Positions 1-64,000 of a stretch of 64,000 bases of DNA are shown in pieces. The position numbers and the translations under genes are program-made. Below the pieces are notes generated by a model. The model was not told the origin of the DNA. It searched no databases and saw only the letters and a program-made list of their open reading frames with translations. Location: contig OZ025874.1 in NCBI GenBank assembly GCA_964019415.1, positions 2,875,696-2,939,695 on the forward strand, written 5' to 3'. This DNA is from Ianthella basta. Lineage: Eukaryota; Porifera; Demospongiae; Verongiida; Ianthellidae. Within the stretch, counting starts at the first letter, position 1; every line of letters starts with the position of its first letter.

Positions 1-450
1 AAGGTATACTGCATACTACATATTTACTATACTACATATACACAGCAGTAATGTTAGCTGCTACTTTGCAGCTTTGCAATAGAGTGTTTGTGCTACGTGT
101 TCAGGTTTCCATATGGAAATGCATGTTAGTCGGAAAAAACATCTACCTACATTGTATGCATGGAAACACTTCATTCCATGGCAAGTTGAAATACAAACTG
201 ACTGATGTTGACAACAACATGCAGGAGTTGTGATTAGTGGTTGTAGTAATGAAGGTAGTGTGGTACATGTAATGCATTTTGTAGTTCGTGAGAAATCCCA
301 TTAGAGTCAGGCAGATATGCAAGTCAAACAAAATTAATGTGAGAATATGTGTACATGGGAAATGCAAATATACAAAATGCTCCATCATCACTCACTTCAC
401 ATGAACTGCATGTTCACACATGCACTCACATGGACATACGTTGCACAGAT

Positions 451-492
<42 letters not shown>

Positions 493-514
493 ACACACAC
501 ACACACGCACACAC

Positions 515-611
<97 letters not shown>

Positions 612-1125
612 TTACGCACACATGTGCACACATGCATGCATGCATTCATGCACGCATACATGCTTACTCACATGAAGACAGCAAGTCAGGTTCAAGCAGT
701 GGCAAATGGAGGAAAAGACAGACTTATTCGAGCAATTTGAGACCAAGGACTTAAGGGCATGGACATTTCTGCTCCAAGGGGAAGTGTCTAGTTTGACTAT
801 GATTTACTGACAACCAGTTGCAACCGTCCAATCAGGGTCAACTGACCTAAAAAACACTGTGCACAACCAGTCACAGCCATCGTGCATATTAGCAACATAG
901 CCAAACTGTTTGCATTGGAACATCATTGTTTACTAATAATCATGCTTCTCAATCATTGTGAGTGAGTGCATTGACATGACCGCCTTGTAATGAACACTTG
1001 CAGTGGCACACTGATGTATATTATACATGGTAAAGTATGTCTTTGTTTTCAAGGAGAAATGTAGTGAACACGTATGTACTGTATGTATTCTAGTTTACAC
1101 TAAAACAACCCTTGTAATTACTGTA
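1..1125. other. intergenic region left of A1
   Basis: No supportable gene. Positions 51-290 are one copy of a diverged repeat seen again near 3765-4020, 6065-6260 and 6891-7110. A (CA)n tract fills 452-610. Positions about 760-960 resemble 15660-15850 and, more weakly, 21105-21220, so this flank was duplicated with the receptor units. Reading frames here are CA-repeat artefacts. Confidence 0.6.
452..610. repeat. (CA)n microsatellite
   Basis: Nearly pure CA dinucleotide tract on the plus strand with a few interruptions (TA, GC, AA). The His/Thr and Cys/Val reading frames across it are not genes. Confidence 0.97.
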
Positions 1126-2763
1126 TTATAGATAAAAATCATCCATTTCAGTGTATATCTTATCTGGATCAGAATAGTAACGGGGATCCTCCAATTGCTT
1201 GTCAGTGCAAGTCTGTTCAAACGTTTGTGGTTTGACTGTGACAGTCTCTTTTGCTGCTTTCTGTTCTGCTGGAGGGGTTCTTGCAGTCCTGTGAATACAG
1301 ACAGAATGTGTGAAGCTGTAGTGAGTTTGTTGTACAGTCATATATGTACGTACTTTGAGCTGCATACAAAGTCCCACCTGTAACATACTGCATGCTTGTA
1401 TATCATAAACTGAAATGGGTCCTGACCTAGTAGCAGCATCCTGGCTATTAGCAATGTACCCAGGCATAGCGTTCTGCTCATACAGGCCAATTATATATAG
1501 TTTGTCTAGTGCAACTTACTTTCTACTGAGAACATTTATGTATCCAATGAGTGCTATGGAAAGAATGAAAAACATGCTAGCTAAAACGGAGGTCACTGTG
1601 ATGGCTGCAGTGTTGTCTTGATTGAGATTCACAGCAGCAACTAAAGATACGCAATGTGGAGCATGGAGATCTGGAATGGTCAGCCCACAGGGCCCTGGAC
1701 CAATGAAATATCCCTTTCCGTTGAGGGAGATTGCTCTGTTCTCATCTCCTCCCAGTAGCCAATCAGCTAGGCTATTCTTTAGAGCCATCATATCTAATGT
1801 GATGTTTTCAACAGTGGACAGTCTAGCTCTGTAGATGACATAGCCACTTGCACAGGTGAAGTAGTCATCTTCCACTGTAAAGTCATATGGCAAAGCACAG
1901 CGACAGCTCTTAAAGAGCGTCCAGTACACTTCTCTGCTAACTTGGGTGCTGATAGAGGTTGTTGCTCCCTGCATTAATAGAGCATATTTTCAAGCTACAA
2001 TTTGTATATTATTGGAGCAAGTGAGGCCAGTATATAGCAAAACAATTACAAGCAACTCACAACAAAGTCAGAGCAGGTTTGAGTAGGCCAAAAATGTATT
2101 TTAAATTCAAGAATTACCTCTTGCATTGGAATATCTGTAGAAATTGGCATGGCAAAATATCACAAAGCATTTGCAATGTACACCTGTTCAATTAAGTTGC
2201 AACCCAAGTGAGCATGCTATATAATGTAGTGTAACCTACTAAATGTCACCAACTGTTTTGCTGTATTCACCACACTGGGGTTCAGTAGGCCACTTCGGTA
2301 CACTCTAACCCACATGATGTATTCTTCTTCATTGAAGTTCTCCAAAGAAGTGGTGTACATAAAGGTGGTGGTATCATTATTGATGATATTCCAAGTTGCA
2401 GATCTGTATGGGATGTACAGTGACCTGGTAGAGGAGCCATATTGGTAAAAGAAATGGAAGTAGTATATATAGCTGGAGCTGTAGTATCCATCCACAATGT
2501 CCCAAGAGACTGTGACATGAGTGGCGTTGTGAACAGCTTGAAGATTATGAGCATGATTCTCCTGGGCAGCTGCATTAGGGAAATAAGGGGATGGACTCTT
2601 TTACCCCTTTTATATGAACAAAATCTGGATTCAATCTGCAGTAAATCTTTCATGTCATTGGCTGTAGAAGGGGTGTTATAGACATGCATACAACATTTCC
2701 ATGTCCAGTACCTGTGATTGCAGACAGCAATACTGTTGTAGTGAGAAACATTCCCAGCATCAT
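1126..2763 (-). CDS. A1: FN3/SEA-like transmembrane receptor with YxEM tail
   Basis: Five coding exons: 2712-2763, 2240-2569, 2061-2134, 1520-1968, 1126-1288 (phases 1,1,0,2; 1068 nt, 355 aa). Residues 1-17 are a hydrophobic signal peptide (MMLGMFLTTTVLL). Residues 18-127 form an FN3-like domain with the core TVSWDIVDGYYSSSY and a late YIMWVRVYRS strand. Residues 128-270 carry six cysteines (QTC, CRC, FTC, GPCG, APHC) in an SEA-like membrane-proximal module. A TM helix lies at about 273-296 (core MFFILSIALIGYI). The tail ends DPDKIYTEMDDFYL; Y347-M350 fits YxxM (p85 SH2) or YxxPhi (AP-2). The exon 2 donor is GTAGGT, slightly displaced from its paralogues. Likely a surface receptor; ligand unknown. 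The family match and exon phases are visible; the SEA assignment is inferred. Confidence 0.86.
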
Positions 2764-4870
2764 AACAACTCAATTGCACCAGTTTAAAGTTAAACCTTTA
2801 GAGAAACAATGAAGAATTGTTATAATATCATTTATATTCAATATAAATGCTTAGTATTTGCCTACTAGATGAATAAGCCAGAAAAGTACACATACATAAA
2901 TGACAAAACATACTTAATAGCATAAATTTCCAAAATAAGTACTTGATGCACCTTTGCCGCTCTCTCTCTCAACTCCACGGATTTCACTGGAACTGCCCAT
3001 TTATGCTGTGCAGTGCTCTCTTATAGTGTTTAAATCTAACAGGAAGTGGGTCCGTATAATTTATTCTGCTTTTCTGTTGGGTGTTATCTAAATTGAAAAT
3101 TCTATAGTATAGTAAGCTGCAACTGGTTTATTATAGTTCTGAATAAATTATGATAAGTTTCAAATCAAATGTGTTTGAGCTATAGGTTTTACAGGAATTT
3201 TCTCTTCTACCATCATGTGCTACAGTGTACTATAGTACATGCATGTGCATGTGTACATACATGTGGCAGCACAGTAACATTAGGTATAGCTATACATGGC
3301 TAGAAACTTTGTGTGACGATCACATGCACTGTTAATTGGTGTGCGTGTGAATTGGCTGCTACATACAGTGAGTGCTCTAAGTTTTGAGTGTGATCTTCTG
3401 GTGTACGTGAGCATTGCCCTGAATTCTCACACCAGATTTGAGTGTGGCTTCATTGACTGATTCAATTGGCTACTGGTATATATATATGAAGCCAAATTCA
3501 AAATACAGTTCAGAATTGAATTTCAACATTAATAATGCATAGTAGCATGCAGTTGTAATATATGGTACAAAAGAGACACAGTTAAAGATGATAGGTCTTG
3601 TTAATAGTATGAAAATTGAGTCTGATGATCCATGCAACTTTTGGCAATATCTTGCATGCGTTACTTGAATCTTGTCTTGTCATTGAAATTTCATTGTCTT
3701 ACAGTCTTGTCTGTTGAAAAGTTGTCTTCAAATTCAGTAATCTGGACACTGTTTGGTAGTCGTCCCAATGGCAATTTGCAACAGAACAATAGTGTTTATG
3801 CTAGGTGTACAACTTTCTTTATGGAAGTACACATCATATGGTTTGGAAAACACTTCAACTGCAGTAAACAGCTGCAGAAACCACTTATTCCACATGACAT
3901 GCTGAAACAACACTGGCTGACAACAGGACTGTGGGTTATAATTGCTGTGATAATTAATAAGGGTGGTGTAAATTTCATGTATACAGAAGGCTGTTGTGGT
4001 TCTCCAGTATACACAGTGTAGAAATTAATGCAGATGAGTAAGAGCAGTGATATAATAAGAGTCTTCACAATGCACTAAAGTGCACACAACTCAACCTGTA
4101 TTGATTGGTGGTACTTGTAGAAAATGGATGCAATCCCTTTCAATCATTTTGAATTCACAACTAAAGGACAAGATGCCACCTTCTTGTCATTGTCAACCAA
4201 ATCAATCAATACATGACACAGACAAGACATGTCTCCAAGACAGGAGGACGTCCAAAGTAACTGCATGGGCACTGCTAAACAAAGAACAGATTAGGCCCAT
4301 AAGTACTATTCTAAAATAGACCAGCCATCATAATCTAGGTCTTCCTCTGGGCCATATTCCTCTATAACACCTTCAAACAATCTCCCAGCACATCTCTCAA
4401 TGCCATCCGTTCCGATCCTCCTTCCACTCCTCCTGTCTCTTCTTCACCATCTCCAGCTCCCTCCTTGTATAGTCAGCTAGTATATTGCACTTGCCATGTT
4501 GTTGCCATATAACGTAATTACATAACACTGAATTCAATGCTAAGGGTATGTTGTCAGTAGTCACCAAAGGAACAATCCCATTCTACATAAGCTGACATGA
4601 TTTGTATTGCATACCTGTACAAGGATATATTTGATATAATTATAACTGTTGGTACGTACCTTATTTTATTCCATCTGTTTGTAACATCTTCCTTACTCTG
4701 TTTAGCACACATAACTGTCTTTTTTGCTTTTCTTCATGCATAAATTTTCAGCCCTTTAAATTACACTAAAGTGCGTTCTTATAAAATACCTCCATCTAAC
4801 TTTAAGGAAGGCCATTTGTTGCCCATATTAATATTGTTTGTGACACAATTGCTACTGCCCCCTCCCACAC
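2764..4870. other. A1 upstream flank and intergenic
   Basis: Holds the putative A1 promoter at about 2950-3050. That block is shared with A2 and A3 and includes CAGGAAGTG, and A1 alone has TATAAGAG on the minus strand near 3020-3035. A diverged copy of the 51-290 repeat lies at 3765-4020. I see no coding gene in 4020-4870. Confidence 0.5.
3039..3048. promoter_or_regulatory. ETS-like motif upstream of A1
   Basis: ACAGGAAGTG lies 276 bp upstream of the A1 start codon. The same 10-mer sits 245-246 bp upstream of A2 and A3, and ACAGGAAGT lies about 162 bp upstream of C1 and C2. GGAAGT is the core of ETS-family binding sites. Function is inferred from the motif and its shared position. Confidence 0.45.
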
Positions 4871-5204
4871 AAGTTCAGTACAGGCGGTGAATGCTGATAC
4901 TCCATGACCAATGTAGGCCACCTAATTGCTCGTTGTTCCCATTTGCATGGGCTCACAGCAGTCTTCAACTGTACACGTGTAATGTGTTCCACACAACCTT
5001 AATTACTACGCTGTAAACTATATACAAGTCCTGTTGTGTCAGTCAGTTTGTGTTTCAATTTGTTAGGAATGAAGTGTTTATTTATTGTAAAATGGTTGAG
5101 ACTTTCCGACTAAAGTGCATTTCCTTATGGAAATGGTAAACCTAGCAAAAACACGATACTGTTGCCGAATACCATGCATCCAATGTTGTTGTACTGCTAG
5201 ACAC

Positions 5205-5790
5205 ACATGCAGTAGCTCATGTACCTTTAGAGATAAGGGAAAGGAAGTGAAGTTTAAGGTTTGCATCATGAATTACTCACAAAAAGAACAACTGCACATG
5301 TACATCAAGATGATGGCAAGGTTGTGCTGTCAGTTGTGCTTTTCTCTTGCATGAGGCCATCACTCACTGCCATCAGAGGAGTAAGACTGACCACAGGGCA
5401 TGCTAGCAATTAAGGGCATAACACCTGTGGACCTTGAAGTTATTGACGGTCAAATCCCTGTAATTTAGACACCTGTACTTCCCATTACTCTATTTTGCTC
5501 GTTCATTTTGTTTGCTGTGACATAGCAATACCAACATGTGCATTATTGCATAATCAACTAAATATATGCATGTCCACTAGGTACTACAGTGATATGTGAA
5601 GCTGCAGTTAGTGTGCCCCCTATACCGCATGTGTACACTTTTTGTGGATGCCATTACCTGAGGATTTCTGCAATTTAATTTGTGAAGCCCTGCCACGACA
5701 GTAGGAGATTTGTACTACGGCACCTGTACAGGGTTCAAGTACTGTAATGTTATCTGTTACAGTTGCAGCTTGGCAATAGAATGTTTGAGC
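5205..5790. repeat. direct repeat copy 1 of ~570 bp
   Basis: It begins CAGTAGCTCATGTACC and runs through the GCTGCAGTTAGTGTGCCCC block to TTGCAGCTTGGCAATAGA. The second copy is at about 6359-6914. No coding potential seen. Confidence 0.8.
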
Positions 5791-5886
5791 TACTGCATGT
5801 GTGTCTAGCAGTACAACAACATTGGATGCATGGTATTCTGCAACAGTATCAATGAAGTGAGGGCTTCTCAGCTGGCTCAGGCATCA

Positions 5887-6066
5887 GAAAGGGTTGGTTC
5901 TCCAATACTAGCTTCACAACAGGGTTGAAAACCTTGCCGACGCTTCGACCAGATGCTCTGGTCTTCTTCGCCCTGAAGAAGACCAGAGCATCCAATGTTG
6001 TTGTACTGCTAGACACACGTGCAGTAGCTCCTGTTGTGAAGCTGGTATTGGAGAACCAACCCTTTA
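5887..6066. repeat. nested palindrome with 18-bp perfect core
   Basis: Outer arms at about 5887-5925 and 6030-6066 (GGTTGGTTCTCCAATA and its reverse complement) enclose a core at 5952-5992. The core arms GATGCTCTGGTCTTCTTC and GAAGAAGACCAGAGCATC match perfectly over 18 bp around the loop GCCCT. Open frames on both strands (KKTRASGRSVGKVFNP-like) are symmetric by-products of the palindrome and probably derive from a repeat element. Confidence 0.85.
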
Positions 6067-6358
6067 TGATGCAACAGTATTGTGTTTTTGCTAGGTTTAC
6101 CATTTCCATAAGGAAATGCACTTTAGTCGGAAAGCCTCAACCACTTCACAATAAATAAAAACTTCATTCCTAACAAATTGAAGCACAAACTGACTGACAC
6201 AACAGGACTTGTAGTTTACAGCGTAGTAATTAAGGTTGTGTGGTACACATCATACATGTACAGTTGAAGACTGCTGTGAGCCCATGTAAATGGGAACAAC
6301 GAGCAATTAGGTGTCTTACATTGGTCATGCACTGGCTGTGCTGTACCTGTCTGGAACA

Positions 6359-6914
6359 AGGTGCAGTAGCTCATGTACCTTTAGAGATAAAGAAAGGAAG
6401 TGAAGTTTAAGGTTTGCAACAACTGCACATGTACATCAAGATGATGGCATGGTTGTGCTGTCAGTTGTACTAGTCTCTCTTACATGAGGCCATCACTCAC
6501 TGCCATCAGAAGAGTAAGACTGACCACAGGGCTTGCTACTCAGGGCACAACACCTGCGGACCTAGCTTGAAGTTATTGACGGTCAAATCCCTGTAATATA
6601 GACACACTACCCATTACTCTATTTTGCTCGTTCATCTTGTTTGCTGTGACATAGCCATAACAACATGTACATTATTACATAATCAACTAAATATATGCAT
6701 GTCCACTAGGTGCTACGGTGATATGTGAAGCTGCAGTTAGTGTGCCCCCTATACCGCGTGTGTACACTTTATGTGGATGCCATTACCTGAGGATTTCTGC
6801 AATTCAATTTGGGAAGCCCTGCTACAACAGTAGGAGATTTGTACTACGGCACCTGTACAGGGTTCAAGTACTGTAATGTTATCTGTTACAGTTGCAGCTT
6901 GGCAATAGAATGTT
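6359..6914. repeat. direct repeat copy 2 of ~570 bp
   Basis: Second copy of the block at 5205-5790, with small indels. It continues into another copy of the 51-290 type repeat (6891-7110). Confidence 0.8.
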
Positions 6915-7170
6915 TGTGCAAGGTACACAAGTTTCTATGCGGAAATGCACATCAGTTCGAAAGAACATCCACCAGAACAGAACAACATCATTCCATGACA
7001 AGTGAAATACAAACTGACTGACATCGACAACAACAGGATTAGTGGTTGTAGTAATGAAGGTAGTGTCCAAATAATGTATTTGCATTTCATGTGAAATCTG
7101 CAGTGCTATAGGGCAGTATAGGTCACACCTTTCACTATGCACAAGATACGTGCACAGAGTACTTATGCAT

Positions 7171-7171
<1 letters not shown>

Positions 7172-7237
<66 letters not shown>
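7172..7237. repeat. (CA)n microsatellite
   Basis: Pure CA dinucleotide tract on the plus strand. Confidence 0.97.
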
Positions 7238-7238
<1 letters not shown>

Positions 7239-7706
7239 GCAAACACAATGCCGATAGCCCTACTATTGACTTTCATGTCATTGCAAATTATATTTCATTT
7301 ACAACAGTGCAAAATGATTTAGTCTTTCATAAATTCTTGCATCATTTTTTATTTACCCAATTTTTTGCTGCCTATCTGTATTCTGTCATTAGCTGTAGAT
7401 TTTTCATAATTTTTGTACCCATGCACTGTTCTGTTGACTGCCTCGTGGAATGTTCTTTGACCTCTGAGTTACAAGTTCATTGCTTGTGGTGTTACAGAGG
7501 TGCTTCCTAGTCATACATGCCGAAGATATATATTTCTGTAGATTTACACTGTAATGCACTGCTAACAACATGAACAATTGTTTATCCAATGCAATACTCA
7601 TTCAAAACACAACTCATAATACTTTATTAATAAGCCATGTACGTATCTCACTTAAGGTTCACAGTCATTGACATGCACACTCTATCTGTTCAGTTGCACA
7701 CAAGTC

Positions 7707-7712
7707 TTTATT
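7707..7712 (-). terminator. polyadenylation signal of C1
   Basis: AATAAA on the minus strand begins two nucleotides after the C1 stop codon (TAG then CC then AATAAA), so the 3' UTR would be very short. C2 has the variant AGTAAA at the same place (16105-16110). Confidence 0.55.
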
Positions 7713-7714
7713 GG

Positions 7715-10389
7715 CTATTGTCCACTTATTCCAGCACTTTTGCTCCTGCAGAAGGTGGAAATTTATTTATTCATTTCTATTCAATTTTTGTACTCATCCA
7801 CAGAGCTACAAATTTTCATTGTCCATAATACATGTATTCTCTTGAGGAAGATTCATAATGCATGGCATTGTTGTAAGCATGCACGAATGTGCCACATGCA
7901 ATTTTAAAAGATTGCCCCTATATTTATTCAACTATTTAACTGATGGGATTAATGAAAGAAGGTACATAATTAAACTAAGCTGAGAGCATATTTTGTGTCT
8001 AGCTCTGTGGGAGGAGTATGCACAATACTTACTTTCTGATGCAAAAGCAAGTGAATCCAATCAGACCTGCTGTAATGAAAAACATGGCCGCATACATTGA
8101 GGACACAATGACAGCATTGCTCATTTGATAAGTGGATGTTGTTGTGGATGCACAGTGTGGGGCATAGAGATCTGGGACAGTTACTCCACATGGTCCTGGG
8201 CCTATAATATATCTCCTTCCATTGACAGTGATTCCTCTACTTCTTTCTTCACCGTACAACCAGGTATCCACGCTATCAAGCAAGGATGATGGGGCAAATG
8301 AAGAGTTTGCCATCTGCGTGAAATCCAGAGTAGCCCTGTAGATGATGTATCCACTTGCCGGGCAGGCAAAGTATGACGAGTATTGATTGAATTGCAATTC
8401 ATATGGCAGAGAACAATGACACCCTCTGATCAGTGACCAGTACAGCTCTTGTCGAACTTGAGTGTGGGTTGAAGTTGATGTTCCCTGCATGTACGAAATA
8501 ATTGCACTTGGTCAATTAGAAAATAATGGCACCAGTTAGATGATGCAATGTTGACACAGTAGCAATCTACATACATTTTGAGTTACAACTCACAAAAAAG
8601 TCCATTTCTGAACAGGTTTGAGAAGGCCAGAGATGAATGCTGATCTCTAGGATAATCGGCTTCACATTTAGAGCATCACCCGTACCAGTACCTGTACAGT
8701 GCATATTATTGAATGCAGCACTGCTTTTGAGATGGGAGTGCAATTACTAACATATCTGCAGCATGAAATCTAACAAACATACTTACCTAAATCAACAAAC
8801 CTCCTGTTTGAGTAAGTATATCTAGGGTTCAGTGGGCTTACTCTGTACACCAGTATGTACATGATGTACTCCACATTTGTGAATGACTGCAAGCTAGAGG
8901 TGTAGAAGAATGTGACTCCATTGGTGCTGTTGCTTTGATATGTGGAGTAGTAGGGAATGTACCAAGAGGAACTAAGCGATGATCCCTGACTGTAGTACAA
9001 GATAAAGTAGCTGATGTTAGTTTCACTGTAGTTTCCATCCACAATGTCCCAGGAGACAGTGAAATGAGTGCTGGTTTTGTTCACCACTTGGAAATTGCGA
9101 ACATACTCCCTCTGGGCATCTGCATGCAGAAAAACAATCAATTAATATTAATAATACATTTTGCTACTCCACATAATTCATTTTGTTACACTAGCCAGAA
9201 GATTCAATGTATAACTCCAGATGTTTGGTCGGTTTACAGCTACCATCATCTGTGACGAAGCAATGAACCACTGCCCATGTATGTAGGATAGACATGTGGA
9301 CATTGTGTGTTGGTGCTAACGGCATGCTTACACTGTGCTGTGAATAAATGAGCCAGAAATGCTTGCCCTGGCTACAGCATGCATTTGAGCACTTATAGCC
9401 AATCATTGTCATCCTGTTTCAGTGTGAATACAATTTTCTTTTGACAGAATCTATACTGCATGCTATAATTTATACATAAATACTGAAGTAGTAAAAGGAA
9501 GTGAAGTGGAATAATCAACGTCAGACATCATGTCAAAATTGATGTGTCCACACTTTCAATAGGCCCTCTTGAAGTCCAATACACTTGTAATGGAACAAAA
9601 TCTTTATTGCATCCTTCACAATCCACCATTTGCTTATCAAAGACACAAACAATTGTACCAAAAACGCCGTACAACCGGTTGACGAATTACTTTGCCTGCA
9701 TCTTTTCACCTTCTTCTCAACAACTGGGAGGCTTGCATTCATTGTTGGATAACTAAGTTAATTTAAATATAACAGTTACCTGAAGCTATTGAGCATATCT
9801 TTAACCCCTTTTCTCCAGTTGAGTTCAGAGGAAAGGGAGCGCACGCGTGCCAAGGTTCTCGAACGTCATTGGCTTGCCATCGTGCCGTTTTCACGCTCGC
9901 CGCTGCCATGCAGTGTTGGTCGGCAGAGCATAGGATGCCAATATCACAGAGACAAATAAATAAGGCCAAGTTATCTAGATGAAGTTTACCGGTTCGGGAT
10001 AGAGATATCAAGTTACCGTGACACCAGCGGGAGAGTAGTGCTGATGTAGACCAAGATCAATCAGCCTGTGTACCTTTCCATAAATAGATGATCTAAAACT
10101 TCATATCGCTTAGTTGCGTTTGAATTCGTTGGCCGTCCAACGATTTCATTCCCATAACTACCGCTTTGTGATATACAACTTCCCATGCACCCCATCCTAA
10201 AAGGACCTTACAGATATAGCCACCTAGCAAACTAACTGAGTTCTGCCGCACTCTCCGACAGCTGTTCATGGAGTATAGTGTAATACATGTTAGTTTACCT
10301 GTGAGTGACCCAGCGAGCATCACTGTTGCCAAAAATAGACCTGCCATCCTTTCAAACGACTTCACTCCGGAAAACCGCTCTGCAGTCAT
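7715..10389 (-). CDS. C1: FN3/SEA-like transmembrane receptor with short tail
   Basis: Exons 10299-10389, 8787-9119, 8594-8691, 8033-8484, 7715-7745 (1005 nt, 334 aa; phases 1,1,0,2). The N-terminus MTAERFSGVKSFERMAG precedes a hydrophobic stretch, and Met15 could be an alternative start giving a shorter signal peptide. Residues 31-141 are FN3-like (TVSWDIVDGNYSETN, YIMYILVYR). Residues 142-295 carry the family's cysteine pattern (QTC, CHC, FAC, GPCG, APHC). The TM helix is at about 297-320 (AAMFFITAGLIGF). The tail is only KSKSAGISGQ, with no tyrosine motif, so signalling would need a partner or be absent. Intron 1 is about 1.2 kb, long for this locus. The strongest alternative is a decoy-type membrane form. 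Confidence 0.85.
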
Positions 10390-10551
10390 GATCTGTAGCT
10401 TCAGAGGTATACACAAGCAGTTGCAGGCCGTTCAGTTATAATGAGAAATCGCTGGGGCACCATGAAACTGATTCGCCTGTACAAATGATTTGTTCGGGTG
10501 TTCGTGTTCTCCTGCAACTGCAGGGTTACGTCTCTTTTATTCAGCTTCCGA

Positions 10552-10560
10552 ACAGGAAGT
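10552..10560. promoter_or_regulatory. ETS-like motif upstream of C1
   Basis: ACAGGAAGT inside the palindromic context CTTCCGAACAGGAAG. The same context and spacing occur upstream of C2 at 19796-19804. Confidence 0.45.
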
Positions 10561-10926
10561 CCTCAAATTCTTCCTGAAACTATATAATCTTCTGTTACAG
10601 TACTTTGTGTAAGAAAATGAATTTAGATTAATAATGTTGGTAGCTGTACATGTGTATAGGGCAGCTCTCATGGAAAGTGTCAAATACATTAATAGAATGA
10701 TAAAATATAGTGTAATTAGAGTATAATAACTATAATGATTGTGACAGGTAATGTTAACAGTAGTCCGCAGTGAGAGCTTGTTTTAAATCCCCTTGCAAAT
10801 TTGAAGAAATATGGAAATACACAAGGACACAGCAAGAACACAATAACACCTCAGCGCCAACCACTTCACACAGACTCATGTGTGCACACATATATATACA
10901 TTCACATGGAGATATATGCATGCACA

Positions 10927-11056
<130 letters not shown>

Positions 11057-11708
11057 CATGCACAGTGTTTTACATTAACTTTCTATAATGCTCTTTAGCA
11101 TTACATTTGTCTGGTTTCACACAAACTACTTTATTGGTTGACATGGTGTTAATGTGCGAGCAGAGACATATTATTGAGAAGTCCCTGTAATCACCATGAC
11201 TCGTATCTTGCGTATGTTCACCTTACGCTATGTCTTATGCTAATAAGACATTAATGAACATATGATTCCTTCTTCAGTGCTTCTTTAAGTCATTAATTTG
11301 TGCTATGACTTCTGCTGTGATTCATAGAGGATACACACATACCATATGCATGCCTTTGTGTTGGCACATGCAGACACACCCACACACTGCTCAGCTACAC
11401 ACATACTGTACTACTCTGTATATGTACAGACTATGATGATTGAGTGAACACCTCAATAATTATTCAATTTGTCTGTTTGTATTGTGTCTAACATCCTCAA
11501 TTGTGTTAGAAGGCTGTCACGTAGGATGTACTTTTATGGTGTTGTTATGATCCCTACTGCTTCTTGTACAACTTCACTACTGCCAAACAAATTAATGGAT
11601 GACTTAATGACTAAAACTGATTTTACAAACACTCTTGCACTGTAATTCTCTGTGCCATATGATATGGTGCACTTTGATCTTAGACTATTATATAAGTGCA
11701 CTATACAC

Positions 11709-13215
11709 CTATATATATTCATCATCCATTTCCACATATATCTGCTCAGGTTCAGGATAGTAACTGGGATCTTGCCACTGCCTGTCAGCGAATATCTGTC
11801 TAGTTCCATCTGGTTTGGCTGTGGCAGTCTCTTTTGCTGCTTTCCGATCAGTGGAAGGGTTTCTTACAGTCCTGTGAATATACCAATAGGAAGGGCAGAA
11901 TGCATAAAGCTGCAGGTGAATTTGTTGTACATTGCTTTGCATGCAATAGTCATGAACTTACAATGGCACTGAATGAGCAGCAGTATGGCCTGTCTTTTAA
12001 CTATGCTTTCATGAGTTTGTTTATATGTTTGCAGACTACACAGATTAGTGCAAAACTTACTTTCTACTGAGTATGTTTATGTATCCAATGAGCACCAGGG
12101 ACAGGATGAAGAACATGCCAGCTAAAACAGTGGTCACAACAATGGTAGTGTTTTCACTGGGATTCTGAGCTGCAGCTAAGGATACACAGTGTGGAGCATG
12201 GAGATCTGGAATGGTCAGCCCGCAGGGCCCTGGACCAATGAAATATCCCTTTCCGTTGAGGGAGATTGCTCTGTTCTCATCTCCTCCCTGTAACCAGTTG
12301 GAAAGGCTATTCTTAAGAGCTGTCAGATCTAATGTGATGTTTTCAACAGTGGACAGTCTAGCTCTGTAGATGACATAGCTACTTGCACAGGTGAAGTAGT
12401 CATCTTCCACTGTAAAGTCATATGGCAAAGCACAGTGGCAGCTTTTAAACAGAATCCAGAGCACTTCACTGCTAACTTGTCTTCTGATGGAGGTGGATGC
12501 TCCCTGCATTGATTATATATAAAACCTAAGTTCTAGCTATCATTATTATTGGAGCAAGTTAGGCCTGTATATATAGCTAAAGCATTTACAAGCAACTCAC
12601 AACAAAGTTGGAGCAGGTTTGTGTAGGCCAAAACTGTATTTTAAACTCAAAAAATAGTTCTTGCACTGGAATTTCTGTGGATATTGACATGGTACAATTT
12701 TCACAAAGCATTTTACAACGTACAATGAGTAGGCATGCTGTACAGTATAACTTACCTAAAGCCACCAATTGTTTTGCTGTATTCACCACACTGGGGTTCT
12801 GTAGGCTGCTTCGGTACACTCTAACCCACATGATGTATTCTTCTTCATTGAAGTTTTCCAAAGAAGTGGTGTACATGAATGTGGTGGTATCATTATTGAT
12901 GATATTCCAAGTTGTTGATCTGTACGGAATGTACAGTGACCTGGTAGAAGAGCCATATTGGTAATACAAACGGAAGTAGCTGATGTAGCTGGAGCTGTAG
13001 TATCCATCCACAATGTCCCAAGAGACTGTGACATCAGTGCTGTTCTGATCAACTTGAAGATTGCGAACATGATTCTCCTGGGCAGCTGTACGTAAGGGAT
13101 AACATGTGCTTAAGGTTAGCCAGAGTTAACATTTTAGAAGACTCAATTTACAATAAGTACCTGTGAGTGATGCAGACAGCAATACTGCTGTAGTGAGAAG
13201 AACTCTCATCATCAT
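11709..13215 (-). CDS. A2: FN3/SEA-like transmembrane receptor with YxEM tail
   Basis: Exons 13161-13215, 12756-13085, 12601-12674, 12061-12503, 11709-11871 (1065 nt, 354 aa; phases 1,1,0,2). The start is three consecutive ATG codons followed by RVLLTTAVLLSASLTG, a clear signal peptide. The FN3-like exon contains VTVSWDIVDGYYSSSY and YIMWVRVYRSS. Exons 3-4 keep all six cysteines and end in a TM helix (AGMFFILSLVLIGYI). The tail ends PEPEQIYVEMDDEYI, so Y346-M349 reads YVEM, with acidic residues that favour a Src-type kinase site. It is closest to A1 and A3. It lies directly upstream in array order of C1, and this C-A pair recurs as C2-A3. Confidence 0.87.
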
Positions 13216-13460
13216 AACTTAGCTGCTTCTGTTTGAGTAAACTTTCACACCTTGTGGAGACAATGGAGAATAGGTAGATCATAACCATGGTGTAGAACTA
13301 TTTTATCTATGTGTATGCCTGTAGACTGAATGAACAATCAGAAAGCAAACCCAGTTCTTGATGCACCTTTGATGATCTCTCTCAATTCCACTGTTGCCAC
13401 AGGAACTGCCCAATTCACTGTGCAACACTCTCTTACATGTACATAGAATAGTTTAGCTGA

Positions 13461-13470
13461 ACAGGAAGTG
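13461..13470. promoter_or_regulatory. ETS-like motif upstream of A2
   Basis: ACAGGAAGTG lies 246 bp upstream of the first A2 ATG, within a block conserved with A1 and A3. Confidence 0.45.
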
Positions 13471-13549
13471 AATCCTTATCCAGTTCTGAACTTGAATGGT
13501 ATCCGAATAAATTATTCTTTGGTATATATCGCAAGCTGCAACTCTGGGG

Positions 13550-13767
13550 TAGACATAGTCTATTGAGCTAGACCTCTTTCATGTTAAAGCACGAACAGAA
13601 GTAATCACCCGGGGAGGGCGAAAGAGGGTTTAGAATAAGTCATTAATATTCATAGAGTCTGATGGTTACTTAGTGGCACATTTCGTACTCAGAAAGTAAC
13701 AACCATACTGCTACGGTTATGTGAAACACGAAAGAGGTCTAGCTCGATAGACTAGTATAGACATAGT
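13550..13767. mobile_element. MITE-like element with TIRs and ~10-bp target duplication
   Basis: Inverted arms at 13556-13580 and 13730-13754 match over 25 bp with one mismatch (GAGCTAGACCTCTTTC and its complement). They are flanked by the direct repeats TAGACATAGT at 13550-13559 and 13758-13767. The element is about 200 bp and non-coding. The direct repeat length would suit a Mutator-like or related DNA transposon; the superfamily is not established. Confidence 0.65.
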
Positions 13768-15077
13768 TGAGAGAATGAATAATATTCACCGCAGAAACAA
13801 GAACACACAGTTTTGCAGCTTCTTCATTTCTGTCATCAAGTGCTATACACAACAGCACATCTAGTATATACGCTATGCAGCTAGTACAGTTACGTACATA
13901 GCTACATTTGCATACATAATGTCCATGCTTCAATTTGTTTATATACGTATTATTCATGTCCTATGTTCATTGTGTTGTCCTAAACAAGTACATTCTTGTG
14001 CACTTGCCATGAAGGACTGAAGTGATACACAATAATCCAATCATCTAATTTGCTGGGTATGTCACTGCAGTTAATTCACACAGATCAGCAACTGTAAAAT
14101 TTGCATAATTTAGAAGATGATGTGATAATTCAGCACCTGCCACCTAGTCTGCCAATAGCTAATCGACTTAATGAGAAGCACATTCTAGTTCAGTTTGAGA
14201 ATTCCTACAGTTATCTGCTCTGGACCAATGTAAACATATCATAGTGTCATCTGCATGAAGCAAACTCTGTTTAAGGGTAGGCCCTGCATCTAAACTAAAT
14301 GTGTTCTTAGATGAGTTATCGGTGATTGAAGCATGCAACCATGACGTATTGTGTTATTTCCTTCACAACACAGATGCAGCACACACACTCACACTGTATG
14401 TAATGAGCCATCAGAGTAGCTTGCTTCATCTTTTCACTCTTGTGTGAATTCTTCCTCACAAAGGGACTAAACTTACTGTAATTTACGAGGAAAACTCTAC
14501 ATATCCACATATGTATATGTAGTCAGTGTGCCAAGGCCTTCCACGTACTGCACTTCATCATTAGTCCAAATAGCTTACATTGTTCAACCAGCTCATGTCT
14601 GCCATTCCAACTGCAGACGATAATTCAGTTAGTTTCTAGCAGACACAGTCACGGCTGCTGTAGTACACCTTTCCTTGGTAAGCCAAAGGGTCAAAGGTGG
14701 TATTATGTATGAGGCATGTACATGTGATACTGTACCATACTTAGGTCTATTCCTAATCAGGTCAATTAGATTGCTACACATTAGTTTTTATCGAAACTGT
14801 CCACGATTATATATCATGTTCCAGTCACTGCACTGGTTACAGTATGTGTAAATGGGCACATCCCGTACTAAGGGTACTAGTAACGTGTGCATGCACATGC
14901 AGGTTGAGTGCTAGATATATGCAGCACCTTCAAAGCTCACCTGTCCTTACTGCCATAACTTCATTATATTTGTCACAATGCCATGTATGCTACAGCTAGT
15001 AATCTTCCATTGGAGCATAATTCTGACTACAGTCTGAATAGTGGCTACATGTCACACTACAGTTATAAGCACACATT

Positions 15078-15385
15078 TTAGGTTCTAGTAGCTGCATCTA
15101 TGGTTATCTTCTTGGCAACTTTTGCACCTGCAGATAGAGAGGTAAGATTTAGATAATACTCATAAATTATGTGCAAATAGAACATAGAGTGAATCAAGAC
15201 ACCACACCTACCTATAATAATATACAATTGCCTAGTTACTGTACACGCACTGTGGGGGGCTGACCACATTCTGGGACATACAGACTTGGTATAGTCACTC
15301 CACATGGACCTGGCTCCACAGAGTATCGCTTCTTCATAACAGTAATAGTTTTGTTTGTGTCCTGTCCATGGAGCCTAGTAATTAT
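15078..15385 (-). pseudogene. B0: relic of a class B receptor gene
   Basis: Only the 3' part of exon 4 remains (15236 to about 15385: LHGQDTNKTITVMKKRYSVE, GPCGVTIPSL, stop TAA at 15236-15238), plus the tail-like segment at 15078-15127 (AKVAKKITIDAATRT then stop). Exon 4 is cut off by a long (CA)n tract at 15399-15520. The donor that follows the stop in B1-B3 is changed to GC here. No FN3 or signal exon lies upstream before C2. It is a truncated copy, though still very similar in sequence to B1-B3. Confidence 0.8.
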
Positions 15386-15398
15386 GTCATGTACAATG

Positions 15399-15524
<126 letters not shown>

Positions 15525-16104
15525 CACCCCACACGCATGCATTCATACATGTACAGTATGCATTTGTACACACAGTATATGTACCACATGTTCACTGATA
15601 CAGTGACAACAAGTCTGGGGACTGGAAGAGGGAGACTAACATATTTAAATGATTTGACCACGAGGAAATGGTATAGTTTGACTATAAACTACCAATAACT
15701 AGTTGCAGCCATCCAGCCAAGGACAACTGGCCCAAACGACTGTGTGTAGCCAGTCACAGCTGTTGTATGAATGCATATTAGCAACATTATAGCCAAACTG
15801 TTTGCAGCATTACTGTTTACTAGTCATACTTCTCAATCATTGTTCAAATGCAAGTTCATTGCATGCAGTGTTACAGAGGTGACATTATATATGCTTACAC
15901 ACAGCTCTGTATATACAAGCTGTAATTCAATGCTACATAACCACATGAGCAATCTTCCAACTGATGTGAAAAGGAGAGTACAATGTCATACAGTAGTCAT
16001 TCAAAATACAACCCACAATACCTTAATTTTATGTCAGCTGATCTACATTTCAGGTTCACACTCATTACATCATGCACACTCAGATGCTTAGTTGCATACA
16101 AATC

Positions 16105-16110
16105 TTTACT
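16105..16110 (-). terminator. variant polyadenylation signal of C2
   Basis: AGTAAA on the minus strand lies two nucleotides beyond the C2 stop codon, at the position of AATAAA in C1. Confidence 0.4.
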
Positions 16111-16112
16111 GG

Positions 16113-19100
16113 CTATCTTCCACTTCCACTTCCAGCACTTTTGTTCCTGCAGAAGGTTAAAGTTGATTCATTCCATTTCTGTTCTGGTTTGTGCTCATCC
16201 AATGAATTACACTCTGTCAGTTTTGAATTCATTGTTCTACGTAAGACTCTTTCAAGGCAGATATAAATGTGCCAAATGCAATTTTATGAACGACTCCATT
16301 ATAATTAATTAAATATTATGCTAAACAGCCTATCTCTGGTGGGATTAATGAAGGAAGGTACATATGTTATTAAACTAAGACAAGAGCTCATGCATATTGT
16401 GTCTAGTTCTGTGGATGGAGTATGCATAATACTTACCTTCTCATACAAAGGCAAGTGAATCCAATCAGACCTGCTGTAATGAAAAACATGGCCGCATACA
16501 TTGACGACACAATGACAGCATTGCTCATTTGATAAGTGGATGTTGTTGTGGATGCACAGTGTGGGGCATAGAGATCTGGGACAGTGACTCCACATGGTCC
16601 TGGGCCTATAATATATCTCCTTCCATTGACAGTGATCCCTCTACTTTGTTCTTCACCGTGCAACCATGTGTCAAGGCTATCAAGCAAGGATAATGGGGCA
16701 TATGAAGAGTTTGCCATCTGCGTGAGATCTAGAGTAGCCCTGTAGATGATGTAGCCACTTGCCGGGCAGGCAAAGTATGATGAATACTGGTTGAATTGCA
16801 AATCATAAGGCAGAGAACAACGACAGCTTCTGATCAGTGACCAGTACAACTCTTGTCGAACTTGAGTGTGGGTTGAAGTTGATGTTCCCTGCATGTACAA
16901 ATTATTTGGCGAATTATAAGGAGACAGCTAGCCCCATTTAAATGATGTACTGGTGACAGGCAGTAACCTATTCGTATATATTCCAAGTTACCACTCACAA
17001 AAAAGTCCATTTCTGAACAGGTCTGAGAAGGCCACAGATGAATGCTGATCTCCAGGATAAGTGGCTTCACATTTAGAGAATCATTGGTACCGGTACCTGT
17101 ACAATAACTGTCACTGAATGTACATTGCTAATGTATTGCATATTATAGTGGATTACACCAACATATGCAGCATGGACATTATAACAACATACCTACATCC
17201 ACAAACCTCCTATTTGAGTATGTATATGCTGGCCTCAGGCGTCTTCTGTACACTTCTATGTACATGATGTACTCTTCATAGGTAAATGACTGTGTACTAA
17301 TAGTGTAGAAGAATCTGACTGCATTAGTGCTGTTGATTTGATATGTGGAGTGGTACCAAATGTACCGAGAGTAGCTGAAGGCCCCATGATTGTAGTACAA
17401 GTAAAAGAAGCTGATGTCATTTTCACTGTAGTTTCCATCCACAATGTCCCAGGAGAGAGTGAAGTGAGTGCCAGTTTTGTTCACGAGTTGGAAGTTGCGA
17501 ACATACTCCTGCTGGGCAGCTGCAGAAAATACAATGCATTGATAAATAATTGCATGATTATATACTTGAAATATTTTCATTTTGTTACATGTACTTGCCA
17601 GAAGATTCATATGAATAACTTCAGATGTTTGGACAGCATTATCTTGCAGGTACCATCATCAGTGCTGAAGTGAAGAATCACTACTCCCATGTAGTAGGGC
17701 ATGTACGAGCAATGCTCCACTGTGCAACAGGGCCCTTCCTTTATTTCTGTATATCACTGTTCTTTATGGTTTCTGCACTTTCATGGAGCATAAGCTTATT
17801 ATGCTTTTCATTGGAATATATCACTACCTTGTTAATGCAAGAGTGCCAGGAAAGGATTCACGGATATTATTCTCTTTATTTTCAGTTTCTGCTAAGTTTG
17901 TGTCTCAGTAATTAGAGAGTTACTGTATAGTGTTAATAGGACTATGAGCTGCCATTTGTGAAGGATGAGTCACACATATTCAGGTCTCACCATAGTTACA
18001 TAGGCAGTGTGTTGGGTGCTAATGGCATGCTTACACAATGCCGTGAATGCCCAGGCTACAGCCAGAAAGCCCAGGCTACAGCATGCAATTGAGCGCTTAG
18101 CCAATCAATGTCATCCTGTTTCGTTGCGAATCTGTTGAAATAATGCTGCAAGCTACAAAACTGAAATAATAAAAGCAGGAAGTGAAATGGAATAATTAAC
18201 ATTATGCAAACAGGGATCAGGGAACAGAGAAACATCTGGGATTTGTCGCACCGATGGAAAGCATCCTAATGGTGTCACAGTGGCGCCATGGAAGAGATGT
18301 AGGCTCCTGCCTGATACCTTTGCCCCTTCCTACCTGGCCAGTGCGGCTATAGCCATGCAGGAGCCGTAGCGGCTGCAGTAGAGGAGCGGAAGAAGACCAA
18401 ATACATTTCCCTCAGCCAGTGTCACTCTTTTGTCCCTGTGGCCATTGAGACAACCAGTGTGTTTGGTCCAGAGACTTTGGTCTTCCTGCATGAGAGAGCT
18501 GGGCCAACTTCTCCAGCAGGTGTCTACTGACACCAGATCGTTCAATCATCTTATCCAGCATTTGTCAGTGGCAGTTCAGAGGGGAAATTCAGCTTCTGTA
18601 CTGGGCAGTGCTGGTCGGGAGTGTGGAGGTCCCGCCTCTTTGCAGATGATTAACTGTTTGAACACTAGGAGGCAGCAGCGCCATCTGGCTATACCTAGAG
18701 TCTCTCCTTTTGTCCCATCACTGTACCTTTTACAGGAGTATTAATCATTGCTTTATAATTATGAATGGACAGTTACTTGATGACATTTCAGGAAAAAATC
18801 TATGCAAACAAAAAATCTATGCAAACATCAAGAAGAATGTGTCCACACTTTTAAGTCCTCTCAAGTCCAGCACCCTTAAAGACACAAGCGGTATACCACA
18901 AACGCCGTGCAACAGGATAACGAATTGCTTTGCCCTAACCTTCTTCTCGACACTCAACTGGAGCTTCCATTGATGAACAACTAACATTGATCTGAAGCTA
19001 TGAAGCTTATTTCTAGTACCACTTCTCCTACTGAGCTCAGAGGTAGAGGAGAAGGGAGCGAATGCGCACGGGAGGCAATTTAAAGCTCTTGAAAGTCATT

Positions 19101-19634
19101 GGCTTGCAGTCGTACGTACCGCTTTCGCGTTCGCAGTTGGCCTGCAGAGCACAGGATGCCAATATCATGGAATAAATGAATAGGGCCAAGTTCTTTAGGT
19201 GAAATTTATTTGCACTCTGGAATAGAGGTATCAAGGTACCGCGACACCGTGGGCCAGTAGTGCCGATGTATAATCAAGATCCATATCACCCTGTGCACCA
19301 TTCTATCTTTAAGTTGTTCTCAAACTTCATATCGCTTACTTGCGTTTGAATTCGCTGGCCATCCAAGGATTTCATTCTCATAGCTGACGCTTTGCGTAAT
19401 ACCACTTTCCATGCACTCCATCCTAAAAGGACCTCATTATACGTAGACTATATAAAACATATACACTGTGACAGCTACCTAGCTAATTGAGTGCTGCCGC
19501 ACGTACTCTCTGACAGCTGGCCATGGAGTATATGCTAGTTTACCTGTGAGTGTCCCGGCGAGCATCACTGATGCCAAAAATATTCCTGCCATCCTTTCAA
19601 ACGACTTCACTCCGGAAAACCGCTCTGCCGTCAT
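16113..19634 (-). CDS. C2: FN3/SEA-like transmembrane receptor with short tail
   Basis: Exons 19544-19634, 17193-17519, 16999-17096, 16437-16888, 16113-16146 (1002 nt, 333 aa; phases 1,1,0,2). The signal region is almost the same as in C1 (MTAERFSGVKSFERMAGIFL). The FN3-like exon has TLSWDIVDGNYSENDISFF and YIMYIEVYRR. Six cysteines are retained (QTC, CRC, FAC, GPCG, APHC), followed by a TM helix (AAMFFITAGLIGF). The tail is RNKSAGSGSGR, short and Gly/Ser-rich with no tyrosine. Intron 1 is about 2 kb because a degenerate retroelement fragment sits in it on the opposite strand (18241-18660). FN3 loop residues differ from C1 much more than exon 4 does. Confidence 0.85.
18241..18660 (+). pseudogene. 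retroelement remnant (RT-associated C-terminal region)
   Basis: Plus-strand frames show RTDGKHPNGVTVAPW, DTFAPSYLASA, EERKKTKY, HSFVPVAIETTSVFGPE and LSVAVQRGNSASVLG. These match, by recognition, the conserved C-terminal region of reverse-transcriptase proteins of invertebrate retrotransposons. The pieces lie in different frames and contain stops, so the copy is dead. It sits antisense inside intron 1 of C2 and is absent from intron 1 of C1. Confidence 0.7.
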
Positions 19635-19795
19635 GATCTGTAGCTTCAGAGGTATACACAAGCAGTTGTAGGTCGTTCAGTTATAATGAGAAATCGCTGG
19701 GGAAACGCATGCAACTGATTCGCCTGTACAAATGATTTGTTCGGGTGTTCGTGTTCCCTGCAGCATGGTTACATCTCTTTTTATTGAGCTTCCGA

Positions 19796-19804
19796 ACAGG
19801 AAGT
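19796..19804. promoter_or_regulatory. ETS-like motif upstream of C2
   Basis: ACAGGAAGT lies 162 bp upstream of the C2 ATG, in the same palindromic context as at C1. Confidence 0.45.
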
Positions 19805-20170
19805 CCTCAGATTCTTCCTGAAACCATAATCTTGTGTTCCTTGTGCATGAAATTGAATTCACATTAATAATGTAGGCAGCAGTACAAGTATCCAGAGCAG
19901 CTCTCGTCGTGGAAAGTGTCAAATAGATTAATAAAATGATCATATAATTATAGTAACATATACATGTCAAGTGTAATGAATAATTGTGACAGGTAATGCG
20001 AGCAGTAGTCCTCAGTGAGGGCTAGTTTTAAACTCCTTGCAGAATTTGAAGAAATGTGAGAATACAAAAGGACACGGCAAGCATACAGTGATACCTCAGT
20101 GCCACCCACTTCACACAGACTCATGTGCGCACACATACATTCACATGGATATTATTATATGCATACATCC

Positions 20171-20295
<125 letters not shown>

Positions 20296-21345
20296 GTATA
20301 TTTATATAATGCTCTGCAGCATTTCATTTGTCTGGTTTCACACAAACTGCTTATTGGTTGACATGGTCGGTGTTACCATGTGAGCACAGTCATATAATTG
20401 TTAAGTCCTCTGTAAACATCTTGCATGGCTCATCACTTGTGTATGTTCACCTGTGCCCAAATAAGACAATGGACATATATAGCTCTACCATGGAATGGCA
20501 AATGGGGTATTCACTTACCATACACAATATATCAGGCATGTGATGTGTACACTATGTGTGCTGCAGCATTTGCTACATACATGTAATGCTACTATAGCAG
20601 TCTCCATCTCAGTCCATATGTTGACAGTACACTGATACATGAGCCTAGTACAGTAGATCACTATTATGTCATTATACATTTGGTAAGAATTATGATTCCT
20701 CCAGTGCCTCTTTAAGACATTATTGCTATGAATTCTGCTGTGAAGGGTACGCACTCATACATGCACATGCATGCACTTGTGATCGAGCTTGCACAGACAT
20801 GCACACACACACACACTGCACAGCTACACGCTTACTGTACTGCTCTGTACTGGCTGTAATTATTGGATGAACACTGCAATAATCAAATTATCTGCATGTT
20901 GTGTCTAACATCCTCTCTTGAGTTAGAAGGCTGCCACTTAGAGTGTACTTTTATGGTGTTGTTATGATCCCTATACTGCTTCTTGTACAACTTCACTAAT
21001 GCACTACTTAATGCAATACACTGATACATTAATTGCACAACTTAATGGATGAACAATGACTAAACAGATGATTTGCAAACACTCTTGCACTTGAGCTCCC
21101 TATTAGCCAGCTCTATAGCAACATAGGCAAACTGATTGCCATGGTACAATAACTATTGTTTGCAATCATTCTTCTCAGCCAATGACCAAGTGCATTGACA
21201 TGACCTGCTTGTAATGAACATGCATGCAGTTGCACATCAATCATGAATGAATTTATAGGCAGCATTGTTTTCAAAGAGAAACACTGCAGTAAACACTAGT
21301 ATACTTGTGTAAAGATTCACACAAAACAACCAAGTAGTTGTATAA

Positions 21346-22912
21346 CTAAAAATCATCCATTTCAGCATATATCTGTTCAGGTTCAGGATAGTAATGGTTA
21401 TCCTGCCACTGCCTGTCAGCACAAGTCTGTTTAGTTCCATCGGGTTTGGCTGTGGCAGTCTCTCCTGTTGCTTTCCGTTCAGTGGAAGAGTTTCTTGCAG
21501 TCCTGCGAATATACCAACAGGAGGGTAGAATGCATAAAGCTGTGGGTGAATTTGTTGTACATTGCTCTACATGCAAAGCAACTCCTTTAACACAATGCAT
21601 GAGTCCATGCTTCTATACAGTGTACACCAAGTATTAAACAGTCATGAACTGAAAATGCCACTGAATAAATAGCAGTATGGCCTGTCTTTTAAATATGCTT
21701 TCATGAGTTTGTTTACATTTGCAGATTACTCTGATTAGTGCAAAACTTACTTTCTACTGAGTATGTTTATGTACCCAATGAGCGCCAGGGACAGGATGAA
21801 GAACATGCCAGCTAAAACAGTGGTCACGATGATGATAGTGTTGTCATTGAGATTCTGAGCAGCAGCTAAGGATACACAGTGTGGAGCATGGAGATCTGGA
21901 ATAGTCAGCCCACAGGGCCCTGGACCAATGAAATATCCCTTTCCATTGAGGGAGATTGCTCTGTTCTCATCTCCTTCCAGTAACCAGTCGGAAAGGCTAT
22001 TCTTTAGAGCTGTCACATCTAATGTGATGTTGTCAACAGTGGAGAGTCTAGCTCTGTAGATGACATAGCTACTTGCACAGGTGAAGTAGTCATCTTCCAC
22101 TGTAAAGTCATATGGCAAAGCACAGCGGCAGCTTTTAAAGAGAACCCAGAACACTTCACTGCGAACTTGGCTGCTGATGTAGGTGGACGTTCCCTGCATT
22201 GATTAAAGTCCTAGCCATAATCATTATTGGAGCAAGTTAGGCTGGTATAGCTAAATCATTTATATACAAGCAACTCACAACAAAGTCAGAGCAGGTTTGT
22301 GTAGGCCAAAACTGTATTTTAATTTCAAGAATTAGTTCTTGCACTGGAATTTCTGTGGATATTGACATGGTACAATTGTCACAACACATTTTACAGTGTA
22401 CGAATTTCAACTAAGCTGCACACGATGTGCATATGTTGTATAGTATAACTTACGTAAAGTCACCCATTCTTTTGCTGTATACACAGATCTGGGGTCCAGT
22501 CGGCTACTTCGGTACACTCTAACCCACATGATGTATTCTTCTTCATTAAAGTTTTCCAAAGAAGTGGTGTACATAAAGGTGGTGGTACCATTAGCACTGA
22601 TATTCCAAGTTGTTGAGCTGTAAGGTATGTACAGTGACCTGGTAGAGGAGTCATATTGGTAAAAGAAATAGAAGTAGTGTATGTAGCTGGAGCTGTAGTA
22701 TCCATCCACAATGTCCCAGGAGACTGTGACATCAGTGCTGTTCTGATCAACTTGAAGATTACGAACATGATTCTCCTGGGCAGCTGTACGTAAGGGATAA
22801 CATGTGCTTAAGGTTAGCCAGAGTTAACATTTAGAAGACTCCATTTACAATAAGTACCTGTGAGTGATGCAGACAGCAGTACTGCTGTAGTGAGAAGAAC
22901 TCTCATCATCAT
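21346..22912 (-). CDS. A3: FN3/SEA-like transmembrane receptor with YxEM tail
   Basis: Exons 22858-22912, 22454-22783, 22279-22352, 21751-22193, 21346-21502 (1059 nt, 352 aa; phases 1,1,0,2). The signal peptide MMMRVLLTTAVLLSASLTG is the same as in A2. The FN3-like exon has TVSWDIVDGYYSSSY, a variable middle, and YIMWVRVYRSSRL. The cysteine module is intact and is followed by the TM core AGMFFILSLALIGYI. The tail ends PEPEQIYAEMDDF, so Y346-M349 reads YAEM, and the protein stops two residues earlier than A1 and A2 do. Together with C2 it forms the second C-A pair of the array. Confidence 0.87.
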
Positions 22913-23156
22913 ATATAACTTAGCTGCTTCTGTTTGAGCAGTCTTTCGCACCTTGTGGGTAATGAGGAATAGGTCGATCACTAAAATGGTGTATAATCTT
23001 ATCCTTGTGTATGCCTGCATACAAAATGAGCAAACCAGAAAGCAACCCACTTCTTGATGCACCTTTGAGGCTCTCTCTCAACTCCACTGTTACCACAGGA
23101 ACTGCCCAACTCACTGTGCAGTGCTATCTTACATGTACATAGATTCGTTTAGCTAA

Positions 23157-23166
23157 ACAGGAAGTG
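23157..23166. promoter_or_regulatory. ETS-like motif upstream of A3
   Basis: ACAGGAAGTG lies 245 bp upstream of the first A3 ATG, in the block shared by A1, A2 and A3. Confidence 0.45.
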
Positions 23167-23242
23167 CTTCCTTATATCCTGTTCTGCACTTGAGTGGTAT
23201 CCGAATAAATTATTATAGGTACCATAAGCACAACTCTGACAG

Positions 23243-23243
<1 letters not shown>

Positions 23244-23329
<86 letters not shown>

Positions 23330-23347
23330 GCACACACGCACACACAT
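23244..23347. repeat. (CA)n microsatellite
   Basis: CA tract with a few GCAC interruptions at its right end. Confidence 0.97.
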
Positions 23348-26300
23348 ACCAAATGAACTGGCAGACATGGACACACACACACCACACATAAAGTATAATT
23401 GTATAGTGCACTCAACATTTCATTTGTCTGGTTTCACACAAACTGCTCTAATTGGCAGACATGTTGTAACCGGGTGAGCTCAGTCATGTTATTGTTAAGT
23501 TACCTGTAAACATCCTTGTTCATCACTTGTGCATCTTCACATATACCCAAATAAGACAATGGATATAGCTCCACCGTGAAAATGGCAAAATGGGGTATTC
23601 ACTCCCACACATACACATGCTTTTAAAAAGTGTACATAATACATTACATATACATACATAGTGTGTGTACACATGTATGCATATGTGTATTGCATCACTT
23701 ACTATGTATATATATTAATGTATAGCGTATGGTATATTTATATAATTACTATAGCTCTCATGCAGTCCATGTTGTCTGTGCAATTCAAATTCAGTGAAAA
23801 GCAAGAATTGTGCACAGACACATGGGCCAAACACAGTGGAGGCATTAATTGCCTTCACAAATAATTATTTCTGAATCCTCTTTCAGTACCTTTCATGTCA
23901 CTGTGTTAGTGTTATTGTTGCGATTCATAGAAGAGTGACAATGACTCAGATGTGCGCCAAGACATTAATATAGTAATCTTGATAAGTGTACCAAAGGAAA
24001 TGTGCTATAACCAATCAAGATTGACCATAATTGCACTGTGAGCATGCTAACTATCACTACGTCTCATGCACACAAAACAATTCCTAAAGCGTTACCAGCT
24101 CCTACAGCTTCTACCTTGTATACTTGTAGCTAAATGTACTAAAACTGCATCATACCTCACCACTTTCTTTCCAGCCCTATGTCGTTTCAAAGGTCTATAG
24201 ACAGTAACTACGTCAATTGTGTCCTGTTTTGACATCATTCCTTACGGTTTTTGGACGTAGCTCCTTCCATCAGGCATGGCTGTGCTTACGCTTGGAGTTC
24301 TTTCCTTCTCAATCAAATCAATATCGTACATTCATATAATTGTCTCAGCACTCCACGAAGGATCAGCCACTCTGATTGATGACAGCATACCTTAACTTGG
24401 TGCACGTACGTATATGCCCCATGCATGCTGCAGCACACTAATGTACTGAATATAGTGTGGTATCCTCATTGACAGTTCTATCATTTAATGCGTGTTGCAT
24501 GCATACATTATGTGCTATGTTATGTTATTCTTATCTTGAATGCTCAGTGGAGAACACAATAATCAGTATTCATACACCAAGAGCGCTCTGCATGTTTTAT
24601 GTGGCATATACATATCACACACACGCCCCTCAGCAAGTACATTCTTGTGCACTTGCCATGAAGAACTGAAGTGATACACTATTATAACCCAATTATCTAA
24701 TTTGCTGGGTACATCACTGCAGTTCACACAGATCAGCAACCTGTAAAATTAGTGGACTTTAGAAGTTGATGTGATAATACAGTATCAACCACCTAGTCTG
24801 CCAGTGACAAATTGACTTAATGAGAAGCACATTCTAGTTCACTTTGAGCATTCCTACAATTATCAGCTCTGCATGGACCAATATAAGCATAACATAAAGT
24901 CATCTGCATGAAACAAACTCTGTTTAAGGGTGGGCCCTGCAGCTGAACTTTATGTGGTCCTAGATGCACTAGCTTGCAGGCCGGCACGGTTTAGCAATGA
25001 TTTAAGCATTCACTGAACCATATGTCATATACCTAACGTAATGTATTCTTTCCCTTATAACACTGTCAGCACTCACATATACACTCACAGTGTAAGCAAC
25101 CATCAGAGTAGCTTTCTTCATCTCTCTCGTAACTCTTGTGTGAATTCTTCCTCACAAAGGGACTAAAATCTACTGTAAATCACTGGGGAAGCTCTACAAT
25201 TCCTCACTGGTAGTCAGTGTGTCAGGGCCTTCCACTGCACCCCATCATCAGTACAAATAGATTAACACTGCACAGCCAGCTCGTGTCTGTCATTCCAACA
25301 GCAAACACTAATTCAGTTAGTTTCTAGCAGACACAGTCACAGCTGCTGTAATGCATTATCCCTTGATAATCTTAAGGGTCAAAGGTGGCACGTATTATGT
25401 ATGAGGTATCTACGTGTGATACTGCACCATTATTAGATCTATTCCTGATTAGGTCAATTAGATCGTTGCACTTCAGTTATTCTCTGGAAGTGTTTACAAT
25501 CATATGCTCCAGGTGCTGCACTGGTTACAGTATGTGTAAAGGGATACGTGCACAACCCACTACTAAAGGCACTAGTAATGTGTGCATGCACATGCAGGTT
25601 GAGTACACGAAAGTCATATATCCATCTTCAAAGCACACTTGTCCTTAGTTACTATAACATCATTTTATTTGCTACAAAGCCGTATAGTGATACATGTACA
25701 GGATTTTGGAAGCATCATCAGAAACACAGACATTAATTACCATTCCGATATTCCAGTATGCATGGACATAAATACATACCATATCTATTTGGTACCTGCC
25801 CCTCTCTGATGTGCAATGCCAACGCATTAAATCAACATATGTAATATCAAAATTACTACTACAACACGTACAAAATGATTGAACACATTACATGCATGCA
25901 TATGCATCAATTATTTATGCTCAAATTACATAGTTGGTACTGCCTATTAAAGTCACTAGTATATTGGTATCTCAGTTTGTACTGAAGTTGAAGTCCTACT
26001 GAGTGGCAACCATGTGATTGCTTTCACTTCTGCTATTAATATACTTCTCGCTTTCGCACTTGTTTGAGGATACAGACTACACTGTGTATGCATACAAGCA
26101 GTGATGGCGCAAAGTATCGTACATAAAGGGATATTCTATAACTGTATACAGAGCAGTCCTACTCTATTATGTGGATGCCATATACTGCAACAGCTGCCAT
26201 TGTGTCTGCAAATGGCACTATACTGTCAATGTTTTGAACGTCATTCAGTGCTTCCTTAACTTCCGTGTTGTATACATTTCTGCAGAAAGCAGCGTATTAG

Positions 26301-26663
26301 ATGCCATGCTATATTGAGTACCAAAATGATTGCCATGATCATAATGTTTCCAAACACACTCAGTATACTACAGCAGACATTTGGTTCAAAGTAGACTACA
26401 GCTAGTAATTGTCCATCTCAGCAAAATTCTGACCACATGCAGTCAGAATAGTGGCTACATGTCACACTACAACTCTAAAGCACCCTTTTTGTTCTTTTAG
26501 GTTCAAACAGCTGCATCCATAGTCACCTTCCTGGCACCTTTTGCACCTGCAGATAGAGAGGTAGGGTTTATAATATATATTCATAATAATTATTTGTATA
26601 ATTATGCAAATAGAACATAGAATGAAACAAGAAACCACACCTATGAATAATGCATTTACCTAG

Positions 26664-27769
26664 TTACTGTACACGCGCTGTGGGTTGACCACATTCTGGG
26701 GCATACAGACTTGGTATGGTCACTCCACAAGGACCTGGCTCCACAGAGTACCGCTTCTTCATAACAGTAATAGTTTTGTCAGTGTCCTGTCCATGGAGCC
26801 AAGTAGTCAAGGCACTCTTGACGAAAGACAGATCAGTTGCAACGTTAGTTGAGTATATGTGGGCCCTGAAGGTGACATAGCCACTTTTACTGCAAGTGAA
26901 GTAGCCATTTTTCAGTCTGATGGCATTTATGACTAGGTAGGTGCAGTGGCAGTACTTCCTGAGGGCCCAGTAAACTTCATTCTGTACTGCTGTATCAATA
27001 CTGGTGGACATTTCCTGTGATGTTGAAGTAATAGAAATCCACTTTGTCACACACTATAATTGATGCTGCATAGTTTCAAATCTTTCATGGCATCTGTTAT
27101 TACTCACAGTAAATTCATGATATGCTTGAGATGGCCAGAGTAAGATGTTCAGTTCAATGGCTATTTGCCGGCCTAGAGGTTTGAAGAAGTGGATTGTGAT
27201 GTAGTTACATGTGTTATAGAGTAGCTGGAGCAAAAGGCAAAGGACCATTGGTAATATTCTGCATGCATTCACTTCATTAACCACTAGCATGTGTTCACTC
27301 ACCTACTTCAACACCAATTTGTTCTGAGTATGAAGTGGAAGGTGTACGACTAGGCCTGTATACGTAGACCCACATGACATACTGACCAAAGCTGCCAAAA
27401 GTGGTTACAGTTGTGGTGTACTCAAAAGAAGAGCCTTTCTTTATCAGAGTGCTGTAAGAGTAATATATTGTGCCAATATGGGTATAATAACCAGTGTAGC
27501 CAGCTCTATCCCTGTAGTATATGCGAAAGTAGCTGACATAGCTGGAGCTGTAGTAGCCATCTGCAATGTCCCAGGAGAAGGTGATGTGGGTGCTGTTTAT
27601 GTCAGTTTGCAAGTTTCGGATAACATCCTGGGAAGCTGCACGGTTTGATACAGAAACAATTGCAATTATAGGTTGTGTATATTGATAGGTGTGACTTGAT
27701 CTTACCTGTCAACTTCCCACACAGCAGGACAGCTGCTGTGACTAGAAACAGGGAAGGGAAAGTCAACAT
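26664..27769 (-). CDS. B1: predicted secreted FN3/SEA-like protein
   Basis: Exons 27706-27769, 27303-27635, 27108-27172, 26664-27014 (813 nt, 270 aa; phases 1,1,0). The signal peptide is MLTFPSLFLVTAAVLLCG. The FN3-like domain has ITFSWDIADGYYSSSY and YVMWVYVYRPS. Exon 4 keeps CHC, FTC, GPCG and APEC but ends ECGQPTARVQ and a TAA stop, with no hydrophobic helix. The exon 3 cysteine of the family (QTC) is Tyr here (QAYHEFT), which leaves five cysteines. A consensus donor (CTAG|GTAAAT) lies four bases after the stop, and an acceptor with a short open segment lies at 26503-26546 (AKGARKVTMDAAV), the remains of a former tail exon. The ATG directly follows an acceptor-like TTTGCTGCAG, so a 5' UTR intron is likely. 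Confidence 0.82.
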
Positions 27770-28020
27770 CTGCAGCAAAGAGATATAAGCTTTGCTCTAA
27801 GACCTATTTTTGTTCAATGATCTGTTTGAGTAGGTTCTTATAGCAAAATAAGATCTCCACTGCTACAATGTTATTATAATATACGTACACATCACCGCAC
27901 TGAGTGGCACTAATAATATATAAGACTAACCACACAAAATGCTTGGTTCTTCTGAACTCACTGAACTAGTACGTAAGTGTAATCGAGGCTGTTGTGTGCC
28001 TCTAGATCTGCTGCTTGCTT

Positions 28021-28030
28021 CTTATATATA
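28021..28030 (-). promoter_or_regulatory. TATA-like box of B1
   Basis: TATATATAAG on the minus strand lies 252 bp upstream of the ATG. The same motif in the same context is found at 36021-36030 (B2) and 41387-41396 (B3). The distance to the ATG would include the inferred 5' UTR intron. Confidence 0.5.
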
Positions 28031-28393
28031 CCAGTGTAGTGCCCAACAATTCATTTGTTCCACTACCACTGCATGATTTGTCCAGGTGTTCCAATTATGC
28101 ACAGCTACAAATTATAATCTAAGTATACACACTGCATGACCATTGCGTATGGAGAGTAGACATACCTTGTTTTCTTCTGTAGTGCATCCAGCCATACTTG
28201 TGTACAGTCATACAAAAACATTGGTCTATGTAAAATCAATCCCTATAGCAGAGAGCAGTGATGATGCTGACAAAGATGAAGGGCTGAACGATCAATGAAG
28301 GATGATGAGCATCATTTTACGTTTGCGTTTAATTGGCGTCAGTTGCATGTCATGCTTGTCTGTATTGTGGGCGGGGTTTGGTGAAGCACCAAT

Positions 28394-28549
28394 ATGGCAG
28401 ACCTGGTACAAGATGCGGAAGTGGATTTTGACGATCCGACTTACATGCGAATTGCAGATGTTCAGTCCCTGCCTCCTGAACAAACTGCCATGATGAAGAG
28501 CGCTGCTATCTACTTTGAAATAGACGACCTGAATAATTATATAGAATAA
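28394..28549 (+). CDS. short ORF in an inserted exon-like fragment
   Basis: A 51-codon frame starts MADLVQDAEVDFDDPTYMR and ends FEIDDLNNYIE. An in-frame TGA lies just upstream and GGGCGGGG lies upstream of the ATG. Composition is protein-like: acidic, mixed, no simple repeat. The paralogous flank at 36255-36290 lacks about 280 bp found here, so this is an insertion. The last codons (from about 28532) look like host flank, so the natural exon probably ended near EIDDL. I do not recognise the protein. It may be a captured first exon of another gene; expression is uncertain. Confidence 0.45.
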   Translation: MADLVQDAEVDFDDPTYMRIADVQSLPPEQTAMMKSAAIYFEIDDLNNYIE

Positions 28550-30367
28550 TTATATAGAAACTGTGCACCATACAGCAGAATAATTAATAGATAGCATGCT
28601 ATACATTACGAAGATGTAGACTGGGCGAACAGAAATAATGATACATTCACAACCATTGCAAAAGTGCTTGTACAGATACAGAAGGCACAGATGCAGATTT
28701 ACCCTAATTGGCAATCCTTCCATATAATTATGTTTATTCTATTAATGAGATCCTTCACTAACAGACTTGCTATATGTGCAGTTTTATTAAGCTCTGGTGG
28801 CATGGGGTACTGCAGCAACTGTTTTATGCTGTACTCCAATACATTCACAAGGTTGCATGCACTTAACCAATATTATATATCATAGTTGATGGCTCCAACA
28901 TGAAATGGAAAATGTGTCTATGTATTCTGTACATTTGTTGTGTTCACTCCACATTTCGCCGCATTTGTATGTTTCACATATAAAAACAGTTGCTGACAGT
29001 ATGGTTTCATGATCAATTTATGCTTTATCTAGCAGCCCCATTACCAAGCAGCCTATAGATATGCTATAATTATACATAATGTCCATACTTCAATTTTGGG
29101 ATATGCATGACATTGTACTATATTGTTAAAGTTGTGCTACGGTAACCATAACAATATGCGCATTTTCTTGTGTACTTGCTATGAAGAACTGAAATGATAT
29201 CCTTACCCAATCATCCTATTTAGATAATACATGGTCACTACAGCTCACACAGATCAGTTATGTATTCACAAGATAATGTGATGCTACAACAGCAGCAGTC
29301 ACCTTGTCTACAAGTATAGTAACTGAGTTGTGAGAACTGTTTTGAGACTGGATGCTATATACTTCAGTTTGAGCATTCATACAATTATCTTCTAGACCAA
29401 TTGCATTGCAATCATAACATTGTGTCATCTGCATGAAGCAAACTCTGTTCAAGGGTGCATGGGCCCATCATCCAAGCATATATGTGGATTTTAGTATGCA
29501 ATTGCAGACCCAGGTTAGCGATGATCAAAGAATTTGCAGAACCAGACTTAACACAATGTGTCCTTTCCCACATATCACTGTCTGCACACACACGCTCACT
29601 GTGAGTAAGCAGCCAGAAGGGTAGCTTTTTGTTATCTTCCCACACTTCTGCAAAATGTTCCTCACGAAAGGACTTGAGCCTACTGGAACTTACCTGGAAT
29701 ACTCTTACTAGTAGTCTGTGTGTCAGGGCCCTTAAACTGTACTCTGTGATTAGTCCAAGTATCTGTATTTAAAAGTGCTCTGTCAACATAGCCTCTGCGT
29801 TGACCTCGAGTCTGCAATTCCATCCTTGAACAGTAATCCAGTTAGTTGCTTGCAGACACTGGTACAGCTGTACATGTGGTAGTGCATCATCCTCAGTCTG
29901 ATAAGTAAGGATGAACGGTGGAATTCTGTTTGAGTTACATGTGAAACTGCACCATTATTAGTCTAAGATCACTTTCTATAATTCAATTAATTAGATTGTA
30001 ACACATCACTTATTCTCTGGATATCCTTGCAATTTTTCCAGTTGCTGCTCCAGTTTTTGTATGTGTAAAGAGGTATATATTTGCAGATCCCAATATTATG
30101 GCACTCCAATTATTGTGTGAAAATGCATGCACATCCAGGTTGAATACAAGAAGTTATAATGCATGCACCTTCAAAGCTCACCTGTCCTTACTGCCATATA
30201 ACATAGTTCTGCAACACACAGAGAGAGCATATTACATGCATACATGCACACAAATGACTACCCAATTGTTCTATAGTTGGAGCTACATGCCTGGTATTGG
30301 TGTCTCAGTTGGTACTACAGCCAAAGTCCTACTGATTGGAAACATGTGATTGCTTTTATTTCAATTA

Positions 30368-30530
30368 GGGTGAAACAGCTGTCTGCAGCTCTTCCATCCC
30401 TGTAGGATGACTAGGGGAAAAGCGATCACTGGTTACCACTCAATAGGGCTTCAGCTCCCCTACTAGCTGAGACACCAGTACTGGTCTGGTTGGTAGGTTG
30501 GTGTAGTATCCAGTGAACAGATTAACAAAC
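30368..30530. mobile_element. E1 repeat, copy 1
   Basis: About 160 bp with landmarks GTGAAACAGCTGTCTG, AATAGGGCTTCAGCTCCCC, GCTGAGACACCAGTACTGG and TATCCAGTGA at the end. Similar copies occur at about 33829-34000, 39038-39215 and 54265-54420. Non-coding; probably a non-autonomous element. Confidence 0.65.
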
Positions 30531-30790
30531 TATCTTTAAATTCTTCTTTCTTTTGCACTTGTTCAAGAAGACAGACTATACTATGCACAAGCGGTGAGTG
30601 GTGTGAAGTTAGAGCTATAAGCATATTATACATGAAAGGTATTCAATATAGCTGCATACCTTATAGCCCCACCTGCACATTATGCACAAGCAGGGAGTGG
30701 TGTAAAGTTTGGGTAATCATAATTATACACATCACACATAAAGGGTATATTCCATTACTTACACCTATTCTATGTCTGTGGGTGCATTGT
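30531..30790. repeat. tandem pair of ~105-bp diverged units
   Basis: A TATGCACAAGC, GAGTGGTGTRAAGTT landmark occurs near 30585 and again near 30680, followed by similar sequence to a CATAAAGG/CATGAAAGG motif. The pattern is a local tandem duplication. No gene. Confidence 0.5.
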
Positions 30791-30794
30791 GTCT

Positions 30795-31345
30795 GTCATA
30801 CTGCATGAGGTCTGCCCCAATGTGGCAGTCGAACCAGTCCTCCAGCCGCTGACAGGGGGGATTCTCCCTCAGAACAACTAATGTGCAAGATGATGCAAGA
30901 CTAGACATAAAAGCACAAGACTTCTGGGACCACAGTAAAAGAAGTGCATTCTTTGATGTGAGAGTTTTTAACTCCCATGCCCCATCAAATTGTAGGACAG
31001 CAACGACTGCTTGCTACAGAAGACATGAGCAGGAAAAGTGAAGGACATATGAGAGGAGAGTTTTGGAAGTATAACAAGGCACTTTCACCCCCCTTGTGAT
31101 GTCTACAAGTGGGGGCTGGGGCCCCTCGGCAACAGTTGTGTAGAAGAGGCTTGCCAGCCTCATCTCCGGCAAAGTGTATCAGCCGTACAGCTGTATTTTA
31201 TCTGCTGCAAGCTGGCCTTCTCCATCATTGATTCTACAGTCGTGTGCCTACGCGGGGCCAGGTCTTCTTTTCACCAACCAGCCAGGGAACTGAACCTCCA
31301 TGAGCAGCCATTGGACCTCGTTGCCAGCGAGGCTTGATGGTAGAT
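30795..31345 (+). pseudogene. retroelement remnant (RT-associated C-terminal region)
   Basis: Plus-strand frames read HEVCPNVAVEPVLQPLTGG, then DARLDIKAQDFWDHSKRSAF, FDVRVFNSHAPSN and YRRHEQEK, and farther on fragments like KLAFSIIDS and CLRGARSSFHQP. These resemble the conserved C-terminal block that follows reverse transcriptase in many invertebrate retroelements. Several stops and frame changes show it is dead. It lies between class B units 1 and 2. Confidence 0.7.
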
Positions 31346-31934
31346 GAGACACAGTGAATAGCAGATTGATCTCTTATTACAATGTGCATGTTGTCATTTG
31401 CCATTTCTTGGATGTCCTTGGTATTTATGTAATATTATGTACATTGACACTGTTATGAAGCGGTTTTTATTTATCACAGGCAGTGCACATGTGTGCCTTA
31501 TTGTAATCACTGAATTGATGTCTGTCATACAATGCTTTCACTGTTTTGAACATAATTCAGTGTTCCTTTAATTTCCTGTTGTATAACATCTTCTGCAGAA
31601 AGCAGCGTATTAGATGCCATGCTATATTGAGTACCAAAATGATTGCCATGATCCTAATGTTTCCAAACACACTAAGTTAATACAGAAAATATACAGTTCA
31701 AAGACATACCTTAACTTGGTGCACGTACGTATATGCTCCATGCATGCTGCAGCACACTAATGTACTGTATATAGTGTGGTATCCTCATTGACAGTTCAAT
31801 CATTTAATGTGTGTTGCATGCATAAATTATGTATTCTGTTATGCTATTCTTATCCTGAATGCTCAGTGGAGAACACAATAATCAGTATTCATACACCAGG
31901 AGCGCTCTGTTGTATGTGGCTTATACGTAACACA

Positions 31935-32165
<231 letters not shown>

Positions 32166-33828
32166 TATAGGTATATACATATGCGCACAAACAGCACACA
32201 AATGCACACACATACAACACAAACACATGCACATTGATTACTCTTAGGATACTGGCAGTGAATGTTGAAGTTCTACATATTAACAGCTGCTAACAGTAGT
32301 GTTAAAATGACCAATTTATTCACAATTGCAGCTAAATAATTATTTAATAATTATGTAGCTACTTATAAGTGCTCAATGTCCTTTCTAACGTTTATGAATA
32401 TGCATTTCCTACATTGTTAAAATTGTGTTATATATTTTCGGCAAGTACATTCTTGTGCACTTGTCATGAAGAACTGAAGTGATACACTATTATAACCCAA
32501 TTATCTAATTTGCTGGGTACATCACTGCAGTTCACACAGATCAGCAACCTGTAAAATTAGTGGACTTTAGAAGTTGATGTGATAATACAGTATCAGCCAC
32601 CTAGTCTGCCAGTGACAAATTGACTTAATGAGAAGCACATTCTAGTTCACATTGAGCATTCCTACAATTATCAGCTCTGCTCTGTACCAATATAAATATA
32701 ACATAGTGTCATCAGCATGAAGCAAACTCTGTTTATGGGCAAGTCCTGCAGCTAAACCTAATGTGGTCCTAGATGAACTTGCAGGCCTAGGTTAGCAATG
32801 CTTGAAGCATTCACTGAACCACATATACCTAACATAATGTATTCTTTCCCTCATGACACTGCACCCACAGTGTAAGTAGCCATCAGAGTAGATTGCATCA
32901 TCTTTCCACTCTTGTGTGAATTCTTCCTCACAAAGGGACTAAAATCTACTGATATTCACTGGGGAAGCTCTACATTTCCTCACTGGTAGTCAGTGTGTCA
33001 ATGCCTTCTACTGCACTCCATCATCAGTACAAATAGCTTAACATTGCTCAGCCAGCTCATGCCTGCCATATTCCAACAGCAAACACTAATTCAGTTAGTT
33101 TCTTGAGACACAGTCACAGCTGCTGTATTACATTATCCCTTGATAATCTTAAGGGTCAAAGGTGGCACGTATTCTGTATGAGGTATGTACATGTGATACT
33201 GCACCATTATTAGATCTATTCCTGATTAGGTCAATATGATCGTTGCATTTCAGTTATTCTCTGGAAGTGTTTACAATCATATGCTCCAGGTGCTGCACTG
33301 GTTACAGTATATATGTGTAAAGGGATACGTGCACAACCCACTACTAAAGGCACTAGTAACGTGTGCATGCACATGCAGGTTGAGTCCACAAAAGTCATAT
33401 ATCCATCTTCAAAGCACACTTGTCCTTACTACTATAACATCATTACATTTGCTACAAAGCCATATAGTGATACATGCAAAGGATTTTGGAAGCATCATCA
33501 GAAACACAGACATTAATTACCATTCTGATATTCTAGTATATGCATGGACATAAATACATACCATATCTGTTTGATACCTGCCCCCTCTCTGATGTGCAAT
33601 GCCTACGCATTAAATCAGCATATGTAATATCAAAATTACTACTACAACACGTACAAAATGATTGAACACATTACATGCATATGCATCAATTATTTATGCT
33701 CAAATTATATAGTTGGTACTGCCTTTTAAAGTCACTAGTATATTGGTGTCTCTGGTGTCTCAGTTTGTACTGAAGTTAAAGTCCTACTGAGTGACAACCA
33801 TGTGATTGCTTTCACTTCAATCAAGGTG

Positions 33829-34000
33829 AAACAGTAGTCTGTGGCTCTTCCATCACTATACGTAGGAGAACTGGTGTGTGGGGGGGGGGAGGGGGGAGCA
33901 ATCATTGCAGGTTGCCACTCAATAGGGCTTCAGCTCCCCTACCAGCTGAGACACCAATACTGGTGTGGCTGGTACTATAGGTTTAGTATGCAGTGATTAT
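33829..34000. mobile_element. E1 repeat, copy 2
   Basis: Same landmarks as copy 1 (AATAGGGCTTCAGCTCCCC, GCTGAGACACC), with an inserted G-rich run (GGGGGGGGGA). It shares its location with copy 3 in unit 3, so it predates that duplication. Confidence 0.65.
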
Positions 34001-34637
34001 AACGATCTGCTTTTAATATACTTCTCGCTTTTGCACTTGTTTGAGCATACAGACTACACTGTGTATGCATACAAGCAGTGATGGCGTAAAGTATTGTACA
34101 TAAAGGGATATTCTACAACTGTAGACATAGTAGTCCCTACTCTATTCTGTGGATGCCATATACTGCAACAGTTGCCATTGTGTCTGCAAATGACACTATA
34201 CTCTCAATGTTTTGAACATCATTCAGTGCTTCTTTAACTTCCCTGTTGTATACATTTCTGCAGAAAGTACCGTATTAGATGCCATGCTATGTTGAGTACC
34301 AAAATGATTGCCATGATCATAGTGTTTCCAAACACACTCAGTACTACAGCAGACATTTGGTTCAAAGTACACTACTGTTAGTAATCGTCCATTTCAGCAT
34401 AATTCTGACCACATGCAGTCAGAATAGTGGCTACATGTCACACTACAGCTCTAAAGCACCCTTTTTGTTATTTTAGGCTCAAACAGCTGTATCTATAGTC
34501 AACTTCCTGGCACCTTTTGCACCTGCAGATGGAGAGGTAGGGTTTATTATATATAATCATAATATTCGTATATGCAAATACAGTAGAACATATGTAGAAT
34601 GAAACAAGAAACCACACCTATGAATGCAATTACCTAG

Positions 34638-35738
34638 TTACTGCACACGCGCTGTGGGTTGACCACATTCTGGGGCATACAGACTTGGTATGGTCACTCC
34701 ACATGGACCTGGCTCCACAGAGTACCGCTTCTTCATAACAGTAATAGTTTTGTCAGTGTCCTGTCCATGGAGCCAAGTAGTCAAGGCACTCTTGAAGATA
34801 GATAGATCGGTTGCAACGTTAGTTGAGTATATGTGGGCCCTGAAGGTGACATAGCCACTTCTACTGCAGGTGAAGTAGCCGTTGTTCAGTCTGATGGCAT
34901 TTATGACTGGGTAGGTGCAGTGACAGTACTTCCTGAGGGCCCAGTACACTTCATTCTGTACTGCTGTATCAATGCTGGTGGACATTTCCTGTGATGTTGA
35001 AGTAAGAGAAAACCAATTAGTCACACACTAGAAGCATAGCTAGCTGCATAGTTGAATCTTTCATGGCATCTGTAACTCACAGTAAATTCATGATATGCTT
35101 GAGATGGCCAGAGTAAGATGTTTAGTTCAATGGCTATTTGTCGGCCTGGATGGTTGAAGAAGTGGATTGTGATGTCATGTAAGTGTGTTATAGAGTAGTG
35201 CGAGCAAAGGCAAAGGACCATTGGTGATATTCTGCATGCATTCAATTCATTAACCACTAGCACATGTTCACTCACCTACTTCAACACCAATTTGCTCTGA
35301 GTACGAATAGGCAGGTGTACGACTAGGTCTGTACACACGGACCCACATGACATACTGACCAGAGCTGCCGAAAGTAGTTACAGTTGTGGTGTACTCAAAA
35401 GAAGAGCCTTTCTTTATCAGAGTGCTGTAAGAGTAATATATTGCGCTTAGGGCATATCCACCAGTGTAGCTAGCTCTCTGCCTGTAGTATATGTGAAAGT
35501 AGCTGACATAGCTGGAGCTGTAGTAGCCATCTGCAATGTCCCAGTAGAAGGTGATGTGAGTGCTGTTGACGTCGGTTTGGAAATTGCGGATAACTTCCTG
35601 AGAAGCTGTAAGGTTTGAGGCAGAAAATAAAGGCTGAGTATATTGACAGGTGTACATGTGTGTCGTGGTCTTACCTGTCAGCCTCCCACACAGCAGGACA
35701 GCTGCTGTGACTAGGAACAAGGAAGGGAAAGTCAACAT
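34638..35738 (-). CDS. B2: predicted secreted FN3/SEA-like protein
   Basis: Exons 35675-35738, 35276-35605, 35081-35145, 34638-34988 (810 nt, 269 aa; phases 1,1,0). Signal peptide MLTFPSLFLVTAAVLLCG. The FN3-like domain has ITFYWDIADGYYSSSY and YVMWVRVYRPS. Exon 4 ends ECGQPTARVQ and TAA, as in B1, with no TM helix. The exon 3 cysteine is Tyr (QAYHEFT). The tail-like segment at 34479-34522 stays open (AKGARKLTIDTAV, stop). FN3 loop residues differ from B1 (ASYTGGYALSA versus AGYTGYYTHIG), while exon 4 differs at only a few positions. Probably soluble; a decoy or ligand role is inference. Confidence 0.83.
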
Positions 35739-36020
35739 CTGTAACAAAGAGATAAGTTTTGCTCTAAGACCTATTAAAATTTTGTTCAATGATCTGTGTG
35801 AGTAGGTTCTTATAGCAAAAGAAGATCTCCAATGCTACAATGCTATAATATATAATATTATATAATATTATCCATTCACATCACTGCATTGAGTGGCAAT
35901 AATATATATTTTATAATGTATTAGAAAGACTAACCACACAAAATGCTTGGTTCTTCTGAATTCACCGGACAAGAAAGTGTAATAGCATCTGTTGTGTGCT
36001 GCTAGATCTGCTGCATGTGT

Positions 36021-36030
36021 CTTATATATA
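36021..36030 (-). promoter_or_regulatory. TATA-like box of B2
   Basis: TATATATAAG on the minus strand, 283 bp upstream of the B2 ATG, in the same context as at B1. Confidence 0.5.
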
Positions 36031-36279
36031 CCAGTGTACTGCTGCCCAGCAATCCATTTGTTCCACTACCACTGCATGATTTGACCAGGTGTTCCAATTA
36101 TGCTTAGCTAGATAATTATAAGCCAATTTAACTACGTATGTACACAACGACTATTACATAATTATGGAGAGTAGTCATGCCTTGTGTTCTTCCATTGTGC
36201 ATCCAGCCTTTTGTGTACAGTCATACAAAAGCATTGGTCTATGTAAAAACCACTCCCTATTGCAGTTGGCAGAATAATT

Positions 36280-37565
36280 GTACAAACTGTGCACCATGCA
36301 GCAGATTCTGCATAGCATGCTATAATTTATTATTATGAAGATGTAGGCTGAGAGAACAGAAATGATGAATCAGATACATTCACAAACATTGCAAATGTGC
36401 TTGTACAGATGGAAGGCACACTTATATCTTAATGGGCAATCCCTCCATATGCATAATTCTATTTATGAGATTCTTCTCCAACAGAGTTGCTATATGCCCT
36501 TTCATTTAGCTCTGGGTTACATTTATGTCATTACTTTACACAATTAAGGGATAAAGAGAAGGCACATTAATTCTGTGTTGGATATGACTGCAACTGTTGT
36601 ATGCTGTAAGTACTCTAATACATTCACATGGTGTTGTGTGCACTCGACTACATATAATTATAATTATATGTACCATAGTTGATAGTTCCAACATGAAATG
36701 GGAAACGTGCATGCATTCTGTACATTTGGTGTGTCCACTCCGCATTTCTCTGCCTTTGTATGTTTCACGTATAGAAACAGTTGCTGACAGTATTGTTTCA
36801 TGACCAATATTTTATGCTTTATCTAGCAGCCCTATTTGCAGCTAGATATGCTACACACATAATGTTCATTCTTCCATTTGGGATATACACGACATTGTAC
36901 TATGTTTTAAAGTTGTGCCATCCATAACAATATGCACATTCTTGTGCACTTGCCGTGAAGACCTTTAATGCTAATTATGCTTGACCTAATCATCCTATTT
37001 AGATGAGACATGATGACTACAGCTCACACAGATCAGTCATCTTAAAATACTTGCTATGTAGTTACAAGATAATGTGATGCTACAACAGTAGCCACCTTGT
37101 CTGCAAGTATAGTATTATTGACTTTGTGAGAAATGCTTTGAGAATTGGATTCTACATCAGTTTGAGCATTCCTACAATTATCTGCTAGACAAGTGTAAAC
37201 CTAATATTGTGTCATCTGTACATATGAAGCAAACTTCAAATCCATTCAATGGTGCTCGGTCCCGTCATCCAAGCATATAATATTATGTGGGTTGTAGTGT
37301 GAATTGCAGGCCTAGGTTAATTAAAGTTATGATCGAAGTGTTTGCTGAACCAGACTTAACACAATGTGTCCTTTTCCCACTGTCTGCACACGCACATACA
37401 CTCCTGTGTGGAAGCAACCAGAAGGTTAGCTTTTTGCCATCTTCCCACACTTCTGAAAATATATAATTCCTCACAAAATGGCTTGAACCTACTGAAACTT
37501 ACTTGGAATACTCTTATTGGTAGTCAATGTGTTGAGGCCCTTAAATTGTACTCTGCGATTAGTTA
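36280..37565. repeat. spacer duplicate of 28560-29900
   Basis: Shared landmarks include CTGTGCACCATGCAGCAGA, the CAACATGAAATGGRAAA segment and the CCAGACTTAACACAATGTG segment. The 28.5 kb copy also carries the exon-like insertion on its left side. Confidence 0.7.
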
Positions 37566-39037
37566 ATGTCCTTTCTTACGTTCATGAATATGCATGTCCT
37601 ACATTGTTAAAATTGTGTTATATATTCTCGGCAAGTACATTCTTGTGCACTTGCCATGAAGAACTGAAGTGATACACTATTATAGCCCAATTATCTAATG
37701 TGCTGGGTACATCACTGCAACTCACACAAATCAGCAACCCATAAAATTAGTGGACTTTAGAAGTTGATGTGATAACACAGCATCCGCCACCCAGTCTGCC
37801 AGTGACAAACTGACTTAGTGAGAAACACATTCTAGTTCAGTTTGAGCATTCCTACAATTCTCAGCTCTGCTCTGGACCAATATAAACATAATATAAACAT
37901 AAAGGTCTTTAACAAAGGTCTTTAACATGAACATAACAAACATAGGGTCATCTGCATGAAGCAAGCCTTGTTTAAGCCCCTCGTTGGGCCCTGCAGCTAA
38001 ACCTAATGTGGTCCTAGATGCACTCGCAGGCCTAGGTTAGCAATGGTTGAAGCATTCACTGAACCGCATATACCTAACATAATGTGTTCTTTCCCTCATG
38101 ACACTGCACTCACAGTGTAAGTAGCCATCAGAGTAGCTTGCTTCATCCTTCCACTCTTGTGTGAATTCCTCCTCACATAAGAACTAAAACCTACTGATAT
38201 TCACTGGGGAAGCTCTACACTTCCTTACTGGTAGTCAGTGTGTCAGGGCCTTCCACTGCATTCCATCATCAGTACAAATAGCTTAACTTGCACAGCCAGC
38301 TCATGTCTGTCATATTCCAACAGCAGACACTAATTCAGTTAGTTTGATGCAGACACAGTCACAGCTGCTGTATTGCATTATCCCTTGATAATCTTAAGGG
38401 TCAAAGGTGGTACGTATTATGTATGAGGTATCTATGTGTGATACTGCACCATTTTTAGATCTATTCCTGATTAAGTCAATTAGATCGTTGCACTTCAGTT
38501 ATTCTCTGGAAGTGTTTACAATCATATACTCCTGGTGTTACAGTATGTGTAAAGGGATACGTGCACAACCCACTACTGAAGGCAACAGTGACGTGTGCAT
38601 GCACATGCAGGTTGCGTACACGAAAGTCATATATCCATCTTCAAAGCACACTTGTCCTTACTACTATAACATCATTACATTTGCTACAAAGCCATATAGT
38701 GATGCATGTACTGGATTTTGGAACCATCATCAGAAACACAGACATTAATTACGATTCCGATATTCCAGTATGCATGGACATAAATACATACCATATCTGT
38801 TTGATACCTGCCCCCTCTCTGATGTGCAATGCCTACGCATTAAATCAGCATATGTAATATCAAAATTACTACTACAACACGTACAAAATGATTGAACACA
38901 TTACATGCATATGCATCAATTATTTATGCTCAAATTATATAGTTGGTACTGCCTTTTAAAGTCACTAGTATATTGGTGTCTCAGTTTGTACTGAAGTCCT
39001 ACTGAGTGGTAACCATGTGATTGCTTTCAATCAATCA

Positions 39038-39215
39038 AGGTGAAACAGTAGTCTCTGGCTCTTCCAGCACTATACGTACGAGAACTAGTGTGTGTGTGTG
39101 GGGGGGGGGACCAATCACTGCAGGTTGCCACTCAATAGGGCTTCCGCTCCCCTACCAGCTGAGACACCAATACTGGTATGGCTGGTACTGTAGGTTGTTG
39201 CAATATGCAGTGCTT
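39038..39215. mobile_element. E1 repeat, copy 3
   Basis: Same element and position as copy 2, again with a GT/G-rich run before the AATAGGGCTTCCGCTCCCC landmark. Confidence 0.65.
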
Positions 39216-39840
39216 ATAACGATCTGCTATTAATATTTTTCTCGCTTTTGCACTTGTCTGAGGATACAGACTACACTGTGTACAAACAGTGATAGCATAA
39301 TGTATTGTACATAAAGGGATGTTTAATAACTGTAGACATAGTAGTCCTACTCTATTCTGGATGCCATAGGTTGCAACAGTTGCCATTGTGTCTGCAAATG
39401 GCACTATCCTTCAATGTTTTGAACATCAGTCAGCACTTCTTTAACTTCCTTGTTGTATACAATTCTGCAGAAAGTACCATATTAGATGCCATGCTATATT
39501 GTGTACCAAGATGACTGCCATGATCATAATGTTTCCAAACACACTCAGTACTACAGCAGACATTTGGTTCAAAGTACACTACAGCTAGTAATTGTCCATC
39601 TCAGCATAATTCTGACCACGTGCAGTCAGGATAGTGGCTACATGTCACACTACAACTCTAAAGCACCCTTTTTGTTCTTTTAGGCTCTAACAGCTGCTTG
39701 TATAGTCACCTTCCTGGCACCTTTTGCACCTGCAGATAGAGAGGTAGGGTTTATAATATATAATCATAATCATTATTCGTATATGCAAAATAGAACATAG
39801 AATGAAACAAGAAACCACACCTATGAATGCACTTACCTAG

Positions 39841-40965
39841 TTACTGTACACGCGCTGTGGGCTGACCACATTCTGGGGCATACAGACTTGGTATGGTCAC
39901 TCCACAAGGACCTGGCTCCACAGAATACCGCTTCTTCATAACAGTAATAGTTTTGTCTGTGTCCTGTCCATGGAGCCAAGTAGTCAAGGCGCTCTTGACG
40001 AAAGATAGATCAGTTGCAACGTTAGTTGAGTATATGTGGGCCCTGAAGGTGACATAGCCACTTCTACTGCAGGTGAAGTAGCCGTTGTTCAGTCTGATGT
40101 CATTTATGACTGGGTAGGTGCAGTGGCAGTACTTCCTGAGTGCCCAGTACACTTCATTCTGTACTGCTGTATCAATGCTGGTGGACATCTCCTGTGATGT
40201 TGAAATATTACAATTCCATGTTCACTTTAATGCCCCTTTAATTGTTACTTACAGTATTTTCACAGCATCTACTCACGGTAAATTCATGACATTTTTGAGA
40301 TGGCCAGAGTAAAATGTTCAGTTCAATGGCCATTTGTCGGCCTAGAGGGTTGAAGAGATAGAAATGGTTTTAGTAAATATGCTAGAGAGACTAAATGAGT
40401 GAAGTGCAAAGCAAAGCCATGCACCATTGGTGAATGCATGCATTAACTGTCCACAAGCTTGTGAAGACTCACCTACTTCGATACCAATTTGTTCTGAGTA
40501 CGAAGTGGAAGGTATACGACTAGGTCTGTATACACTGACCCACATGACATACTGACCACGGCTGCTGAAACTGGTTACAGTTGTGGTGTACTCAAAAGAT
40601 TTGCTTTTCTTTATCAGATTGCTGTTAGAATAATATATTGTAAAGTAGGAGTAATAACCAGTGTAACCAGCTCTCTGCCTGTAGAATATCTGAAAGTAGC
40701 GGACATAGCTGGAGCTGTAGTAGCTGTCTGCAATGTCCCAGTAGAAGGTGATGTGGGTACTGTTCATTTCAGTTTGGAAGTTGCGAATAACATCCTGGGA
40801 AGCTGCATGGTTTGATACAAAATTGCATGTACTATATACAGTGTTACGCTGCATGTGCACATATATTGACAGATGTACATGTGTGTCATGATCTTACGTA
40901 CCTGTCAGCTTCCCACACAGCAGGACAGCTGCTGTGACTATGAACAAGGAAGGGAAAGTCAACAT
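39841..40965 (-). CDS. B3: predicted secreted FN3/SEA-like protein
   Basis: Exons 40902-40965, 40473-40802, 40277-40341, 39841-40191 (810 nt, 269 aa; phases 1,1,0). Signal peptide MLTFPSLFIVTAAVLLCG. The FN3-like domain has ITFYWDIADSYYSSSY and YVMWVSVYRPS. Exon 3 reads QKCHEFT, so B3 keeps the sixth family cysteine that B1 and B2 have lost. Exon 4 ends ECGQPTARVQ and TAA with no TM helix. The tail-like segment at 39680-39729 is open (AKGARKVTIQAAVRA). A 146-bp SINE-like insertion lies 9 bp upstream of the ATG, in the leader or its intron, and may affect expression. Confidence 0.83.
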
Positions 40966-40973
40966 CTGCAGCA

Positions 40974-41147
40974 AAAGGAAGTACAGAGGTCAGTTCATTG
41001 CAGTAAGCCACTGCAACGGCCAGGCCGGGCTAGGTTGGACAAAGGCTAATCACTGGATATTACGCCTACCAGCCTTCTACACCGAAGTGTTTCAGGAGGT
41101 TAGTAGTAACATCCAGTGATTAGCCCTTGTTCCAAAGGAAGTACAGA
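40974..41147. mobile_element. SINE-like insertion with 14-bp target duplication
   Basis: AAAGGAAGTACAGA occurs at 40974-40987 and 41134-41147 around a 146-bp insert. B1 and B2 lack the insert at this site. Inside, GGCTAATCACTGGATATTAC (41045-41064) pairs with GTAACATCCAGTGATTAGCC (41106-41125). A target duplication of this length fits retrotransposition by LINE machinery. The TATCCAGTGATTA end is shared with the E1 family. Confidence 0.7.
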
Positions 41148-41386
41148 ACATATAATCCCACTGTTGCACAGTTACTGTTACAGTAACTGTTGAAGAACTT
41201 AGTTCTTAGCATACGTAAGTAATCTCCACAGTTACAATGTTTCCTACACATCACTGCACTGGAGTGGCACTAGTAGTGTAATAGAAGGACTAACCATATG
41301 CAAAATGCCTGGATCTTCTTCTGAACTCACTGGACAGATTGTAACTAAAAAAAGCTGTTGTGTGCCTCTAGATCTGCTGCATATTC

Positions 41387-41396
41387 CTTATATATA
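41387..41396 (-). promoter_or_regulatory. TATA-like box of B3
   Basis: TATATATAAG on the minus strand, 422 bp upstream of the ATG. It is farther away than in B1 and B2, partly because of the insertion at 40988-41133. Confidence 0.45.
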
Positions 41397-43693
41397 TGAG
41401 GGTGGTGTCCAGCAACCTATTTGTTCCACTGCCACTGCATGATTTGGCCAATTATGCATGGCTATGTAATTTTATAAGCCATTTTACTGTTGGTTGCCAT
41501 GGAATGTCCAAGGAAAACTGGGGTATAAATTGTATATACCCTAGCTACCCTGGGGTATAAATTACCCAAGAGCTCTGGGCCCATATTCTTAGCCAATCAG
41601 CTTGATTTACCATTATAACGTTTAGTAAAAGTGGTGTCCACTTTTCACGCTTTCTGTACCATACAGTTACTGGCCATTTGCATGTGTCACTTCTTAGGGC
41701 TGGCTTAGTACACATTACAATAATATTATAATGCATTAATCTGAATAATGTAATTCAGGATGGAGGCCACAGAGTCAGTAATTATACCATACAAAATGCA
41801 TGTGTAGGCATGTGGCCTCATGTTCACCCATAGCTAGTGCATCCAGGCATTAGTGTACACTCGCTAGCTGGTCTATATACAATCACTCCCTATATATATA
41901 TATATATATAACAGTTGGCAGAACACATATTGTTGTGCACTACACAGCCAAATAAGGCATGCCCAATACATGTCACATTATCTTGTGATGGTTTATTCCA
42001 TACATGTACAAGTGTGCCTCGTAATTGTGCCTTCATGCACTTCCTCTCGAATACCATACGTAGATGATAGCTCAAACATGAATGGGAATTTTGCATGCAT
42101 GCTGTACATTTAGTGTGTTCACTCCAGTATTGCTGCACTTGTACATGCTTCATAATGATTCACCTTAAGCACTTTTATATATCAGTTGGCTTGCTTTTCA
42201 GTGATGACTTAAAACTGCATGCATCACGCATGAATCTAATGCCAAAGTAAGCCAATTAGTAAAAGAGTAAAGCTAAGTGAATAGAATTGTTTCATCATAT
42301 CATTGTGCTAGAATAGGGGTCTTGAAAGTGCATGTACTGCCACTGTTGGCAGAAACAGTCATGCTTTATTATAACACTTACCTCAGTTCAGATGTGCTCC
42401 ACCAACTGAGGGTCTATACTCATTACTGGTAACGCACTGTAAGTCTGAGCATGTAGCTACGTAGCTACTGGCCAAGTGTGACATGTTGGAACTTAATGAG
42501 TGCAACAACTGAAATATTAGCCAGTCACTGTGCCTACTAATTGATGTGTTACAATCTAATTGGACTAATTAGCACCATACACTATCACTGTACCCTCTCA
42601 CTGACAACCCTCATAGCCTGTGATATGCACATTACAGACAGCTGTTCATGTTGTCATGCAACTAACCTACTTGTGTGTCTCAGACTTCAGTCTGCTAGCC
42701 TGTAGCATGCCTCAGCGCTCCATTTGTGATTTTCTGCTCTAAACGCTAGAAGCATATAATATAACAAGTTTGTTATACCACACTAGACTATTTATACTAC
42801 ATGTACAGTTTTTGGGTACTATAATGTAATTTTGTGTCTGCTGTTCATGTTTAGTGCCACAAGGCAATACCATTCATGCCCTTAGTTTGCTCGAAGCTGT
42901 GTGCAGTGACACAAATATAGGCTGTTTTGCAGTAATAATATATTATGTAACACATGTGTGTTAACGGTGCAATGATATACATGTACGTACACATAGACCA
43001 TGTATGTATACATCAGTGACAGGTAAGTTATAAGTGATTTTATCATAATGAGCACATCACATGCCAATGATCCTATGATGCTTTCTCTCTTTATTGATGA
43101 ATAGCTACATGTAGTCACAAAATCTTTTACACATACATATAGCCACTAATGCATGCCCATCTATGTGCACACCATGAAGCACACACAACCGCCATGACAT
43201 ACATACATATATACAGATGTGCACACAAACACATTTCCATGCATTTGTATGTGCACAAGCAATTGGGTTAATAATGTGTTCCATTTGTCTGTTTTCACTA
43301 ACAGTATACTCTAATTTGGTTCCCAGGTGATACATTAGTATTGCCTTATATGCAAGGCACTGTTCCATATGTTCCATTATGTATATCCAATAAAGCATTT
43401 CACCTATACATCCAAACAACATAACAGATAGCCACAATATGAAATGGTGACACATTGGGAACTATTGGTATGTACACATCATGTAATGGGCCGGTGCATT
43501 CTGTGTATGTAAATGTAGTGCAGTATTTGTATGTTCATCATATAATTTATGTACTCCTACTTGACAATGCATTGCAGTATACAACATCAGCTACATACTG
43601 TACACTAGCACATGAACTATATAAGTATTATACTATCACAATGACAACATTGCATTTGTATTCAATTATTATTGATATTCATTTAGTATTTTT

Positions 43694-43716
43694 AGGGGCT
43701 GCCTGCGGCAGCCCCT
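43694..43716. repeat. perfect GC-rich hairpin
   Basis: AGGGGCTGCC, TGC, GGCAGCCCCT: ten-base arms with a three-base loop, in AT-rich surroundings. A related GGGGCGGCAGCCCC lies at 44877-44890. The two could be the ends of one ~1.2-kb inserted element. Confidence 0.8.
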
Positions 43717-43756
43717 ATATTGTTTTCAAATTGACGTTTTCATATGGCTTCATGTT

Positions 43757-43759
<3 letters not shown>

Positions 43760-43798
<39 letters not shown>
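43760..43798. repeat. (TA)n tract
   Basis: Pure TA dinucleotide run between the GC-rich hairpin and the CpG-rich promoter-like region. Confidence 0.95.
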
Positions 43799-43800
<2 letters not shown>

Positions 43801-43849
43801 CGCCAACCTACGGTTGTGCGTCAATGCTTACATTTATATTGAATGTATT

Positions 43850-44093
43850 GGGCGAAGTATTGGGTATAGGGAATTTATATTGTCGGCCATTTTATTCGGC
43901 CGGAAGTAGACCGTGTGCAAGGCCAAGGGACTTTGAAAACCGGCTTCGAAACGACGTCTTAGCGAACTTTGGACGTTCTCTTCCGCCTCTGATCCTGGAA
44001 CAGACTCCTACAGCACTTCTGGTCGACGGACAAAGGGACAGCTTCTAGACAGCGCCCAACAGGTCATCGACTTCGCCCGCGCCTTCTTCGATA
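43850..44093 (+). promoter_or_regulatory. CpG-rich promoter-like region
   Basis: Composition changes sharply to GC- and CpG-rich. It contains CGGCCATTTTATTCGG (a YY1-like CCAT core) and GGCCGGAAGTAG (an ETS CCGGAAGT site) about 200 bp upstream of an ATG in good context. This combination is typical of housekeeping-type promoters in animals. Promoter function is inferred. Confidence 0.5.
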
Positions 44094-44290
44094 ATGGCCG
44101 CGCCCGCCTCGGAGGACTTCACTCCGCCGCCTGGAACACATGACAGGAGTAACGTAGAAACTGGTGAGCGCCGTGATATGTTGACGCTAACATTCTTCAA
44201 CCATTTCTAGCGTTGAAAAGCTTAGCCCGCACGGTTGCCCTTCTAAATGCTCTTCAGAACCTGGCCCACGCGTACTGCGCTGTAGCAAAC
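44094..44290 (+). CDS. two 5' exons of an unidentified plus-strand gene
   Basis: Exon 1 is 44094-44163 (MAAPASEDFTPPPGTHDRSN), ending in phase 1 at the donor CTG|GTGAGC. The intron is 47 bp and ends CCATTTCTAG. Exon 2 is 44211-44290 (ALKSLARTVALLNALQ, NLAHAYCAVAN), ending in phase 0 at AAC|GTACGT. Both exons have protein-like composition, and the phases agree. The next intron runs into the (GT)n tract and I find no convincing third exon before 46 kb. Either the gene continues past a long intron or this is a broken duplicate of a promoter plus first exons. I do not recognise the protein. It is the only clear plus-strand multi-exon signal in the window. Confidence 0.5.
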
Positions 44291-44431
44291 GTACGTAGCT
44301 TTTGCCATCACAGACCACTAGCTACTCTGGCGACTGTGGGTTCCTTGGTACATTATATTTCTGTGAATATTCACGGTAAATGCATGTGCTGTAAGCAGTC
44401 ATGTGTCTGTCTTTGCTGGAGATTTCTCTGT

Positions 44432-44455
44432 GCGTGTGTGTGTGTGTGTGTGCGT

Positions 44456-44537
<82 letters not shown>

Positions 44538-44644
44538 GTGTGTGTGTGTGGTGTGTGTGTGTGTATGTGGTGTGTGTGGTGTGTGTGTGCATGTGGTGTG
44601 TGGTGTGTGGTGTGTGGTGTGTGTGTGTGTGTGTGTGTGTGCAT

Positions 44645-44739
<95 letters not shown>

Positions 44740-44790
44740 TCATGTGTCTGGTGATAGTGGTGAGTGTGTGTGTGTGTGTGTGTGTGTGTT
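44432..44790. repeat. long compound (GT)n tract
   Basis: About 350 bp of GT repeats with GGTG, ATG and CATG interruptions. It is the only long tract whose plus strand is GT rather than CA. The long Cys/Val and His/Thr frames here are artefacts. Confidence 0.97.
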
Positions 44791-44861
44791 GAAGTTACTG
44801 AGCTATTATGACGCAATGTCATGTTTACCTATTGTGAGTGACAGAGCAGCAACGAAGGGAG

Positions 44862-44915
44862 CAAGTATTTTGAGTTGGGGCGGCAGCCCCACGAGTTTTT
44901 AACTCGAAATACTTG
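44862..44915. repeat. nested inverted repeat
   Basis: CAAGTATTTTGAGTT (44862-44876) pairs with AACTCGAAATACTTG (44901-44915) with one mismatch, and encloses GGGGCGGCAGCCCC. It is related to the hairpin at 43694-43716. Confidence 0.75.
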
Positions 44916-46219
44916 TTTTATTATATGTCTATGAATCTTTATGCAGCAAGTACAATTCACACAACATGCATGAGCAATGAAATGCAAACATGCATTCACA
45001 CACACTCACAGAGATTATGCAAAGCATTTGCATGCATGTACATGAGCACACACACATTCAATGTGCACACATGGCCACACACACACAGACACACACTGCA
45101 TGTGTATACACACAATGCAATCTACATATATTCACACATACAGCTATACGCTGAATGCAAGAGTCCAGCAGTGCCTTCAGATACAAGAATTGCTTGTCCC
45201 AGTTACTGTGTATGCATGTATAATTATGCTTCACCCAGTTACTGTATAATAGTCAGGTTTGTGCAGTGCATAATATTCATTTGGATGCACACTACATTAT
45301 TATGATGAATGCTAGCTTTGTGCCCAGGCCCTTTGAATGCTTTTTTATATGTAGGTGGTGGGTTTGCATAAGAGGAACACACAATAATTCTGAACATCTG
45401 AATGCATTTACATTCACTGATCTGGCACTTTCCCTTACATACTGCACAATGTTTTTGCTGAGCTTGTCCAATGAGCTGTAGCTAGTTGGATGATAACTGC
45501 CTCATTATCAGATAAGAGAAGTCATTAGCAGTGCAGCAAAAACCAGTTGGTAATGGACTAAATTGGGTGATTCCCTACAGGTGTTGCCATGTTATTGTTA
45601 TGTTCTCCTGTGTGGGTTACTTCTACGTCTTCACTTACAGTCAAACAACATAATGGATGGTGTCCTCGTGGTCCTGGGTGCAAGGCTAAATGGACGGCTG
45701 TACCATAACAATTGCAACAACCCGACCCTTGCATTGCTACCACAGCCAGGCTGTCTATTATGCTACTGAGTTGTGATGTACCTCTCTCCTAATTGAATCG
45801 TATATACATGCATGTGTCTAGCCCTCGAGCACTGTGTATGGTGAAATGTGCATGAGAGTGTATTACAGTTTTGGTGTAGTGATGTTTGAGAGCAAGTAAA
45901 CACTTAACTGTCACATATTGACTTGTTCTTATTGATGATGTTCACTTGACAAAAATTTTTAATTGCTCAACACTGTATTTCATTGTCCAGCTAGATAGTA
46001 TCCCCACCATGACTTCAATGTGTACATTTGCAAGTACAACAATTGTGAATCCATTGCACGTCCAATACTGTGGTTATACGAACGTATGGCTGTAAACTGT
46101 CACTGTATTGCATATAAATATAGCACCAGAGACTATTATGCCACTTCATTAGTGACCACTACAGCTGTGCATATACTTGCTAACATCTGAAAACACACCA
46201 CACACTGCACACACTGCAG
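44916..46219. other. intergenic downstream of D1
   Basis: From about 45300 to 46200 it repeats the class D downstream flank (compare 49100-50190 and 61560-62640), including GTCCTGGGTGCAAGGCTAAA. No gene supported. Confidence 0.55.
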
Positions 46220-47766
46220 TTAGAAGTTATCCATCTCAGTGTATATCTCATCCTGATTAGAATAATAGCGAGTCTCTAATTCACACTCTTGTTTAGCAAG
46301 TGGTGTAGGTTGCTCCCTCCTAGTAGCTGCTTGGGCTGGAGCTGTGCTGGGCCTAGTAGTCTTCTTGGCCACCCTTGCACCTGTAGAACGGGTAGTTTGA
46401 CGCCTGTAGTATGTGAATGGTAGAATGAGTATATAAATCATACGTACCTCCATTTTCACTTTACATTCATATGTGCAGCTGATGAGAATGCTTCCTCACC
46501 TCCTGGCCGCTAGTATGTATCCAATGAGTCCCAGACATAAGATGAAGAACATGGCAGCAAACACAGAGGCCACAATCACAGCAGCATTATCTTGAGTAGG
46601 AGCTGCTGTTGTGGATGAGGATACTCCTGCAACTTGAGTGGCCACAGGTGTGCTGCATGTTGGGGCATAGAGTTGTGGTATTGTCACTCCACATGGACCT
46701 GGCTCCACAGAGTACCGTCTTCCATATATGGTAATAGTTTTGTCTGTATCCTGTCCATGCAGCCAATTGGTCAAGGTACTCTTCAGTGTTGCAGGATCAG
46801 CTGTGGTACTAGTTGAAAGAAGGTTGGCCCTGAAGGTGACATAGCCCCCAGCAGCACAGGTGAAGTAGCCATTGTTCAAACGGATGTATTGGAAGTAGAG
46901 ATAGGTGCACTGACAATACTTTCTGATTCCCCAGTACACCTCATTCTGTACTGCATTATTTATGCTCGTTGACTGCCCCTGCATGTGAAGGTACAGTGGA
47001 GGAGGCACGTGTATTGATTATGAGATTCTCTAATCACAGCAGGTGTTTGTACACATAGGTGAATTAAAACAATTAAGTATAACAATAGCATACACTGTTA
47101 CTCACAGTGAAGTCGAGGCATGTCTGAGATGACCAAAGCTTTATGTTCACTTCAATGGAAATTTGCCGTCCTGTATAATATTAGAGTGCAGGTAAAGGTA
47201 TAAAGCTATAGTGTATTGTATAATTATGCATACATAAATGAGATGAATGATTATTGTGTCATCATTACAATTGCATTTGATCACTTACCTACTTCAACAT
47301 AAATTTGTTCAGAGTAAGAAGCAGTAGGTTCGAGGCTAGACCTGTACACATACACCCACATGATGTACTGGCCATAAGTAGAGAAACTGGTCACTGCTGT
47401 GGTGTATTGAAATGATGAACCCAATTTAATCAAGTTCGCATCAGAGAAAGGTATGTATATGCTGGTCCTGGCGCCACTGTAGCTTGATCTCTGCCTATCA
47501 TATATTCTGAAGTAGCTGATGTAGGTGGAGGTGTAGTAGCCATCCACAATGTCCCAGGAGAAGGTGATGTGGGTGCTGTTCCTGTTGGCTACTTGGAAGT
47601 TGCGAATAGCATCTTGGGCATCTGAAAATGTGTGAATTTGACATGTGGCATTAGGTTATTGTGTACAGTCAAGGAAATATAGCACACTTAAACCTTCTTC
47701 ACCTGTGAGTGCTCCACATAACAGGACAACTGCTGTCACAGTGAATAGAGGATGGAGATTTGCCAT
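46220..47766 (-). CDS. D1: FN3/SEA-like transmembrane receptor with YTEM tail
   Basis: Exons 47703-47766, 47289-47621, 47106-47170, 46500-46978, 46220-46403 (1125 nt, 374 aa; phases 1,1,0,2). Signal peptide MANLHPLFTVTAVVLLCG. The FN3-like domain has ITFSWDIVDGYYTSTY and YIMWVYVYRSS. Cysteines are QTC, CQC, FTC, GPCG and APTC. A Ser/Thr-rich stalk (SSSTTAAPTQDN) precedes the TM helix at about 288-310 (FAAMFFILCLGLIGYIL). The tail is basic then acidic and ends SNQDEIYTEMDNF; Y368-M371 fits YxxM with an acidic, Src-like context. The acceptor TTGCTACAG abuts the ATG, and a donor at about 47976 implies a 5' UTR exon from 47978 upward. Confidence 0.88.
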
Positions 47767-48865
47767 CTGTAGCAATTAAGGAATAGAATAGGCCACTTCT
47801 CCATTTTGCGAGTCAAGTCTTATAAATAGATACAGCAAATCATCACTATTGCTGCAGTCTACTGCCTGTATACACAAGATTGCACTCCTTGGAGTGGTGC
47901 TAAGCACTTTTTATATGCATATATCATAATTTATTAAGACTACTGAGTCTAAATTTATCTGCAGTCACATCGCCTACCTGATTTAGTCGACTCCTGTATA
48001 CACTGAGTGAACCAACTGCAACTGATCACAATGCTCCCCTATCTTAGTATATCTGGTCTGTAATTCTGTTGGTTTCAGTGCAACTAATCAATTAGGAAGC
48101 ATTATCAATTCAATCATATGGTTATTGGGCTTCACACTTCAAAATCCAAACAACAAAATTGATTTGCACTGTAGCATGCATGTTTCTGTACTTATTGTAT
48201 AATGAGTTAAGTATGCAGAACTGAAGATAGATTATTATTATGGACAAGGGTGAAATTGCAGTTGGAGCTATGGTAGTTCAGCATGTGCACACCCACTCAC
48301 CAAATAAAAATAATTGGATTTAAAAACTTAATAAGATAAACCATTTATATGCATAGTTACTTGCAGACATGGTGGCAGCTGTTTGTACTGTCAGAGGTTA
48401 TGGGTGTTGTCACTGTGAGGTACAGTGAAAGTGTACGTATATGGTACAAAGTAGTCTAATTGGATATAATAGAACATCAATCATTCTGTATGGTGAATTT
48501 GCATGAGTTCATTTGCTGCATTCATCAAAGCTACCATGTCAGTGGGTATATAATGTACAATCCTACAATAACGGTAGCAACAATGAGTGCAGTCAGAGAC
48601 CTTGGTGCAGTGCAGCTAGTATAAGACGTTAAATGGAAGTTGCATGAAAGCACAACATTGTTCTAACACCTATACTTTGAAATAATTATGCAGCCATTGG
48701 TGAGGTAATGTGAAACAACATTTCTTGCAATGCTGATAGATGTTTGAGGTGTTCTATGCTCTCATGTCAAGTGCAACTCACACAATTTATGCAGCGGCAT
48801 GATATTACATGTACATGTGTATAGTCACACATCTGGCCACTCCTCTTACTATATACACACACATG

Positions 48866-48931
<66 letters not shown>

Positions 48932-50198
48932 TCTGTAGCTTCGTCTGCAACCTATACATTATACATTCAAAAAGAGTACACCACACACAATTATGATCCC
49001 TTCCAACATACTCATAAGTACAAAGGTATGGACACCCATAATAGTATGCTCGTTTACATTCACTGATCTGGCACCTTCCCTTATTACATGCACGCACGAT
49101 GTTTTGCTGAGCTTGTCTAATGAGCTATATCTGATTGGACGATAACTGCCTCATTATCAGGACTAAGAGAAGCCACTAGCAGTGCAGCAAAGACCAGTTG
49201 GTAATGGACTAATTTGGTGATTCCCTACAGGTGTTGCCATGATATTGTTATGTTCTCCTGTGTGGGTCACTTCTACGTCTTCACTCACAGTGTACTCGAA
49301 CCCAGGCCTTTGATTTTTATTGTAGTCCTGGGTGCAAGGCTAAATGGACGACAGCACCATAACAATTGCAACAACCCGACCCTTGCATTGCTACCACAGC
49401 CAAGGCTGTCTATTATGCTACTGAGATGTGAATGTGCTTTCTCTCCTAGTTGAATCATCTATACTGGTGCCTAGCCCTCAGGCACTGTGTACAGTAAAAT
49501 GTGCATGAGAATGAATTGCAGATTTGGTGTAGTGATGGTTGAGAGCAAATAAACACTTAACTGTCACATATAGGCTCTTTCTCACTGATGATGTTCACTT
49601 GTTAAAAGATTTCAATTGGTCAACACTGTATTACAATGTCCAGATTGATAGTATCCCCACCATGGCTTCAATATGTACATTTGCAAGTGTAACAGTTATA
49701 AATCCATTGCACATCCATTACTGTAGTTATATATATGGCTGAAAATTGCCATGTAAAACGTCACTGTATTGCATATAAATAATGCACCAAAGAATATCAT
49801 GCCATTGCATTAGTGACCACCGCTGCCTTATATTATAATGACTAGAAACCAACATAACATTACTACAAAATGACAGTACATGTGTAGTTTATACCATGTA
49901 TACTGCAGCTTCCTGAAATGGGACACAGCAGCTGTGTACATACTACTTAGAAACTGACAATTATATATTACAATGTACAGTACTGTATGCATAAGTATTC
50001 TACTATACTTTGAGGCTTCCTCAAACGAGACACAGTGTGTCATGCAGTATAAGCTGTAGCTAATGTAATACTTCATTACTACAGTATGAATTTGCAATTA
50101 TCCACACAATCACACTCATTAATGTAGAGGGTACAATGATAATCTGGTTATAAGTAATGTCCCAAAGCACACCATTCACACACTGTCACGCACTATTG
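47767..50198. other. D1 upstream flank and D2 downstream flank
   Basis: 47767-48700 matches 51724-52640 and 60353-61290 (class D upstream side). 49060-50190 matches the other class D downstream flanks. A CA tract lies between them. No gene seen. Confidence 0.6.
48869..48927. repeat. (CA)n microsatellite
   Basis: Short CA tract, in the same relative place as those at 52746 and 61304. Confidence 0.97.
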
Positions 50199-51723
50199 TT
50201 AGAAGTCATCCATCTCAGTGTATATCTCATCCTGATTAGGATAATAGCGAGGCTCTACTTCACACTCTTGTTTAGCATGCGTTTTAGGTTGCTCCCTCCT
50301 AGTAGCTACTTGGGCTGGAGCTGTGTTGGGCCTAGTAGTCTTCTTGGCCACCCTTGCACCTGTAGAATGGGTAGTTTGACGCCTGTAGTATGTGAATGGT
50401 AAAGATGAGTATAATATTCATACCTCCACATTTACTTAACATTCATATATATGTGCAGCTGTTGAGAATCTAACCTCCTAGCAGCTAATATGTATCCAAT
50501 GAGTCCAAGAGACAAGATGAAGAACATGGCAGCAAACACAGAGGCCACAATGACAGCAGTGTTGTCTTGCGTAGGAGCTGCTGCTGTGGATGAGGATGCT
50601 CCTGCAGCTTGAGTGGCTGCAGGTGTGCTGCATGTTGGGGCATAGAGTTGTGGTATTGTCACTCCACATGGACCTGGCTCCACAGAGTACCTCCTTCCAT
50701 ATATGGTAATAGTTTTGTCTGTATCCTGTCCATTCAGCCAATTGGTCAAGGTACTCTTCAATGTTGCAGGACCAGCTGTGGTACTACTTGAAAGAAGGTT
50801 AGCTCTGAAGGTGACATAGCCCCCAGCAGCACAGGTGAAGTAGCCATTGTTCAAACGAATGTATTGGAAGTAGAGATAGGAGCATTGACAATACTTTCTG
50901 ATTCCCCAGTACACCTCATTCTGTACTGCATCATTTATGCTCGTTGATTGCCCCTGCATGTGAAGGTACAGTGGAGGAGGCACTGATTATGAGGTTCTCT
51001 GATTGCAACAGCTGCTTGTACACATAGGTGAATATTACAGATTTGCATAACAATAGCATACACTGTTACTCACAGTGAAGTCGAGGCATGTCTGAGATGG
51101 CCAAAGCTTTATGTTCACTTCAATGGAAATTTGCCGTCCTGTATAAGAATGCAAGTAAAGATTTAGAGTTAGTGTATATATGCATACATAAATGAGAAGA
51201 AATGCAGATAATGTGCTATAATTGCAATTTAATCACTCACCCACTTCAACATAAATTTGTTCTGAGTAAGAAGCAGTAGGTTCAAGGCTAGACCTGTACA
51301 CATAGACCCACATGATGTACTGGCCATAAGTAGAGAAACTGGTCACTTCTGTGGTGTACTGAAATGATGACCCAATCTTTATTAGGTTATTGTCGGAGTA
51401 AGAAATATATATAGCAGTTCGGTAATCAGTATAATAAGCTCTATCTCTGTAGAATATCTGAAAGTAGCTGATGTAGCTGGAGCTGTAGTAGGGATCCACA
51501 ATGTCCCAGGAGAAGGTGATGTGAGTGCTGTTCCTGTTGGCTACTTGGAAGTTGCGGATAGCATCTTGGGCATCTGAAAATGTTTGAATTTGACATGTGG
51601 TATTACTGTAAGTTATTGTGTACATGGTAATATAGCACACTTATATAAACCTTCTTCACCTGTGAGTGCTCCACATAGGAGAACAACTGCAGTTACAATG
51701 AATAGAGGATGGAGACTTGCCAT
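50199..51723 (-). CDS. D2: FN3/SEA-like transmembrane receptor with YTEM tail
   Basis: Exons 51660-51723, 51241-51573, 51074-51138, 50475-50953, 50199-50382 (1125 nt, 374 aa; phases 1,1,0,2). The architecture is that of D1: signal peptide starting MASLHPLF, FN3-like domain with ITFSWDIVDPYYSSSY, six cysteines, a Ser/Thr stalk, TM core AAMFFILSLGLIGYIL, and tail ending NQDEIYTEMDDF (Y368). The exon 4 donor is AG|GTTAGA instead of GTGAGG or GTGAGA. Without splicing the frame stays open for 14 more codons (LDSQQLHIYMNVK, then stop), so intron retention would give a different short tail. Confidence 0.86.
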
Positions 51724-54070
<2,347 letters not shown>

Positions 54071-54074
54071 GTTC

Positions 54075-54469
54075 AATCTATTCCCTCGCAGTGGCTAACT
54101 GCAAAAGCAATTCCCCCTTTGACAACGCCTCAGTCGTGACGACTGTAGTCTCCCTTGTCTGTTTCTGTTGAAACCACAAGTGTTTAACTTGTGGTGGATA
54201 CAGAAGCAGCCAGTCATCCAACTATCAGCCATCAGTACTCCACTCTGATGAGCCCCAATTAGGGTGAAACAGCTGTCTGTGGCTCTTCCATCTTTGTTGG
54301 ATGACTGGGGGAGGAGATCACTGGTTGCCAACCTATAGGGCTTTGTGCCCCCCTGCCAACTGAGACACCAATACTGGTGTAGTTGGTACGTTAGGTGTAA
54401 TATCCAGTGATTACCCTTTCAATCTATTGCCTCGCAGTGGCTAACTGCAAAAGCAATTCCCCCTTTGCC
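54075..54469. mobile_element. ~390-bp block with 46-bp direct repeats and an E1 copy
   Basis: CTCGCAGTGGCTAACTGC, followed by AAAAGCAATTCCCCCTTT, occurs at about 54075-54120 and 54421-54469. Between them lie the palindrome CCACAAGT, GTTTA, ACTTGTGG (54174-54194) and an E1 copy at 54265-54420. It could be a composite insertion or a local duplication caused by one. Confidence 0.55.
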
Positions 54470-55838
54470 TACAATATGAATACAGTACCATTATTGGGTA
54501 CACGTTATGCAGCTCAGCTGTGTATTAATCACCACAAACAGTGATCTCTAGTTGACTAAAGAGGTGGTGCATTGCACTATGGTAGAGCTCTCTCTCCACC
54601 TCATTAGAAGCAGTGTGTGTTGTCACTACAGGGTAATACATTGCTTTAGTTAGCACACAAACAGCACAAACATATCATGTACTGACCACTACTCGCTGTC
54701 TAAAAGGTGTAACCATTGTATGTATATAGTAGCATAACACAGTCAAATAATGTGCACAATGTGCACATTGTTATATAGTAAGTGTTTGCAAGCTGGTTGT
54801 ATTACGTATGTGGCAAATTATCCAACTTTACAGCACAAAGGAAGGAGGCAACAGCAGGAAAATTAGCAAAACCATTGAGCTCAAGCTTGAGACTTATGCT
54901 CTATCACAGAGCTCAGTCACACGAGCCACTGATCCTGGCCATGGTACATAATTTGCAAACACTTACAGTATGGTCCCCCTTCTGAGAGAGTACCATTAAG
55001 AACATGTCTAAGATGGTCTTTCAAAGGGGTAGTCTCTCAAAGGAAGTGTCTGGTACATGTGTACTATATGCATCCGTGACTAGCAAACCAGTCTTATACG
55101 TACATGGGGTGGTCCGTCGCCAGGGTGGTCTCTCAAAGGAGGACTATACTGTACTAACATACATAGTGATAGAGGACAATGCACTACTACGTATATACCA
55201 TCCATCTCAGATTCATGGGCCCATGCAGCATGCTAGTTGTCCACTGAGCTTACCAGCAAGTGTGTGCGTGCTGTAATGGGTAGCCACCCCAATGTAACTG
55301 CATATGGATTCTCTCCTTACTCATTCTTACATACAAGCAACTTGTCCCAACCTTAGCTATGTGATTGTCTTCAGCATGCAACGAAGCCCACACCCCCTCC
55401 TCACCTATACATGCACATTTGGGGCAATCAACACACACACACATGCATACATACAAACACATACTCACACATGTCATGCATACATATATAACAGTATACA
55501 CACTTGCATAACTACGTAGCACATACAGTGTTCTGTGTTAGCTCAATAATTATAAGCTTCATACATATGGTACATGTTCATAATTATCTGGGTTGGTACT
55601 ACAATACACTAATTATAATGAGCTGACTGAATGATGGAGCTACCATGTTATTGTTATCTTTCCTGTTACATCTTCACTTTACTCCTTGTACATCTTCACT
55701 GCACCAAAACAACATAATGGACAGCTCCGACTTGAAAATAGCATACCAACTTTGGAGTACACAATGACACATACACACATGCACACATGCACGCACACAC
55801 ATGCGCACATGCACACATGCATACACACACTCACAAAT

Positions 55839-55889
<51 letters not shown>

Positions 55890-57102
55890 CTCTTGGTGTG
55901 CCTTGTGTTTATATAATATGGGCAGTCTGTACTATTACTGTACTTGCAGCAAGGTATAGATGCACATGCACCTGATATATATATATACCTAAATATAGTC
56001 TATATTTGCAGAGGGTATGCTAGTATACCATACATACAGCTGCTAGCTACACACCACTACTGTTCTGTAGACTTAATCTTTATGCTGTTAGTATGACTGT
56101 AATACTTACCAACACCATCAATGCATAAATGTATTCAAATGCTTCATGAATGACTCTTCTAAATGTGGAATGTGTGTCCATCCATTCATTAGACATGCAA
56201 TTATATTATATCCTTGACAAGTGAAGTATAACTGAAAATGATTATGTTCAAATTCAGTGTACCTGAGTGTGTGGCATGTGTAAAACGTGACTATAACCTA
56301 TGTACCCTATTGGGTACACTATATCAATGCGTCAATGCCTTGAACATACAGACTGTCCATTATAAGTCTTAATAATTTTAAAGAGCACAGTATGTTGCAT
56401 CTGCTGCCACTTGTCAGGCAAGTTATACTAACTAGCTAAGACGTCAGCATCACAATCCTGCATGTTTGAGACATATTCTATTACTCCATTTGCAACTGTT
56501 TACTCTGACTAATGGGAGCACATGGGTATGGTTGCAAACTGTCAAGCTAGAGGTATCCCCACCATCTTTACCATGGCTTCAATCGGTACATTTGCAAGTA
56601 CAACAATTGTAAATCCATTGCACATCCAATACTGTAGTTATATGGCTGAAAATTGCCACGTAAAACGTCACTGTATTGTGTATAAATAATGCACCAAAGA
56701 ATATCATGCCATTGCATTAGTGACCACCGATTCCATGTATTATACTAACTAGAAACTGACATAACATTACTACAAATGACAGAACATGTGTAGTCTATAC
56801 CATGTATACTGCAGCTTCCTCAAATGGGACACCGCAGCTGTGTATGTACAACTAGAATCTGACAATTATATATTACAATGTACAGTACTGTATACTTAGT
56901 ATTCTACTATACTTTGGGGCTTCCTCAAACGAGACACAGTGTGTCATGCAGTGTAAGCTGTAGCTAATGTAATACTTCATTACTGCAGTACGAATCTGCA
57001 ATTATCCACACAGTCACACTCATTAATGTAGAGGGTACAATGATAATCTGGTTACAAGTAATGTTCCAAAGCACACCATTCACACACTGTCACGCACTAT
57101 TG
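54470..57102. other. spacer and D3 downstream flank
   Basis: 54970-55145 holds repeated TGGTCTCTCAAAGG-type motifs in both orientations (near 55012-55056 and 55108-55142, inverted near 54972), probably a small mobile repeat. A CA tract is at 55841-55885. 56530-57102 matches 49620-50198. No gene seen. Confidence 0.5.
55841..55885. repeat. (CA)n microsatellite
   Basis: Short CA tract preceded by mixed CATG/CACA sequence from about 55768. Confidence 0.95.
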
Positions 57103-58665
57103 TTAGAAGTCATCCATCTCAGTGTATATCTCATCCTGATTAGGATAATAGCGAGGCTCTACTTCACACTCTTGTTTAGCACACGTTTTAGGTTGCTCCC
57201 TCCTAGTAGCTGCTTGGGCTGGAGCTGTGTTGGGCCTAGTAGTCTTCTTGGCCATCCTTGCACCTGTAGAACGGGTAGTTTGACGCCTGTATACAAGTGA
57301 TAGAATGAGTATAAGAACAATACCCCTACTTTTGCCCAACATTCATGTGTGTAGCTGATGAGAATACTCTCTCACCTCCTGGCCGCTAGTATGTATCCAA
57401 TGAGTCCCAGAGACAAAATGAAGAACATGGCAGCAAATACAGAGGCCACAATGACGGCAGTGTTGTCTTGAGTAGGAGCTGCTGTTGTGGATGAGGATGC
57501 TTGTGCAGCTTGAGTGGCTGCAGGTGCGCTGCATGTTAGGGCATAAAGCTGTGGTACAGTCACTCCACATGGACCTGGCTCCACAGAGTACTGTCTTCCA
57601 TATATGGTAATAGTTTTGTCTGTGTCCTGCCCATGCAGCCAACTAGTCAAGGTGCTCTTGAAGGAAGCTGGATCAGTGGTAATGTCAGTTGAATACAAGT
57701 GAGCTCGAAATGTGACATAGCCACTTTCGCTGCAGGTGAAGTAGCCATTGTTCAGCCTGATATCTTGAGTGATTTGGTAGGTGCACTGACAGTACTTCCT
57801 GAGGGCCCAGTACACTTCATTCTGAACTGCCACGTAGGTGTTAGTAGAGAGTTCCTACATATACATTCAGTGCAAGATATAATTGTACATAATTATATAG
57901 AATATTAATAATAACTTCATTATTGATAATTAATGACCGGCACTATTTTGAACCTTGTATATAACATGCGATGTTACTCACAGAGAACTCGTGACAGGAT
58001 TGAGATGGCCAAAACTTTATGTTCATTTCAATGGAGATTTGTTGACCTTGGTTGGTTGCATGTAGGGAACAGGGATGCAGTGGGTTACATCCAGGGATGT
58101 TGTATTAGAGAGTAATACATGCAAAAAAAACTGTTAGAAAGGAGTGGGAAAGCACATTGTGACTTACCTAAATCAACAGAGAGTTGAGCAGAGTAGGAGC
58201 TTGAAGGTGTAAGGCTATACCTGTATACACGGACCCACATGACATGTTCACCATTGTATCCAGTCGCAATAGTAGTTATAGTGTACTTAAAAGAGCGTCC
58301 CGACTGAATCAGATTGACATTTGAGGTTGAAAATGAGTAGTAGCTAGTATAGCCAGAACCAGATGGAGCCTGTAGTATATGCGAAAACTATCGATGTAGC
58401 TGGAGTCGTAGTAGCTGTCCACAATATCCCAGGAGAAGGTGATGTGAGTAGTGTTCCGTTTGGCTACTTGGAAGTTGCTGATAGCATCCTGAGCAACTGC
58501 ACGAGTTGGATATACAACTACAGCATTAAAGTACAGTGTGTACGAATGTATTTACCGAATACTGTAATATTATTATATGCTTCAACCTGCAGCTGCTTTA
58601 CCTGTAGGCATTCCACATAACAGGAAAGCTGCTGTGATAATGAGTAGGGGAGGGAAAGTGGACAT
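57103..58665 (-). pseudogene. D3: receptor gene with one frameshift in the FN3 exon
   Basis: Exons 58602-58665, 58168-58496, 57982-58046, 57376-57854, 57103-57286. All splice sites and all other exons are intact: signal peptide MSTFPPLLIITAAFLLCG, cysteines QSC, CQC, FTC, GPCG and LTC, TM core FAAMFFILSLGLIGYIL, tail ending NQDEIYTEMDDF. The FN3 exon is 329 nt, where paralogues have 330 or 333. The frame breaks after FRIYYR near 58369-58371, consistent with loss of one base, and leads to a stop about 20 codons on. Because everything else is preserved, this may be a recent null allele or a sequencing error. Its FN3 and exon 4 N-terminal half resemble class B; the stalk, TM and tail are class D. 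Confidence 0.75.
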
Positions 58666-59870
58666 CTGTATTTAACAGAGAGAAGTCTGCTTTTGAGCCA
58701 TTTAGGACCAGAAATCAATGGTACAGTGTATATAACCAACACAGAACCATCATCTGATGGGATAAGACTACATTGTAGTTGCACCACCTACCTTTCAATC
58801 ACATCAATCCTGTGTTTTCACTAGTTCCAGACTAACTGCAACTATGTAACTACAGTTTATATGGCTGAACAATTCTATTAGTCACTGTATCTGCACATGC
58901 ACCATTGTACAGCTAGCCAATTAGTGCTGGCATGAAGCCATATGGATAGCCTTTACAACCTTGCCTAGCTGCAACACACATTATTGCTTATCATGCCATG
59001 GATCTCTGCTGTAATGTTTTGCTCATAAGGCTTAATTTGGAATTCAATGTGCATAAGAGGGAACTGAAAGAGCAATACTGCATCTATACACACAAGGGGA
59101 AATACGTGGTGGCAGGACGTTTCGGCTCAAAAGCCTTTGTCAACTACTTACAAGCACAGCTCACTCTATAAGCAATTGACAGGCTCTCAAACCAGGCAGA
59201 ATCATCCTGCTCCCACATCTTGTGCATGTAAAACTGCAGTGCTGCTTTTAAGTTTTATGTCATGTGACCTAATCATGTATGTAATGTTAAGGACAAAAGT
59301 AATATGTGAGGAAAGGAGAGATGGAAGATAGAACAATAGGATAATCTGCCATAATACATTGTGTTTTGGGACAGTTGTTCTGAATGGATTGTGCAATCGG
59401 TACTGATAATAATATTAGGTATCAATGTTGGTAATAAATAGCTAGTGACATCGCTGTGGCAGCTGGAAGGAGGAAAGCTGGCATGCAATTATAGCATAGT
59501 CAGATGATTTTAGGGTATTAGTAAGATTGATGTAGACATTTCTGTACGTATGGAGGTGATAATGCCTCTAGTAGTGAACGAACAGTGCACAAAAATTGAT
59601 CTCAGGTGGTATTCTTATGAAATTGCATGCACTCCAAGTCATTGGCAAAGTTGCCAAATTAAATATTAATCACGAACAGTTGCAAATTGTAGTCGCAGCC
59701 TTGACCACATAGTCTTAAATTTCTATTCACTCTCCATATTCAACAGAACTGGGTATATATATGTAAGGGCTAACTTGAATGAAGTCACCAGGTCGTTGTT
59801 TAATTGCTGATAATTGATTGAATTTACTGAACCAAAAAGTACCATAACAGTGTTTGCAGTTATCACTTAC
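58666..59870. other. D3 upstream flank and spacer
   Basis: A donor-like AAG|GTAGGTGG near 58790 suggests a 5' UTR exon for D3. 59116-59143 holds a GACAAAGGC, GAGCCGAAACGTC motif on the minus strand. Exons 3-5 expected downstream of D4 are absent. No gene seen. Confidence 0.5.
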
Positions 59871-60352
59871 CTACTTCAATATAGATTTGTTCGAAGTAAG
59901 ATGTGGAAGGTTCAAGGCTAGACTTGTACACATAGACATGACATATTGGCCAATATCACGGTAGGAAAAGCTGGTTATAGAGTTTGTGTACTGAAATGAA
60001 GTTTCAATCTTTATCAGATTGCTGTCAGAGTAAGAGATCGAACCAATATAGGTATAATAGCCAGTATAACCAGCTCTATTCCTTTAGTATATGCGAAAGT
60101 AGTTGATGTAGGTGGTGGTGCATAAGCCATCCACAATGTCCCAGGAGAAGGTGATGTGGGTGCTGTTCTGACTGATAACTTGGAAGTTGCAAATAGCATC
60201 TTGGGCATCTGAAAATGTTTGAATTGACATGTGGCATTAGGATATTGTGTACAGTCAAGGAAATATAGCACACATATTCCTTCTTCACCTGTGAGTGCTC
60301 CACATAACAGGACAACGGCTGTCACAGCAAATAAAGGATGGAGACTTGCCAT
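59871..60352 (-). pseudogene. D4: truncated receptor pseudogene (signal + FN3 only)
   Basis: Exon 1 (60289-60352) is intact: MASLHPLFAVTAVVLLCG, donor ACAG|GTGAAG. The FN3 exon (59871-60208) begins with the usual AT GCC CAA acceptor context but has an in-frame TAA after FRIY, where paralogues have Tyr, and loses four bases after QYVM near 59937. No exon 3, 4 or 5 lies in the 1.2 kb before D3. The upstream flank is class D type. A dead, 3'-truncated copy. Confidence 0.85.
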
Positions 60353-61360
60353 CTGTAGCAATTAAGGAATAGTATAGGCCACTTCTCCATTTTGCAAGTC
60401 AGGTCTTATGTATAAAGCAAAACATCACTATTGCTGCAGTCTACTGCCTGTATACACATTGCATTCCTTGGAGTGGTGCTAAGCACTTTTTAGATGCATA
60501 TATCATAATTTATTAAGACTACTGAATCTAAATTTTATCTGCAGTCACATCGCCTACCTGATTTAGTCTACTTCTGTATGCACTGAGTGAACCAACTGCA
60601 ACTGATCGCAATGCTCCCTTATCTTAAATTATATGGTCTGTAATTCTGTTGGTTTCAGTGCAACTAATCAATTAGGAAGCATTATCAATTCAATCATATC
60701 GTTATTGGGCTTCACACTTCAAAATCCAAACACTAAAAATGATTTGCACTGTAGCATGCATGTTTCTGTACTTATTGTATAATGTGTTAAGTATGCAGAA
60801 CTGAAGATAGATTATTATTATGGACAAGGATGGAATTACAGTTGGAGCTATGTTAGTTCAGCATGTGCACACCCACTCACCATATAGAGATAACTGGATT
60901 ATCGCAAACTTAATAAAATAAACCATTTATATGCATAGTTACTTGCAGACATGGTGGCAGCTGTTTGTACCATCAGAGGTTATGTGTGTTGTCACTGTGA
61001 GGTACAGTGAAAGTGTACGTATATAGTACAAAGTAGTCTAATTGGATATAATAGAACATCAATCATTCTGTATGGTGAACTTGCATGAGTTCGTTTGCTG
61101 CATTCATCAAAGCTACCATGTCAGTGGGTATATAATGTACAATCCTACAATAATGGTTGCAACAATGAGTGCAGTCAGAGACCTAGCTTGGTGCAGTGCA
61201 CCTAGTACAGTATAAGGTGTTAAGTGGAAGTTGCATTAAAGCATAACATTGTTCTAGCACCTATACTGTGAAATGATTATGCAGCCATTTGATGAGGTAA
61301 TGTGAAACACACATATGTACACACACACACACACATATGTACACACACACACACACATAT

Positions 61361-61417
<57 letters not shown>

Positions 61418-62648
61418 GCACACAACACACACACTTGTATCTGTAACTACATCTGCAACCTATACATTATACATTCATACAGTGTATAACACACACAATT
61501 ATGATCCCTTCCAACATACTAATAAGTACAAAGGTATGGGAACACATAATAGTATGCTCGTTACCATTCACTGATCTGGCACCTTCCCTTACATGCATGG
61601 ACGATGTTTTGCTGAGCTTGTCTAATGAGCTATATCTGATTGGACGATAACTGCTCATTATCAGGACAAAGAGAAGCCACTAGCAGTGCATCAAAGACCA
61701 GTTGGTAATGGACTAAATTGGGTGAATCCCTACAGGTGTTGCCATGTTATTGTTGTGTTCTCCTGTGTGGATCACTTCTACGTCTTCACTTACAGTGTGC
61801 TTGTACACAGGCCTTTCATTTGTATTGTAGTCCTGGGTGCAAAGCTAAATGGACGGCAGCAACATACGTATAACAATTGCCAACAACCCAACCCTTGCAC
61901 CCTACCACAGCCAAGGCTGTCTATTATGCTACTGAGTTGTGAGGTGCTTTCTCTCCTAAATGAATCATCTATACAGCTGCATAGCCCTCGTGATGTTTGA
62001 GAGTCAGTAAACACTTAACTGTTGCATATGGACTTTTTCTTGATGTTGATGATGTTCACTTGACAAAATTTCAATTGCTCAACACTGTATTACACTGTCC
62101 AGCTAGATAGTATCCTTACCATGACTTCAATGTGTACATTTGCAAGTACAACAACTGTGAGTCCATTGCACATCCATTACTGTAGTTATATGGCTGAAAA
62201 TTGCCATGTAAAACGTCACTGTATTGCATAATAATGCACCAAAGAATATCATGCCGTTGCATTAGTGACCTGCCACTGCCATGTATTATACTGACTAGAA
62301 ACCGACATAACATTACTACAAATGACAGAACATGTGTAGTCTATACCATGTATACTGCAGCTTCCTCAAATGGGACACCGCAGCTGTGTATATACTACTA
62401 GAATCTGACATTATATATTACAATGTACAGTACTGTATACATAAGTATTCTACTATACTTTGGGGCTTCCTCAAACGAGACACAGTGTGTCATGCAGTAT
62501 AAGCTATAGCTAATGTAATACTTCATTACTACAGTACGAATCTGCAATTATCCACACAGTCACACTCATTAATGTAAAGGGTGCAATGATAATGTGGTTA
62601 CGAGTAATGTTCCAAAGTACACCATTCGCACACTGTCACGCACTATTG
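60353..62648. other. D4 upstream flank and D5 downstream flank
   Basis: 60353-61290 matches the D1 upstream side (47767-48700), and 61560-62648 matches the class D downstream flanks (49080-50198). The CA tract at 61304-61435 lies between. No gene seen. Confidence 0.6.
61304..61435. repeat. (CA)n microsatellite with ATATGTACAC interruptions
   Basis: CA tract whose left part is a tandem of a CACACATATGTACA unit. Confidence 0.95.
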
Positions 62649-64000
62649 TTAGAAGTCATCCATTTCGGTGTATATCTCATCCTGATTAGGATAATAGCGA
62701 GGTTCTACTTCACACTCTTGTTTAGCATGCGTTTTAGGTTGCTCCCTCCTAGTAGCTGCTTGGGCTGGAGCTGTGCTGGGTCTAGTAGTCTTCTTGGCCA
62801 TCCTTGCACCTGTAGAACGGGTAGTTTGACGCCTGTAGTACGTGAATGGTGGAATGAGTATAAGAATCATACCTCTAATAACATTCATATGTGTAGCTGA
62901 TGAGAATGCTTCCTCACCTCCTGGCCGCTAGTATGTATCCAATGAGTCCAAGAGACAAGATGAAGAACATGGCAGCAAACACAGAGGCCACAATGACAGC
63001 AGTGTTGTCTTGAGTAGGAGCTGCTGTTGTGGATGAGGATGCTTGTGCAACTTGTGTGGCTGCAGGTGTGCTGCATGTTGGGGCATAAAGTTGTGGTATT
63101 GTCACTCCACATGGACCTGGCTCCACAGAGTACCTCCTTCCATATATGGTAATAGTTTTGTCTGTATCCTGTCCTTGCAGCCAATTGGTCAGGGTGCTCT
63201 TCAAAGTTGCAGGACCAGCTGTGGTACTACTTGAAAGAAGGTTGGCTCTGAAGGTGACATAGTCCCCAGCAGCACAGGTGAAGTAGCCATTGTTCAAACG
63301 AATGTATTGGAAGTAGAGATAGGTGCACTGACAATACTTTCTGATTCCCCAGTACACCTCATTCTGTACTGCACCATTTATGCTCGTTGACTGCCCCTGT
63401 GAAGGTGTAGTGGAGGAGGCACTGATTATGAGGTTCTCTAATCACAGCAGCTGCTTGTACACAGGTGAATATTACAGATTTGCATAACAATAGCATACAC
63501 TGTTACTCACAGTGAAGTCGAGGCATGTCTGAGATGGCCAAAGTTTTATGTTCACTTCAATGGAAATTTGCCGTCCTGTATAAGAATGCAAGTAAAGATT
63601 TAGAGTTAGTGTATATATGCATACATAAATGAGAAGAAATGAAGATATTATGCTATAATTGCAATTGCATCTAATCACTCACCTACTTCAACATAAATTT
63701 GTTCAGAGTAAGAATTGGAAGGTTCAAGGCTAGACCTGTACACATGAACCCACATGATGTACTGGCCATAAGTAGAGAAACTGATCACTTCTGTGGTGTA
63801 CTGAAATGATGACCCAATCCTTATTAGGTTATTGTTGGAGTAAGAAATATATATAGTAGTTCGGTAACTAGTATAACCAGCTCTATCTCTGTAGAATATC
63901 TGAAAGTAGCTGATGTAGCTGGAGCTGTAGTAGCCATCCACAATGTCCCAGGAGAAGGTGATGTGGGTGCTGTTTCGGTTGGCTTCTTGGAAGTTGCGGA
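62649..64000 (-). CDS. D5: FN3/SEA-like transmembrane receptor, 5' end off window
   Basis: Exons visible: 63683-64000 (FN3, continuing past the edge), 63511-63575, 62918-63396, 62649-62832. The signal exon and the first few FN3 codons lie beyond 64000. The FN3-like domain has ITFSWDIVDGYYSSSY and YIMWVHVYRSS. Six cysteines are retained (QTC, CQC, FTC, GPCG, APTC), with a Ser/Thr stalk, TM core AAMFFILSLGLIGYIL, and tail ending NQDEIYTEMDDF. All visible exons are open and in phase. Closest to D2, with differences clustered in FN3 and the stalk. Confidence 0.86.

Follow-up and report, generated by a model that had tools for sequence, protein, structure and literature searches.

The locus described here raises the question of whether a tandem family of receptor-like genes in a sponge serves recognition and, if it does, which parts of the encoded proteins would do the recognizing. 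We are not aware of any receptor known to mediate allorecognition in sponges. In the portions available to us, a review from 2025 treats the mechanisms of invertebrate allorecognition as a mystery and regards the sponge, cnidarian and ascidian candidate proteins as not conserved (PMC12065747). The window, meaning the whole stretch of 64,000 nucleotides that was analysed, covers positions 2875696-2939695 of contig C7; a first-pass annotation of its sequence had proposed a recognition or immune cluster of genes with fibronectin type III (FN3) and SEA-like domains. In the mitochondrial contig of the genome (21,233 bases), the COX1 match reads through 9 TGA codons, and the gene order, named by eye as nad3, nad4L, cox1, cox2, trnK, atp8, most likely points to a demosponge.

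Results

Twelve gene copies share one exon plan

Searching the 64-kb window by tblastn with exon proteins located 12 gene copies, throughout on the minus strand, together with 2 relics, in agreement with the first-pass annotation. The copies fall into four types (A, n = 3; B, n = 3; C, n = 4; D, n = 2; Table 1). The count stands, but not every copy is a complete gene: the frame of gene 11 is broken in FN3 and, judging from its sequence, this copy is probably a pseudogene; gene 12 is truncated at the end of the window, with no exon 1 seen, and the last exon of gene 4 was not located.

Exon boundaries were taken from splice contexts read by eye in the genomic sequence. Exon 1, found in 11 of the 12 copies, encodes the signal peptide, and exon 2 the FN3 domain, with a single FN3 exon in each window gene. 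Exon 3 is short (65-98 nt, in all 12 copies), exon 4 codes for a cysteine-rich domain, a stalk and a transmembrane segment (TM), and the last exon, exon 5, codes for the tail. The proposed five-exon plan with identical phases holds as the series 1, 1, 0, 2, in which the exon 1/2 junction was read in 11 of the 12 copies, exons 2/3 and 3/4 in 12 of 12 each, and phase 2 at exon 4/5 in eight (the A copies, the C copies and gene 2).

Table 1. Gene copies, relics and variable FN3 segments in the window
Feature	Position	Strand	Details
Gene 1, type A	1126..2763	-	Exon 1 ~2763-2712, FN3 exon ~2569-2240, exon 3 2134-2061, exon 4 ~1968-1520, tail exon ~1288-1126 (YTEM)
Gene 2, type D	7715..10389	-	Candidate signal exon 10347/10389, FN3 ~9120-8782, exon 3 ends 8594, exon 4 ~8484-8033, short tail KSKSAGISGQ
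Gene 3, type A	11709..13215	-	YVEM tail
Relic	15020..15397	-	Type-B-like exon-4 fragment 15239-15397, tail-like remnant near 15020
Gene 4, type D	16436..19634	-	Candidate signal exon 19592/19634, FN3 17520-17191, exon 4 ~16888-16436
Gene 5, type A	21346..22912	-	YAEM tail
Gene 6, type B	26402..27769	-	Secreted; stop 26664-26666, without TM; ghost tail FAEMDNY ~26402
Gene 7, type B	34378..35738	-	Secreted; ghost tail YAEMDDY ~34378
Gene 8, type B	39585..40965	-	Secreted; ghost tail YAEMDNY ~39585
Gene 9, type C	46220..47766	-	YTEM tail; FN3 middle like that of copy U01 (beyond the window)
Gene 9, variable FN3 middle	47425..47514	-	Residues 37-66
Gene 10, type C	50199..51723	-	YTEM tail; start inferred from signal-peptide match
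Gene 10, variable FN3 middle	51377..51466	-	Residues 37-66; in the model, strands C, C' and the loops after them
Gene 11, type C	57103..58665	-	YTEM tail; frame break within FN3 exon
Relic	59866..60352	-	Reduced to a signal exon and a broken FN3 exon
Gene 12, type C	62649..64000	-	YTEM tail; cut by window edge; variable FN3 middle ~63819-63908

The head is predicted to adopt an FN3 fold

Pfam fn3 matched all four exon-2 proteins searched (E 5e-5 to 5e-3), with scores of 17.6-23.8 bits that in no case reached the curated PF00041 cut-off of 25 bits. The best match among PDB profiles was a monobody, an FN3 domain (E 7e-4). An AlphaFold model of exon 2, based on 11 of the 12 window sequences (gene 11 was omitted for its frame break), had a pLDDT of 87.5; its beta sandwich fits FN3 structures, and the Foldseek and VIA-align rows listed for it were mostly FN3-containing. 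The profile and structure-prediction searches of exon 2 therefore return the FN3 fold that had been proposed, as a prediction. The VIA-align rows listed comprise cytokine receptors, adhesion proteins and engineered FN3 binders, and such neighbours say little on function. Alr proteins of Hydractinia are immunoglobulin-like; identity with Alr or other IgSF receptors was rejected, as no Ig family appeared among the Pfam matches of eight exon proteins up to E 10 and the structural rows were FN3.

Exons 3 and 4 encode a membrane-proximal domain without known family

Exons 3 and 4 together encode a membrane-proximal domain for which no sequence relative was found in Pfam or PDB. Invariant in this domain are, among others, the WP of exon 3, several cysteines and a PGPCG stretch. 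SEA domains have a beta-alpha-beta-beta-alpha-beta fold and a cleavage site of the GSVVV type, which is absent from some of them. Pfam gave no SEA match in six spliced exon 3+4 domains (one of them the family consensus) or in four exon-4 proteins, hhalign against one mucin-1 SEA sequence returned a probability of 0.1%, and no SEA domain stood among the VIA-align rows listed for the exon-4 model. A candidate hairpin reads, for example, GGYVTFRA, SGYVIYRA or SSYVIYRA, with an uncertain alignment of its position to SEA. The SEA-like label of the first-pass annotation thus lacks sequence support, and only the predicted order of elements (H-E-E-H-E-E) fits; it remains a guess, because the exon-4 model from which this order comes is poor (pLDDT 46.6) and does not include exon 3.

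The array extends beyond the window and appears to share its membrane-proximal domain with a second array

The array continues far outside the window. A profile scan of 286 kb, including 12.5 kb of N, returned 41 exon-4 matches scoring above 80 bits. The minus strand carries 39 of them, and one pair appears to represent two halves of a single copy. Pattern matching identified a candidate exon 3 in 26 of the 41 exon-4 units, all 12 window copies included; 10 have none, and 5 are without an assigned FN3.

When the whole genome (209 Mb, 96 contigs) was searched with four protein queries, all listed matches fell on the contig of the window, the counts being lower bounds. Among the matches listed, two queries found only the FN3-head array and two also found a second array at 1.83-2.05 Mb, through weak matches with identities of 24-31% and E values between 1e-5 and 0.03. 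A second-array domain, for which exon 3 and exon 4 were joined by hand from neighbouring copies in locus L034, aligned by hhalign with the membrane-proximal profile of the family over 120 columns (probability 97%, E 5e-11). Furthermore, the exon 3/4 boundary of the second array also appears to be in phase 0, after a WP..C..F element. The second-array head is a different cysteine-containing domain, which the repeated genes of L034 carry as a single exon and L033 as five tandem ORFs; it had no useful Pfam match and no detectable relation to the FN3 head. From these sequence comparisons, the two arrays seem to combine a common membrane-proximal module with different heads.

Copies end in a YxEM tail, a short tail or a secreted form

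Copies had been said to differ in how the protein ends, and we found a YxEM tail in 7 of 12 (types A and C), a short tail in type D (where the last exon was read for one of the two copies) and a stop before the last donor, without TM, in the three B copies. A pattern search of the minus strand recovered 22 tails, of which 17 are open to the stop (16 YxEM, 1 YTAM), 3 are ghosts and 2 lie in disrupted copies. Counting one extra YTEM tail from outside this search, YxxM occurs in 18 tails open to the stop (17 YxEM, 1 YTAM), and at least 3 of these sit in copies broken elsewhere. Each of the three secreted copies has a ghost tail 3' of its stop, with F in place of Y in one case, which suggests that the secreted forms were derived from a signalling gene by losing TM and tail.

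The YxEM tail is common to types A and C despite exon-4 proteins that are only 46-47% identical. In 11 tails, the last 15 codons gave 0.47 against 0.62 for the preceding 35, so that constraint is only slightly higher and the end of the tail does not stand out clearly from the linker. No charged residue that could serve an adaptor was seen by eye in the short-tail TMs. YxEM has the YxxM form to which PI3K p85 binds, and its DEIYTEM context in the tail resembles, as we take it, a Src-family substrate; because of these two features, YxEM-tailed copies may signal via SH2 proteins.

The FN3 domain of type-C genes is mosaic at its middle

Nei-Gojobori counts were made on 27 units, hand-paired out of the 41, in six groups. 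Group pN/pS was 0.40-0.64 for FN3 and 0.13-0.62 for the membrane-proximal domain, and by these counts both domains are under purifying selection. Domain-wide pN/pS exceeded 1 in no group; a single pair, F2-F4, reached 1.11 in FN3, and values of 1.0-1.4 for the FN3 middle were confined to groups E and F, where changes are few. The copies had been said to differ most in the FN3 middle and in their endings; pN was higher in FN3 than in the membrane-proximal domain in all six groups compared. FN3-middle pN was the highest of three segments in B, D and E.

Sliding identity among 8 type-C genes (3 in the window, 5 outside) located a 120-base FN3 stretch in which genes 9 and 10 drop to 52% and 72%, compared with 92% and 98% in the 60-base windows flanking it; gene 9 and the outside copy U01 remain 92% and 85% identical across the same stretch. 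For the segment analysis of 8 type-C genes, U02 was dropped as more divergent (it was used in the group pN/pS) and gene 11 was omitted. In these genes pS was 0.20 for FN3 residues 1-36, 0.68 for 37-66, 0.37 for 67 to the end and 0.33 for the membrane-proximal domain, and between genes 9 and 10 it was 0.09, 1.23 (saturated, few sites), 0.19 and 0.11, respectively. Genes 10 and 12 had a middle pS of 0.00, and the pair U05-U06 displayed the opposite pattern (FN3 start 0.41 vs middle 0.05).

FN3-only permutation of six triplets, picked after seeing the table, gave p values of 0.02, 0.30, 0.001, 0.001, 0.001 and 0.003. The PHI test gave p 0.0015 for FN3 and 0.0005 for the membrane-proximal domain in the 8 type-C genes, and 0.044 and 0.0005 in six of the 8; with all 27 units neither FN3 (p 0.99) nor the joined domains (p 0.79) were significant, and the membrane-proximal domain gave 0.049. 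The pS excess of the FN3 middle is confined to type C; groups A, B, D, E and F lack it. In the AlphaFold model, the FN3 middle comprises strands C and C' plus the loops close to them. On this sequence evidence, the FN3 of type-C genes is mosaic at its middle.

Discussion

We consider it probable, with moderate confidence, that the array is a germline-encoded tandem family of type I cell-surface recognition receptors whose FN3 head would bind ligand. In type C, binding would involve the FN3 middle, with strands C and C' and the loops next to them; strongly different versions of this middle exist and have been exchanged or kept apart among copies, while the flanks, the membrane-proximal cysteine-rich domain, TM and tail have stayed similar. 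YxEM-tailed copies would signal; short-tail and secreted copies would offer the same ectodomain without a signal and might act as decoys, opsonins or ligands, in the recognition of self and non-self or of microbes. The earlier proposal of a recognition or immune cluster is consistent with these results and is strengthened by the type-C FN3 mosaic, by the secreted copies with ghost tails and by the second array on the same contig. A wider reading, which strikes us as rather unlikely in its entirety, makes the contig a recognition super-locus: two linked arrays would share one new membrane-proximal domain, the first with FN3 heads of shuffled ligand-binding middle and the other with 1-5 copies of the second head, and signalling, non-signalling and secreted forms would decide self versus non-self.

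Two special cases of the recognition-receptor explanation differ in what is recognized. The copies could possibly be receptors that sense microbes, together with secreted opsonins, with filter feeding and symbiosis behind their diversity, as the occurrence of one ectodomain in secreted and membrane forms would suggest; in addition, sponges are reported, in the available part of the source, to expand SRCR receptors, some joined with FN3 (PMC4772301). Against this, the structural rows listed for the FN3 model belong to cytokine receptors, adhesion proteins and engineered binders, although these carry little functional information. It is also conceivable, if somewhat doubtful, that the locus is an allorecognition complex, in which polymorphic FN3 self-markers would bind in trans, from cell to cell or individual to individual, with modulation by secreted copies and with YxEM tails that would set acceptance or rejection. 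Two arrays on one contig with a common membrane-proximal domain recall the two Alr clusters on one Hydractinia chromosome (PMC11876637), and tyrosine-motif and secreted members recall the Botryllus fuhc locus (PMC12065747), as far as the accessible sections of both papers go. Against this, a graft transcriptome of Amphimedon is described, in the portion available, as without significant enrichment of adhesion genes, and the words "receptor" and "fibronectin" occur 0 times in the main text of that study (PMC5450542).

Other explanations dispense with recognition. An expansion of cytokine- or growth-factor-like receptors, or of adhesion molecules used in development, that plays no part in recognition appears unlikely, given a single FN3 joined to a domain without known family, and since about 40 copies and a type-C mosaic middle would be unusual for one ligand. 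That they are mostly decaying tandem duplicates without present function, their mosaic reflecting gene conversion only, is very unlikely: the array does contain relics and frame breaks, but pN/pS stays below 1 in each of the six groups, and the splice contexts examined in window copies are intact.

Among the matches listed in the open-licence literature, with subscription papers mostly outside it, there was no receptor array in sponges that joins FN3 to a cysteine domain; this absence is no proof of novelty. The array, with its mosaic FN3 middle and its putative signalling and secreted forms, is a concrete candidate locus for sponge recognition. If confirmed, it would be a recognition system of animals in which the FN3 head is diversified and the membrane-proximal domain, common to two arrays, has no Pfam match.

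Comparison with known systems

Class I cytokine receptors have two FN3 domains, a WSXWS motif and a JAK-binding box. The sponge family shares the FN3 fold with them and with FN3 adhesion receptors, and it differs in its other membrane-proximal domain; identity with class I cytokine receptors was rejected on the single FN3 exon per window gene and on FN3 alignments that contain no WSXWS by eye. The short tail with a YxxM motif presumably likens the family to co-receptors of the CD28/DAP10 type, whereas the ectodomain is unrelated and a PI3K link of the sponge tail would rest on the motif. Unlike the Ig-like Alr proteins, the sponge array combines one FN3, a cysteine-rich domain without known family and a YxEM tail. 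It resembles Hydractinia in its layout, where, according to the part of the report available, 40 Alr and Alr-like genes, some of them potential pseudogenes, form two clusters of related genes on one chromosome (PMC11876637). Sponges are also described, in the accessible portions of two papers, as having expanded immune-type domains (PMC4772301) and tandem arrays of scavenger receptors in Amphimedon (PMC3447736); the SRCR of these expansions is another domain than the FN3 head. The Botryllus fuhc locus (fuhc-sec/tm, fester, FcoR) likewise unites secreted and transmembrane members and tyrosine-motif receptors, but, in the sections available, with Ig, EGF and sushi domains, ITIM/hemITAM motifs and a fuhc-sec for which no hypervariable region is reported (PMC12065747).

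Duplicates and relatives of the array genes

Two copies on the contig are duplicates of very recent origin: in FN3 they differ by two changes, both nonsynonymous, and in the membrane-proximal domain by two, both synonymous. Four long units, which are close relatives of one another, have a proline/serine/threonine-rich stalk and a short tail, and their exon 4 lies 2-6 kb from FN3; a pattern search of these units found no exon 3.

Past the window end (L030 from base 5696, and the start of L035), 5 kb of N is followed by a long purine-rich repetitive stretch and then an additional FN3 exon, with a signal-like exon upstream of it. Within the window, two interlocking inverted repeats (98% and 95% complementarity) are possibly a small hairpin element.

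Features of contig C7 (G000)
Feature	Position
Duplicate pair	2743666-2747175; 2776952-2780433
Long units (L010-L013)	2.670-2.704 Mb
Additional FN3 exon	L035 1235-1666
Signal-like exon	L035 2261-2644
Inverted repeats (n=2, 43 bases)	window 5787-6072
Second receptor array, part (L033)	1933001-1941000
Second receptor array, part (L034)	2037001-2045000

The head of the second array contains cysteines, differs from that of the main array and occurs in one to five copies. It appears to sit on the main array's membrane-proximal module, and the two arrays apparently have a phase-0 intron in common.
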